Assembly (NCBI GenBank): GCA_022414725.1
Contig: CM039464.1
Span: 32,075,965-32,139,964, forward strand
Source: Microglena sp. YARC
Lineage: Eukaryota > Chlorophyta > Chlorophyceae > Chlamydomonadales > Chlamydomonadaceae
Direction: 5' to 3'
Length of the DNA stretch: 64,000 nucleotides
The notes under the pieces were generated by a model. The model was not told the DNA's origin. It saw only the letters and a list, made by a program, of their open reading frames with translations, and did no database searches. Made by a program: the position numbers and the translations under genes. Shown here piece after piece: positions 1 to 64,000 of the stretch (positions are counted from its first letter, which is position 1; every line of letters begins with the position of its first letter).

Positions 1-3000
1 TAGCAGAAGAGGGTGACACCGAAGAGCATGTTCTTGTATAAGAAGAAGTTGATCATCCGGGTGATGCGCTTGTAGCTCCAACGACCGTGCACCATTAGGA
101 GCGGGGTGAGGTAGCGGAACTGGGCAATGGCGAAGTCAGAAGCCATCACAGCCTGTCGGCCCTCTTGGCCGCTGATACCCACACCAATATGAGCAGACTG
201 TATCATGCCAACGTCGTTAGCACCGTCGCCAATGGCCAGCGTGACGTCCCCTTGCTTCTTCACTAAGCCAGTCACCTGGGCCTTCTGTAGGGGAGACACT
301 CGGCAGCACAGCACAGCTTTGCACCTCTCAGCACAGCTGATAAAGAGCTTGGCCTGCTTGCCACTGAGGGCATAGGTCAGTGCCTTGCCGTCGATGATGA
401 GAGCACAGTCCATGGAGGCGGCCTCCCCCTGCATGTTGGCCGCTGCCAGGGTCAGCTGCTCCTCCACCCTGGTGTTAGCCAGCACCGACGCACCATCAAG
501 ATCGCCTTCCAGCTCTAAGGCCTCCACGTCGGCAAAGTTGGCGGTGATGATGAACTGGCGCATCTCCTCAGTAATAAGACTGCAAGCGGTAGGGGGAAGT
601 TAGCATCCACTTAAGTTGGGAATAGGAATTAGGGTTTAGAACAGGGTTTTTCTTAGGGTGCGATTCAGCGGAAAGTGCGATTTTTAGACTTATTCATTTT
701 GGCCTGGTGCGATTTCAGGTCGTTTTTGGCCCTTGCTCATCGCACCCAAATTTATAGTTTGACGACCAGGCCCTGGGTGAAATCGCACCACGCATCTCTA
801 GTTTCGCGTCTGCCTCCCCTAAGTCATCGCACCATGCATGAGCACCAAAGTCAGTTAGGGTTAGCATGTAACTGCAAGTTAGGGACTTAGGGCAAGGAAG
901 GAGTCTTCTGGACGAGTCGTCTGTAAGTCTATAACAGCCCCGGTGTTCAACCTTTGCACCCCTTTTTGACGTCAACTGACGCCATGAGCACGATTCACAA
1001 GCGCCAGAAGACGCTTCCTGTCGAAAAGTATTAGACCATCTCCAATTGGCTCAGCAAAAGGGGGCATCGTCATTGGGCGAGCCCGCCCTGGCCCTGCCCC
1101 CTGGCCCTTTGCTTGCCAAGCCCTGCCCCTGTGGACGACGATGTAGACGACGAGCTGACTATTGAGCATGTTATCGATGGAAAGAAGAAGCGCGAACAAA
1201 GAGATAAGGTGTGAGAGATTTCGCTTCGACTTCGATCGCTCAGCTCCCACAGTTGACAGTTCCCTTCGACTTCTCTTGCTTCCATAGCTTCGCATCGACA
1301 GAGATTGCTTTGCTTCGCTATGACTTTTGCCTGCTTTGCTTCCATAGCGAGCTTCGACCTTGATCGCTTCCATAGCTTCGCCTTGCCTTTGCCTGTTTCC
1401 ACGGTTCTGTTGCTCATGGCGCACCAGGGCTAGTGGGCTACTAAGAGATATAGGGAGCCCTAACTGACTAGCTGGCTGGGTGGGTTTTTGGTAGGTTGAC
1501 AGGTATTTGGCAGATTGATTGGTTACTTTTGGGGCTGACTAGCTGACTGGCTTTCTGGGTTACTAAAAGACAAACTTTTTTTTGGTTGTCTAACCAAGGG
1601 TAGTTCAAGCCCAGATAGCATGTGCGATGACCGCTATCTGTTTTGAAAGTTCTGGTTTGTTACACTTTGTGTTTTCTAGGTCACACTTTTTAAGCTGGTG
1701 CTATTGTGAGAGGCTGCAGCAGGACCAACAATAGCACCACAATCTCTAGTTTTGTAACAAGATCTGGCCAACAATAGCACCACATGATTCTAGTTTTGAA
1801 GTAATGTAATTCCTTAGGAAAAACCCTGGTTTAGAAGGGGGTAGGGTTTAGTGGTTTAGGTTTTGATTCAAAGGTTTAGGGTTCAGGTAGTTTCAGGGTT
1901 CAGGGTCTAGGTGGGTTTAGAGTACACTGAAGAGGAGGCCACCTCCCTCATACCTGCAAGCAAATCCAATGTTGATCGCTGTTTCAAGCTTTCAGATTTA
2001 TGCATGCCATGTAAAACTGCCAGGTAAAATTGCCACGTAAAGCTACCAGGTAAAACAGCCCGGTAAAATTGCTGGGTAAAACTGCTAAGGAAAACAGCCA
2101 GGTAAAACTGCTGGGTAAAACTGCCAGATGAAACTGCTATGTAAAACTGCTTACCGACTGGTGCAGTAGAGCACTGCCCCACAGTAGCTACTTGACCTGG
2201 CATACATAAATCTGAAAACAAAGACAAGAACAACTCCAGACCATCCTCATACCTGCAAGCAAATCCGATGTTGATCGCTGTTTCCAGCTTGTCTCCAGTC
2301 AACACCCACAACCGAATGCCGGCGTCAGCCATCTGCTTGATGCACTTGGACACCCCCTCTTGCAGCCGGTCTTCAATCGCAGTGCAGCCCAAGAGGCACA
2401 GGTTATGTTCCATCTCCTCAGAAAGTTCATCCATCTTAAGCTCTCGATCAGTCAATGCAGTCTTCGCCTGCTCCCACTGCACCTGCCACTTCTCGTACGA
2501 GGCAGAGTCAAGCTCCTTGTACGATAAACACAGCGTCCTCAGACCGGAGTTGCCATATTCCTCCATGTGGTCAAGCGTAGGCTTCTTCAGCTCCAGATTC
2601 AGGGGGTTCTTGTTGTCCAGACGTGCATAGATCACAGTGTCTGCTCCCTTGCAGAAGAGCAGGAGCTTGCCACGGCTATCTCTGACAATGACCGACATGC
2701 GCTTGCGAGTGGAGTTGAACTCCAACACGTTGAGCAGCTCGTACTCTACATCATGGGTGCCAGAAGCGGTCTTCTCGCGAACAGTCACGGTGGTGTTGGA
2801 GCGCTTGCAGAAGAAGAAGCCCATCACCTTTGCCGCCACTACCAGAGCAGCCTCATCCGGGGACTCTGCCTCGTACTTGATTTCATCCTCAACAGCTGGC
2901 CCATCGGGGACCACGGTGTGGCACACAGCCAGCATTCGGAAGAACATCTCAATCTCAGGGGACCGCTCCTGCAAGGTCAGATGGGGGAGGCTGGTTAGCA

Positions 3001-4647
3001 CTTACCTGGTCAGCACTTGGGTTCAGGTGGTTTAGGATTTAGGTGGTTTAGGTTATCGGTGGTTCATATTTAGGGTTTATGTGTGCGGTTAGGGTTCAGG
3101 TGGTTTATTTTTAGGGTATGTGTTTAGGGTTTAGGGTTGGGGATTAAGTTGAGGGTTTTGGTGGTTTAGGAAGACAAGTTCTGGGCAGCTTCCCCTACCT
3201 GCTTGGTCCAGGCTTGGTCCATCAGTTTCTTATCGTAGAAGTTAAAGAACTTCTCACGGTAGGGATCTGCAGCAGCAGTGTCAATTTCCTGCAGGATCTG
3301 GCCTCGTCTGTCAGCATTGGATCGCTCAATCTCAGTGATGCCAGCGCCGTAGCTGGTGCCAGCAATGGAGCATTTGAAGAAGTCCATCATGTTCATCGTC
3401 AGCGTGCCCGTCTTGTCACTGAGGACGGTTTTCACCATGCCCAGGTCCTCATTGAGGTTGGAGGTACGTGCAACTGCAGGCGTGTCGGTCTCTTTATGGT
3501 ACATATCCCTGTCTTGGGCGATGAAGACCATGCTCTGAACGATCTTCACCATCTCAATGGACACGTAGAGTGAAATGGGGATGAGGTAGCCGTATAGAAT
3601 GAAGCCGGTGATGAAGTTTCCAACGCCAGTGGCCCCTGGTTTTTCTGGGTTGTACACCGTGCCAGTGTTTCCAGGGAGCATGTACCAGTGATCCTCGAAG
3701 TTTTTCTGCAGCCAGTCTGTGAAGAACACAGCGCCAGTCAGGCAGAAGCTGAAGAGGCAGGCAAACATGAACATGATGACATAGTCGACGCGGCGCTCAA
3801 TGATGCTTCGCTTACTTGGGGCCTCTGTGGAGTTCATGAACACCTTGGTGTCATGGCCAGCATAGATGATGACCCCATAGATATGGGCAGTGTTCCTGAG
3901 GCTGCAACCTCGGAGAATGACGGCCGAGGGCTGGACGGCAACTTTGGGTCTGTTGGTCTGCTCTGGGGGTCCCACTAAGAGGTTCCCTGCAAACTGGTAC
4001 AGCTTGGTGTTGGGGGCCTCACACTCAATTGAGCCTTGGTACTTAGACAGGTCCTCTACAGAGAGGTCCTTGCACTCATCCAGGGACTTCTTGATCTTCA
4101 GGTTGGTTTCACCATCTAGGTTCATGGTTTCCACATAGCAGGTGTTCTCAGGATCAGAGGAGCCCAGGAAGACCAGGTCAGCCGGAATGAACTCATCCTT
4201 CTTGCATCGGACAATTTGACCGGGGTACAGCCTCTTCCACACCACAGGCCTGAACTCGCCGGTCTCTGGGTCGAGTGCATCAGTCTCCTGGTGGTTGGTG
4301 GCTTGGTCACCTTTGTATCTCTTGTAGTCTTCAATTGCCTCCTTGACCATGGACACTCCCATGACGATGACCAAGGGGGTCCAGGTGGTCCATGGTCGCA
4401 CTGGGGAATAGACAGTTAGAGACAAAATGGCAACGAGTGTGAAGTAGACGTTAGCAATACGTCTATACTGCTCGAACAGCGCCTTGGGCCAGTAGGTCAG
4501 CAGCGTGTACTTCGTGGTGCGAGTGCTGTTCACATCATGCCCGAGGGTGCGCTCTGTGGCGTTCAACTGCACAACGCGAGTCTCCTCGACGACTTTTCCC
4601 CCCCAGCATTTACCCAGCTTGATTCCTTTAATTCCCGTCTCGCCCAT
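1..4647 (-). CDS. P4-type ATPase (phospholipid flippase), 5' portion, 3 exons, runs off left edge
   Basis: Aminophospholipid flippase that moves lipids from the outer to the cytosolic leaflet using ATP. Exons on the minus strand: 4647-3199, 2968-2253 and 579-1 (continues outside). Phases fit: exon 1 is 483 full codons, exon 2 ends TGC-AG and exon 3 supplies T, restoring the GFACS sequence typical of the family. Visible motifs: DGET at about 178-181 (actuator), PISL at 357-360 in TM4 (the P4 replacement of PEGL), DKTGTLT with catalytic Asp at 411, SPDEA at about 519, KGAD at about 590 (nucleotide binding), LTGDK at about 706 and GDGAND at about 839. The window ends in the first helix after the P domain. 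The start ATG at 4647 precedes a short N-terminus leading to TM1. Introns are 230 bp and 1,673 bp; the second contains a transposon and a copied exon edge. Family is certain; subfamily and lipid substrate are not. Confidence 0.95.
642..1828. mobile_element. Non-autonomous hAT-like TIR element in flippase intron 2
   Basis: Left end CAGGGTTTTTCTTAGGG and the inverted right end CAGGGTTTTTCCTAAGG match at 15 of 17 positions. The element is flanked by a perfect 8-bp direct repeat GTTTAGAA (634-641 and 1829-1836). An 8-bp target duplication with CAGGG termini is typical of the hAT superfamily. No transposase is recognisable inside; the interior holds short GCTTCCATAGCTTCG-like and ACAATAGCACCAC repeats. 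It was inserted into TTTAGGG-like intron sequence, since the target site itself reads GTTTAGAA. Confidence 0.85.
1837..1920. repeat. Degenerate TTTAGGG-like telomeric motif stretch
   Basis: Repeated variants of GGTTTAGGGTTCAGG lie next to the transposon inside flippase intron 2. A similar stretch fills intron 1 (about 3010-3170). TTTAGGG is the plant-type telomere unit. Confidence 0.6.
1949..1991 (-). repeat. Copy of flippase exon 2 3' end with its GT donor
   Basis: This segment repeats 2248-2290 with about two mismatches. It includes the codons for [11 protein letters not shown] and the GT donor in the same phase, but lies 300 bp into the downstream intron. It is a duplicated exon edge, not a complete exon, because no acceptor or exon body precedes it. 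Confidence 0.8.
2010..2152. repeat. 13-bp minisatellite, about 11 copies
   Basis: Units resemble GTAAAACTGCCAG with point changes and lie between the two copies of the flippase exon 2 edge. Confidence 0.8.
3000..3170. repeat. TTTAGGG-like repeats filling flippase intron 1
   Basis: The 230-bp intron (2969-3198) consists largely of GGTTTAGG, TTTAGGGTT and GGGTTCAGGTGG variants, read on the plus strand. Confidence 0.65.
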
Positions 4648-5549
4648 GGGACTAAATCTCCAGATTTGCAGATAGCACGCAGGTAGAAGCTCCTCGGCTG
4701 CTACAGGCTAGATTGAAAGCTGGCAAACCACAGTTCAGTAGTAGCTATCACGCGAATCGAGAGTATCGCTCAAGTCGCATGTCTGGCTAATATCTGAGGG
4801 AGGATTTCAAAAACAAGTCATCGGCCCCTACAGCTCGGGTTCAAGTAAAAACAAATGAGAGCAAGACCTCTGGAACAGATCGGTCAATTTCCAAACAAGG
4901 CAGTATGAAGGAATGGCCAAGGTCAAACCGGTTTGAGGAAGCTGAAGCTGAACTGAGGGGGTCCTCGGACAACACCGGCGGGAAGAGATCCCAACGCCGG
5001 CGCCCACCCCTTTTTTTTGTAGAAGAAAGAGGTGGGAAAGGAATATTAGCGGATTCCAAAGCGCGACGGCTACAGGGGATGCGATCTGCGTGAAGCTGGA
5101 TGGAGTTAAGACATAACTTTAAGATGGAAACTGACTCCTGTCACTCCCCATCTCCCATTCAAAACAGTGGATCACTGGGTTTTATAATTGAAAATGCACA
5201 GAAAATTTGCTCCTGCCACTCCCTGTCTCCCATTAGATGGCTCACAAGCTCACATTAGGCCATTACCCCCTGCCAAGTTTGTACTCCTGCAGGACAGCGC
5301 GTCACGTGGGCATGGTGGTACGCGCCGTCCGGCACCTGTTGGATCATTTTCCGACACTCGCTCTCTCCCCTGCTCAAGCGGTCTGGCCTCAAGACTGCAA
5401 GCTAGTCCCTATTGCTATCTGGTCCCGACTTCTTCGATTTCCTTCATATTCGAATTATAGGTTTCGATTCCTCGCTTTTCCCCCCCAGGTTGCTCCGAGT
5501 GGAGGTTTTCTTTTGGACTTGTAACTCTCATTCCTTCCCCGCTAGCAGC
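4648..5549. promoter_or_regulatory. Divergent intergenic region between flippase and adenylate kinase
   Basis: The two genes start back to back about 900 bp apart, so both promoters should lie here. I see no TATA box or other motif I would defend. Two partly similar stretches ending in CACTCCC..TCTCCCATT occur at about 5138-5160 and 5214-5235. Confidence 0.4.
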
Positions 5550-8500
5550 ATGTCTTCCGGCCATACGTTCAGACAGATCTCCCATGTTCACAGGCTGATC
5601 GCGATCACCGGACGATCAGGATGGCTGCCAGCCATGCATGGAGGCGTGTCGTCCACCACCCAGCCCATGCCAACCCCCGCGGGCAGCCTACACCAACACG
5701 CTTCCATAACCACCAATGCCTTCACCACCTCCGGTGCACCGTCAGGGGCCTCAGCCACTGCCTCGGCTTCGGGTAGCCCAGGGGGAGCGGGTATTCGATG
5801 GGTGTTTCTCGGCCCGCCCGGGGTGGGCAAGGGGACTTATGCGTCTCGCATGGCGAAGCACTTTGGGGCGGATCACATTGCAACTGGAGACCTCATACGT
5901 GCTGAAATTAAGGCGGGGTCAGCTGTCGGGCAACAGGTGCGAGGACCACCCTTGGCACCGAGCATGGGGGGGCAACTAGGGTGCTGGGGCATGGGAACCT
6001 GGGGGTGTCTGGGTGAGTGTAGGTAACAGGGAGTGGATGTGAAGGGATGAACGGAATTGAGCACGGTTGATGTTTGAACGTGATATGTCTGAGCTTGTAT
6101 GGTTGGCTGTTGGTGTGGTGGGCTGCTAGGATGCACAGGTGTGAGCAGTCATGGTTTGGCATTGGTGTTGTGGATAGTGCGCACAAGCAAGCACGGGTCG
6201 GTGGGTTGAGATCTGCGATTTTTAATCCGCGCCATGTGACTCCAATGACTGTCAGCCTGTGGCATGGGATCTGTCACATGTCCAAAGAATAATTTACATA
6301 AACACATAGGCGCATTTCAACATTCAGCATTTGGCTGATGCTCCACCTGAGATAGCGCACATTTGATTTGTGTGGTGCTCCACCTGAGATAGGGCACATT
6401 TGATCTGTGTGGTGCTCCACCTGAGATAGCGCACAGTTGATCTGTGTGGTGCTCCACCTGAGATAGCGCACATTTGATCTGTGTGGTGCTCCACCTGAGA
6501 TAGCGCACAGTTGATCTGTGTGGTGCTCCACCTGAGATAGCCCACGTTGGATTTGTGTGGTGCTCCACCTGAGATAGCGCACATTTGATCTGTGTGGTGC
6601 TCCACCTGAGATAGCGCACAATTGATTTGTGTGGTGCTCCACCTGAGATAGCGCACATATGATTTGTGTGGTGCTCCACCTGAGATAGCGCACATTTGAT
6701 CTGTGTTGTGCTCCACCTGAGATAGCGCACTTTTGATTTGTGTGGTGCTCCACCTGAGATAGCGCACAATTGATTTGTGTGGTGCTCCACATGAGATAGC
6801 GCACAATTGATCTGTGTGGTGCTCCACCTGAGATAGCGCACATTTGATCTGTGTGGTGCTCCACCTGAGATAGCGCACAATTGATTTGTGTGGTGCTCCA
6901 CCTGAGATAGCGCACATTTGATCTGTGTGGTGCTCCAACTGATATAGCGCACAGGTGATTTGTGTGGTGCTCCACCTGAGATAGCGCACATTTGATCTGT
7001 GTGGTGCTCCACCTGAGATAGAGCACAGGTGATCTGTGTGGAGCTCCACCTGAGATAGCGCACAGTTGATTTGTGTGGTGCTCCACCTGAGATAGAGCAC
7101 ATGTGTGGTGCTCCACCTGAGATAGCGCACAATTAATTTGTGTGGTGCTCCACCTGAGATAGCGCACTTTTGATCTGTGTGGTGCTCCACCTGAGATAGC
7201 GCACAGTTGATCTGTGTGGTGCTCCACCTGAGATAGCGCACAATTGATTTGTGTGGTGCTCCACCTGAGATAGCGCACATTTGATTTGTGTGGTGCTCCA
7301 CCTGAGATAGCGCACAATTGATCTGTGTGGTGCTCCACCTGAGATAGCGCACATTTGATCTGTGTGGTGCTCCACCTGAGATAGCGCACATTTGATCTGT
7401 GTGGTGCTCCACCTGAGATAGCGCACATTGATTTGTGTGGTGCTCCACCTGAGATAGCGCACATTTGATACCTGAGATAGCGCACATTTGATCTGTGTGG
7501 TGCTCCACCTGAGATAGCGCACATTTGATTTGTGTGGTGCTCCACCTGAGATAGCGCACATTAGATTTGTGTGGTGCTCCACCTGAGATAGCGCACAATT
7601 GATCTGTGTGGTGCTCCACCTGAGATAGCGCACATTTGATCTGTGTTGTGCTCCACCTGAGATAGCGCACAATTGATTTGTGTGGTGCTCCACCTGAGAT
7701 AGCGCACATTTGATCTGTGTGGTGCTCCACCTGAGATAGCGCACATTTGATCTGTGTGGTGCTCCACCTGAGATAGCGCACATTTGATCTGTGTGGTGCT
7801 CCACCTGAGATAGCGCACAGTTGATCTGTGTGGTGCTCCACCTGAGATAGCGCACATTGATTTGTGTGGTGCTCCACCTGAGATAGCGCACATTTGATCT
7901 GTGTGGTGCTCCACCTGAGATAGCGCACATTTGATTTGTGTGGTGCTCCACCTGAGATAGCGCACAATTGATCTGTGTGGTGCTCCACCTGAGATAGCGC
8001 ACATTTGATCTGTGTGGTGCTCCACCTGAGATAGCGCACAATTGATCTGTGTGGTGCTCCACCTGAGATAGCGCACAGTTGATTTGTGTGGTGCTCCACC
8101 TGAGATAGCGCACAATTTGATCTTGTGTGGTGCTCCACCTGAGATAGCGCACATTTGATCTGTGTGGTGCTCCACCTGAGATAGCGCACATTTGATTTGT
8201 GTGGTGCTCCACCTGAGATAGCGCACATTGATCTGTGTGGTGCTCCACCTGAGATAGCGCACATTGATTTGTGTGGTGCTCCACCTGAGATAGCGCACAT
8301 TTGATCTGTGTGGTGCTCCACCTGAGATAGCGCACATTTGATTTGTGTGGTGCTCCACCTGAGATAGCGCACATTGATCTGTGTGGTGCTCCACCTGAGA
8401 TAGCGCACAATTTGATTTGTGTGGTGCTCCACCTGAGATAGCGCACATTTGATCTGTGTGGTGCTCCACCTGAGATAGCGCACATTTGATCTTGTGTGGT

Positions 8501-11500
8501 GCTCCACCTGAGATAGCGCACATTTGATCTGTGTGGTGCTCCACCTGAGATAGCGCACATTTGATTTGTGTGGTGCTCCACCTGAGATAGAGCACATTTG
8601 ATTGTGTGGTGCTCCACCTGAGATAGCGCACATTGATCTTGTGTGGTGCTCCACCTGAGATAGCGCACATTTGATCTGTGTGGTGCTCCACCTGAGATAG
8701 CGCACAATTTGATTTGTGTGGTGCTCCACCTGAGATAGCGCACATTTGATCTGTGTGGTGCTCCACCTGAGATAGCGCACATTTGATCTGTGTGGTGCTC
8801 CACCTGAGATAGCGCACATTTGATCTGTGTGGTGCTCCACCTGAGATAGCGCACATTTGATCTGTGTGGTGCTCCACCTGAGATAGCGCTTGATTGTGGG
8901 TGCTCCCACCTGAGATAGCGCACAGTTGATCTGTGTGGTGCTCCACCTGAGATAGCGCACATTTGATCTGTGTGGTGCTCCACCTGAGATAGCGCACATT
9001 TGATTTGTGTGGTGCTCCACCTGAGATAGCGCACATTTGATTGTGTGGTGCTCCACCTGAGATAGCGCACATTTGATCTGTGTGGTGCTCCACCTGAGAT
9101 AGCGCACAATTGATTTGTGTGGTGCTCCACCTGAGATAGCGCACATTTGATTTGTGTGGTGCTCCACCTGAGATAGCGCACAATTGATCTGTGTGGTGCT
9201 CCACCTGAGATAGCGCACTTTTGATCTGTGTGGTGCTCCACCTGAGATAGCGCACATTTGATCTGTGTGGTGCTCCACCTGAGATAGCGCACAATTGATT
9301 TGTGTGGTGCTCCACCTGAGATAGCGCACATTTGATTTGTGTGGTGCTCCACCTGAGATAGCGCACATTTGATCTGTGTGGTGCTCCACCTGAGATAGCG
9401 CACATTGATTTGTGTGGTGCTCACCTGAGATAGCGCACATTTGATCTGTGTGGTGCTCCACCTGAGATAGCGCACATTGATTTGTGTGGTGCTCCACCTG
9501 AGATAGCGCACATTGATTGTGTGGTGCTCCACCTGAGATAGCGCACATTTGATCTGTGTGGTGCTCCACCTGAGATAGCGCACATTTGATTTGTGTGGTG
9601 CTCCACCTGAGATAGCGCACATTTGATCTGTGTGGTGCTCCACCTGAGATAGCGCACAATTGATCTGTGTGGTGCTCCACCTGAGATAGCGCACATTGAT
9701 CTGTGTGGTGCTCCACCTGAGATAGCGCACATTTGATCTGTGTGGTGCTCCACCTGAGATAGCGCACAATTGATTTGTGTGGTGCTCCACCTGAGATAGC
9801 GCACAGTTTGATTTGTGTGGTGCTCCACCTGAGATAGCGCACATTTGATCTGTGTGGTGCTCCACCTGAGATAGCGCACAATTGATTTGTGTGGTGCTCC
9901 ACCTGAGATAGCGCACATTTGATTTGTGTGGTGCTCCACCTGAGATAGCGCACAATTGATCTGTGTGGTGCTCCACCTGAGATAGCGCACATTTGATCTG
10001 TGTGGTGCTCCACCTGAGATAGCGCACAATTGATTTGTGTGGTGCTCCACCTGAGATAGGCACATTTGATCTGTGTGGTGCTCCACCTGAGATAGCGCAC
10101 ATTGATTGTGTGGTGCTCCACCTGAGATAGCGCACATTTGATCTGTGTGGTGCTCCACCTGAGATAGCGCACATTTGATTTGTGTGGTGCTCCACCTGAG
10201 ATAGCGCACAGGTGATCTGTGTGGTGCTCCACCTGAGATAGCGCACAGTTGATTTGTGTGGTGCTCCACCTGAGATAGCGCACATTTGATCTGTGTGGTG
10301 CTCCACCTGAGATAGCGCACAATTGATTGTGTGGTGCTCCACCTGAGATAGCGCACAGATTGTGTGGTGCTCCACCTGAGATAGCGCACAATTGATTTGT
10401 GTGGTGCTCCACCTGAGATAGCGCACATTTGATCTGTGTGGTGCTCCACCTGAGATAGCGCTCCACCTGAGATAGCGCACATTGATTGTGTGGTGCTCCA
10501 CCTGAGATAGCGCACAGTCTGAGATAGCGCACATGATTGTGTGGTGCTCCACCTGAGATAGCGCACATTGATGTGTGGTGCTCCACCTGAGATAGTTTGA
10601 TCTGTGTGGTGCTCCACCTGAGATAGTTGATTGTGTGGTGCTCCACCTGAGATAGCGCACATGATGATGTGGTGCTCCACCTGAGATTGATCTGTGTGGT
10701 GCTCCACCTGAGATAGCGCACATTTGATTGTGTGGTGCTCCACCTGAGATAGAGCATTGATCTGTGTGGTGCTCCACCTGAGATAGCGCACAGTTGATTT
10801 GTGTGGTGCTCCACCTGAGATAGGCACATTTGATCTGTGTGGTGCTCCACCTGAGATAGCGCACAATTGATTTGTGTGGTGCTCCACCTGAGATAGCGCA
10901 CATTTGATCTCTGTGTGGTGCTCCACCTGAGATAGCGCACATTTGATCTGTGTGGTGCTCCACCTGAGATAGCGCACATTTGATCTGTGTGGTGCTCCAC
11001 CTGAGATAGCGCACATTTGATCTTGTGTGGTGCTCCACCTGAGATAGCGCACATTTGATTGTGTGGTGCTCCACCTGAGATAGAGCACATGATCTGTGTG
11101 GTGCTCCACCTGAGATAGCCTGACCTGAGATAGCGCACAATTGGATTTGTGTGGTGCTCCACCTGAGTTAGCGCACAATTGATCTGTGTGGTGCTCCACC
11201 TGAGATAGCGCACAGTTGATCTGTGTGGTGCTCCACCTGAGATAGCGCACAATTGATCTGTGTGGTGCTCCACCTGAGATAGAGCACAGGTGATCTGTGT
11301 GGTGCTCCACCTGAGATAGAGCACAGTTTATTTGTGTGGTCCTCCACCTGAGATAGCCTACATTTGATCTGTGTGGTGCTCCACCTGAGATAGCGCACAA
11401 TTGATTTGTGTGGTGCTCCACCTGAGTTAGCGCACATTTGATCTGTGTGGTGCTCCACCTGAGATAGCGCACATTTGATCTGTGTGGTGCTCCACCTGAG

Positions 11501-14500
11501 ATAGCGCATAATTGATCTGTGTGGTGCTCCACCTGAGATAGCGCACAGTTGATTTGTGTGGTGCTCCACCTGAGATAGCCCACAATTGATCTGTGTGGTG
11601 CTCCACCTGAGATAGCGCACATTTGATCTGTGTGGTGCTCCACCTGAGATAGAGCACAGGTGATCTGTGTGGTGCTCCACCTGAGATAGCCCACGTTTGA
11701 TCTGTGTGGTGCTCCACCTGAGATAGCGCACATTTGATCTGTGTGGTGCTCCACCTGAGATAGCGCACATTTGATTTGTGTGGTGCTCCACCTGAGATAG
11801 AGCACAGGTGATCTGTGTGGTGCTCCACCTGAGATAGCGCACAGTTGATTTGTGTGGTGCTCCACCTGAGATAGCGCACATTTGATCTGTGTGGTGCTCC
11901 ACCTGAGATAGCGCACAATTGATTTGTGTGGTGCTCCACCTGAGATAGAGCACAGGTGATCTGTGTTGTGCTCCACCTGAGATAGCGCACAGTTGATTTG
12001 TGTGGTGCTCCACCTGAGATAGCGCACATTTGATCTGTGTGGAGCACCACCTGAGATAGCGCACAATTGATTTGTGTGGTGCTCCACCTGAGATAGCGCA
12101 CATTTGATCTGTGTGGTGCTCCACCTGAGATAGCGCACATTTGATCTGTGTGGTGCTCCACCTGAGATAGCGCACATTTGATTTGTGTGGTGCTCCACCT
12201 GATATAGCGCACAGTTGATCTGTGTGGTGCTCCACCTGAGATAGCGCACATTTGATCTGTGTGGTGCTCCACCTGAGATAGAGCACAGGTGATCTGTGTG
12301 GTGCTCCACCTGAGATAGCGCACAGTTTATTTGTGTGGTCCTCCACCTGAGATAGCCTACATTTGATCTGTGTGGTGCTCCACCTGAGATAGCGCACAAT
12401 TGATTTGTGTGGTGCTCCACCTGAGTTAGCGCACAATTGATCTGTGTGGTGCTCCACCTGAGATAGCGCACATTTGATCTGTGTGGTGCTCCACCTGAGA
12501 TAGCGCATAATTGATCTGTGTGGTGCTCCACCTGAGATAGCGCACAGTTGATTTGTGTGGTGCTCCACCTGAGATAGCCCACAATTGATCTGTGTGGTGC
12601 TCCACCTGAGATAGCGCACATTTGATCTGTGTGGTGCTCCACCTGAGATAGCGCACAATTGATTTGGTGCTCCATCCTGATATAGCGCACAGTTGATCTG
12701 TGTGGTGCTCCACCTGAGATAGCGCACAATTGATTTGTGTGGTGCTCCACCTGAGATAGCGCACATTTGATCTGTGTGGTGCTCCACCTGAGATAGCGCA
12801 CATTTGATTTGTGTGGTGCTCCACCTGAGATAGCGCACAGTTGATCTGTGTGGTGCTCCACCTGAGATAGCGCACATTTGATTTGTGTGGTGCTCCACCT
12901 GAGATAGCGCACATTTGTGTGCTCCATCGCACAATGTGTGGTGCTCCACCTGAGATAGCGCACAATTGATGAGATTGTGTGGTGCTCCACCTGAGATAGC
13001 GCACATTTGATCTGTGTGGTGCTCCACCTGAGATAGCGCACAATTGATTAGTGTGGTGCTCCACCTGAGATAGCGCACAATTGATCTGTGTGGTGCTCCA
13101 CCTGAGATAGCGCACATTTGATCTGTGTGGTGCTCCACCTGAGATAGCGCACATTTGATTTGTGTGGTGCTCCACCTGAGATAGCGCACAATTGATCTGT
13201 GTGGTGCTCCACCTGAGGTAGTGCACAGTTGATCTGTGTGGTGCTCCACCTGAGATAGCGCACATTTGATTTGTGTGGTGCTCCACCTGAGATAGCGCAC
13301 AATTGATCTGTGTGGTGCTCCACCTGAGGTAGTGCACATTTGATCTGTGTGGTGCTCCACCTGAGATAGCGCACATTTGATCTGTGTGGTGCTCCACCTG
13401 AGGTATGTCGGGACTAGCTGACTGGTAGGTCAGTCTCACTGACTGTGGCGTGTCCACGTACATGTCGCCGCAGTCCTAGACCCGTAACCTCATCTCTCTC
13501 TCCACTCAAAGAGTGTCATTCTAACAAGGTAGCGCACAATTGAACCGCAACATAGGATCTGTACTGCATGTATTTGCCAAATGTATGTATGTTACAGTCC
13601 AGGGGTTGGCCAAATAGGCTGAAGGGACTTGCCCAACTGTGATAGGAAGGGTTTCCAAAGAAAAAGCCTTGATGAACTGAACCCCATTCCACATGCCACA
13701 TGCCATCCCACTTGGCAGCTGCTACAAAGCGTTTTGGGCGGATGTGTCAGGTCAGCATTGGTCATCCAGTGGTGCAAGCTAGTGGGGTTGTACTTGATTG
13801 AGTTGTTTTACTTGATTTATAGCGTTTTGGGCGGATGTGTCAGGTCAGCATAGGTCATCCAGAGGTGCAAGCTAGTGGGATGGTCCTTGATTGAGTTGTT
13901 TTACTTGATTTATAGCGTCTTGGGCGGATGTGTCAGGTCAGCATTGGTCACCCAGAGGTGCAAGCTAGTGGGATGGTCCTTGATTGAGTTGTTTTACTTG
14001 ATTTATAGCGTTTTGGGCGGATGTGTCAGGTCAGCATTGGTCATCCAGAGGTGCAAGCTAGTGGGATGGTCCTTGATTGAGTTGCATGACTTGATTTAAA
14101 GCGTTTGGTGCGTAGGTGTCAGGTCGGCATTGGCCACCCAGAGGTGCAAGCTAGTGGGATGGTGCTTGATTGAGTTGTTTTACTTGATTTATAGCGTTTT
14201 GGGCGGATGTGTCAGGTCAGCATTGGTCACCCAGAGGTGCAAGCTAGTGGGATGGTCCTTGATTGAGTTGTTTTACTTGATTTATAGCGTTTTGGGCGGA
14301 TGTGTCAGGTCAGCATTGGTCATCCAGAGGTGCAAGCTAGTGGGATGGTCCTTGATTGAGTTGCATGACTTGATTTAAAGCGTTTGGTGCGTAGGTGTCA
14401 GGTCGGCATTGGCCACCCAGAGGTGCAAGCTAGTGGGATGGTGCTTGATTGAGTTGTTTTACTTGATTTATAGCGTTTTGGGCGGATGTGTCAGGTCAGC

Positions 14501-17500
14501 TTTGGTCACCCAGAGGTGCAAGCTAGTGGGATGGTCCTTGATTGAGTTGTTTTACTTGATTTATAGCGTTTTGGGCCGATGTGTCAGGTCAGCACTGGTC
14601 ACCTAGTGGCATTTTACTTGGCACTTGCATTTACACTTGACTTAACACTTTAATTTGCATTTTACTTGGCAGCTGCTACAAATGGAGAATGCAGGAAATA
14701 CTGTACTGCATGTGTTTGCCACATGCAAACCCATTTAGCAGCATTTTACTTGGCAGCTGCTACAAATGGTGAATGCAGGGAGTTGGGCATTTATACATTA
14801 TTTTTCTAACAAGCCGCAGTACAGAAACTGTACTGCATGAGTTGGCCACATGCAAACCCCCATTTAGCAGCATTTTACTTGGCAGCTGCTACAATTGGTG
14901 AATGCAGGGAGGTTGGCTTTGATAAATTATTTGTCAAACAACATATGATTCATAATCAAAAACATAGTAAAAAAACTATGATATTTTTAAAAATATATTT
15001 CAAATGTGTTGTTCATTCTTTGCAGCTGCACCAAATGGTGTAGTTGTATACCAAGTCGCTTTGAGGATGTAGGGTCGGGGGTTCGATTCCCTCTACGGTC
15101 GCCCTAAGCGTTGCAGGTCAACGGCGATGGTAGCTTGCCCAGTTGAGGTAGAAGACCGCTCTGTACCCACGTATGACGGGTTCCCTTTATTCCCTTTATC
15201 CTTAACAGGAGTATCATTACCTTTTTTAATTTCAAATGTGTTGTACATTCTTTGTAGCTGCAACAAATGGTGAGCGAAGATATTTTTTTAAAGATATATT
15301 TCAAATTTGTTGTACATTCTTTGCAGCTGCAACAAATGGTGAATGAAGGGAAGCTGGTCCCGGATGATGTGGTGATAGAGCTCCTAAACAAGCGCCTGCA
15401 GAGCTGCTCGTCCTCTGGCTCAGCAGGATACATTTTGGATGGATTCCCTAGAACACAACATCAGGTGTGAGCATATTTTGAGATGAAGCCTGACACGTCA
15501 GCCAACTGTTTCACAACTAACTGGCTTCGGTCAGCTCCATAGTTGCCACCTGTTGTTCTGTTGCCAACACTCTCCGCCACTTTTTCGTGTCGCTTGCAAT
15601 GCTGTATAGGACTTGTTTTTTGCTTGAATTGTCATTATGCCCTCCTCCCATGCGTATGTATGTTCCTGCCCAGAGTTAGCCAAATGAGCCTAAGGGACTT
15701 GCCCAACTTCGAACAAACAGGATCAGCTCTGCATTACCAGGAGGGGCTAATTGAAAGAACATTAGATAACACACACATACACACAAGCACACACAGCCCC
15801 CCCCCACCCCCACCCCACACACACACACACACACACAAGCCCGACGCCCAATCCCGATCGCGAGCATGTCCCGGCCAGTGTTTGAATTATTTTCCTTGTT
15901 CACCCTTTATCGAGCCTCCTCAACACCAGCCCAACATGGATAGATCCAATGAAGTGTTTCTGTGTTGGGCTGCACATGGCAGCTTCCAGCTAGCTCCATC
16001 AACCAACCACTGGGTTCAGACGCACTTAGGGATTTTCAGCTGCACTTCAATTCCTGTCATGTCAGTTTTTAGACACACTAGCTAGCTTCAGATTCCACCT
16101 GTGGACAGGTAAAGGGAGCCACCTAGAAGCTGCTACGAGTAGCCCAAAACAGAAGCGTCGATCCCATCAGTGAATTGCCTCTTGCACTGCTTGTAAAGTG
16201 AGAGTTGATATTGATTGTTTGAGGTTGGTCAAGTCTCTATAGCCAAAGTGGCTGCCCCTGGACTGTAACCTACACGTGCAATGCCCTGCTCTCATAAATG
16301 AATTGCCTCTTGCACTGCTTGTAAAGTGAGAGTTGATATTGATTGTTTGAGGTTGGTCAAGTCTCTAAAGCCAAAGTGGCTGCCCCTGGACTGTTACCTA
16401 CACGTGCAATGCCCTGCTCTCATAAATGAATTGCCTCTTGCACTGCTTGTAAAGTGAGAGTTGATATTGATTGTTTGAGGTTGGTCAAGTCTCTAAAGCC
16501 AAAGTGGCTGCCCCTGGACTGTAGCCTACACGTACAATGCCCTCCTCTCATAAATGAATTGCCTCTTGCACTGCTTGTGAGAGTTGATATTGATTGTTTG
16601 AGGTTGGTCAAGTCTCTATAGCCAAAGTGGCTGCCCCTGGACTGTAACCTACACATACAATGCCCTCCTCTCATAAATGAATTGCCTCTTGCACTGCTTG
16701 TGAGAGTTGATATTGATTGTTTGAGGTTGGTCAAGTCTCTTTAGCCAAAGTGGCTGCCCCTGGACTGTAACCTACACGTACAATGCCCTCCTCTCATAAA
16801 TGAATTGCCTCTTGCACTGCTTGTAAAGTGAGAGTTGATATTCATTGTTTGAGGTTGGTCAAGTCTCTTTAGCCAAAATGGCTGCCCCTGGACTGTAACC
16901 TACACATACAATGCCCTCCTCTCATGGATGAATGAATTGCATCTTGCATTGCTCACACATTTTGGTGCCACAGCATGAATCACCTACTGCATCGCTCTCA
17001 AATGTGTTGTACATCTGAATGAATTGCCTTTTGCTCAGCTCAGTACGTGTGGTGCTACTGCATGAATGGATCCCTCTTGCACCGATCATAACTTTTGGTA
17101 CAACTGGATGAATTGCCTCTTGCACAGCTCATTTGTTTTTGTACTACTGCATGAATGAATTGCCTCATGCACCCAGGCTTGCACCGCTCGTACATTTTGG
17201 TACTTCTGCATGAGTTGCCTCTTACACAGTTCATTTTTTTCGTACTACTGCGTGAATAATTGCCTCATACACCCAGGCTTGCACTGCTCGTAATTTTTGT
17301 TACTTCTGCTTAAATTGCCTCTTCCACGGCTCATACATTGTGGTGCTACTGCATGAATTTATTACCTCTTGCACCGCTCTCATGTTTTGGTACTACTACA
17401 TGAATTAAATCTTGCAGAGCTCGTACATTTTGGTGCCTCAGCATGAATCGCCTCTTGCACCGCTCCCAATTTTTTCATACGACAGCATGAATTGAATCTT

Positions 17501-20447
17501 GCACCGCTCATACATTTTGGTGCCACTGCATGAATGAATTGCCTCTTGCAACCATGCTTGCACCGCTCATATTTTCTGGTGCTACTCCATGAATTGCCTC
17601 TTGCACAGCTCATACATTTTGGTGCTTATGCATGAATGAATTGCCTCTTGCACCGCTCATACATTTTGGTGCTTATGCATGAACAAATTGCCTCTTGCAC
17701 AGCTCATACATTTTGGTGCTTATGCATGAATGAATTGCCTCTTGCACAGCTCATACATTTTGGTGCTTATGCATGAATGAATTGCCTCTTGCACAGCTCA
17801 TACATTTTGGTGCTTATGCATGAATGAATTGCCTCTTGCACAGCTCATAATGTATTTTTACTACTGTATGAATTGAATCTAGCACCGCTCCATATTATTT
17901 TTGTACTACTGCATGGATTGCCTCTTGCACCGCTCCAAATGTTTTTTGTACTAACGCATGAATTGAATCTTGCACCGCTCATGCATGTTTTTGCTACAGC
18001 ATGAATCGCCTCTTGCACCGCTCCCAATGTTTTTTGTACTAATGCATGAATTGAATCTTGCACCGCCCATGCATGCTTTTGCTACAGCATGAATCGCCTC
18101 TTGCACCGCTCCCAATGTTTTTTGTACTTATGCATGAATTGAATCTTGCACCTCTCATACATTTTGGTGCTACTGCATGAATGAATTGCCTCTTGCACTG
18201 CTCCCATTTTTTGACAATACTGCATGAATTGCCTCTTGCACCCGCTTGCACCGCTCAATTTGTTTTTGTACTAATGCATGAATGGTAGGCCGAGAAGTTG
18301 TTGAAGATCTGTGACATCCAGCTTGCTTTGAATCTATCGCTGAGGGAGGAAGTGCTGGTGGAGAAGTGCCTAGGTGAGAGTGGTGTATTATCCAGGTTGC
18401 TATGAATCCGTCACTGTGTATTATCAAACTTGCTTTGAATCTGTCGCTGAGGGAGGAAGTGCTGGTGGAGAAGTTCCTAGGTGAGAGAGGTGTATTATCC
18501 AGGTTGATTTGCATCTGTCACTGTGTATTATCCAGCTTGCTTTGAATCTGTCACTGAGGGAGGAAGTGATGGTGGAGAAGTGCCTAGGTGAGAGTGGTGT
18601 ATGATCCAGATTGCTTTGAATCTGTCACTGAGAGAGGAAGTGCTGGTGGAGAAGTGCCTAGGTTAGAGTGGAGTCTAGGTGTGTGGAGAAGTGCCTAGAT
18701 GTCTAGGTGTATTATCCTAGGTGTGCGGAGATGTGCCTAGGTGTATTGTAGTTGTGTGGAGAAGTGCCAACGAGCCTAGGTGTAGTGGTTTGAAACGTTC
18801 TGCAACCACCATGTAACCTGACCATCCTTTAACCACCTTGCAACCACCCTTCAACCACTCTTCAACCTGACGATCATATAACTATCCTGCAACCACCCTT
18901 CAACCATTCTACAACCACTCTGCAACCACCCTTCAAACGTTCTGCATCCACCCTGCAACCAACCTGCAACCACTCTTCAACCTAGCCATCGTATAACCAC
19001 CCTCAACCACACTGTAACCACTCTGCAACCACCTTTCAAACACTCCGCAACCACCTTTCTAATGTTCTGCAACCACCATGCAACCTGACCATCCCTGCAA
19101 CCACCCTGCAACCACTCTTCAACCTAACCATCATATAACCACCCTCAACCACACTGTAACCACTCTGCAACCACCTTTCAAACACTCCGCAACCACCCTT
19201 CAAATGTTCTGCAACCACCATGCAACCTGACCATCCCTGCAACCACCCTGCAACCACTCTTCAACCTGACCATCCTATTACCACCCTGGAACCACCCTTG
19301 ACCACTCCGCAACCACCCTTCAAATGTTCTGCAACCACTGTTAACCACTCTGCAACCACCCTGCAACCACTCGTCAATCTGACCATCCTGTAACCACCCT
19401 GGAACCACTCTGCAACCACCCTTCAAACGGTCTGCAACCACTTTTAAACACTCTGCAACCACCCTGCAACCACTCGTCAATCTGACCATCCTGTAACCAC
19501 CCTGGAACCACTCTGCAACCACCTTGAGCCACTCTGCAACCACCCTGCAACCGCTCGTCAATCTGACTATCATGTAACCACCCTGTAACCACTCAGCAAC
19601 CACCCTTCAAACGTTATGCAACCACCTCTAACCACTCTGCAACCACCCTGCAACCACTCGTCAATCTGACCATCATGTAACCACCCTGTAACCACTCTGC
19701 AACCACCCTTCAAACGTTATGCAACCACCTCTAACCACTCTGCAACCACCCTGCAACCACTCGTCAATCTGGCCTTCCTGGAACCACCCTTCGGCCACTC
19801 TGCAACCACCCTTCAAACGTTATGCAACCACCTTTAACCACTCTGCAACAAGGGGAGGGCAAAAAAAAGTGAAAGACCCCATCCCAAAAAAAGTGCTGAG
19901 GCACCCTTCCCCAGACCCCCCCCCCCCGGCTCCGGAACCCACTGCACAGTCACTATCTCAGCCACCACTTAGTGTAATGGTGTCTAATTAGGCTCAATTT
20001 ACAGGGTTTTCAAAGGCCTATCCATTGAGGTTGGTCTAGAGACCATCCGGAATGTTTGAAACATAGAAAATCGTCATCATCAATGTTACATTGTTTAGTG
20101 GGGGTTGTGGGTCAGGGCCCCTTGGCCCCTAATGTGCCCACCTTCAATATTCTTCAATAACCAGGCCTTCAATCCAAGCTTCAATCAGGCATTAAATAAT
20201 CAGCCAAGCACGCAAGAGAATTCTGAAGGCGCTCTAAGTTTCCGTGGTCGCCGCTAAGCAATCGTTTACCGCACTTGTGGCAGGTAGTGCCCTTTGATTG
20301 TGGGTCCATAGAATAACATCAACTAGCACTAGTCACCGGAACGAAAGCAAACGCACAGTGACGGGAGGGGTTAATTGAAGAATGAGGTCTCGCTCTGTAC
20401 GTCGTTGTACAAATGTTGGCTAGGGCGTTGTGTGTGGAGAGAGAGAA

Positions 20448-20539
<92 letters not shown>

Positions 20540-21479
20540 CTGGATCCCCCCCTCATATGTGCCCTAGGCAAAATATGTGGTGGGTCTCTCCCCCAATAGC
20601 ATTTTTGGACTGGTCTTTAGTAGAGGAACACCCTAGTTCCACTCCCATGTCATTCTGAGGGCTAGAAAAAAGTGCCTGGAATGCAGCTGGAATGTACCTA
20701 ATTTTTTGAAAATGTCAGATTTTTTCCTTGACCCCCCCTCCCCCCCACCCCCCTCCCCGCGGCCCCAAACTTAGGAGGACCGTTACTTTTTTCTACTGGG
20801 CCAAATCAAGAAAATATAACCGGATTCTTCATCCTCTCTATGATATCTACAAAGTTGGACGATGGGGTCATTTTGGTTAGAAATTGCCCCCCCCCTGCTC
20901 TGCAACCTTGTTCCCCAACCACCGTGCAACCACCTTCAACCTGTCCCTCCTGTAACCACCTTGCAACCCTTCCACAACCCGATTGCCTCAACCACCCTGC
21001 AACCACCTTTAACCACTCTGCAACCATGTACTCCCAACCACCGCCAGGCCGAAGAAACTGCACCCATTGTGGGAAAGGATACAACATTGCAGACATTCAC
21101 CTAGTGGCCTCGGAGGGGCGCCCGGAAATCATCCTACCCCCTCTGTCGCCGCCTCCAGAATGCGCCGACCACCTTGAGATAAGGGCAGATGACGTAGAGG
21201 CTGTTGTCAGGCAGCGATTAGAGGTACGAACATAATGTTGGCCTCATTGGTGTTGTTATTGTTGTCGCTGTTGTTGTCGCAAGCATGTATCACACACATT
21301 CTCCAACTCTACCAAAACGGCCCAACCGATTCCCTTCACAGGCCTACCAGGCGCAGGCTACCCCTGTTGAGGAACATTTCAAACAAGCTGGACTCTTGCA
21401 AGACTTCGAGATCACTTCGGGTATCCCCGAGACCCTACCCCACTTGAAGGCTCTGTTGGAACCTTTTGTGTCGAAGTAG
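5550..21479 (+). CDS. Adenylate kinase, plant organellar type, 5 exons, 307 aa
   Basis: Interconverts ATP + AMP and 2 ADP. Exons: 5550-5936, 15327-15464, 18289-18373, 21048-21223, 21342-21479 (924 nt with TAG stop); all phases join cleanly (0, 0, 1, 0). The first ~80 residues are rich in Ser/Thr/Ala/Gly and poor in acidic residues, as in a plastid or mitochondrial transit peptide. Then come the P-loop GPPGVGKGT (88-96), TGDLIRAEI (AMP site, from 112), DGFPR (167-171), REEVLVEKCLGRR leading into a LID with CTHC (208-211), and RADD plus RQRLEAYQ near the C-terminus. The LID sequence resembles plant organellar forms. The frame is open upstream to another ATG at 5412; I chose 5550 because the transit-like stretch starts there. 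The tiny 85-nt exon 3 is supported by phase, motif and GTGAGA donor. Introns of 9,390, 2,824, 2,674 and 118 bp are mostly tandem repeats. Confidence 0.92.
6331..13404. repeat. Giant 37-bp minisatellite, about 190 copies, in adenylate kinase intron 1
   Basis: The unit contains GTGGTGCTCCACCTGAGATA followed by GCGCACA and a variable TTTGATCT/ATTGATTT part. Copies differ at a few recurrent positions (CAATTGAT, CAGTTGAT, CAGGTGAT). Edges of the array and 11250-12680 are more diverged; 10440-10760 has many internal deletions. Because 37 is not a multiple of 3, the minus strand stays open in all three frames for kilobases, which produces large spurious ORFs. Confidence 0.97.
13584..13690 (+). repeat. 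Interspersed repeat, ACAGTCCAGGGG family
   Basis: Begins TGTATGTATGTTACAGTCC, continues with GGCCAAATAGGCT and GGGACTTGCCCAAC, and ends near TTGATGAACTGAACCCC. Other copies: about 40000, 40235, 40705, 44772-44636 (minus), 54885, 59078-59038 (minus, short) and 63210-63335. Confidence 0.8.
13728..14612. repeat. 93-bp tandem repeat, about 9 copies
   Basis: Units carry GCGTTTTGGGCGGATGTGTC, AGAGGTGCAAGCTAGTGGGA and TTGATTGAGTTGTTTTACTT. A three-unit higher-order block (about 279 bp) recurs, marked by the GCGTTTGGTGCGTAGG variant at 14100 and 14380. The period is a multiple of 3, so one frame stays open; not judged coding. Confidence 0.9.
14665..15326 (+). repeat. Serial copies of the adenylate kinase exon 2 acceptor and exon start
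   Basis: The true acceptor TTTGCAG at 15320-15326 is followed by CTGCAACAAATGGTGAATG. Similar segments (GCAGCTGCTACAAATGG, TTGCAGCTGCACCAAATGG, TTGTAGCTGCAACAAATGG) occur upstream near 14672, 14753, 14879, 15020 and 15253. They lack the rest of the exon. A tRNA-like SINE sits between two of them. Confidence 0.75.
15030..15235 (+). mobile_element. tRNA-derived SINE copy A
   Basis: A-box TGGTGTAGTTG at 15036-15046 and a perfect B-box GGTTCGATTCC at 15080-15090, spaced 44 bp, are the internal RNA polymerase III promoter of a tRNA head. The body (GGTCAACGGCGATGGTAGC, then CCGCTCTGTACCC) matches the copy at 54975-55195, so this is a dispersed element and not a tRNA gene. Confidence 0.75.
15766..15840. 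repeat. CA microsatellite with C-rich core
   Basis: ACACACAC tracts flank a CCCCCCCCACCCCC stretch in adenylate kinase intron 2. Confidence 0.85.
16165..16925. repeat. About 125-bp tandem repeat, 6 copies, containing part of an interspersed repeat
   Basis: Each unit has GAATTGCCTCTTGCACTGCT followed by GAGGTTGGTCAAGTCTCT and GGCTGCCCCTGGACTGTAAC. The latter part is the ACAGTCCAGGGG family in inverse orientation, so a fragment of a dispersed repeat became part of a tandem array. Confidence 0.85.
16925..18285. repeat. Degenerate 45-50-bp tandem array
   Basis: Units of TGCATGAATGAATTGCCTCT plus TGCACCGCTCATACATTTTG are repeated about 28 times with much variation. The array runs right up to the acceptor of adenylate kinase exon 3, whose upstream sequence CTAATGCATGAATGGTAG belongs to the last unit. 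Confidence 0.85.
18374..18785 (+). repeat. Tandem copies of adenylate kinase exon 3 3' end plus donor
   Basis: Three copies follow the true exon: 18374-18480 (107 bp), 18481-18587 (107 bp) and 18588-18661 (74 bp, with 33 bp missing). Each carries exon-like CTTTGAATCTGTC and GGAGGAAGTG..GGTGGAGAAG ending CCTAG, then GTGAG or GTTAG. Shorter fragments such as GTGGAGAAGTGCCTAG decay to 18785. The copies lack the exon's true 5' part. Confidence 0.88.
18786..19852. repeat. CAACCACC minisatellite array
   Basis: CTGCAACCACCCTTCAA-type units form higher-order blocks with CTGACCATCCTGTAACCACC. Further units occur at 20900-21045 and abut the acceptor of adenylate kinase exon 4 (ACCACCGCCAG). Confidence 0.9.
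20439..20536. repeat. GA microsatellite
   Basis: Nearly uninterrupted GA dinucleotides in adenylate kinase intron 3. The rest of 19853-20900 holds no gene I can see; it has C-rich stretches at 19915 and 20735. Confidence 0.95.
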
Positions 21480-23256
21480 ACAAACGATTATCTAGTGAGC
21501 GCATGGGCGCCCCCCCACCACCACCACCACCACCACCACATACCGTACACGCCTTAAGTATTGGCAAGATTAATTCTTGGCAAATGTCGTTTTCCCCCTA
21601 AAAGTGGGTCTCAGAGAAGCATGGCAAAACCAACTTGGCAAAGGGGTCTATGGCTCTGACTGTCTCAAGCTCAGACTTGAGATCCAGTTGGCAAAGGGTC
21701 TTGTGTTATTGTTACATTTACTTGTTACATGTTCACCAAGTAGTTTGCCCAAGCTTGCTGTAAAACCATGTAACAATTCAAATCAGGAGCATTAAACTTG
21801 CTAGGGCTTAGTAGCCAGACCGGTACATGGCTCCAGCCATCCAAATTGCAGGCTGGAGGCATGTAACCAAGTTCAAGTTTTTTTTCCCGAGTACATGTGT
21901 AATAAGTAGTCTGCCCAAGCTTGCTGAAAATAAAACCATGTAGCAATTAAAATCGGGAACATTTAACTTGCTAGGGCTTATTAGACAGAGCACCATGGTA
22001 ACCGTAACTTGGCAAAGGCCAACCACCTGGAGTGGTCTCAAGCTGGATCCCTAATCCGGTTCGGCAAATAAAGGGTCGTTTGGCAAATAAAGGGTCGTTT
22101 GGCAAACCGGTTGCCAATACTTAGGCGCATACGGTATTACGAATGACCAGCACTCCACTGAGGAAACCCCGAATGCTGGTACGAATTACCGACACTCCAT
22201 TGGACAAACGAATATCTAGTGAGCGCATGCCCCCCACCCCCATCCCATATTCCCAGCACTCCACTGTTCCATTTTTGGGCTATGAGTGGCAGCTTCCATC
22301 CAGCTCCATTACTCCATTAGACAGCGAAAGCCCAAAGCTTGCAGCTGCATTGTAAGGCCTGTCTTGTCATCTGTAAGACGCAATAACTAGCTTCGGGTTT
22401 GGCCCTAGGATGTTTAAAAGAAGCTGCCTAGAAGCTGCTACTCGTAGATAAAAAAAGAAATACGGTAGTGCAGCACGCCCCATTCTCTCGAATTCGGTAT
22501 TTAGTGCAGGACTGCAGCGTACTAAAAAACGTACTTTGATGTGACAGCTCGTAAGCTTTTGGAGCCCATCTACATGAAATACGTAAAAAAAACGCTAAGC
22601 CTGGAGACGCAAAGTTACATGCCAGGCACTGCTAGCACGTAACCTGAACACTCTATCTACATGGACACAAAAAAACTTCTTTAAAATAAGCCAAAATCTG
22701 CCTCGAGGGGTGAAACACTGAAACATAACGTTTTGAACAAGCCTGCTCCCTACAGAAACGAGTCGCCGCAGGATCTAAATTTTTGGGTGTAGCCAGTTAT
22801 GTAATCCTAGTGACAAGGACACACTGTATCCACCTGGTATCCACACACAATTTTCTCGATGAAGATACCAAGGGGCAAGTATCTGGCAGTACGGGAAGTG
22901 CCCAAGACCCCAAATACCTATGTCAGGACTCAGGATCCCTCACCTCCAGTGCCAATCTACCGTGCCAGCTGCACACTCATCTACTCCTAGGCTACTCCTA
23001 CAACGAGCACACGAGGACCTCGAAGGCGAAGGCCGAGGCGGGCCGAGGAGGGAACCGACCCGAATTCGAACGTCACCGTTCGAACCAGAGAACTCTGGTT
23101 CGAACATCACCAACGGTGTTCGAACGTACTCAAATCGAAGCAATTGGGGCCACGCCAGTTGGCATGTGTCCACTGTTACAGATACATCGAGTTCATTCAA
23201 GTCCATTATCGAGACACTTCACTCTTCTTTCTAATCGCACATCCTTTCTTTATCCC
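21480..23256. other. Intergenic region, adenylate kinase to nucleotidase
   Basis: Besides the TIR element at 21543-22134, a piece of the adenylate kinase 3' flank (ACAAACGA.TATCTAGTGAG) recurs at 22204-22229. A GAAGCTGCCTAGAAGCTGCT dispersed repeat lies at about 22420. The stretch 23080-23130 has several TTCGAAC-containing near-repeats. The promoter of the nucleotidase should be here, but no motif stands out. Confidence 0.5.
21543..22134. mobile_element. Non-autonomous TIR element with TA flanks (Tc1/mariner- or Stowaway-like)
   Basis: Left end CCGTACACGCC then TTAAGTATTGGCAA. The right end inverted reads CCGTATGCGCC then TAAGTATTGGCAA: about 25 bp of terminal inverted repeat with two mismatches and one indel. 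Both ends are flanked by TA. The interior contains two diverged ~150-bp copies with CCCAAGCTTGCTG and AACTTGCTAGGGCTTA, and no transposase. Confidence 0.7.
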
Positions 23257-26200
23257 ATGGGCCAACAATTCAGCACGCAGAGCGCCGAGGCGGATGCGAA
23301 CCCCGCGTTCACCCTCGAGATGCAGCTTCAGTGCCGCGTCGAGGTGGAGGATATCATCACCACCGCCGAGGCAGCAGGCAAAGTGATTATGGAAATCTAC
23401 AACGGCGAGGTGCGGGTTCGACGCAGGACAGAGATCTGCCAATTGTCATCAGCAATGTCAGTCAAAAATAGCAACGAGGCATACCTAGATCCAAGCAAGA
23501 GTTACCAATATCCTGTTGGACAGCAGACCAAGCCAAGACTAATGATTTATCTGTTCCCTTCATGGCTGCATCCTGACCTGCCCTGGGCTGCTGTTCGTTA
23601 CCAGTATGTTGGCTGCGGGTATTTTCCACTTAAAAAAACCTGCTGATCCTCATGTCAGCCCTAGATTCTGGTTGACTGCAGATCAACGCGACCTGCGCCC
23701 ATCTCTGCATTCTATATGGCTGCCACCTGAACCCTGATCAAGCCAATTCCACTGCTTTCTTCACAGTGCGTGTAAAAGCCATGGAACGATGTGTTGCCAA
23801 TCCCAGATCCAGGGTTACAAAGGGGCAGGTTTATGCCTGTATGTGCCGCTGCCAGTAGAAATGTGGTTGGATGCACGACCCCCCCCCCCCCCCCCCCCAC
23901 CACCACCACCACCACCACCACCACGACAAACCACCACAACCCGCTCACCCACCCACCCTGTCTGCGCACTCAAACACATACTTGCACGTGCACAAACAAA
24001 GCCAATTCCCAATACCCTCCCAGCCAATATGGGCGCACACAACTTGACCGCACACACGCACACCACACAACTACTGCACCACCAAGCCGCTGCTTCCATT
24101 CTACCCTTGCCTCTACCAAAACATGTGTGGTTAAGCTCGCAGTTCCCACCCAAACATCAGTAACACAGAAACTCACACACACGCCCCAAACCTCGCATCG
24201 CCTCCCCCCCACCCCACCCACCCCCCACCCCACCCTCAAACGCCCACACTACCACCAATTATAGCCTTTTGCCCCCCCACCCCCACCCCCCCGATGTCAG
24301 ACCTCACGCTGGGAGGTGGAGGTGAAGTCTGACAACAGCCCCCTGACCAAGGCCGACCGGATGGCCAACCAAGTGATTGTGGACGCCCTACAGAGGCTGA
24401 CTCCTCACATCCCCATCATCTCTGAGGAGACTCCTCTTCCACCTACCGAGACTAGGCAGGTGGGTGGTCGATAACAAATGGTTGCTTGGCTGGCTGCAAT
24501 TGGTTTGTTGGTTGCAATCGGTCAGTTGGTTGCTTGCAGAGGCTGACTCCTAACATCCCCATCATCTCACTGGAGGAGATTGCTCTTACACCTAGCAAGA
24601 CTAGGCAGGTGGGTAGTCGATAACAAATGGTTGCTTGGCTGGCTGCAATTGGTTTGTTGGTTGCAATCGGTCAGTTGGTTGCTTGCAGAGGCTGACTCCT
24701 AACATCCCCATCATCTCACTGGAGGAGATTGCTCTTACACCTAGCAAGACTAGGCAGGTGGGTAGTCGACATAAAATGGTTGGTTGGTTGGCTGCAATTG
24801 GTTAGTTGGTTACAATCGGTTGGTTGCAGTTGGTTGGTTGGTTGCCTGCAGAGGCTGACTCCTCACATCCCCATCATCTCTGAGGAGACTCCTCTTTCAC
24901 CTAACAGGACTAGTCAGGTGGGTAGTTGACACACGATGGTTGGCTGGCTGGCTGGTTGCGATTGGTTAGTTGGTTGCACTTGGTTGGTTGGCTGGCTAAT
25001 TGCAGAGACTCATGCCTCACATCCCCATTATCTCCCTGGAGGAGATTGCTCGTCCACCTAACAAGACTAGGCAGGTGGACGGTCGACAAGCACTGGTTGC
25101 AAGTTAGCTTGCTGGGAAGATGTAAGGTAGAAGATTCCTGCACCTCTACCTCTGGTATTTGTAGCTGTACCCCCACCACTGGCATTTGTGTCTGTACTGC
25201 TCCTTTATGCATTTGTAGCTGAACCGCTGCCACTGGCATTTGTGGCTGTACTGCTACCACTGGCATTTGTGGCTATACCGCTCCTGTATGCATTTGTAGC
25301 TGTACGGCTGCCACTGGTATTTGTAGCTGTACCCCCACCACTGGCATTTGTGGCTGTACTGCTCCTGTATGCATTTGTAGCTGAACCGCTGCCACTGGCA
25401 TTTGTGGCTGTACCGTTCCTCTTTGCAGTTGTAGCTGTCCCGCTACCACTGGCATTTGTGTCTGTACCGCTCCTGTATGCAGTTCTAGCTGTACCGCTAC
25501 CACTGGTATTTGTGGCTGTACAACTCCTGTATGCATTTGTAGCTGCACCGCCACCACTGGCATTTGTGGCTGTACAGCTCCTGTATGCATTTGTAGCTGT
25601 ACCGCCACCACTGGCATCTGTGCCTGTGCTTGTATCTGTACCTGTGCATGTACCTGTACCCAGACCTGTACCTGCAGCTGCAGCTGCACTTCTACATGTA
25701 CATGTACATCTACTTGTGCCTGTACCTGTACCCGTACCTGCACCTGTACCTGTACCTGCAGCTGCACTTCTACATGTGCATGTACCTGGACCTGCAGCTG
25801 CACTTCTACATGTGCATGTAGATCTACTTGTGCATGTACCTGTGCATGTACCTGTCCCCGTACCTGTGCCTGTACCTGTACCTGCAGCTACACTTCTACC
25901 ATAGCACGTACATGTACTTGTGCATCTGCGTGTACATCTACCTGTGCAGGTGCATGTGCATGTACATCTACCTGTGCAGGTACATCTGCTTGTGCATGTA
26001 CCTGTCCCCGTACCTGTACCTGTACCTGCAGCTGCACATCTCCTTGTGCATGTGCGTGTATATCTACCTGTGCATGTGCTTGTCCTGCACATAGCCTAAG
26101 TAGCCTAAGTAGCCCAAGTAGAAGCACTGTTCTTGACTCACCCCTCTTTATCCCATCTGTTCTACCGTCAACAGAAGTACCAGTTCCACCGGCTGGTGGA

Positions 26201-29200
26201 CCCTCTGCATGAAACCAAGGAGTTCCTGAAGCGCAATGGAGAGTTCGCTGTCAACATCGCATGTGCTTTTCCTGGATAAAGCCCAAGTAGCCCAAGAAGA
26301 AGCACTGTTATTGACTCCCCCCTCTTTATCCCATGTGCATGTACTTGTGCATGTCAGGGTAATACTAAGCGTGCTCGGCTGCGCGGTGCCGCGCAGCCTT
26401 TTTGAGCCCCTCTGCGCGTCTTGCGCAGTGTTTTCAACCCCCTGTGGGCGCAGCGCGCAGTTTTTGCGCATTTTGCACTGACCAATTTGAAGTTTGTGCG
26501 CTTTAAGCGCTGACCAATTTGGCAAGAAGAAGTACCCTGGTGCATGTACCTGTGCATGTGCGTGTGCCTGTCCTGCACATAGCCCAATTATCCCCAATAG
26601 AAGCACTGTTCTCGACTCACCCCTCTACATCCCATTCATGTGAACGTGCTTGTCCTACACATGGCCCAAGTAGAAGCACTGTTCTCGACTCACCCCTCTA
26701 CATCCCATTCAAGTGAACGTGCTTGTCCTACACATGGCCCAAGTAGAAGCACTGTTCTCGACTCACCCCTCTACATCCCATTCATGTGAACGTGCTTGTC
26801 CTACACATGGCCCAAGTAGAAGCACTGTTCTCGACTCACCCCTCTACATCCCATTCATGTGAACGTGCTTGTCCTACACATGGCCCAAGTAGAAGCACTG
26901 TTCTTGACTCACCCCTCTACATCCCATTCATGTGAACGTGCTTGTCCTACACATGGCCCAAGTAGAAGCACTGTTCTCGACTCACCCCTCTACATCCCAT
27001 TCATGTGAACGTGCTTGTCCTACACATGGCCCAAGTAGAAGCACTGTTCTTGACTCACCCTCTACATCCCATTCATGTGAACGTGCTTGTCCTACACATG
27101 GCCCAAGTAGAAGCACTGTTCTCGACTCACCCCTCTACATCCCATTCATGTGAACGTGCTTGTCCTACACATGGCCAAGTAGAAGCACTGTTCTCGACTC
27201 ACCCCTCTACATCCCATTCATGTGAACGTGCTTGTCCTACACATGGCCCAAGTAGAAGCACTGTTCTTGACTCACCCCTCTACATCCCATTCATGTGAAC
27301 GTGCTTGTCCTACACATGGCCCAAGTAGAAGCACTGTTCTCGACTCACCCCTCTACATCCCATTCATGTGAACGTGCTTGTCCTACACATGGCCCAAGTA
27401 GAAGCACTGTTCTTGACTCACCCCTCTACATCCCATTCATGTGAACGTGCTTGTCCTACACATGGCCCAAGTAGAAGCACTGTTCTCGACTCACCCCTCT
27501 ACATTCCCATTCATGTGAACGTGCTTGTCCTACACATGGCCCAAGTAGAAGCACTGTTCTTGACTCACCCCTCTACATCCATTCATGTGAACGTGCTTGT
27601 CCTACACATGGCCCAAGTAGAAGCACTGTTCTTGACTCACCCCTCTACATCCCATTCATGTGAACGTGCTTGTCCTACACATGGCCCAAGTAGAAGCACT
27701 GTTCTTGACTCACCCCTCTACATCCCATTCATGTGAACGTGCTTGTCCTACACATGGCCCAAGTAGAAGCACTGTTCTTGACTCACCCCTCTACATCCCA
27801 TTCATGTGAACGTGCTTGTCCTACACATGGCCCAAGTAGAAGCACTGTTCTTGACTCACCCCTCTACATCCCATTCATGTGAACGTGCTTGTCCTACACA
27901 TGGCCCAAGTAGAAGCACTGTTCTCGACTCACCCCTCTACATCCCATTCATGTGACCGTGCTTGTCCTACACATGGCCCAAGTAGAAGCACTGTACTTGA
28001 CTCACCCCTCTACATCCCATTCATGTGAAAGTGCTTGTCCTACACATGGCCCAAGTAGAAGCACTGTACTTGACTCACCCCTCTACATCCCATTCATGTG
28101 AAAGTGCTTGTCCTACACATGGCCCAAGTAGAAGCACTGTTCTTGACTCACCCCTCTACATCCCATTCATGTGAACGTGCTTGTCCTACACATGGCCCAA
28201 GTAGAAGCACTGTTCTTGACTCACCCCTCTACATCCCATTCATGTGAACGTGCTTGTCCTACACATGGCCCAAGTAGAAGCACTGTTCTTGACTCACCCC
28301 TCTACATCCCATTCATGCGAACGTGCTTGTCCTACACATGGCCCAAGTAGAAGCACTGTTCTTGACTCACCCTTATTTATCCCATCTGTTCTACCGTCAA
28401 CAGAAGTACCAGTACCACTGGCTGGTAGACCCTCTGGATGGCACCAAGGAGTTCCTGAAGCGCAACGGAGAGTTCACTGTCAACATCGCCCTCATCACTC
28501 GAGGAAGTCCCGTCTTGGGAGTAGTGCATGTGCCCGTCCAGGGCAAGACATACTGGTGCGTGTGTGCTAGGGGATAGAGCTTCTTGTTTAGGTATATGCG
28601 ATGTTCAAATTGTTGTGTATGATGGTCAAAATGTTTGTATGTGGCAATTGTACCAGTCCAAGGACCTGGTGAGCCTGCACATTTTTATTTGTATATGTAT
28701 CATATGTAGGGAAGGGCAACTAATATAAGTGTTTGAACAAGTATTAACTAATATTATTACAGTGTCACAATAATATTAGTTTTTCATATAAATTCGAAAT
28801 TCTGGTGAGACGGCTCGTCCGACTTGTATTATATAATATGATATAATATTATTTATTCACTAATATTATATAACATAGCCGAACCCTATTAATATGCACG
28901 CACATGTTTGCATGTATCATAATTAAGAGGCGATCATCGTCTAACCAGTCCACTGATCTGGTGAGCCTGAAATGTTTCTTTTTTCTTTTTCAATATGCAT
29001 GCCCGTGTATACATGTATCATATATATAAACACACCGGAATTTTCCGAGGATGGTTCACAAACTTTTTGTTGGTGTAGGTCTCCAAAACGGCTTGCGCTA
29101 CTGTACTTCAAACTTATTTTGAATCAAAATACCATCAGCGCCTTTTCAGCTGAAAGAAGAGCGTTGCCATCATTTGGCTCGCGCATGCGCACTTGATGCG

Positions 29201-32200
29201 CCATTTCTCCCCACCATTGCATCGCCTTTGCGATGTTATTGCCACTACGTTGAATTTATCCATTTTTTCTTGGCCAGTCCTTCTCACTGAGCGTTCTCGC
29301 CCTTGCAACACCTTACAGTTATATTATTATATTATCTCAACCCACCCACCCACCAATGCAGGGCTGTGAAGAACAAGGGCTCATACATGCGACAGAACGG
29401 AGAACAAAAGCGCATCAACCCATCAACCCACCAACCCACCATCCCAACCCACCAACCAACCCATCAACCCACCGGCCCTCCAATGAAGGGCTGTGAAGAA
29501 CAAGGGCTCATACATGCGATACAACAGAGAGCAGTAGAGCATTAACCCACCTACCCAACCCAACCCAACTCAACCCAACCCATCAACCCACCATCCCATC
29601 CCAACCCAACCCAACCCAACCCAACCCAACCCAACTCAACTCAACCCACCATCCCAACCCACCAACCAACCCACAAACCCACCACTGCAGGGCAGTGAAG
29701 GACAAGGGCTCATACATGCGACAGAACGGAGAGCAGAATCTGGAGCCTTGTCCTCCATCAAAATGCTAAGCTCTAACCAAGCAACCAACCCACAAACCCA
29801 CCACTGCAGGGCTGTGAAGGACAAGGGCTCATACATGCGACAGAACAGAGAACATAAGCGCATCAACCCATCAACCCACCATCCCAACCCACCAACCAAC
29901 CCACAAACCCACCACTGCAGGGCAGTAAAGGACAAGGGCTCATACATGCGACAGAACGGAGAACAAAAGCGCATCAACCCACCAACCCACCATCCCAACC
30001 CACAAACCAACCCACAAACCCACCACTGCGGGGCAGTAAAGGACAAGGGCTCATACATGCGACAGAACGGAGAACAAAAGCGCATCAACCCATCAACCCA
30101 CCATCCCAACCCACCAACCAACCCATAAACCCACCACTGCAGGGCAGTAAAGGACAAGGGCTCATACATGCGACAGAACGTAGAACAAAAGCGCATCAAC
30201 CCACCAACCCACCATCCCAACCCACAAACCCACCACTGCAGGGCAGTAAAGGACAAGGGCTCATACATGCGACAGAACGGAGACAGAAGCGCATCAACCC
30301 ACCAACCCACCATCCCAACCCACAAACCCACCACTGCAGGGCAGTGAAGGACAAGGGCTCATACATGCGACAGAACGGAGAACAAAAGCGCATCAACCCA
30401 CCAACCCACCATCCCAACCCACAAACCCACCACTGCAGGGCAGTGAAGGACAAGGGCTCATACATGCGACAGAACGGAGAGCAGAATCTGGAGCCTTGTC
30501 CTCCATCAAAGTGCTAAGCTCTAACCAAGCAACCAACCCACAAACCCACCACTGCAGGGCTGTGAAGGACAAGGGCTCATACATGCGACAGAACGGAGAA
30601 CAAAAGCGCATCAACCCATCAACCCACCATCCCAACCCACGAACCAACCCACAAACCCACCACTGCAGGGCAGTAAAGGACAAGGGCTCATACATGCGAC
30701 AGAACGGAGAACAAAAGCGCATCAACCCACCAACCCACCATCCCAACCCACAAACCAACCCACAAACCCACCACTGCGGGGCAGTAAAGGACAAGGGCTC
30801 ATACATGCGACAGAACGGAGAACAAAAGCGCATCAACCCATCAACCCACCATCCCAACCCACCAACCAACCCACAAACCCACCACTGCAGGGCAGTAAAG
30901 GACAAGGGCTCATACATGCGACAGAACGGAGAACAAAAGCGCATCAACCCACCAACCCACCATCCCAACCCACAAACCCACCACTGCAGGGCAGTAAAGG
31001 ACAAGGGCTCATACATGCGACAGAACGGAGAACAAAAGCGCATCAACCCACCAACCCACCATCCCAACCCACAAACCAACACACAAACCCACCACTGCGG
31101 GGCAGTAAAGGACAAGGGCTCATACATGCGACAGAACGGAGAACAAAAGCGCATCAACCCATCAACCCACCATCCCAATTCACCAACCAACCCACAAACC
31201 CACCACTGCAGGGCAGTAAAGGACAAGGGCTCATACATGCGACAGAACGGAGAACAAAAGCGCATCAACCCACCAACCCACCATCCCAACCCACAAACCC
31301 ACCACTGCAGGGCAGTAAAGGACAAGGGCTCATACATGCGACAGAACGGAGAACAAAAGCGCATCAACCCACCAACCCACCATCCCAACCCACAAACCCA
31401 CCACTGCAGGGCAGTGAAGGACAAGGGCTCATACATGCGACAGAACGGAGAACAAAAGCGCATCAACCCACCAAACCCACCATCCAACCCACAAACCCAC
31501 CACTGCAGGCAGTGAAGGACAAGGGCTCATACATGCGACAGAACGGAAACAAAAGCGCATCAACCCACCAACCCACCATCCAACCCATAAACCCACCACT
31601 GCAGGGCAGTGAAGGACAAGGGCTCATACATGCGACAGAACGGAGAACAAAAGCGCATCAACCCACCAACCCACCATCCCAACCCACAAACCCACCACTG
31701 CAGGGCAGTGAAGGACAAGGGCTCATACATGCGACAGAACGGAGAACAAAAGCGCATCAACCCACCAACCCACCATCCCAACCCACAAACCCACCACTGC
31801 AGGGCAGTGAAGGACAAGGGCTCATACATGCGACAGAACGGAGAACAAAAGCGCATCAACCCACCAACCCACCATCCCAACCCATAAACCCACCACTGCA
31901 GGGCAGTGAAGGACAAGGGCTCATACATGCGACAGAACGGAGAACAAAAGCGCATCAACCCACCAACCCACCATCCCAACCCACAAACCCACCACTGCAG
32001 GGCAGTGAAGGACAAGGGCTCATACATGCGACAGAACGGAGAGCAGAAGCGCATCAAGTGCTCTGAGTTCAAGCTGGGCCAGCCTGGCATGCGCATTGTG
32101 GCCTCCGGTAGCCACAACAGCCCCGAGACCAAGGAATTCATCTCCATGTTCCCCCAGCCTGAGCTGTTGGCGGTGAGTGAAGCTGGTGGCTTGGGTGCAT

Positions 32201-32204
32201 AGTG

Positions 32205-32235
<31 letters not shown>

Positions 32236-35200
32236 GTAGCCACAACAGCCATGAGACCAAGGAATTCATCTCCATGTTCCCCCAGCCTGAGCTGTTGGCG
32301 GTGAGTGAAGCTGGTGGCTTGGGTGCATAGTGGTGTGTGTGTGTGGTGGTGGTGGTGGGGGGGTAGCCACAACAGCCATGAGACCAAGGAATTCATCTCC
32401 ATGTTCCCCCAGCCTGAGCTGTTGGCGGTGAGTAAGTCTGGTAGCTTGGGTGCATAGTGGTGGTGTGTGTGTGTGGTGGTGGGGGAGTAAGGTAGCAGGT
32501 TGTGTGTGTGTGTTTGTGTGTGGGGGTGGAGGTAACAGGTGTTTGTGTGTGTGTGGTGGGGGGGCGGGTAGCCACAATAGCTCTGAGGCCAAGGACTTCA
32601 TCTCCATGTTCCCCCAGCCTGAGTTGTTGGCGGTGGGCAGCATCATCAGCATCATCAGCGTCAGCAGCAGCATTGTGATGATGCACCTAATTAAAATGAA
32701 AATCAAACCCTATTGCCCGGTGTGCAGGTTCTGCTGATAATCTGCATCATCATCATCAGCAGCAGCATTGTGATGACGCACCTAATTAAAAGGAAAATCA
32801 AACCCTATTGCCAGGTATGCTGGTTTCTGCCGATCATCTGCATCATCATCATCATCATTGTGATGACGCACCATATTATAAAAAACAAACCCTATTGCCC
32901 GCTGTGCTAGTTTCTGCTGATAATATGCATCATCGTCAGCATCATCAGTATCAGCATCAGCATCAGCGTGATGATGCACCTAATTAAAATGAAAATCAAA
33001 CCCTACTGCCCGGTGTGCAGGTTGGAAGCTCCCTCAAGCTTCTCATGGTGGCGGAAGGTGTTGCCGACATTTACCCAAGGTAAGAGCAGTAATATCCCCC
33101 CCCCCCCTCCTTCACACACACACACACACACACTTATCCCCCCCCCCCCCCCCCCCCAACCCCAACCCCAACCCAACCCCAACCAATTGCCACTATCATC
33201 CCCATTCTCATGGTGATGGTGGCGATGGCGTGATTGGGTAGGGCATGATTGCTGAAGATGTTGCCGCCATTTACCCAAGGTAAGAGCAGTAATACCCCCC
33301 CAAACCCAACCCAATCAGGCCAAACCCAACCCAACCCACTTCCATCCCCATTCCCATTCTCATGGTGTTGGTGGCAGTAGTGTGATTGAAGTAGGGCCGC
33401 CTATGGTGGCAGAAGGTGTTGCCGACATTTGCCCAAGGTAAGAGCAGTAATACCCCCCCTCCCACCCCCTCCCACCCCAACCCCCTTCACACGCAAACAC
33501 CGATTCCCCCCCAACTCCATTGCCACTTCCATCCCATTCTCATGGTGATGGTGGCGTGGCGTGATTTGGTAGGGCTGCCTATGGTGGCAGAAGGTGTTGC
33601 CGCCATTTACCCAAGGGAAGAGCAGTATGTTTTCGTGCGACGTGTCGCAAATTGAGGGACTCGGTCTTACCCCAGTGCGACGCGCTGCCTCCCGAACCCC
33701 TAGGACTGCGCGTCAGGCTCTGCCATATGCCATGCTACCACCCATACACATGCCATCAACCAACACCCACACCCACATCCTCCTCACCCACCCTCACTCA
33801 CCCATGCAGAGGTTGGCACCAACATGCGAGTTTGACATCGCAGCTGCCGACATTGCTGTTCATGAGGCCGGAGGACTGGTGGTGTTTGCAGGAAATTCAA
33901 CCACACACTCCTCACCATCACCCTCACCCCACACCCATCCACCCACCGTACGCACACTCAACACACACCCACACACCCTTACCCACCCATCCACAGGTTG
34001 GCACCAACATGCACCCACACCCAACACTCACCCACGCCCACCCAACACACACCCAACACACACCCAACACACACCCACACATCCACACCCTCACCCTCAA
34101 CCTCACCCACCTACACACAGGTTGGCGCCAACATGCGAGTGTGACACCGTAGCTGCCGACACTTTTGTTTGGGAGGCCGGAGGTCTACTGGTGTTTACAG
34201 AGAAATCACCCACACACTCCTCACCTGCACCCTCACCCCACACCCACCCACCCAACACCCACCCAACGCACACCCATCACCCCCCCCCCCCACCCACCCA
34301 CCACCCACCCAACACCCATCACCCCCCCCCCACCCACCCACCCACCCACCCAACACACCCAACACACCCACACCCACACCCCAACCTCACCCGCTCACCC
34401 CCAGGTTGGCACCCACGTGCGAGTGGGACACCGCAGCTGCCGACATTGTTGTCCGTGAGGCCGGAGGAATGGTGGTGTACGCCGGCAAATGCGACAACAA
34501 GGGCAAAGCTGAAGAGGATTGGAAGGTAAGATCTGCCACGTAGACAAATGCGACAGCAAGGGCATATATGCAAATAATTAAAATATAGGCAAATGCGACA
34601 ACAAGGGCATATAGGCAAGTCATAAAAATATAGACAAATGCGACAGCAAGGGCATATATGCAAATAATTAAAATATAGACAAATGCGACAGCAAGGGCAT
34701 ATAGGCAAGTCATAAAAATATAGACAAATGCGACAGCAAGGGCAAAGCTTTAGAGGATTTGAAGGTAAGATCTGCCTCATGGCTTTTTTTTGAAGAGTAT
34801 CGGAAGTTTTCTTTTTTTGAAGAGTATTGGAAGTTTTTCTTTTTTAAGAGGACCGGAAGTTTGTTTTGAAGAGGATTGGAAGTTAACAAAAAGGATTGGA
34901 AGGAAAGATCTGCCACATCGCTTTTTTCCTGCTATGTAGTGGAACCACTGCGTAGCTGGACCATGGAGCTGCCTAGAAGCTGCTGCTCGTAGATGAAACA
35001 AACAGCTATGCGTGATAGGTTTGGCTGGGTAGCAATTCAGGGGAGCTGCCTAGAAGCTGCTGCTGCTGCTGTAGCGGAAAAGCTGCTGTAGCGGAAAAGA
35101 AGCTGCCTAGAAACTGCTGCTATAGCGTTAAATAAAAGCTATGATATCCTGCATATTCAATATACACTCCCATATTGGGGTCTATTCATTATACAGCCTG

Positions 35201-38200
35201 GTTGTGTTGTCATAGCAGACTGGTTCTGGTGCAGTATGTCCCCATGTTGCACCGAGGGTATAGTGCAGTCTGGGAGGGACAATTGGAATTCGGTGTCTAC
35301 ATATACGTATCCTTTCCTTGGGGCTTTTCTTTTCTTCTTTTCTGAGTAGCTTCTGGGCAGCTCCCTGAGCCAACGACCTACTGAGCCCTTTCCTCGGGGC
35401 TTTTCTTTTCGGTCTTTCTGAGTAGCTTCTAGGGAGCTCCCCGAGCCCACAACCTACTGATCTTTCTCAGCTCTTTTCTTTTCAGCTTTTTCTGAGTAGC
35501 TTCTAGGCAGCTCCCTGAGCCCACAACCTACTAAGCCTGCCTCGGGGCCATTTTATTTCCCTCTTTATTGAGTAGCTTTCTAGCAGCTCCATGAGCACAT
35601 TACTGTGCTATACCAAATATTTTTTAGCTTTCTGCAACTATTGATTGTGCCAACTTCAAGGTGTCTAGTCGCGTTAGATATGGTTGAAAACAGGTAGCCA
35701 AACAGGGGAGCTGCATGGAAGCTGCTGCTGGTAGTGGAAAAAGGCTCTGCCCACCTTCACCCCAACCTGTGAATAAATGAATAACAAGCCCATAAAGGGG
35801 GGGGGGGGGGTAGAAAGAAGTAAATACAAAGCTCTGCCCTGCCTTCACCCCAACCTGTGAATACATGAGTACACAGTCAGACAAAGTAAATACATAAATA
35901 ATATAACAAGTATATAAAAAACTCTACCCTGCCTTCACCCCAACCTGTAGGAAAAAGGAAATAGATAAATAAATATAAAGCTATGCCCTGCCTTAACCCC
36001 AACCTGTAAATAAATGAATACAAAGTAAATACACAAATAAATAAAAAGCAAATAAAAGCTTTGTCCTGCCTTCCTGCCTGCGTCCTGCCGTCCTGCCACC
36101 CCAACCTGTAAATAAGTGAATAAAAGTGAGTACACAAACAAAACAAAAGTAAGTAAAGAGCTCTGCCCTGCCTTCACCCCAACCTGTAAATATATAAATA
36201 AAAAGTAAATACAAATATAAATACAAAAGTAAATAGAAAGCTCTGACATGCCTTCACCCCAACGTGTAATAAAAAAGAAAAAGATAATATAAAGGCTCTG
36301 CCCTGCCTTCACCCCAATCTGTAAATATGTGAATAAAAATTAAATACAAATAAATAAAAAGCTCTGTCCTGCCTTCACCCCAACCTGCAATATGTCAACC
36401 TAGACTATAGCCAGCTGCTTTGTTCATTCTGCTTGTTGCAATGCCTGGTCTTGCTTACAACCAGCCACCTAAATATTGTTTAGTCCGGGGGGGTAGCCAA
36501 TTAGGCTAACAGGACTTGCCCTTCCTCAAATCATCTAGATAATTACAGGCTAGGTTGGTTGGCCCCAGTGCAAGAAAACGGGCTGGCCCCCTCGACCTCA
36601 CGCCTCGTAATAAGGCATACTATTTATTTATACCAGGCTATCTGTAGCTCATTTTTTCTGCCTGTCAGCCTGCCTGCTTGTCTGTCTGCTTGGCTAGTTT
36701 ATCTCCACCATCCACCATCATACCACTTGGTACTACCACAAGTTGTTAATCCACCACCACCAATCCACCACCACCACCAATCTTTGCGCACACTTGTTGT
36801 TACCCGGGTATTGCCAAGCTTTTAATCCACCAACATACCACCTCCACACAGTTGTATCCCTGCCGCACATTTCTGGTAAACACTTGCTAATCACTCTGCT
36901 GTACACACCTAACACAAACTTCAACACAAACTCAAACCCAAAATCCAACGCCAACTCCGATCCAAACTCCAACCCAAAACCCAACCCAATCCCAAACTCA
37001 AATCCAAAACCAAACTCAACCCAAACTTAAACTCCAACACAAACCCAAAACCAAACTCAAACACAAACCCAAACTCAAACCCAAACTTAAACTCAAACCC
37101 AAACTCAAACCCAAAACCTAACTCAAACTCAAGCTCCAACCCAAACTCAAACTCAAACTCCTTCCCCAAATCCAACCCAAACTCAAACACAATGTCAAAC
37201 ACAAACTCTAGCCCTAAGTCAAACCCAAACTCAAGCTCCAACCCAAACTCAAACTCAAACTCCTTCCCCAGATCCAACCCAAACTCAAACACAAAGTCAA
37301 ACACAAACTCTAACCCTAAGTCAAACCCAAACTCAAGCTCCAACCCAAACTCAAACTCCTTCCCCAAATCCAACTCAAACACAAAGTCAAACACAAACTC
37401 TAACCCTAAGTCAAACACAAACTCAAGCTCCAACACAAACTCAAAACAAACTCTATACCCTAAGTTCAAACCCAAACTTCAACTCAAACCTAAAACCAAT
37501 CCAAAATCGAACGCAAACTTGTATCCAAACCAAACCCAAACTTAAACTCAAACTCAAACTGAAACTCATACCCAAACCCGAACCCAAACTCTAACCCAAA
37601 CTCTAACCCAAACTCAAACCCAAACTCCAATCCAAACTCAAACCCAAACTTAAACTCAAAACCAAACTAAAATTCACCCGCAGGAGGCCCTTCTCCTGGA
37701 GACTCCCGTGCAGTACAACAAGGTCAGTTAACGCTCTCCAATATTTATGTTTGCGTTTTTTTACAACTTCTGTTGTTATGTGTGTGTGCATGTGCTTGTG
37801 TGATTAATTTAGTGCAGTAAAACGAGGTCAGCCAACGCGTGCCCTCCAATTTTTCTTTATGTGATGAAAAAATAGTCGTGTTTTCATGTGTGTGAGTTTG
37901 TGTGTCAGCACTGGAGACTCATGTGCAGTACAACAAGGTCAGTCAACGCTAGCGTGCCCTCCAATTTTTCTTTCTATGTGATGAAAAATAGTCGTGTTTT
38001 CATGTGTGTGAGTTTGTGTGTCAGCACTGGAGACTCTTGTGCAGTACAACAAGGTTAGTCAACGCGCGCCCTCCAATATTTCTTTATGTGATAAAAAAAG
38101 CCGTGTTTTTATGCGTGTGAGTTTGTGTGTCAGCACTGGAGACTCTTGTGCAGTACAACAAGGTTAGTCAACGCGCGCCCTCCAATATTTCTTTATGTGA

Positions 38201-39876
38201 TAAAAAAAGCCGTGTTTTTATGCGTGTGTGATTGTGTGTCAGCACTGGAGACTCTTTTGCAGTACAACAAGGTCAGTCAATGCCCTCCAATATTCCTTTT
38301 TGTGATTAAACATTTCATGTTTTCGTGTGTGTGTCTGCGTCAGGGTACTACTTTTTGTCAAATTGGTCAGCGCTGTGTTGTGCAAAAAGCGCAAAAACTG
38401 TGGGCTGCGCCCAAAGGGGGTTGTAAACTGTGTGAAACGCGCAGTGGGGCTCAAAAAGCGTGCACGAAATCGCGCTGCCGCGCGCTCTTTGTAGTACCTG
38501 GCTGCTTACATTTATTGTGTTCATTTTAATGAACGCAAGTTAATGATTCATTTTTCTCTCTATTGCAATGAATGAAAGTTAATATTCAGATAATATCATG
38601 GAACTCAGGTCCATGCCCTCTAATATTTCTTTGTGTGTAAAATAATTAAATTAACATAAAATTTATATTTTCAGTCATATGTTTTGTGTTGGTGTGTCCA
38701 CACGTGCGTGCTGCGTACATTTATTGTTTTCATTTAATGGACGAAAGTTAATATTAAACGTTAGTTCATGATTCATTTAATGAACGGAAGTTACTATTAA
38801 AAGCCAGTTAATGATTCATTTAATGATCGGAAGTTAATATTAAACGTTAGTTACTGATTTATTTAATGAACGGAAGTTGATAGTAAACGTTAGTTACTGA
38901 TTCATTTAATTAACGGAAGTTAATATTAAACGTTAATTACTGATTCATTTAATGAACGGAAGTTAATATTTAACGTTAGTTACTGATTCATTTAATGAAC
39001 GGAAGTCAATATTAAACATTAGTTACTGATTCATTTAATGAACAGAAGTTAATATTAAACGTTGGCTAACGATTCATTTGATGAAGGAAAATAAGATTCA
39101 GATCATATCAATGGAGCTCAGGTCCTCCAATCTACTACCAGTCATGTTGTAGGGACAGGGCATGTCATATGATTTGAGGCTAAAGGTTTTGGGTCTAAGC
39201 GAAATATCGAGGGTTTCGATGCCCCAGTCCCTGGTTGGGGTGAAATGATTTTACAATTATGTGCGAACCAAACTAGGAATATCTATTGTATTTACCGCGC
39301 GTTTTCTAGTGATTCCTCCTCTGTTCCGGTATGGCAGAGCCAGGGCCAGGCAGGTCTTAGGCTTACTACATAAAAAGTATTTAGATGACGCCCTTATGCA
39401 CGGTAGCCGGTGTGACGTGGTGAGGTGTGAAGTGCGTTGTGGTGTTCAGGTTTTGTTGCGAGTGTACACGTGTTAAAATTGCATTATGTATATTAGGGTG
39501 TGCCCACCCACGATGAATTCAGCCCCAGACAGTGACCGCAGCATGAAGGCTGATTGGATCATGTCATTAAACAACACCCAACACCAACAGCAGTGTAGTC
39601 TGAAGGCTGATTGACCATGTAATCAAAACAACACCAACACCAGTGTAGTCTTAAGGCTGATTGACCATGTAATCAAAACAACACCAACGCCAGTGTAGTC
39701 TGAAGGCTGATTGACCATGTAATCAAAACACCAACACCAGTGTAGTCTGAAGGCTGATTGACCATGTATGCCAACCAAGCTAACCCTCTGCCTTTGTACC
39801 TTTGCTGCAGGCTGACATCCTCAACCCCTTCTTTGTAGTCTTCGGAACACGGAAGCCCGATGAAGACAACGCTTAA
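23257..39876 (+). CDS. 3'(2'),5'-bisphosphate nucleotidase (SAL1/HAL2/CysQ family), 8 exons, 306 aa
   Basis: Removes the 3'-phosphate from PAP (3'-phosphoadenosine 5'-phosphate), a by-product of sulfotransferase reactions; Mg-dependent and typically Li-sensitive. Exons: 23257-23409, 24301-24459, 28404-28555, 32001-32172, 33021-33079, 34405-34525, 37684-37722, 39811-39876 (921 nt, TAA stop); every phase joins. Motifs of the inositol-monophosphatase fold: SPLTKAD (metal-site region, Asp at about 69), SEE at 92-94, DPLDGT at 113-118 and WDTAA at 239-243. The end ([17 protein letters not shown]) matches CysQ-type C-termini. The exon 2 acceptor could lie 15 nt further in (same frame), shortening the protein by 5 residues. 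No clear targeting peptide is seen. The start at 23257 is the first Met close to the conserved domain; the frame is open further upstream. Coding is 921 nt in 16.6 kb, with every long intron made of repeats, many copied from this gene's own exon edges. Confidence 0.93.
23879..24298. repeat. Poly-C, CCA and CA-rich low-complexity tract
   Basis: A run of about 20 C, then CACCACC repeats and ACACAC, fills the end of nucleotidase intron 1 and gives a pyrimidine-rich lead-in to the acceptor GATGTCAG at 24300. Confidence 0.85.
24460..25085 (+). repeat. Tandem copies of nucleotidase exon 2 3' end plus donor
   Basis: Four copies (about 24534-24609, 24685-24757, 24846-24917, 25005-25075) carry GAGGCTGACTCCT.ACATCC, GGAGGAGATTGCTC or GAGGAGACTCCTCT, and end in ACTAGGCAG-GTGGG like the real exon end at 24459. 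They are separated by GGTTGGTTGGCTGCAATTGG spacers. Only the first, joined to the exon body, encodes SEETPLPP with the metal-binding Glu in the full exon context. Confidence 0.9.
25140..26085. repeat. 39-bp and 6-bp tandem arrays
   Basis: 25140-25625: units with CCACTGGCATTTGTGGCTGT and CTCCTGTATGCATTTGTAGC. From 25626: TGTACC/TGTGCA hexamers with CTGCAGCTGCACTTCTACATG blocks. The open frames here are repeat artefacts. Confidence 0.88.
26176..26262 (+). pseudogene. Degenerate extra copy of nucleotidase exon 3 start
   Basis: After TACCGTCAACAG it reads as [18 protein letters not shown]..., a copy of the real exon 3 at 28404 in which the catalytic DPLDGT has become DPLHET. It lacks the exon 3' half and a donor. 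The upstream CTGTTCTACCGTCAACAG is also copied. Confidence 0.85.
26355..26539. mobile_element. Short hAT-like MITE, 185 bp
   Basis: Ends CAGGGTAATACT and inverted CAGGGTACTTCT; perfect 8-bp target duplication GTGCATGT at 26347-26354 and 26540-26547. The interior is GCGC-rich (TGCGCGGTGCCGCGCAGCC). A related element lies in the opposite orientation at 38341-38500. Confidence 0.85.
26590..28380. repeat. 73-bp tandem repeat, about 24 copies, ending at exon 3 acceptor region
   Basis: Units hold GAACGTGCTTGTCCTACACA, TGGCCCAAGTAGAAGCACTG and TTCTTGACTCACCCCTCTAC. The segment AAGCACTGTTCTTGACTCAC also directly precedes the acceptors of both exon 3 copies (26176 and 28404), so the array is an expansion of the sequence just upstream of the acceptor. 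Confidence 0.92.
28556..29350. other. Unique AT-rich part of nucleotidase intron 3
   Basis: Short ATATTA/TATAAT runs (28720-28880) and a diverged GGTGAGCCTG pair at 28668 and 28959. No gene, RNA or mobile element is recognised. Confidence 0.5.
29355..32000 (+). repeat. Array of about 24 copies of nucleotidase exon 4 acceptor plus exon start
   Basis: Each 93-120-bp unit reads CACCACTGCAG, then GGCAGTGAAGGACAAGGGCT and CATACATGCGACAGAACGGA and GCGCATCAACCC, spaced by CAACCCACCATCCC. The coding part corresponds to [18 protein letters not shown]. Only the last unit continues into the full exon body at 32001. Two units (29730-29760 and 30480-30510) carry a different tail, CTGGAGCCTTGTCCTCCATC, marking a duplicated block of about 750 bp. 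Confidence 0.95.
32173..32645 (+). repeat. Tandem copies of nucleotidase exon 4 3' end plus donor
   Basis: Copies ending at about 32299, 32427 and 32634 repeat AGCCACAACAGCC, GGAATTCATCTCCATGTTCC and CCAGCCTGAGCTGTTGGCG followed by GTGAGTGA, GTGAGTAA or GTGGGCAG. GT/G-rich microsatellites separate them. Confidence 0.9.
32680..33020 (+). repeat. Copies of the nucleotidase exon 5 acceptor region
   Basis: ATCAAACCCTATTGCCCGGT followed by GTGCAG occurs at about 32703, 32800 (GGTATGCTGG) and 32888 (GCTGTGCTAG), and finally as the real acceptor at 33020. CATCATCATC and CAGCAGCAGC spacers lie between. Confidence 0.75.
33080..33620 (+). repeat. Copies of nucleotidase exon 5 3' end plus donor
   Basis: GATGTTGCCGCCATTTACCC-AAG-GTAAGAGCAG (to 33281), GGTGTTGCCGACATTTGCCC-AAG-GTAAGAG (to 33437) and GGTGTTGCCGCCATTTACCC-AAG-GGAAGAG (to 33616, donor GT lost) repeat the real edge at 33079. 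C-rich low-complexity tracts separate them. Confidence 0.88.
33808..34404 (+). repeat. Copies of nucleotidase exon 6 acceptor plus exon start
   Basis: Three upstream copies (about 33809, 33997 and 34120) resemble the real exon 6 start at 34405. The first would read [17 protein letters not shown], the third [17 protein letters not shown]; the second is truncated. Only the copy at 34405 keeps the metal-binding WDTAA motif. CACCCACC microsatellites fill the gaps. Confidence 0.9.
34526..34915 (+). repeat. Copies of nucleotidase exon 6 3' end plus donor
   Basis: AAATGCGACAGCAAGGGCA recurs five times (34548-34745). The last is followed by AAGCTTTAGAGGATTTGAAG-GTAAGATCTGCC, a near copy of the true edge at 34525. 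Fragments GAGGATTGGAAG continue to 34910 with AGTTTTTCTTTTTT spacers. Confidence 0.88.
34940..35610. repeat. Dispersed GCTGCCTAGAAGCTGCTGCT repeat cluster
   Basis: GAGCTGCCTAGAAGCTGCTG with CGTAGATGAAACAAA at 34965 and 35042. The inverse form, GTAGCTTCTAGGCAGCTCCC with CCACAACCTACTGAGCC, is repeated at 35345, 35410, 35495 and 35570. Other dispersed copies: about 16120, 22425, 35710, 59850 and 60765 (inverse). Confidence 0.75.
35745..36395. repeat. 60-bp tandem array in nucleotidase intron 6
   Basis: About 10 units of GCTCTGCCCTGCCTTCACCC-CAACCTGTAAATA followed by A-rich AATAAATACAAAGTAAATAC. Confidence 0.88.
36485..36630. repeat. Two dispersed repeat fragments
   Basis: 36487-36530 is a diverged ACAGTCCAGGGG family piece (GGCTAACAGGACTTGCCC). 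36557-36625 (CCCCAGTGCAAGAAAACGGG, then CTCACGCCTCGTAATAAGGC) recurs at 55965-56040 and 61385-61450. Confidence 0.7.
36890..37680. repeat. AACTCAAACCCA-type array
   Basis: Hexamer and dodecamer repeats of ACTCAAACCCAA with a higher-order unit containing CTCCTTCCCCAAATCCAACC and CTCTAACCCTAAGTCAAAC (about 37150-37430). The last unit abuts exon 7's acceptor at 37683. Confidence 0.92.
37723..38285 (+). repeat. Copies of nucleotidase exon 7 3' end plus donor
   Basis: CACTGGAGACTC.TGTGCAG then TACAACAAG-GTCAGTCAACG or GTTAGTCAACG at about 37909, 38026, 38136 and 38241 (period about 110 bp), plus a diverged one at 37815, repeat the true edge at 37722. Spacers share TTTCTTTATGTGATAAAAAA. Confidence 0.9.
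38341..38500. mobile_element. hAT-like MITE, inverse copy of the 26355 element
   Basis: Starts CAGGGTACTACTTTTTGTCA and ends GTAGTACCTG (one base of the terminus lost). Read against the reverse complement of 26355-26539 it shares AAATTGGTCAGCGC, GCGCAAAAACTG, GGCTGCGCCCA and GGGGCTCAAAAAG. Target duplication no longer clear. Confidence 0.75.
38690..39085. repeat. About 45-bp AT-rich tandem array
   Basis: About 8 units of CATTTAATGAACGGAAGTTA then ATATTAAACGTTAGTTACTG. Confidence 0.9.
39535..39775. repeat. 55-bp tandem repeat next to nucleotidase exon 8 acceptor
   Basis: Four to five units of AAGGCTGATTGACCATGTAA then ACACCAACACCAGTGTAGTC. A related AAGGCTGATTGACCATGCAA motif forms the separate array at 60010-60440. 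Confidence 0.85.
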
Positions 39877-40366
39877 GCTTGTGCGTCCTCGGTCGTCCTA
39901 GCCATCACGATCCTGTTACAGTCCAGGGTTGGCCTAGTTGGCTACCCCTGGATTGTATGTATCGTCGATGACAATGGAATAAGTAAATAAATATATGAAT
40001 GGTACAGTCCGGAGGTCGCCAACTAGGCTAAAGGGACTTGCCCAACCTGAAATAATTATGATGGCTGCTTTCAAGATACGTACATACTTTGCTTTATCGC
40101 CTGTACCCTGTGATTTTTAGGATGATTGGAAGACCCTTGCCCCCCCCCCCCCCCCCCCCCCCCCCCGGATGATGAGGAGCGAGCTAGTCTTGGGTCATCT
40201 ATGGCCCGTCTATGATGTTCATGTTATGTTTGTAAGTTACAGTCCAGAGATCGTCAACTAGGATGTATGGACTTGTCGCCCAGGCTCGAATGGCCAAGAC
40301 GGACTCCAAAGACTGCAAAGATACATACAGGAACGTTGCCATGTATCGTGGCTTGCTACCAGCCAT

Positions 40367-40648
40367 CAGGGTTGTTCAGGGGGGGGGGGGGCGGTAAATA
40401 TGCTTCTCGAGACGCAGCCTGTTTCAAAACATGCTTCTGGCGACACAACCGGTTTCAAAATTTGTGTCTGCGATTTGGACGCTCGCCTTCTTCGGCGGTA
40501 CACAATTCTTTTACTAGGAAAAATGTAATCGCAATATAACACATTTTCTTCTTCGTTTTTCCATATTTGTTTTGCTTCCTCTTCTGAACGACCAAACAAG
40601 AAGAAATATTCATTCCTATCGAATAAAGTAGCATTCTGAACAACCCTG
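40367..40648. mobile_element. hAT-like MITE with perfect 13-bp TIRs
   Basis: CAGGGTTGTTCAG at 40367-40379 and its exact inverse CTGAACAACCCTG at 40636-40648. Flanks CCAGCCAT and GCAGCTAC match at 5 of 8 positions, a decayed target duplication at best. Interior has GAGACGCAG-like motifs shared with the 41471 element. Confidence 0.7.
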
Positions 40649-40699
40649 GCAGCTACTACTGTCCATTATGTTCTAGCAACCACGAAGACATATATCGGG

Positions 40700-40832
40700 G
40701 TATGTACGTACGTTACAGTCCAGGGGTAGGCCAAATAGGCTAAAGGGACATACCCAACCGTGATAGGATCATAGACAGGGCTTTAAAAGAAAAAAACATT
40801 GACGAACTGAACCCCCAACAATCGTTTTATCG
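40700..40832 (+). repeat. Interspersed repeat, ACAGTCCAGGGG family
   Basis: GTTACAGTCCAGGGGTAGGC through CATTGACGAACTGAACCCCC and CAACAATCGTTTT: a near full-length copy, close to the one at 63210-63335. Confidence 0.8.
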
Positions 40833-41470
40833 ACGGGGGTCTTCCCCCAGTTCGTCCTTTTCCAATGACCACTTGCATCAGGCCTGGCGCCCATTTACAG
40901 GGGGTCATAGCCAGGAGCTCCTTTTTTCGGGATTCCCTGGCTCTCGCACTTGTGGCTCTTGTCCTCGCAAACTCTGCCCCCGCTTGCTGATGTCTTTCCT
41001 CTTCTTCTGTAGGCTGATCTTCCATCGTTTTCCTTTTTTTCTGCCGCCCATTCCGCTTTCCGCTTCTCCGATCCCTTCTCCCTCTGGTTACGCTTCGTCC
41101 GAGACCTTCTCCGACTCTCCTTCGCCTTCTCCAGGAAAAGTTACCTGTCTCCGTCACTCATACCCTCAAGCTTCATTTTTGTACTTGCACATTTTCGCTA
41201 AGTGGCTACGGAAGGCATTTAGGAAGAACTATAAGAGAAATAATTACAAGCTGTGCGCGAGTCACAGACTATAATTAATCGTATATTTACAAATTGATAC
41301 CGGTATTCAGTTCGAAGCGGCAGGTGCCTGTTCACCCACTTTTTCACATTCATAACCCGTTCATAACCAACTTTCTGGCCCAGTTCTGCCCCGCTTTTTC
41401 ATGGTCAAACGATCGGACGGGCATACCCCGCTAGCGCCAGTCTGTCGAACAATATAAACATACCGCGTGC

Positions 41471-41814
41471 CAGGGTACTTCAAACGGACCGCAGGGGTTG
41501 CGTCCTGGGACGCACCCTAATTCGGAAGGTTGCGTCCTGGGGCGCACCCAATTCGGTAGGTTGCGTCCTGGGGCGCAATCAGGATTAAGGCTGCGTCTTT
41601 CTATAAACAGAACCCGTAGCCCACGGCAATGGAGTGGTGGTGGGCTAATCAATTGATGGGTGAGACGCAACCAACATCCCGAACCTGCGTCTGCGACGCA
41701 GCCAACATCCCGCGCCCGGGACGCAACGGACCCTCCCATGTTGCGTCTGCGACGCAACGGACCCTCCCCATGTTGCGTCCTGCGACGCAGGACGCTGCGT
41801 CCTGCACTACCCTG
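41471..41814. mobile_element. hAT-like element with perfect 8-bp target duplication
   Basis: Ends CAGGGTACTTC and inverted CAGGGTAGTGC, flanked by CCGCGTGC at 41463-41470 and 41815-41822. The interior is a set of self-complementary GCGTCCTGGGACGCA-like and GACGCAACGGACCCTCCC repeats. Similar GACGCAACGGACC sequence occurs at 55386-55539 and about 59150. Confidence 0.85.
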
Positions 41815-42352
41815 CCGCGTGCCCCAGGCGGCCAAGAACGCGCAGCAGAGTTCCCCAGAGCTCAGAGGCAGGCCACGATACCGACACTGGACCGACGACA
41901 CTTGCCGTTGCTCTCGTAGGCTCGTAGCGTGGCCGAGCGTGGCTGGGCGCCTACCTCCCGCCCCGGGCTCCCGCCCCCGAGTGCCGATTATATGGCCCCA
42001 TCGGCCCCGGTCCTAACAGCTCAGGTGTGGTGACGTGCTCCTGCCACTTCGGCCTGCAACAGGCGCCAACGTGTCCTTCCCCCCAGCCTGTCACGACGAC
42101 GCTTCGATCGCTTCACCTTGTTCTCTCGCCCATTGCTTGCTCATCCATCGTGACCTCGTTTCCTTCCTGAACGTTGCGCATTACTCGCCCTTTCTCTTTC
42201 TTTCTTCTCACGAAGGGCCAATTCCCATTCCCCGCTCAGTTAACCATACTGGAAGCTAATAATAACCCTGCGGTTACTCACACCAAGCCATCTATCGACA
42301 AAATTAGGTGCATAATCTTGAGCCAGCGATCTTGACAAGCAACATAGTGCCC

Positions 42353-45300
42353 ATGTCTTCCTCAGGAATGAAGCAGCTGCTCAACCTGCTCTGTACAGCT
42401 GCCAAGAGCACTACTGGCTATGCATCTGGGGCTGGTGCCATGGGGAAGTCCTTCCAAATGGTGCAGGGCGGTACACGCAGCGTGCTTGGGGAGGGCCCCA
42501 TGTCAGCTTTGAGACATAGCTTCCACACACATGCGGCAAATGCAGCCGCCCAGGTAGGATGCCACATTTCCGCTGTACTCTTACTCCTGAAACATGCTAT
42601 AATAATATATACACATGCATGCATAGATATTTGTACTCCTGGAACATGCAATAATGATAAATACACATGCATCTGCATGCATGCATACATATATGTACTC
42701 CTGAAACATGCTATAATGATATATACAGATGCATGCATACATATATGTACTCCTGATGCATGCCATAATGTTACATACACATGCATGCATACATATTTGT
42801 AATCCTGAAACATGCTACAATGATATATACACATGCATGCATACATATATATACTCCTGAAACATGCTACAATGATATATACACATGCATCTGCATGCAT
42901 GCATACATGTATGTACTCCTGAAACATACTATAATGATATATACACATGCATGCATACATATATGTACTTCTGAAACATGCTATAATGATATATACACAT
43001 GCATCTGCATGCATGCATACATATATATACTTCTGAAACATGCTATAATGATATATACACATGCATCTGCATGCATGCATACATTTATGTACTCCTGATG
43101 CATGCTATAGTGATATATACACATGCATGCATACATATATATACTCCTGAAACATGCTATAATGATATATACACATGCATCTGCATGCATGCATACATTT
43201 ATGTACTCCTGATGCATGCTATAGTGATATATACACATGCATGCATACATATATATACTCCTGAAACATGCTATAATGATATATACACATGCATCTGCAT
43301 GCATGCATACATTTATGTACTCCTGATGCATGCTATAATGATATATACACATGCATGCAAACATATATATACTTGCGTCATGCCCCCCCCCCCACCCCAC
43401 CCCACCCCACCCCCACCCCACCCCACCCCGTGCATGCACCATCTTTATGCCTGCACCCCATGCATGTGCCCCTAAATGCACCCCAGGCATGCACTGCGCA
43501 TTCATGAATCCTCTTGAATACAAATTCATACCCATTGTTTCTACTTGGCACCATGACCTTGTGTTGCTGTATATATTTAACATGGAATTAGTGCTGATAA
43601 TAATGCTTGCTTGCTGCAATCTTGCTTGCTGCTATATTGCCTTTCTTTTTCTGAGGATTTGTTGGAAGACCCCTTCCAGATGTTGTGGAGTGGGCTTGTC
43701 TTGCGCCAACAATGGCCTGTCGGTACAATCTAATTTACAGATTGGAGTGTCTGTTCTGCCCCTCTGGGGCCTCTTTTTCCTTTGAGCTGTCCAACCATGG
43801 GGGGGGCTGTCCAATCAGGGGGCTGTCCAACCAGGGGGAGCTGTCCAACCAGGGGGGGGCTGTCCGACCAGGAGGGGGCTATCCAATCAGGGGGCTGTCC
43901 AACCAGGAGGGTGAGCTGTCAAAACAGGGGGGGGGGGGGGGGGGGTCAATCCAGGGGAGGCTGTCCAACCGGAGGTAGGGGCTGTGCAACAAGGGGGAGC
44001 TGTCCAACCAGGGGGGGTTGTCCAACCAGGGGGGGCTGTCCTACCAGGGTGAGCTGTCCAACCAGGTAGTTTTCCAATTAGGGGGGGGCTGGCCACCACA
44101 GGAGACGTTCCTTCATTGGTATCTTCATCATTGTTGACGCCGATTTGTATCATTCCGATCATTCCATTCTAACGGACGTCCCCACCTTTGTTTTTTCAGA
44201 AAGGAGTGTCTGCTCTGCCCAAGGGAGCCTCTTTTTTGAAGGAGCTTTCTAACAAGGGGGGCCGTTCCTTCAGTGCTATTTTCTTACGCCTTAAGTCAAC
44301 AGCTGCTGTTGTTGGTGAGTGATTGAGGTAGTTGGTTGGATTAGTTGGAGTTGTTGGTTGGAGTTGGTCCAATTTTCTTACGCCTCAAGTCAACAGCTGC
44401 TGTTGTTGGTGAGTGGTTGTAGTAGTTGGTTGGAGTAGTTGGAGTTGTTGGGTGGAGCGGTTGCAGTGGTTAGTTGGTTAATTTTTCTTACGCCTCCAGT
44501 CAACAGCTGCTTTTGGTGGTGAGTGATTGAGGTAGTTGGTTGGAGTAGTTGGAGTGGTTGTAGTAGTTGGTTGGAGTAGTTGGAGTTGTTGGTGAGTGAT
44601 TGAGGTAGTTGGTTGGAGAATTAAATGATCGCAGTTGCACAAACTCAGGGCCCTCGTTGATAAACAATCGTTTGGGGTTCAATTCATCAATGTTTTTTCT
44701 TTTTAAGTCATTCTTATCACGGTTGGTCAAGTGTTTTTAGCCTATTTGGCCTACCCCTGGACTGTAACATGCATACATACAGTTAGTAGGAAGATAGCAA
44801 GCAGCAGGCAGCTACAACCAGTCAGTGGTTGAGTTGGTAGGAAGATAGCAAGCAGCAGGCAGCTACAACCAGTCAGCGGTTGAGGTAGCTGGTCGGAAGA
44901 TAGCAAGCAGCCGGCAGCTGCAACCAGTCAGTGATTGAGGTAGCTGGTCGGAAGATAGCAAGCAGCAGGCAGCTACAACCAGTCAGTGATTGAGGTAGCT
45001 GGTCGGAAGGTAGCAAGCAGCCGGCAGCTGCAACCAGTCAGTGATTGAGGTAGCTGGTCGGAAGGTAGCAAGCAGCCGGCAGCTGCAACCAGTCAGTGGT
45101 TGAGGTAGCTGGTCGGAAGATAGCAAGCAGCCGGCAGCTGCAACCAGTCAGTGATTGAGGTAGCTGGTCGGAAGGTAGCAAGCAGCCGGCAGCTGCAACC
45201 AGTCAGTGCTTTAAGGTAGCTGGTATGAAGATGACAGGCAGGAAGTTAGGATAGCGTTTATGTCCGGTTAGGTTGGAAGTTAGTATGCAGACCTGGTAGC

Positions 45301-46891
45301 CTGAAGCAGTCATGTGCACATTCAAACATATCAGATATCAATTGCATGCATTTTGGTGATTGTGTGGGTCAGTGTATTGGTGTTCCCGTTGTATGGGTGA
45401 TTCTATGGGTGTTCCCATTGTATGAGGGAGTGTATGGGTGAGCGTATGGGTGTTCCTATTGTATGACTGTTCCTTCTATGTGGGTGATTGTATGGTTGAT
45501 CGTATGGGTTATTGTATGGGTCATTATATGGGTGTTCCTATTGGATGGTTGAATGTATGGGTGTTCTCTGTGTGTGGGTGATTGTATCGGTGCATTGTAT
45601 GGGTGATTGTATGGGTGTTCCATTTGTATGGGTGATTGTATCGGTGATCCCTTTTCCCATGTACAAAAGCTCAGCCCATTCTGGTAATTCTGGTAATTCT
45701 AGTAACACTGTGGCCCTCTCCTGTCCCAGGTGAGGCTGCATCATCATCGGGCCCAGCAGCAGCTACGGAGCTCATTCAGGGCTCAGCTGCCTTGAGCCAC
45801 GGACTGAGTGACAGTGCTAGGAGACAGCTAATGTGGTGGATGGGAGGAAGTGCTGTTTGGGTGTACAGCATGGTAGTGCTTGGTGGAGTCACTCGCCTCA
45901 CTCGGTCAGGCCTGTCTATGACTGAGTGGAAGTTCACAGGTGCGTGGGTGTACTGCACTGTAGTGCTTGGTGGAGTCACTCGCCTCACATGATCGGGCCT
46001 GTCTATGACTGAGTGGAAGTTCATAGGTGAGTGGGTGTACTGCACTGTAGTGCTTGGTGGAGTCACTCGCCTCACTCAATTGGGCCTGTCTATGACTGAG
46101 TGGAAGTTCACAGGTGCGTGGGTGTACTGCACTGTAGTGCTTGGTGGAGTCACTCGCCTCACATGATCGGGCCTGTCTATGACTGAGTGGAAGTTCATAG
46201 GTGAGTGGGTGTACTGCACTGTAGTGCTTGGTGGAGTCACTCGCCTCACATGATCGGGCCTGTCTATGACTGAGTGGAAGTTCATAGGTGCGTGGGTGTA
46301 CTGCACTGTAGTGCTTGGAGGGGTCACTCGCCTCACTCAATTGGGCCTGTCTATGACTGAGTGGAAGTTCACAGGTGAGTGGGTGTACCGCACTGTAGTG
46401 CTTGGTGGAGTCACTCGCCTCACTCGATCAGGCCTGTCTATGACTGAGTGAAAGTTGACGGCTGAGTAGATGTTCGGCACTGTAGTGCTTGGAGGGGTCA
46501 CTCGCCTTACTCAATTGGGCCTGTCTATGCCTGAGTGGAAGTAGACAGCTTAGTGGGCCAGATCACATTGAATTTTGAATATCACTGCTACCCCCCACAC
46601 CCGCACCCACATCCATACCCACACACAGACATCGACACACCCTAACACCACCACCACCACCAAAAACAGCTAGGACATGAACAGTAACAACAAGCCAACA
46701 GCAGCAGCAGCAGCAGTAGCAGCAGCAACAAAAACATTAGCAAAGTCACAAAAAAATCAGCAACAAAAATAATAATAACAAAACAAAGATGAAGTCAACA
46801 ATGACAATAACATCTCCCCTCTCCCACCCCCTCAGATGAGTATCCCCCCCAAAACAACAGCAAAAGCAACAACAACAACAACAACAACAGC

Positions 46892-46938
<47 letters not shown>

Positions 46939-47043
46939 GGACAGCAACAACAGCAGCAACAGCAACAACAAAAACAACAAAAACAACGACGACGACGACG
47001 ATGACGACAACAACTCCAACAACAACGACAACAATAACAACAG

Positions 47044-47074
<31 letters not shown>

Positions 47075-47176
47075 AACTGCAACAAAACGAAAAACGAAAA
47101 AACGGGGGGGGAATAGCCCCCATCAGGACATAAGTCTCCCTGGAACAACAACAACAACAACAACAAAAAACAACAA

Positions 47177-47209
<33 letters not shown>

Positions 47210-48015
47210 CTACAACAACAACAAGGGCAGCAACAACAACAAGGACAACAACAACGGTGGCGACGACGACGACGACTACAACAGCAACAACTACAAGTAA
47301 TCAAGACGAAAAACGGAAAATACGGGGGGAAATTGCTCCATCAGGGCGTAAGTCCCCCAGCAACAAAAACGACAACACCAGCAACACCACCACTACCACC
47401 ACCACCACCAACAACAACAACTAAAACAACAACCAAACAAAAAACTCGCCCCCTCAGGTGAGAAGTCCCCCAGCAGTCAGAAGGATTGGGAGGAAGAGTT
47501 TGACCGCTACCGTTCTTCTCCTGAATTCAAGAAGCTGCACTCTAGCATGACCTTAGAGGAGTTCAAGTTCATCTTCTGGATGGAGTACGCACACAGGTAG
47601 GCCAAGAATGTTCCTCCGTGCTGTCGTTTAGTAGCCCCCCCCCCCCCCCCCCCACCCCATCCACCCACCGGTTACCTACCCACCCCAACCCACCCACCCC
47701 ATCCCACACACCCACACAAGCTATTGCCCTTGCATGACCTTGGGTAGTTCAAGCTCATCTTGTGGATGGAGTGCGCACACAGGTACGCACACCCTAAATC
47801 TTATACCCATAAACTTGCAGGAGTTCAAGTTCACCGCTACACACTTAGTATTGCATTGAATTGCAGTACAGTACAGTGCAGAGTACATTTCAGCACAGTA
47901 CTGTATATTACAGTTTAAAGCCTTATGCCTAAGGTCTAAAAGCGCACCCTACCATTTTTGTTTTCGACGGCACGTCGCCAGTGCATCGCCAGTTCGTCGT
48001 TGCATGGCGGCGCAT

Positions 48016-48062
<47 letters not shown>

Positions 48063-50173
48063 AGGCTACGCGCTCCACCATAACTCAGCAACAATCCTGG
48101 AATCAGGCTTGGGTAGTCTGAGTAGCTACTCAACCTGGCCTACAGAAATCTGGAATAAACAAAAAAGAACCTCCCCCCCTGCTCAGGATGTGTGGCTGTC
48201 TGCTAGGCACTCTAACGATGAACCTCGCCACTCAAATCTAGCAAGTGAAACATGAGACCTGAAACCTGAAAAGTAAATATTAAAGGAAAAAGCATGAAGG
48301 CTAAAGCATTAAAAGAAGCATTGAAAGCATAAGGGCTAAAGCATGAACAGAAGCATTGGAAGCGTGCAGTTTAAAGCATCAAGCACGCAAGCATAAATCA
48401 TTAAGTGTAAAGCCTAAAGCCTCAACGTACACCCTACATGTCCCACGCGCAGGATGTGAGGTCGTCTGTGGGTTAGTTATCCCATGCGCCTACTTCCTTG
48501 CTTGTGGCTTCATCAAATGCTTTCGCATAAATCATTAAGTGAACAGCCCACTGCCTAAATCATAAACGTGCACCCTACCTGTCGCACACAGGATGTGGGG
48601 TCGTCTGCTCGGCATTGGGTTCGTTATCCCAGGTGCCTACTTTCTTGCTCGTGGCTTCATCAAAGGTGCCTTCGCAAAGCGGCTGGGTCTGCTCTTCTTC
48701 ATGGGAGGCACACAGGGACTGGTTGGATGGTGGATGGTCCGCAGTGGATTGACGGTGGGTGCTGTGTGTGGATGGGCGGGCGAGGTAGGGCTGGTTGGGG
48801 TGAGGCAAACGCCTGGGTCTTCTCTTCTTCATGGGAGGCACACAGGGACTGGTTGGATGGTGGATGGTCCGCAGTGGATTGACGGTGGGTGCTGTGTGTG
48901 GATGGGCGGGCGAGGTAGGGCTGGGTGGGGTGAGGCAAACGCCTGGGTCTTCTCTTCTTCATGGGAGGCCCACAGGGACTGGTTGGATGGTGGATGGTCC
49001 GCAGTGGATTGACGGTGGGTGCTGTGTGTGGATGGGCGGGCGAGGTAGGGCTGGGTGGGGTAAGGCAAACGCCTGGGTCTTCTCTTCTTCATGGGTAGCC
49101 CACAGAGACTGGTTGGATGGTGGATGGTCCGCAGTGGATTGACGGTGGGTGCTGTGTGTGGATGGGCGGGCGAGGTAGGGCTGGGTGGGGTGAGGCAAAC
49201 GCCTGGGTCTTCTCTTCTTCATGGGTAGCCCACAGGGACTGGTTGGATGGTGGATGGTCCGCAGTGGATTGACGGTGGGTGCTGTGTGTGGATGGGCGGG
49301 CGAGGTAGGGCTGGGTGGGGTGAGGCAAACGCCTGGGTCTTCTCTTCTTCATGGGTAGTCCACAGGGACTGGTTGGATGGTGGATGGTCCGCAGTGGATT
49401 GACGGTGGGTGCTGTGTGTGGATGGGCGGGCGAGGTAGGGCTGGGTGGGGTAAGGCAAACGCCTGGGTCTTCTCTTCTTCATGGGTAGCCCACAGGGACT
49501 GGTTGGATGGTGGATGGTCCGCAGTGGATTGACGGTGGGTGCTGTGTGTGGATGGGCGGGCGAGGTAGGGCTGGGTGGGGTAAGGCAAACGCCTGGGTCT
49601 TCTCTTCTTCATGTGTAGCCCACAGGGACTAGTTGGATGGTGGATGGTCCGCAGTGGATTGACGGTGGGTGCTGTGTGTGGATGGGCGGGCGAGGTAGGG
49701 CTGGGTGGGGTGAGGCAAACGCCTGGGTCTTCTCTTCTTCATGGGTAGCCCACAGGGACTGGTTGGATGGTGGATGGTCCGCAGTGGATTGACGGTGGGT
49801 GCTGTGTGTGGATGGGCGGGCGAGGTAAGGCTGGGTGGGGTAAGGCAAACGCCTGGGTCTTCTCTTCTTCATGTGTAGCCCACAGGGACTGGTTGGATGG
49901 TGGATGGTCCGCAGTGGATTGACGGTGGGTGCTGTGTGTGGATGGGCGGGCGAGGTAGGGCTGGGTGGGTAAGGCAAACGCCTGGGTCTTCTCTTCTTCA
50001 TGGGTAGCCCACAGGGACTGGTTGGATGGTGGATGGTCCGCAGTGGATTGACGGTGGGTGCTGTGTGTGGATGGGCGGGCGAGGTAGGGCTGGTGGGGTG
50101 AGGCAAACGCCTGGGTCTTCTCTTCTTCATGGGTAGCCCACAGGGACTGGTTGGATGGTGGATGGTGAAAAGT

Positions 50174-50224
<51 letters not shown>

Positions 50225-53200
50225 TTATCAAACGTCAAGGCTTATATTATACTTCCTCTTGTTATCATGAGCCCAAGAATGAGTGGGGCGCATTATCAAA
50301 AAGGGTTCTAATGCCACATGTATTCATTATTGAATTACTTTTTTTATGTTTTGTTATCAGGAGCCCAAGGTGGACATTACAGGGGGACATTACCAACAAG
50401 GGTTCTAATGCCACACGTATTCATGATTAAATTACTATTTCATATTACGTTATCAGGAGCCCAAGACTGAGTGGGGGATGTTGTAAAAAAAAGGTCCAGT
50501 ACCACAAATGCATATTTAATTACTTTTTAATGTTTTTTAATATTTAATTACTTTTTAATGTTTTATCCACAGGAGCCCAAGAGTGAGTGGGGGATGTTGT
50601 CAAAAAGGGTTATTATACCACGCGTGTTCAATACTGATTACTATTGTATGTTGTTCTCAGGAGCCCAAGAATGAATGGGAGACGCCCCGGGTCAGTCCCT
50701 ACAGGCTTGCCGCTCATCTGGTGTCTGCCTTTGCCATCTATACCACCTTGGTTTGGACTACTCTGGACCTAGCCTATCCTAAGCCCGTTAGCGCGGCCGT
50801 GTCATCTGCATCCCAGCTCGCAGCCAAGGGCTTGCGTCGCTACCTCCTACCCATGTCGGCCCTAGTTGCCGTCACGGCCACCTCCGGTGCCTTTGTGGCA
50901 GGTGAGGAATGTGGTGTTGTGGGCACGCGGTTTTCAATCATATTAAGTTGTATTCTTTTTGTTGGCCCTAGTTGCCGTTACGTCACCCCCGGTGCCTTTG
51001 TGGCAGGTGAGCTGATGAGGGAAGGGATGAGGTATTGTTGACAGTCCGTTTTTAATTATACCGGCATTTAATTATTATTATATTTGTTGGCCCTAGCTGC
51101 CGTCACGGCCACCTCCGGTGCCTTTGTGGCAGGTGAGGGATGTGGTGTTGTGGACACGTTGCTTTAAACTATATTAGGTTATATTATATTTGTTAGCCCT
51201 AGCTGCCGTCACGGCCACCTCCGGTGCCTTTGTGGCAGGTGAGGGATGTGGTGTTGTGGACACGTTGCTTTGAAGTATATTAGGTTATATTATATTTGTT
51301 GGCCCTAGCTGCCGTCACGGCCACCTCCGGTACCTTTGTGGCAGGTGAGGGAAGGGATGTGGTATTGTGGACACGCTGCTTTAAAGTATATTAGGTTATA
51401 TTACATGTGGAGGCCCTAGTTGCCGTCACGACCAACTCATGCGCCTTTGCCGCAGGTGAGATGGTGAGGCAAAGGATGTGGTATTGTGGGCACACTGCTT
51501 TAGATTATATTATGTTATATTCGGGTTATATTATATGTGCTGGCCCTAGTTGCCGTCATGGCAACTCATGTGCCTTTGCGGTAGATGAGCTGGTGAGGGA
51601 AAGGATGTGGTATTGTGAGCACACAGTTAGTAATCATATACATATATAATCATATCATAATTATATCATGTTTATTATATCATATCACTAATAACACTTA
51701 TCCAGCCCCATTCTTGAATTAGAGACACTTTGTATCTCATTCCGCTTTTTTTGAGGGAGTGGGGGGGGGGAAGGGGGGCTTGGCCCTTTTTATTTGTTGG
51801 CCCAGAGGTAGTTGAGAGTGGATTGGATGCGCTGGAGCTTGGAGGAAGCGTTGCAAACGATGATTGAAATAGACTGAGGAAGGATAATGAAGCTTGCCCC
51901 GTCTCAGCCCAGCTCAGCCCGTCCCCTACCCCCCCTCCATTCCTGTTCCGTCCCGTCCCATCACCTCCCAACCCGTCACATCACCTCCCATCACCTCCCG
52001 TCCCATCCCGTCCCTCCCATCCCATCCCATCCCATCCCATGCACAACACCTACCCCCGCCTCTACCCCCACCTAACCCCCACCCCTATCCCTGCCCCCAC
52101 CTCATCCACCCCACCCCCTGCAGGTATGGATGCTGGGCGCACTTACAACACCTACCCCCACCCAAACCCCACCCAAACCCTATCCCTGCCCCCACCTCAT
52201 CCCACCCCCTGCAGGTATGGATGCTGGGCGCGCCTACAACACCTACCCCCGCCTCTACCCCCACACAAACCCCACACAAACCCCACCCCTATCCCTGCTC
52301 CCACCTAACCCCACCTAACCCCACCCCACCCCCTGCAGGCATGGATGCCGGGCGCGCCTACAACACCTACCCCCTTATGTCTGGACAGATAGTGCCCCCA
52401 GAGTACTGGCAAATGAGCGGCGTGGCCAACTTTTTTGAGAACACAGCTGCCGTTCAGTTTAACCACCGCGCCCTGGCCACCACCACGCTGGTCACTGTGC
52501 TTACCATGTGGGCCACGGTAAGCTTTAAATATATTAAGCATGTTTGATGTTTTTATTCATTTATTTATTCATTCATTTATTCGTTTATTCATTTTCCATG
52601 TAAGCCATGAAAGGTTTTATAGATTGATGCATTTATTTATTTATTTGCCCTGTGGGCTGTGGCAGGGGGCCTTGAGGAATATTTTATGTAGACCCTTCCA
52701 GGACCCTTGGCTCAGAAGTTGTTACATTTTGCTTTTACCCCCCCACCCCCCACCCCCCACCCCAACCTGTAAGCCCCCCCCCCACACCGCACACCCCACA
52801 CCACCCCCCTCCCAACCTGTAAGGCCCCCCCCCCCCTCACCCTCCCAACCTGTAAGCCCCTTCCCCCCCCCCCCCCCCCTCCCAACCTGTAAGGCCAGTA
52901 TCTCCTCCAGTAATTATAATTGGGGGGTCAAAATAGGTTGTACAGTAATCCTCTCCGTCAGCTCTACCCATATTCGTCTTTACATGTGTCTTTAGACAAG
53001 GTTTGACGAAATGGTTAAGCATACCCTCTTTCCTAGGCCTGACTTTAGACAAGGTAGGGCATGAATAGGTAGCGAAGTCAATCTGCAATCACACAATCCA
53101 AACACCTTAAAAACAAATCGGTACAAGCAGCAGCTTGCAGGCAGCTTGGGGTTCATTCAATCGTTTAAATTTTGAAGGGGGATTTTTTTATAATACAAGA

Positions 53201-54344
53201 GGTTCAATGGTGGGCTTTGCAGATGGTCCTCAAAAATGTTTTATGTATAGTGATTCAGCGGATGTTTTGGGATTCAATTTGTCTGTCTGCCTGCCTGTCT
53301 GTGTGTCTCTCTGTCCGTCTGTCTGTCTGTCTGTCTGCTTTTTTACTTCTTTGTTTGTCATCCTCACTAAACTCTAAACTCTTAACAATTCAAACATTCC
53401 CTTCCCCCTACAGGTGATGTCAAGCGCTGCACCACCGATGGCAAAACTGTACACCCTTAACCCTAAACCCTTAACAAGTAAAACATTTCCTCCCCCCCGC
53501 AGGTGAGGTCAAGCGCTGCCCCACCGATGGCCAAACCCTAAGACCTAAACCCTATACCCTTACCAAGTACAACGTCCTCTCCCCCCCGCAGGTGAGGTCA
53601 AGCGCTGCCCCACTGATGGCCAAACCCAAGCCCCAAACCCTAAACCCTTACCAAGTACAATGTCCTCTCCCCCCCGTGGGTGAGGTCAAGCGCTGCGCCA
53701 CCTCTGGCCAAACTATACAGCCTAAAACCTGAACCCTGAACAATTAAAACGTCCTCTCCCCCCCGCAGGTGAGGTGGAGCGCTGCACCACCGATGGCCAA
53801 ACCATACACCCTAAACCCTAAACCCTAAACCCTTAACAATTAAAACGTCCTCTCCCTCCCCTCAGGTGAGGTCAAGCGCTGCTCCACCAATGGCCCAACC
53901 CTAAGCCCTAAACCCTTAACCCTTAACAAGTAAAACGTCCTTTCCCCCCTGCAGGTAAGGTCAAGCGCTGCTCCATTGATGGCCGAACCCTAAGCCCTAA
54001 ACCTTCATCCCTAAACCCTTAACAAGTAAAACGTCCTCTCCCCCCCGCAGGTGAGGTCAAGCGCTGCACCACCGATGGCCAAACGCTGCATGGACCTGGT
54101 CATGGCAGTGACGGCTGTCCAGTTTGCTCTCGGCATCTACACCCTGCTGGAGTATGTCCCCGTGCACCTAGGCAGCATGCATCAAGCCAACGCACTCAAC
54201 CTTTTCACAGCAGTACTCTGCACCCTCCATGCCCTGCGACCACCGGTTCAGACAGCAGGCAGCCAGCTGATCGGTCGTGTTGGTATCCCCATGGGTGTGT
54301 TGGCTGTGTCCGCAATTGCAGTGGCAGTGACACAGCACAAGTAA
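42353..54344 (+). CDS. COX15: COX15 heme A synthase, 8 exons, 513 aa
   Basis: Mitochondrial inner-membrane enzyme that oxidises heme O to heme A for cytochrome c oxidase. Exons: 42353-42553, 44200-44314, 45730-45939, 47458-47596, 48592-48754, 50661-50901, 52339-52517, 54051-54344 (1,542 nt, TAA stop); all phases agree. The N-terminal ~130 residues look like a mitochondrial presequence plus linker. The core starts at [33 protein letters not shown]. The four conserved histidines are present: EYAHR (H221), RLAAHL (H295), QFNHR (H399) and MHQAN (H460). Other family marks: [26 protein letters not shown] and FFEN. Eight or so membrane helices are expected and hydrophobic stretches fit. The start could also be the in-frame ATG at 42308. 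Nearly every intron edge is followed or preceded by copies of the exon edge. Function is secure; exon joins are inferred. Confidence 0.95.
42580..43380. repeat. 55-65-bp tandem array in COX15 intron 1
   Basis: About 13 units of ACTCCTGAAACATGCTATAA then TGATATATACACATGCATGC and ATACATATATGT. It is followed by C-rich CCCACCCCAC (43383-43432). Confidence 0.92.
43735..44125 (+). repeat. Degenerate exon 2 copy expanded into a GAGCTGTCCAACCAGGGGGG array
   Basis: TTACAG at 43739 is followed by ATTGGAGTGTCTGTTCTGCC and GGGGCCTCTTTTTCC, a diverged copy of the start of COX15 exon 2 (44200). Then a short piece matching exon GAGCTTTCTAACAAGGGGGG is repeated about 14 times as CTGTCCAACCAGGGGGG up to 44090. 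AGACGTTCCTTCATTGGTAT then mimics the exon's GCCGTTCCTTCAGTGCTAT. Confidence 0.8.
44315..44635 (+). repeat. Copies of COX15 exon 2 3' end plus donor
   Basis: TTTTCTTACGCCTCAAGTCA-ACAGCTGCTGTTGTTG-GTGAGTGG (to 44411) and TTTTCTTACGCCTCCAGTCA-ACAGCTGCTTTTGGTG-GTGAGTG (to 44518) repeat the true edge at 44314. GTTGGTTGGAGTAGTTGGAG spacers lie between. Confidence 0.9.
44636..44772 (-). repeat. Interspersed repeat, ACAGTCCAGGGG family, minus orientation
   Basis: Read on the minus strand: TTACAGTCCAGGGGTAGGCC, AAATAGGCT, TTGACCAACCGTGATAAGAA, GATGAATTGAACCCC, in COX15 intron 2. Confidence 0.8.
44780..45230. repeat. 57-bp tandem array, about 8 copies
   Basis: Units of GCAGCTGCAACCAGTCAGTG then ATTGAGGTAGCTGGTCGGAA and GGTAGCAAGCAGCCG. 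45350-45660 continues with looser TATGGGTGATTGTATGGGTG repeats. Confidence 0.92.
45940..46560 (+). repeat. 87-bp array: 7 copies of COX15 exon 3 3' end plus donor
   Basis: Each unit has GTAGTGCTTGGTGGAGTCAC, TCGCCTCACTC, GGGCCTGTCTATGACTGAGT, GGAAGTTCACAG and then GTGAGTGGGTGTACTGCACT. The coding part is [19 protein letters not shown]. The last two units are diverged and one has lost its donor. The real exon end is 45939. Confidence 0.95.
46640..47457 (+). repeat. CAA/ACC trinucleotide arrays with three copies of COX15 exon 4 acceptor
   Basis: Long CAACAACAA runs (46855-46940, 47035-47075, 47145-47225). Embedded are CCCCTCAG-ATGAGTATCCCC (46836), CATCAG-GACATAAGTCTCCC (47127) and CATCAG-GGCGTAAGTCCCCC-AGCAACA (47344), each resembling the real acceptor and start CCCTCAG-GTGAGAAGTCCCC-CAGCAG at 47458. 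Confidence 0.85.
47597..47850 (+). repeat. Copy of COX15 exon 4 3' end plus donor
   Basis: GCATGACCTTGGGTAGTTCA-AGCTCATCTTGTGGATGGAG-TGCGCACACAG-GTACGCAC ends at 47782. It repeats the true edge at 47596 with several changes, one creating a stop. GAGTTCAAGTTCACCG at 47821 is a further fragment. Confidence 0.85.
48018..48062. repeat. 45-nt poly-C tract
   Basis: Uninterrupted C run on the coding strand inside COX15 intron 4. Other long C runs: 40140-40166, 33131-33155 and 47634-47652. Lengths of such runs are prone to sequencing error. Confidence 0.9.
48180..48591 (+). repeat. Copies of COX15 exon 5 acceptor plus exon start
   Basis: CTGCTCAG-GATGTGTGGCTGTCTGCTAG (48186) and GCGCAG-GATGTGAGGTCGTCTG, TGGGTTAGTTATCCCATGCG, CTACTTCCTTGCTTGTGGCT, TCATCAAATGC (48451-48525) are decayed versions of the real exon start at 48592. 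Between them are AAAGCATGAAGGC short repeats. Confidence 0.85.
48755..50165 (+). repeat. 130-bp array: about 11 copies of COX15 exon 5 3' end plus donor
   Basis: Every unit contains CTGGGTCTTCTCTTCTTCAT, GGGTAGCCCACAGGGACTGG, TTGGATGGTGGATGGTCCGC, AGTGGATTGACG, then donor GTGGGTGCTGTGTGTGGATG. The coding part is [23 protein letters not shown] with the true edge at 48754. Units are nearly identical, suggesting recent expansion or homogenisation. Confidence 0.96.
50176..50227. repeat. TA microsatellite and poly-T
   Basis: About 15 TA dinucleotides followed by about 21 T, breaking the last unit of the 130-bp array. Confidence 0.9.
50262..50660 (+). repeat. Four copies of COX15 exon 6 acceptor plus exon start
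   Basis: ATGAGCCCAAGAATGAGTGG (50268), TTATCAG-GAGCCCAAGGTGG (50361), TTATCAG-GAGCCCAAGACTG (50457), CCACAG-GAGCCCAAGAGTGAGTGG (50573), and then the real TTCTCAG-GAGCCCAAGAATGAATGG (50661). Each is followed by AT-rich GATGTTGTCAAAAAGGG-like sequence. Confidence 0.92.
50902..51600 (+). repeat. Six copies of COX15 exon 6 3' end plus donor
   Basis: TTGGCCCTAGTTGCCGTCAC, GGCCACCTCCGGTGCCTTTG, TGGCAG-GTGAG recurs with edges at about 51006, 51131, 51239, 51344, 51455 and 51584 (period about 110 bp). The last has AG-ATGAG, a lost donor. The true edge is 50901. AT-rich TTATATTATATTTGTTG separates them. Confidence 0.94.
51601..51890. other. AT-rich then G-rich intron filler, no gene seen
   Basis: ATCATATA runs followed by a G-run region around 51760. 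No gene or element recognised. Confidence 0.4.
51895..52338 (+). repeat. Copies of COX15 exon 7 acceptor plus exon start in C-rich repeats
   Basis: CCCCCTGCAG-GTATGGATGCTGGGCGCACT-TACAACACCTACCCC (52124) and CCCCCTGCAG-GTATGGATGCTGGGCGCGCC-TACAACACCTACCCC (52215) precede the real CCCTGCAG-GCATGGATGCCGGGCGCGCC at 52339. A shorter ACAACACCTACCCC piece is at 52042. Confidence 0.93.
52730..53345. other. COX15 intron 7 first part: C-rich and TCTG repeats
   Basis: CCCCAACCTGTAAGGCCCCC units at 52740-52895 and TGTCTGTCTGCC repeats at 53278-53338. No gene is seen. Confidence 0.6.
53400..54050 (+). repeat. About 90-bp array: 7 copies of COX15 exon 8 acceptor plus exon start, with CCCTAAACCC
   Basis: Units read CTCCCCCCCGCAG, GTGAGGTCAAGCGCTGCACC, ACCGATGGCCAAACC, then CTAAGCCCTAAACCCTTAAC and AAGTAAAACGTCC. 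The coding part is [11 protein letters not shown]; the real exon starts at 54051. One unit (53684) has lost the AG acceptor. CCCTAAA-like telomeric motifs fill the non-exon part. Confidence 0.95.
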
Positions 54345-54700
54345 CTCCTTCCCTTCCTGTTCTCCCTCACCCCACCACCCTGGGCTCAGCACCCTCCATG
54401 CCCTGCGACCCCCAGTTCAGACAGCAGGCAGCAAGCTGATTGGCCGTGTGGGTATCCCCATGGGTGTGTTGGCTATGTCCGCAATTGCAGTGGCAGTGAC
54501 ACAGAACAAGTAACTCCTCCCCTTGCTGTTCTCCATCACCCCACCCCACCCTGCCCCACCACCCTGGGCTCAGCACCCTCCATGCCATGCAACCCCCGGT
54601 TCAGACAGCAGGCAGCCAGCTGATTGGCCGTGTTGGTATCCCCATGGGTGTGTTGGCTGTGTCTGCAATTGCAATGGCATTGACACAGCACAAGTAACTA
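54345..54700 (+). repeat. Two copies of the COX15 C-terminal coding end including the stop codon
   Basis: 54389-54512 and 54571-54697 repeat CACCCTCCATGCCCTGCGAC, GTGTTGGTATCCCCATGGGT, GTGTTGGCTGTGTCCGCAAT through CACAGCACAAGTAACT. They lie beyond the true TAA (54342-54344), so would be 3' UTR or downstream sequence. They lack the first half of exon 8. Confidence 0.92.
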
Positions 54701-54974
54701 CTTAGCTACCTTGACTCTCCCCCTGCCCCCCCACCCACCCACCCAACCACCCAACCACCCAACCACCCCACCGCATTCCACCCCTAGTGCACTCATCCCC
54801 CATCCCCACCCCCACTGGGTGCTTGTATATGCAAGATGCAAGTCTACCTAGCCTGAGTGCGGACAGCAACTAGGGAGTGTGTGTTACTGTTCAGGGGTGG
54901 CCGAATAGGCTGATGGGACTTGCCCTTTTTTGTTTGTTTTGTTGTGAGCGGAATTTCACCCCAGGAATCCCAGT

Positions 54975-55195
54975 TGGGGGAATGGTTCAATGGTTGATCA
55001 TTTCGCTGGACTGAAAAAGGTGCTGGGTTTCAATCCAGTCGGGTGCGCTTAGTGTTTGTGGTCGCTGTCAACCGCCATGGTAGCACTGTCCAGGTAAAGT
55101 AGCAGCCCGTTCTGTACCGCCGTCAGACAGGGCTCCCTTAATACCATGCCCCATCAGGCTTTATCATTACTGATGGGTCTTTCCATTTTTTTTTT
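54975..55195 (+). mobile_element. tRNA-derived SINE copy B
   Basis: A-box TGGTTCAATGG at 54983-54993 and B-box-like GGTTTCAATCC at 55026-55036, spaced 43 bp. The body TCAACCGCCATGGTAGCACT and CCCGTTCTGTACCGCCG matches copy A at 15030-15235. It ends in a T-rich tract. 54885-54925 just upstream is an ACAGTCCAGG family piece. Confidence 0.7.
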
Positions 55196-55199
55196 TTGT

Positions 55200-55275
55200 G
55201 TGTGAAGGGAATTTCACCCCAGGAGGTGGGTCTCCCGACACTCACCAGTGACACCGCGGATTCAGTTATAATGGC
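55200..55275 (+). repeat. Dispersed GAATTTCACCCCAGGAGGTG repeat
   Basis: GAATTTCACCCCAGGAGGTG then GGTCTCCCGACACTCACC and CGCGGATTCAGTT. Inverse copies lie at 55548-55640 and 55785-55865 (GAACTGAATCC, GTGCCGCTGGTTTGTGT, GAGACCCACCTCCTGG), each with an A-rich end. Confidence 0.65.
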
Positions 55276-55385
55276 CTTGCCACTCCTGCAAAAGAGTAGG
55301 CGCACTGCACAGAAAAAATATGTTTGACTCGAAAGTACCAGGCGAGCGAGAGCGAAATAGAAGAGAGAGGCACCAGGCCAAGGAC

Positions 55386-55539
55386 CCGGGTACTTCAGGA
55401 GGACCCCCAGCTCTGCTGCCTGAGACGCAACGGACCCTTTCTTCTGGTCAACAGAACCTCCCCACGTTGCGTCCTGCGACGCAACGGACCCTTTGATGTT
55501 GCGCCTGCGATGGAGGATGGAGTGTCCTGAACAACCCTG
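55386..55539. mobile_element. hAT-like MITE, decayed
   Basis: Left CCGGGTACTTCAGGA and inverted right CAGGGTTGTTCAGGA. Flanking CCAAGGAC and CTAAGGAT match at 6 of 8 positions. Interior GACGCAACGGACCC repeats tie it to the 41471 element. Confidence 0.65.
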
Positions 55540-57001
55540 CTAAGGATGCCATTCGAACTGAATCCTCGGTGCCGCTGGTTTGTGTAGGGAGACCCACCTC
55601 CTGGGGTTAAATACCTTACATAACTAAAAAAAAAGGAAGCGCAGATCCCTTACCTGTCCAGAAGACCAGAAGAGAGGAACTATAATTGGTTTGGTTTGGT
55701 TGGTTACATGGTATATCAACCTTCAGGCCACTCACTGTCTGCGGGCAGAGTAGGTCAGCATAAACACTATAACACCCCACTCTCGATTCGAACTGAATCC
55801 ACTGTGCCGCTGGTTTGTGTCAGGAGACCCATCTCCTGGAGTGAAATTCCTTTCACAAAAAATAAAGAAATCTGAGTACAGAATATAATGACAGGGCTGT
55901 AGAAAGAAACCAGGCTGAGAGAGGTAGGGCACCTCAACAGTTGAATACCGGTGGTTGTACTTGGTGGTTTTCCCCAGTGTAAGCAAACAGGCATGCCCCC
56001 TCAACCTCATGCCTCGGAAAAAGGCGTACGAATGATTTATTTGTTGTACTTTTTATTAGTTGTACTTGGGCGAAAACCTGAGGTGCAGCTCTTCTTGTCA
56101 ATCCGTTTCATCCTATGAAGCTGTGGAGTGTGATTGGGGTGGCAACTGTAATTGTTGTCTTGCTTGTTGCATTGTTTATGTACCGCATGCCATGTTACTG
56201 TGTCATTCGATCATTCCCCCTTAGTGTTTGCGCTTGAACTTGAACTTCATTACTTAGCTGTCTGTAGCAGCAATTTGGCTGCTCGCCATCTGCGGCAGTA
56301 AAATTATTTACCAGGGGAAATTAAGACGTTATCAAAGCAGCCAAAAATCAGAGTATTATTATGCAAATATACTTGAGCCAATCTCTTCATACATTCATGG
56401 ATAAATAGAGGTAGCTTCCCATGGCCTTCCAATTCTGGATTGCTCGTCAGATTATGTAGAGGAATCATTTCGCTCACAGCTACTGGTCACTTCGCCCCCT
56501 TACTATGAGCAGTCAGGAAGCTGACCAACCCTGCCCTGGAACTAAACTGTGCAGTTTCGGTGCTGAAAAGCTTAAGTTGTCCCGAGCTTGAACTTGAACT
56601 TGAACTTGGTAGCATTGCATCAGCCAGCAATCTGGCTGCTCGCTGTCAGCAGCAGTAAAATAAATTATTACCAGAAAATGTGAACGGATACAAATCACTT
56701 GTTTTCTCCTCTTCCTCTGGACAACAAAAATCAATAAAAAAACAGTACAAAAAACAATAAAAAACAGTACCAAAAACAGGCCCTCGGGTGCACAAGAGTC
56801 ACAAGCCGACGCCGACGTGTACAGGGGCGTGTGCCTGAGTGGCGACACTGGACCCGCACACTCCAGCATGGTTCAAGGGCGGATGAACTCAGTCTGCCAA
56901 ATGTGTTCTTTCCTTTCGCCCAATTGGCATACCACTATCTTAATTGCGCATTATGCGCACCCAGCAGGCAAGGGAGCGTGGGGATACATCAACAGAGTGG
57001 A
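55540..57001. other. Intergenic region upstream of the cysteine-rich gene
   Basis: Dispersed repeats at 55548-55865 and 55965-56040 (CAGTGTAAGCAAACAGGC family). A diverged ~360-bp direct repeat: GAACTTGAACTT with AGCAATTTGGCTGCTCG at 56230-56320 and again at 56585-56680. No other gene seen. Confidence 0.5.
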
Positions 57002-58274
57002 ATGAACTCAAGCAGTATTGAGCTAAGGAAAACTCGCAACGTTGTCAGGAGAAAGTCAGACGTTATGGCGCAGTCCACAAAGCCGCGACTTTTCTCGAGT
57101 CAAGTGCAAAGATACGATATGTCGACTTGTTTACGGATAACCTCTATCATCCTGTTTGCTGTAGCAGCTACTACTGTATACTGCCTCTACGGGCAGAGGG
57201 CGCCATCAAAGAGCGGCGATGTACTTGATTCCAACGTATGCGATAGGCAATGCAGGTTCGTGTCTTGTGGACGATATTGCTTCTTTGCTTTCTCGCTTTG
57301 TACCCTTTGACCGTTCGTTGGAGATTAGTTAGAAGACCTATTAGGATGTTGTGGAGTAAGCTTGTGTTGGTTCCATCAACAATGGCCTGTCTAAGACAGT
57401 GCAATGCAATGTTGCCTGCAATTCTTCATTCCTGCGCATGAGCGAGAGTGTCGTGACGCAGTTTGTGTTTGCTTGCTGCAGGTACCACGTTTCTGAATCC
57501 AGTTTTTACGACAGAACCATCACTGGCGAAAAGTTTTTCGACTTCGAGTTTCTCGCATATCGCTGCCGATGCTTCAAGGATGGAGAGTCAATAAATGGTG
57601 GCAATGATTGGCGAGCCATGGTCCCAATATCCGGGGTGCCTTACACATCCCCCAAAGCTTGGAATTCGTCAAACTTCTGGTCGGGGGATTTCAACTCGCA
57701 GCTTGTATGCGCACAAAGAGAGGGACAACCAACAGCTATCTCACTGCTGAGGTCGGACGTAGATGCTAAAACCGACACAACACTGCACTGCGGGCAATGC
57801 GCCGCTTGCAGTAATTTGCACGACATGGAGGTGATGTATCGGACTCGAGACAATATTACCGCTGCGGTGACTGCCTGCTCGGCTGCCTTCGCTAAGCCCA
57901 AAATCCTGGGGGGGCATCACAATCTAGTCCAGCTTGTGGACTGTCTGATAACTTCTGGCGTTGACTTCACGACAGAAGGCAGATCCTGGGAGCAGCCCGA
58001 TGGAAAGCCAACGTGCATGGATTGCTGGACTGATAATATTATGTCCACCTCGACGCAGTGCAAGCTTGAGCCGGACTGCATCAAGAAGTTTTTCGACTCT
58101 TCCAACGATGGCAACTTTTCTGGCTGTCTCAAGTGCGACGAGAAGCACAGTGGTCCAGAGTTTATCCGATGTGCTGGTGCCAATCGCAGGTCCACCGGTA
58201 TACAATCGGATATCACACGCCAGAGTAATGAGATTTGTGAGATCGGGTATTACTCAAATCGCACGCGAAAGTAG
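57002..58274 (+). CDS. Unrecognised cysteine-rich, probably single-pass membrane or secreted protein, 2 exons, 348 aa
   Basis: Exons 57002-57255 and 57482-58274 (1,047 nt, TAG stop); the junction completes an Arg codon (AG + G). The N-terminus is basic (about residues 1-35) and followed by a hydrophobic segment TSIILFAVAATTVYCLYG (about 45-62), which would act as a signal anchor. The rest is hydrophilic and rich in cysteines arranged in CxxC pairs: CGQCAAC, CMDCW, CLKCDEK, with C-rich RYRCRCF-like spacing earlier. Several NxS/T sites (NSS, NIT, NFS, NRT) fit passage through the ER. I do not recognise a named domain. The start at 57002 is the first Met giving a compact anchor; the frame is open to 56831. 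The second exon is the best unbroken coding stretch in this part of the window and is free of repeats. Confidence 0.75.
57325..57400 (+). repeat. Dispersed GATTGGAAGACC family inside the intron
   Basis: GAAGACC..TAGGATGTTGTGGAGTAAGC then TCAACAATGGCCTGTCT. Similar sequence is at 43656-43727 (COX15 intron 1) and in degraded form at 40120-40215. Confidence 0.6.
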
Positions 58275-59990
58275 TATACTCAGCCATGTATAGAACGTAG
58301 TACGTAGCAGGCTACGTAGGAACATAGTACGTAGCTGGGTACATAGCACACGTGTAATGTGACTTACTATGTAAATAAAGAGGTTATAGAATAATGCTTG
58401 TCTTAGATCTTGCTTTGCTTTGAATTGTTCATAGTACTGGTGCGTTTAATTTGGTTTATTGAAAGGATTGCCGCAGACGGCGAAATCATGAATGGCCTGA
58501 TCATGACCATGGAATGTAACATAATCCCCCTGGAGTTCTGGCCCTCTATTCTCTCCATCTATCTGTACTGTATTGTTTTCTACCTACGGCTGGATGCTGA
58601 AGTGCCGGCATATAGAAGTATAGAACCTTGTTACAATTATTCTTATTACACAGCCTAAGATGTCGTCACAGATGGGATCAAAAGAAGCAGAGTACCTTAC
58701 GTGCGTGTTGGGAGGGGGACCCATCCTTTCTTCTGAAGAAACACAATCACTCGGAATCACAATAAGCTTAGGATGGCCATACCACCACACCAGTAGACAC
58801 GCCCGGAGGAATAAAGCACACCATAGAATCACAGATCCTCGTATGCATATATCACACGGGCAGCCAATCCCGTGATACAAACTGATATGTCCTTCATTAT
58901 CTTGGATACTGGAAGTCCGGTACATTACATTTCAAATTTGCTAGATGCAGACCACTGTCGGAAATGTTGATCCAAATTCAAAAACAGACGTGCTCTGAAT
59001 GAACATACCAAATAAGAGTGATACAGCTAATGTTATAAGTCCCTTTAGCCTATTCGGCCTACCCAAGGACTGTAACATACATACATAATATACATACACT
59101 CTAACTTCACCAAGCGTCAATAAGACGGACTCCCCCAAATTTGCGCCAGAGACGCAACGGTCTGCCAGGATCTGCGTCTGAGACGCAAGACACAGTGTTT
59201 TGAACAACCCTGGTTGAGGTGAAACAAGGGGCAGACAAACCTCAAGGTCATGCAAGTTAGCCTCACATTTTGTTTAGGCCTTAGGGTGAACACATTTATG
59301 TGTTTAGGACCTTGGCACAAATTGCAGCGGCACATGCCGAACAACAAAAAATCACTCCTGTTCTAATATGACATTATCACTGTTTCTGTAATAGCCTATA
59401 TAGTAGACTCTTCTTGACAAACGGCACCACTATGTCAAGGGTTGTTTTTAGAACCTTGGCACAAATTGCAGAGGAACTTGCCGGAAACAACAAGCAGATA
59501 CTCCTACCCCTAACAATATATTATAACTGTTTCTGTAATAGCCTATATAGTAGACTCTTCTTGACAAACGGCACAAGCCTTTCCAGGGACCTACACTATA
59601 AATACATATATACTTGCATATATATATATATATATATATATCCAGGAGAGTGGTGTAGTAGTGTTTATACCGGCCCGCATTGAGGGATCTACCTCAGTTT
59701 AACACCTGTACTACCGTGGTTTTCTTTTATAAGTAGCTTCTCAAGCCATCCACTGTGCTACACCCAAATATTTCAGCACTTCTGGACAGCTGATTGTGTC
59801 GGCTTCAAGGTGCACTATGCTGCGTTATATTAAGCTGAATAGCAAGTCAGGAGAGCAGCCTAGAAGCTGCTGCTTCCAGCGCAAAATAAAAACTATGCCG
59901 CACTAATGCCAGCAGTGGAGTTGCCAATACCTTAGGTTTTGGCGTCGGCCGAGGCCTTTGTCCCACGCAACCTGCGCATGCACCTGGGCC
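58275..59990. other. Intergenic region after the cysteine-rich gene
   Basis: ACGTAGTACGTAGC-type short repeats just after the stop (58290-58350) and a TGTAA at 58353, the usual green-algal polyadenylation signal. An ACAGTCCAGG fragment (minus) at 59038-59078; a 3' half of a hAT-like MITE ending TTGAACAACCCTG at 59217; a ~145-bp direct duplication (59310-59430 and 59450-59575) with GCCTATATAGTAGACTCTTC; TA microsatellite at 59618-59641. No gene seen. Confidence 0.5.
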
Positions 59991-60004
59991 AGTCACCTCA
60001 GGTT

Positions 60005-60445
60005 ATACTACCCATGTCAACTCCGCCTGCAGACTGTGAGCAGTCTGAAGGCTGATAGACCATGCAACCCAACCAAAGCGATCATTGCTGGCTTGGCTTG
60101 GCCTGGCCTGTAGAATGTGAGAAGCCCGAAGGCTTGTAGGCCACGTAATCCAACCAAAGCAATAATTGTTGGCTTGGCTTGGCTTGGCCTGCAGACGGTG
60201 AGTAGCCTGAAGGCTGATTGACCATGCAATCCAAAGCAATCATTTTTGGCTTTGCTTGGCTTGGCCTGCAGACTGTGAGCAGCCTGGAGGCTTGTAGACC
60301 ATGCAATCCAACCAAAGCAATCATGTTTGGCTTGGCTTGGCCTGCATACGGTGAGTTGCCTGAAGGCTGATAGACCATGCAATCCAACCATAGCAATCAT
60401 TGTTGGCTTGGCTTGGCCTGCAGACTGTTAGCAGCCTGAAGGCTT
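60005..60445. repeat. 60-65-bp tandem array, 6-7 copies
   Basis: Units of TTGGCTTGGCTTGGCCTGCA, GACTGTGAGCAGCCTGAAGG, CTGATAGACCATGCAATCCA and ACCAAAGCAATCAT. Confidence 0.9.
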
Positions 60446-60955
60446 GTCAACCACGTAATCGCAGCAAAAATAAAAAGTGCAGCTGGCAGGGGCCAGCATT
60501 GGGGTCAGGGGTAGGAGCCGCGGAATAAAGCAAGAGCTAGACATCACAGCCATATATACGATATCACAGCCAGGGTAGTTCAAGCCAGATACGGACACAC
60601 AAGACTCACTTGGTTCTGTCAAGCTGCGGGCATATTTGGAGTCTAGTAGGACACCAGGAAAAATATAACCATTATAATTAACACGGACCACCCCCTAAGG
60701 ATTTTGGTTAATGTCCCACACTCCTGCAAACCTCTCCTGCAGAGTTTTTATTTTAGGCTACTAGCAGCAGCTTCTAGGCAGCTCCCTGAGCCAGCCACTG
60801 GGTTAAGCCTCAAAAATTCAGCGCCCCTAGATGGCTAATTACGTAAGCTTCAAGGTGCACTAGGTTGCTGTAGGTTTGGCTGATTAGCCAGCCAGGGAGG
60901 CTGCTGCTCTACTGCTGCTGCTGCTGCTGCTCGTAGCCGATAGGGATTGCCCACA
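60446..60955. other. Intergenic stretch, no gene seen
   Basis: Unique sequence with a dispersed CAGCAGCTTCTAGGCAGCTC piece at 60765 and CTG trinucleotides at 60913. Confidence 0.4.
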
Positions 60956-61360
60956 CAGATTGAACTTCCCCAATGACATGTATGTATGTATAACCCTCAT
61001 CGACTGTATCACAACTGGTCTGACAAAAAGAGCCACAGACCCAGGCTTTGTCCTGCAAGCCTGGGTTAGACGGTATCACAACAACGGTATCAAGGCATGG
61101 ACCACTGATCCAGGCTTTGTCACGCAGGCCTGTACGGATTGAACATCCCTGACGACATGTATCACCCTATTAGATGGTATCACAACAACGGTATCAAGGC
61201 ATGGACCACTGATCCAGGCTTTGTCCTGAAAGCCCATACCGTTTGAACATCCACTACGACATGTATCACCCTATTAGACGGTATCGCAACAACGGTATCA
61301 CGGCAAGGCGACTGACCTAGGTTGTCTCGCAAGCTCGTACAGTTTGAACTTCCCCAATGA
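60956..61360. repeat. Loose tandem repeat with GGTATCACAACAACGGTATC
   Basis: Units include CCCAATGACATGTAT, GGTATCACAACAACGGTATC and ACCACTGATCCAGGCTTTGT. 61385-61450 is a dispersed CAGTGCAAGCAAACGGGC copy. Confidence 0.8.
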
Positions 61361-61489
61361 CATGTATTACCCCTCTTTGGTGGTTGGCCCCAGTGCAAGC
61401 AAACGGGCTGAACCCCTTAACCTCATACCTCGTAATAAGGCTATTTATACTATACTACTATTTATTAATTCATTTATTGACCACCCCAG

Positions 61490-61800
61490 ACAGGGTCGCA
61501 GCAGGAAGCACGTCATGTGCAGACCTGGAAATGTGTAACCTGTCTAACGGGTCACAGAAAGAAGCACGTCATGTGCAGACCTGGAAATGTCTAACCTGTC
61601 TAACGGGTCACAGCAGGAAGCACGTCATGTGCAGACCTGAAAATGTGTAACCTGTGTAACCTGTCAAACAGGGGCACAGCAGGTATCACATCATGTGTGG
61701 ACCTGGAAATGTCTTTGGACTGTCTTACCTGTCGAACAGGGGCACAGCAGGCATCACGTCATGTGCAGACCTGTAAATGTCTTTGGACTGTCTAACCCGC
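61490..61800. repeat. 60-65-bp tandem array, 5 copies
   Basis: CACAGCAGGAAGCACGTCAT, GTGCAGACCTGGAAATGTCT and AACCTGTCTAACGGG. On the minus strand each unit has CAG-GTCTGCACATGACGTG, so these could also be exon-edge copies of the gene to the right, but I cannot identify a parent exon. Confidence 0.85.
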
Positions 61801-61824
61801 TTAATTTGCTCCCTGAGTCCCTGG

Positions 61825-62010
61825 TTTCCGTGGGTATCGCACGGGGGGACTTGGAATTAGAAGATGGTGAGCAGCCCAGAAAAAACATGGCTGGGAAAGC
61901 ATGTAACAATTCCAATTCCTTTCCGTAGGTACCACACAGGGGGTCTTACAATTGGAAGACGGTGAGCAGCCCAGAGTTGTCTGAGAAAACATGTGACAAT
62001 TCAAATTCAA
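61825..62010. repeat. Two ~105-bp direct copies
   Basis: TTTCCGTGGGTATCGCACGG..GAAGATGGTGAGCAGCCC and TTTCCGTAGGTACCACACAG..GAAGACGGTGAGCAGCCC. The second has a plausible acceptor and donor on the plus strand around a 33-nt segment; no parent gene is known. Confidence 0.6.
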
Positions 62011-62035
62011 GTGGTTCAGGCTTTACCCTCCCCAT

Positions 62036-62520
62036 TTACCTCCTCCTCTTCAGGCGCTTCACAGATAGATGGCCCTGCTGGAAACAATGAAACAATTGCA
62101 TGGATGGAACAGCGTGAAGTTCATACCATGAAGCTCTGATTCAGGCTTTGCCCTCCCCATTTGCCTCCTCCTCCTCCTCCAGCGCCTCGAAGACAGACAG
62201 CCCTGCTGGAAACGATGGCATGCTTGCCTGGATGGAACGACGTGAAGTTCATACCATGAAGCTCTGATTCAGGCTTTGCCCTCCCCATTTGCCTCCTCCT
62301 CCTCCAGCGCCTCGAAGACAGATGGCCCAGCTGGAAACGATAAATCAATTGCCTGGATTGAACGGCGTGAAGTTTATGCCATGCATCACTACCCCAGGCT
62401 TGGCCCTTTCCATTTGCCTCCTCCTCCTCCTCCTCCTCCTTCTCCAGCGCCTCAATCATAGATGCCCCTGCTGGAAACGATGGCATGCTTGCCTGGGTGA
62501 AACGGCGTGAAGTTCATGCC
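62036..62520 (-). repeat. Tandem copies related to the 3' part of the minus-strand exon at 62534-63196
   Basis: Four units of ~120 bp (minus strand) carry TTTCCAGC.GGGC.ATCTGT then CTTCGAGGCGCTGGAGGAGG. The first part matches TTTCCAGCTGGGCCATGTAT inside the exon at about 62765-62746. The GAG/CTC trinucleotide parts vary in length. Confidence 0.7.
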
Positions 62521-62533
62521 ATGCATATCTGAT

Positions 62534-63196
62534 CTAGACGTTATCCTCCCCTTTAACCTCCCTGTCAACCTCTGCATTGATCTCCTCTTTAACCTTCTCT
62601 TTAATCTTTCTGCCTCCCTTCCCTTGAATTTTCCCGTCAACCCTTGCATTCATCTCCTCTATTTCCGCCTCTTTAATCTTCCAGTCAACCTTTCCGTCAA
62701 TCCCCGCATTAATCTCTTCTGCGTCCGCCGATCTTGACTCTTGGATACATGGCCCAGCTGGAAATGATGCCGTGCTCGTTGAGAACAGTGTCGTGCTCGT
62801 TGGTAACGATGAGGAGCTCGGTGCAGCCGATGTCATGCTTGCGCTCCGTGCGATTGGCAAGTTTTGGTAGCTGTTCTGGGCGCTGGCCTGCATCGACATT
62901 GTGTCTGAGTTTGCGTCCGAGTCTCCTTGCAGTACAACCGACAGCGTCTTCAGTTCTGGCTGGTCATCCCTTCCAGGACTGACCACACGGGTACCAACAG
63001 GACTAGTCATACTCATGTCCAATGAGGGGCAAACCGAACTACCAACTAGAGAGCCCCGCCGGGAAGAGGCCATCACCAATAAGCTTGATGGTGGTTTGGA
63101 GTTACGCTGGAAGATCTCAGTGCCATCGTCCACAGGCTCCGGCACGGGAGATTTCAGGTCAGGCCGGTCCTTCAGCTCCGGGCTGTACCCGAAGAC
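62534..63196 (-). CDS. Internal exon of an unrecognised minus-strand gene (partial)
   Basis: Open on the minus strand from the acceptor TACTTGCAG (exon begins at 63196) to a stop at 62534; the real exon may end earlier at a donor I cannot place. The product begins VFGYSPELKDRPDLKSPVPE, continues with a Ser/Thr/Pro-rich, probably disordered stretch, and ends in a charged, heptad-like tail (EEINAGIDGKVDWKIKEAEI) that may be repeat-derived. It joins in phase with the candidate exon 63985-63922. No domain recognised; tandem copies of its 3' half follow, as with exons of the better-known genes. Confidence 0.5.
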   Translation of the reverse strand, partial: VFGYSPELKDRPDLKSPVPEPVDDGTEIFQRNSKPPSSLLVMASSRRGSLVGSSVCPSLDMSMTSPVGTRVVSPGRDDQPELKTLSVVLQGDSDANSDTMSMQASAQNSYQNLPIARSASMTSAAPSSSSLPTSTTLFSTSTASFPAGPCIQESRSADAEEINAGIDGKVDWKIKEAEIEEMNARVDGKIQGKGGRKIKEKVKEEINAEVDREVKGEDNV

Positions 63197-63216
63197 CTGC
63201 AAGTAGGGTTTGTATG

Positions 63217-63335
63217 TATGTTACAGTCCAGGGGTAGGCCAAATAGGCTAAAGGGACTTGACCAACCGTGATAGGAAGGGCTTAAAAAGAAAAATCATTG
63301 TTGAACTGAACCCCAAACAATCGTTTGAGGGTGTG
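63217..63335 (+). repeat. Interspersed repeat, ACAGTCCAGGGG family, near full length
   Basis: TGTATGTATGTTACAGTCCA through CATTGTTGAACTGAACCCC and AAACAATCGTTTGAGG, inside the intron between the two minus-strand exons. 63740-63830 shares AGCCAACACTTTCCGCCA with about 15560, another dispersed piece. Confidence 0.8.
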
Positions 63336-63921
63336 ACACCAGGGTTGTTGTTAAGGAAAGAAACCCATGTCTGTACGTTGTTGTAGATTTCCAAATTTTG
63401 CCTGAAAAAGTCGAGTTACGACTTACGACCTACGATTGTCGATTCCACATCATCTGCTGAATCGATTTAACACACGCCCTACTGGGCGGTCTACTTTATG
63501 TAGACAAGTGTTATGTATTTAATGAAGATGTCAATGCCTAAGACGTCGAGTAGCTTGAGCATGCTCCAGCCATGTAATCAAGGACAAGTTGAAGTTGACA
63601 GTTATTTTTGCGGAGCCCCCCCTTAAGGAGGGGGGAAGCCCCCAGAGTCACCCCGTTGTCCATTTGTCTGTCAGTCGGCTCGTAATCCCGGTCCTTACTG
63701 GCCCCAGGCCTTGTCGTTAACCCTGGCTTCTTTCCGCTGCACTTGATTCCGGTGCCACCTGCCACTCTGATAGCCAACACTTTCCGCCAATTTCCCCCGT
63801 CTCTTGCGGCGCGCCTAGGACTTGTATTTGTTACTTCCTACCTCGAAGTCATGCTTGTACATCTCATATACGATGTCCTTACATGGAAGTTATGCTTGTA
63901 GCGTATTCATTTGTTGATCAC

Positions 63922-63985
63922 CAGGCTTGCGCTCAAACTGATGGCCAGTGCCTCATGCAGACTTGGCTCACGAAGCTCATTGCAC
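63922..63985 (-). CDS. Candidate exon of the same minus-strand gene
   Basis: On the minus strand, AG at 63987-63986, then 64 nt (1 + 21 codons) reading CNELREPSLHEALAISLSAS plus L, then donor GTGATC. It ends in phase 0, which is what the exon at 63196 needs. Short and without a recognised domain, so tentative. Confidence 0.4.
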
Positions 63986-64000
63986 CTAGTGTGCGTACAC

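Follow-up and report, generated by a model that had tools for sequence, protein, structure and literature searches.

Tandem copies of exon edges and their splice sites in introns of a chlamydomonadalean alga

Introduction

How do existing introns gain length, and how is a true splice site told apart from copies of itself lying in the same transcript? Both questions are raised by a 64-kb stretch of the Microglena sp. YARC genome (the whole 64,000 nucleotides analysed, hereafter the window), for which an earlier note had described introns built from tandem copies of their own exon edges. For the question of intron growth, exon edges with their fixed reference sequence offer a visible source of intron DNA. 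For the question of site choice, dozens of endogenous copies present one site and part of its exon several times per transcript, and context rules could therefore be readable from RNA data without reporters.

Materials and Methods

Junctions were taken from four gene models of the window, encoding a flippase (3 exons), an adenylate kinase (5), a 3'(2'),5'-bisphosphate nucleotidase (8) and COX15 (8), which together gave 20 introns and 40 splice junctions. Each junction was searched with a probe of 40 exon and 20 intron bases, and a copy was called when at least 12 exon bases were matched in the adjacent intron. The 99.5th percentile of the score null was 26; as a pass mark in the window we used a score of 28 within 1500 intron bases. 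For own-intron tests a 30+30 junction probe or a 30-base exon-only probe was compared with the other window introns and with 30 shuffles. The genome set comprised 51 junctions at eight chaperonin loci obtained by a Pfam search with PF00118. Because an array of n copies otherwise counts n times, a collapsed control was used, in which each array was counted once and positions of the same intron served as the control; the procedure was checked by simulation. The extent of the nucleotidase exon 4 5' array was set by the TRF rows 29337-29592 and 29784-32057.

Results and Discussion

Copies of exon edges in the adjacent introns

Intron-side copies with at least 12 exon bases were found at 21 of the 40 window junctions, 104 copies in total (Table 1). 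The phrase "most boundaries" used before thus stands for slightly above half. The 21 junctions were among 23 splice junctions named by the earlier note. The other two were lost: at nucleotidase exon 5 5' the repeat covers the intron side only (junction score 61, exon-only score 12), and COX15 exon 4 5', with a score of 29 against the null percentile of 26, was not called as a copy. A further edge named at that time, COX15 exon 8 3', carries a genuine array, but the edge is the end of the coding sequence with its stop codon and not a splice junction. This array resembles those at the junctions in kind, although its edge is not spliced; coding sequence was copied at one of the seven start and stop edges in the window (this one), too few for a comparison.

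Table 1. Arrays of exon-edge copies in the window
Feature	Position	Strand	Remarks
Flippase exon 2 3' edge + donor, one copy	1946..1991	-	real junction 2253/2252
Adenylate kinase exon 2 5' edge + acceptor, five copies	14665..15279	+	AG kept in 5/5; real exon 15327-15464
Adenylate kinase exon 3 3' edge + donor, four copies	18441..18717	+	GT kept in 3/4; real exon 18289-18373
Nucleotidase exon 2 3' edge + donor, four copies	24573..25089	+	spacing ~149-161; GT in 4/4; real exon 24301-24459
Nucleotidase exon 3 5' edge + acceptor, one copy	26155..26211	+	2.2 kb upstream of real exon 28404-28555
Nucleotidase exon 4 5' edge + acceptor, 24 copies	29337..32000	+	spacing mostly 99-111; AG in 20/23 aligned copies; real exon 32001-32172
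Nucleotidase exon 4 3' edge + donor, three copies	32261..32635	+	GT kept in 3/3
Nucleotidase exon 5 3' edge + donor, three copies	33244..33627	+	GT kept in 2/3; real exon 33021-33079
Nucleotidase exon 6 5' edge + acceptor, three copies	33792..34160	+	AG kept in 3/3; real exon 34405-34525
Nucleotidase exon 6 3' edge, seven full or part copies	34546..34916	+	donor reached by 3, GT kept in 1
Nucleotidase exon 7 3' edge + donor, five copies	37812..38291	+	GT kept in 5/5; real exon 37684-37722
COX15 exon 2 5' edge + acceptor, one copy	43734..43778	+	real exon 44200-44314
COX15 exon 2 3' edge + donor, two copies	44372..44538	+	
COX15 exon 3 3' edge + donor, seven copies	45993..46557	+	unit 87; GT in 5/7; real exon 45730-45939
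COX15 exon 4 3' edge, two copies	47746..47833	+	donor reached by one; real exon 47458-47596
COX15 exon 5 5' edge + acceptor, two copies	48184..48484	+	real exon 48592-48754
COX15 exon 5 3' edge, eleven copies	48845..50177	+	unit 130; donor reached and GT kept in ten
COX15 exon 6 5' edge + acceptor, three copies	50259..50594	+	AG in 2/3; real exon 50661-50901
COX15 exon 6 3' edge + donor, six copies	50968..51589	+	unit ~106; GT in 5/6
COX15 exon 7 5' edge, three copies	52043..52250	+	real exon 52339-52517
COX15 exon 8 5' edge + acceptor, seven copies	53398..53991	+	unit ~89; real exon 54051-54344
COX15 coding end with stop codon, two copies in 3' flank	54394..54711	+	copies 54394-54533 and 54578-54711

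Other parts of the earlier description were borne out. The copies cross the splice junction (in 96 of the 104 the alignment takes in the splice dinucleotide, and in 84 GT or AG is intact), and since these 96 continue into intron sequence they do not derive from spliced RNA. They lie on the intron side: a score of 28 was reached at 23/40 junctions there and at 0/39 in the exon-side search. This placement, as well as the intact copy joined to the exon body, follows as a matter of course from a tandem duplication across the junction combined with coding constraint. The proposed alignment of exon edges against introns and shuffles, carried out in the window, showed more than chance similarity: the own intron outscored all other window introns and all 30 shuffles at 26 of 40 junctions when the 30+30 probe was used, the exon-only probe giving 22 of 40. 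Each array holds one edge of one exon; donor-edge copies were looked for and located beside the upstream exon, and acceptor-edge copies beside the downstream exon.

As had been claimed, the copies diverge by substitutions and indels. A polarity of copy ages was considered and dropped, there being no consistent trend: similarity to the exon edge correlated with distance negatively in six and positively in four of 10 arrays. Unit lengths of 12 splice-junction arrays were 87, 130, 106, 91, 89, 99, 128, 158, 149, 107, 109 and 94. As only two of these are divisible by 3, the copies have no coding role, which is ruled out by stops and drift as well.

The 3-exon flippase model matches the protein record P0121 exactly, lending independent support to the use of its junctions. 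For COX15 and the nucleotidase no near-identical protein was present among the 120 matches listed (best 69% and 76% identity), and exon-edge arrays may hamper gene prediction. The flippase exons in the window are long (579 to 1449 bases).

Recurrence at chaperonin loci

The copying of exon edges is genuine and was met again in other genes of the alga. At the chaperonin loci, 25 of the 51 junctions were copied with at least 12 exon bases. A score of 28 was attained at 28 junctions distributed over seven of the eight loci, L032 having none, in agreement with the assumption that copies are found beyond the window. In the CCT paralogues L029 and L030 homologous introns show little similarity, the top local alignments scoring 31, 23 and 52, though both genes carry junction copies, which indicates fast turnover.

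Proposed origin of the copies

We propose, with a probability of about 0.68, that recurrent tandem duplication spanning the junctions lengthens introns of this alga, and that the copy attached to the exon is chosen by exon definition together with nonsense-mediated decay. Duplication would occur at the DNA level, by slippage or unequal exchange, and at exon edges would involve segments of approximately 90-160 bases. A segment straddling an edge would be retained only as long as the exon body stays attached to one intact copy, while the remaining copies would turn into intron and then drift.

Relation to known systems

This process is best read as a variant of the known tandem-duplication model of intron gain. 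In the potato RdRp case, as described in the available text of PMC4974935 and also named in that of PMC3296678, a tandem duplication left an intron containing exon sequence together with splice sites. According to the same text of PMC4974935, the protein was unchanged since the duplicate is spliced out; fission yeast introns spanning several 24-bp AGGT copies are cited there as well. The algal arrays share with this model the direct tandem copies that hold exon sequence and a splice site. However, the potato duplication, as far as that text goes, makes a new intron, whereas the algal arrays would lengthen an existing one. In the search of each edge beside its own exon, they also held one site type from one edge and not both GT and AG of a new intron. 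Both ends of one intron can hold separate arrays, and the other end of the lengthened intron lies elsewhere.

Introners are copies of one element inserted in many genes. The algal arrays resemble them in that repetition is tied to introns, but differ in that each of the 21 copied junctions matches its own intron better than any other window intron (weakest case COX15 exon 2 5', 36 against 20).

Tandem repeats are known from green-algal nuclear genomes, namely as satellites in relatives of Chlamydomonas (PMC8226300) and in Haematococcus (PMC7617258); in their available parts these accounts deal with repeat content and not with exon-edge copies. In the accessible literature, mostly other than subscription papers, we found no description of introns being lengthened, once present, by exon-edge copies in series.

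Exon edges compared with intron interiors

The restriction to splice junctions implied before did not hold: about 71% of intron-interior probes in the window likewise had a nearby copy, and one array spans a stop codon. By TRF, arrays of period 10 or more cover 64% of the window intron bases and are minisatellites by their units of over 10 bp; coverage was 0.26 at 1-25 bases from the exon, 0.41 at 26-60 and 0.56-0.58 at 61-300, and its lower level next to the exon counts against the proposed reading. Interior match rates of 0.71 in introns versus 0.185 in intergenic DNA (P 0.007) suggest a contrast in repeat copying that rests on few segments (18 introns, 3 intergenic segments). Across the genome, nineteen spread stretches of 10 kb ranged in TRF coverage from 0.03 to 1.0; the window had 0.48.

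In the window, an excess at exon edges over interiors became apparent only when each array was counted once. Uncollapsed, the window gave 23 observed against 22.4 expected (P 0.49; 22.7 and P 0.54 in a repeat computation) and window plus genome set 51 against 43.7 (P 0.04), these P values assuming independent edges. With collapsed arrays, 23 compared with 14.0 expected in the window (ratio 1.64) and 28 with 17.3 in the genome set (ratio 1.62), the latter obtained in stages (24 against 15.0 for the first 41 edges, 4/10 for ten later ones). For both sets, with 89 edges tested, the values were 51 and 31.3, a ratio of about 1.6. The window excess survived restriction to complex probes. The founder-duplicated fraction was 0.56 for the junction itself, 0.62 for bases 1-60, 0.47 for 61-120 and 0.24 beyond, the excess reaching about 120 bases into the intron. 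Founding duplications would be approximately twice as frequent in the 120 or so bases nearest an exon as farther inside the intron, and owing to this concentration an exon edge would often be re-copied along with its donor or acceptor.

A further-reaching idea, which we hold only tentatively, is that in this lineage duplication has active hot spots at the exon edges, where tandem copies are seeded repeatedly, and that the spliceosome reads exon context instead of site sequence. Candidates for such seeding are transcription, co-transcriptional splicing, chromatin or slippage-prone sequence flanking the sites; if so, the protected exon edge would be a lasting source of intron DNA.

Alternatively, minisatellites might grow irrespective of junctions, at one duplication rate for all non-coding transcribed DNA, edges being copied whenever they are straddled and the edge excess arising from unrelated DNA inserted mid-intron, which dilutes the interior. 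The frequent interior copies, the uncorrected window test and the copied COX15 stop-codon end fit this explanation. It also fits a simulation in which half of the events put unrelated DNA into mid-intron: the ratio was 1.28, with 1.63 reached in 12% of the 89-edge sets. However, three other nulls reached the observed ratio in only 0.01-0.7% of such sets, and the two gene sets agree both in their ratio and in the drop beyond 120 bases. Moreover, removal of interspersed repeats raised the window ratio to 1.66-1.80. We consider growth blind to junctions unlikely.

Decoy splice sites

The rows of decoy donors and acceptors reported before are real in number and in quality. Decoys equalled or exceeded the score of the real site in 62 of 96 cases in the window and in 29 of 77 in the genome set. 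Their dinucleotides were about as conserved as the flanks (0.938 versus 0.928 in the window, 0.857 versus 0.884 in the genome set), thus neither purged nor kept. Of the 84 window decoys that are intact, 76 would introduce an in-frame stop if used and five a frameshift. Homology at the protein level and a single protein record suggest that the decoys are silent. Since site sequence often fails to separate the real site from its decoys, the exon-attached copy is probably selected by exon definition, i.e. by the shortest acceptor-donor pairing over the real exon. The spliceosome would then take the first donor and the last acceptor, those joined to the exon body, and nonsense-mediated decay would clear splicing mistakes. 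For the flippase, exon definition is less apt because of its long exons.

That the copies are functional, as rows of donors and acceptors or alternative exon ends for regulated or recursive splicing, with AG/GT ratchet points (slash, splice junction) resolving to the last copy, is highly improbable, even though some acceptors look suitable. At COX15 exon 8, six of the seven copies read AG/GT, mostly AG/GTGAGG, and one GG/GT, and the real last exon is unskippable; at exon 7 both acceptor-reaching copies read CAG/GTATGG and the real edge CAG/GCATGG. Dual-specific AGGT sites within tandem repeats are also known from human UBC and VCX3A (available text of PMC10809524), where, as in the alga, splice sites inside the repeat unit are multiplied by repeat expansion. 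There, as far as described, the intron consists of whole repeat units in coding repeats, whereas the algal copies are non-coding with units mostly not multiples of 3. Likeness to recursive splicing, as far as the accessible accounts describe it, is confined to a minority of acceptor decoys, most lacking AG/GT: among nine copied window acceptors the form is clear in two (COX15 exons 7 and 8) and weak in nucleotidase exon 6 (AG/GTTGG). Furthermore, GTGAG also stands at the start of two real internal exons, COX15 exons 3 and 4, which a ratchet would skip, and decoy dinucleotides drift at roughly the rate of the flanks.

An assembly artefact, i.e. repeats collapsed or expanded next to exons, is hardly credible in spite of the difficulty of assembling such regions and apparent frameshifts in exons of L026 and L029, as substitutions and indels separate the copies, the arrays recur in the window and, at score 28, in all but one of the eight other loci, the assembly having six contigs of 18-195 Mb, and paralogues differ in the arrays of their homologous introns.

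Specific pairing of the 5' and 3' ends of introns was considered and rejected, own-end duplex energy beating the other-intron mean in only 6/18. Among the 18 introns of at least 800 bases, 14 were richer in G/T in their 5' than in their 3' parts (Wilcoxon P 0.002).

Copies of exon edges in the window

The process recorded in this DNA is best read as tandem duplication at the DNA level; the duplicated segments often reach across exon edges, and introns gain length from them. The window (C3:32,075,965-32,139,964; C3 is a contig of the 568-Mb assembly, which comprises 2390 contigs, six of them 18-195 Mb long) contains four genes. One of these we take to be an adenylate kinase, from the name given in the earlier note and a nucleotide-binding motif. 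A protein record matching the in-window part of the flippase by 100% mapped onto the identical three exons. Among the matches listed, the closest chlamydomonadalean green-algal proteins showed at most 69% identity to COX15, 76% to the nucleotidase and 64% to the flippase (its own record excluded), which puts the window within this group of algae.

Genes and sequence features in the window and at chaperonin (CCT) loci L026, L027, L029 and L030
Feature	Position	Strand	Observation
Flippase		minus	3 exons; read from the sequence, GT-AG introns in frame
Adenylate kinase			5 exons; read likewise, GT-AG introns in frame
3'(2'),5'-bisphosphate nucleotidase			8 exons; read likewise, GT-AG introns in frame
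COX15			8 exons; read likewise, GT-AG introns in frame
Array in adenylate kinase intron 1	6339-13402		7 kb, ~190 copies of a 37-base unit, most of the intron; no contact to any exon
Intergenic DNA	4648-5549, 21480-23256, 39877-42352		tandem copies sparse (0.08-0.22, vs 0.53-1.0 in 16 of 18 introns)
Starts of COX15 exons 3, 4, 8	45730, 47458, 54051		open with donor-like GTGAG (3 of 20 downstream exons)
Dispersed motif acagtccaggggt(t)ggccaaataggctaaagggacttgccc	~13600, 15670, 36490, 40000, 40710, 63220		variants found by eye
L027 intron 4	4330 (reverse-strand coordinates)		likely GC-AG (CAG/GCAAGT), hand-assigned
L026; L029	~6095; 5698-6206		apparent frameshifts within conserved CCT exons; could be sequence error or decay
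L030 exon copy in next intron	9462-9620		separate Pfam match, profile 322-374, overlapping the real exon's match to profile 286-374

Each splice junction was probed with 40 bases of exon plus 20 of intron, and an intron-side copy was counted if it held at least 12 exon bases; 21 of the 40 junctions had such copies. Of these 104 copies, 96 aligned over the splice dinucleotide, which was intact in 84. A second measure, requiring a junction-probe score of 28 within 1500 intron bases (99.5th percentile against distant DNA, 26), gave 23 of 40 junctions, while on the exon side none of 39 junction probes had a copy at this score. The copied fraction was 0.57 for the junction itself and had dropped to 0.09 for probes placed 80 bases inside the exon. 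All 21 junctions passing the first measure were among the 23 named as copied in the earlier note; the two that failed were the 5' edges of nucleotidase exon 5 and COX15 exon 4. The array assigned there to the 3' edge of COX15 exon 8 is real, with two further copies downstream, but this edge is the stop-codon end.

Comparison of exon edges with intron interiors

Copying is not specific to splice junctions alone. Tandem arrays with a period of at least 10 made up 64% of the intron bases in the window, a nearby copy was found for 71% of intron-interior probes, and TRF coverage was lower beside the exon (0.26 at 1-25 bases vs 0.56-0.58 at 61-300). With a control matched per intron, no junction excess appeared in the window (23 copied vs 22.4 expected; P 0.54 when the window was tested alongside the chaperonin loci). 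Such a control makes the interior rate too high, since ten copies in one array supply ten interior positions and one junction. We therefore also let each repeated family count once, by its first position. In this collapsed test, 23 of 38 testable window edges were copied vs 14.0 expected, the two edges of a 118-base intron having been dropped; removal of positions recurring elsewhere in the window gave 13.9 or 12.8 expected.

Recurrence at chaperonin loci

A PF00118 profile search of the genome yielded 64 matches, from which genes with an exon chain were picked with their introns unseen. The eight loci, on contigs C1, C2, C3 and C5, are part of the listed gene clusters; L032 and L033 are partial and were picked for their small size. 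To place splice sites we relied on phase-consistent GT/AG together with continuity of the profile, and introns without a clear site pair were excluded ahead of counting. Read by hand were L026 introns 3 and 4, L027 intron 4 and three donor-only edges, whose introns were ended at the next uncertain point.

By score, 28 of the 51 edges were copied vs 17.3 expected after collapsing (P 0.00014) and 21.0 expected in the uncollapsed control (P 0.013). The first 41 edges contributed 24 copied vs 15.0 expected (collapsed), and four of ten edges added later were copied. The criterion of at least 12 exon bases gave 25 of 51 junctions with 78 copies. The habit proposed as genome-wide was thus borne out at seven of the eight loci, each with at least one copied junction by score, but not at the partial locus L032, which had none.

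For window and chaperonin loci together, 51 of 91 edges were copied, with 31.3 expected over 89 tested edges (collapsed). The founder-duplicated fraction, in which each array counts once, was 0.56 for the junctions themselves. Going into the intron it was 0.62 over bases 1-60, 0.47 over 61-120, 0.24 over 121-300 and 0.24 beyond, and the drop with distance was present in both sets.

Duplication blind to junctions was simulated through the same kind of pipeline, with random sequence and assumed unit lengths and copy numbers. In sets of 38 edges the ratio of copied to expected was 0.85-1.04, and 1.64 was reached in 0.15-4.3% of the sets. Three such nulls reached 1.63 in 0.01%, 0.7% and 0.4% of 89-edge sets. 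With one further null, half of whose events placed unrelated DNA into mid-intron, the ratio was 1.28 and 12% of the sets reached 1.63. Since these outcomes are mixed and the settings assumed, a duplication excess at exon edges is likely, short of settled. Of the claim that introns grow through their splice junctions, this likely excess is retained, but copying runs throughout the introns.

The process works similarly to the tandem-duplication route to new introns. A defining feature of that route, one segment supplying both splice sites, was not found here. In the literature searched, we did not find such duplication reported as a means of intron growth.

Decoy splice sites

Identity of the decoys, i.e. 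the intron-side copies with their donor or acceptor, was about the same at the dinucleotide as in the flanks (window, 0.938 vs 0.928; chaperonin loci, 0.857 vs 0.884). Thus, decoys are neither kept nor purged. Under a leave-one-out matrix built from both sets of real sites, decoys equalled or outscored the real site in 62 of 96 cases in the window, spread over 18 of 21 junctions, and in 29 of 77 at the chaperonin loci (16 of 25 junctions). A smaller window-only matrix put the window figure at 64 of 96, with 20 of 21 junctions represented. Use of the 84 intact window decoys would create an in-frame stop in 76 cases, a frameshift in five and a harmless insert in three. The conserved protein needs the copy attached to the exon, i.e. 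the first donor and the last acceptor. A 'first come' choice cannot account for the acceptors, where the last copy is needed. From general splicing knowledge, exon definition could account for the choice of the last acceptor; it would suit the nucleotidase and COX15, with short exons (39-294 bases) and long introns, and the flippase less so. The GTGAG exon starts are what duplication of AGGTGAG could leave.

Apparent array turnover and further sequence features

L029 and L030 are similar CCT genes, presumably alpha-like by sequence. Their exons are still alignable, and junction copies are present in both; three homologous intron pairs aligned poorly, with best local scores of 31 against a possible 1710, 23 against 1274, and 52. 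Judged from these sequences, the formation and decay of arrays seem to outpace exon divergence.

Among the 18 window introns of at least 800 bases, no specific pairing between intron ends was found, and the 5' part was richer in G/T than the 3' part in 14. Variants of the dispersed motif lie in both introns and intergenic DNA, and it looks like a short interspersed repeat.
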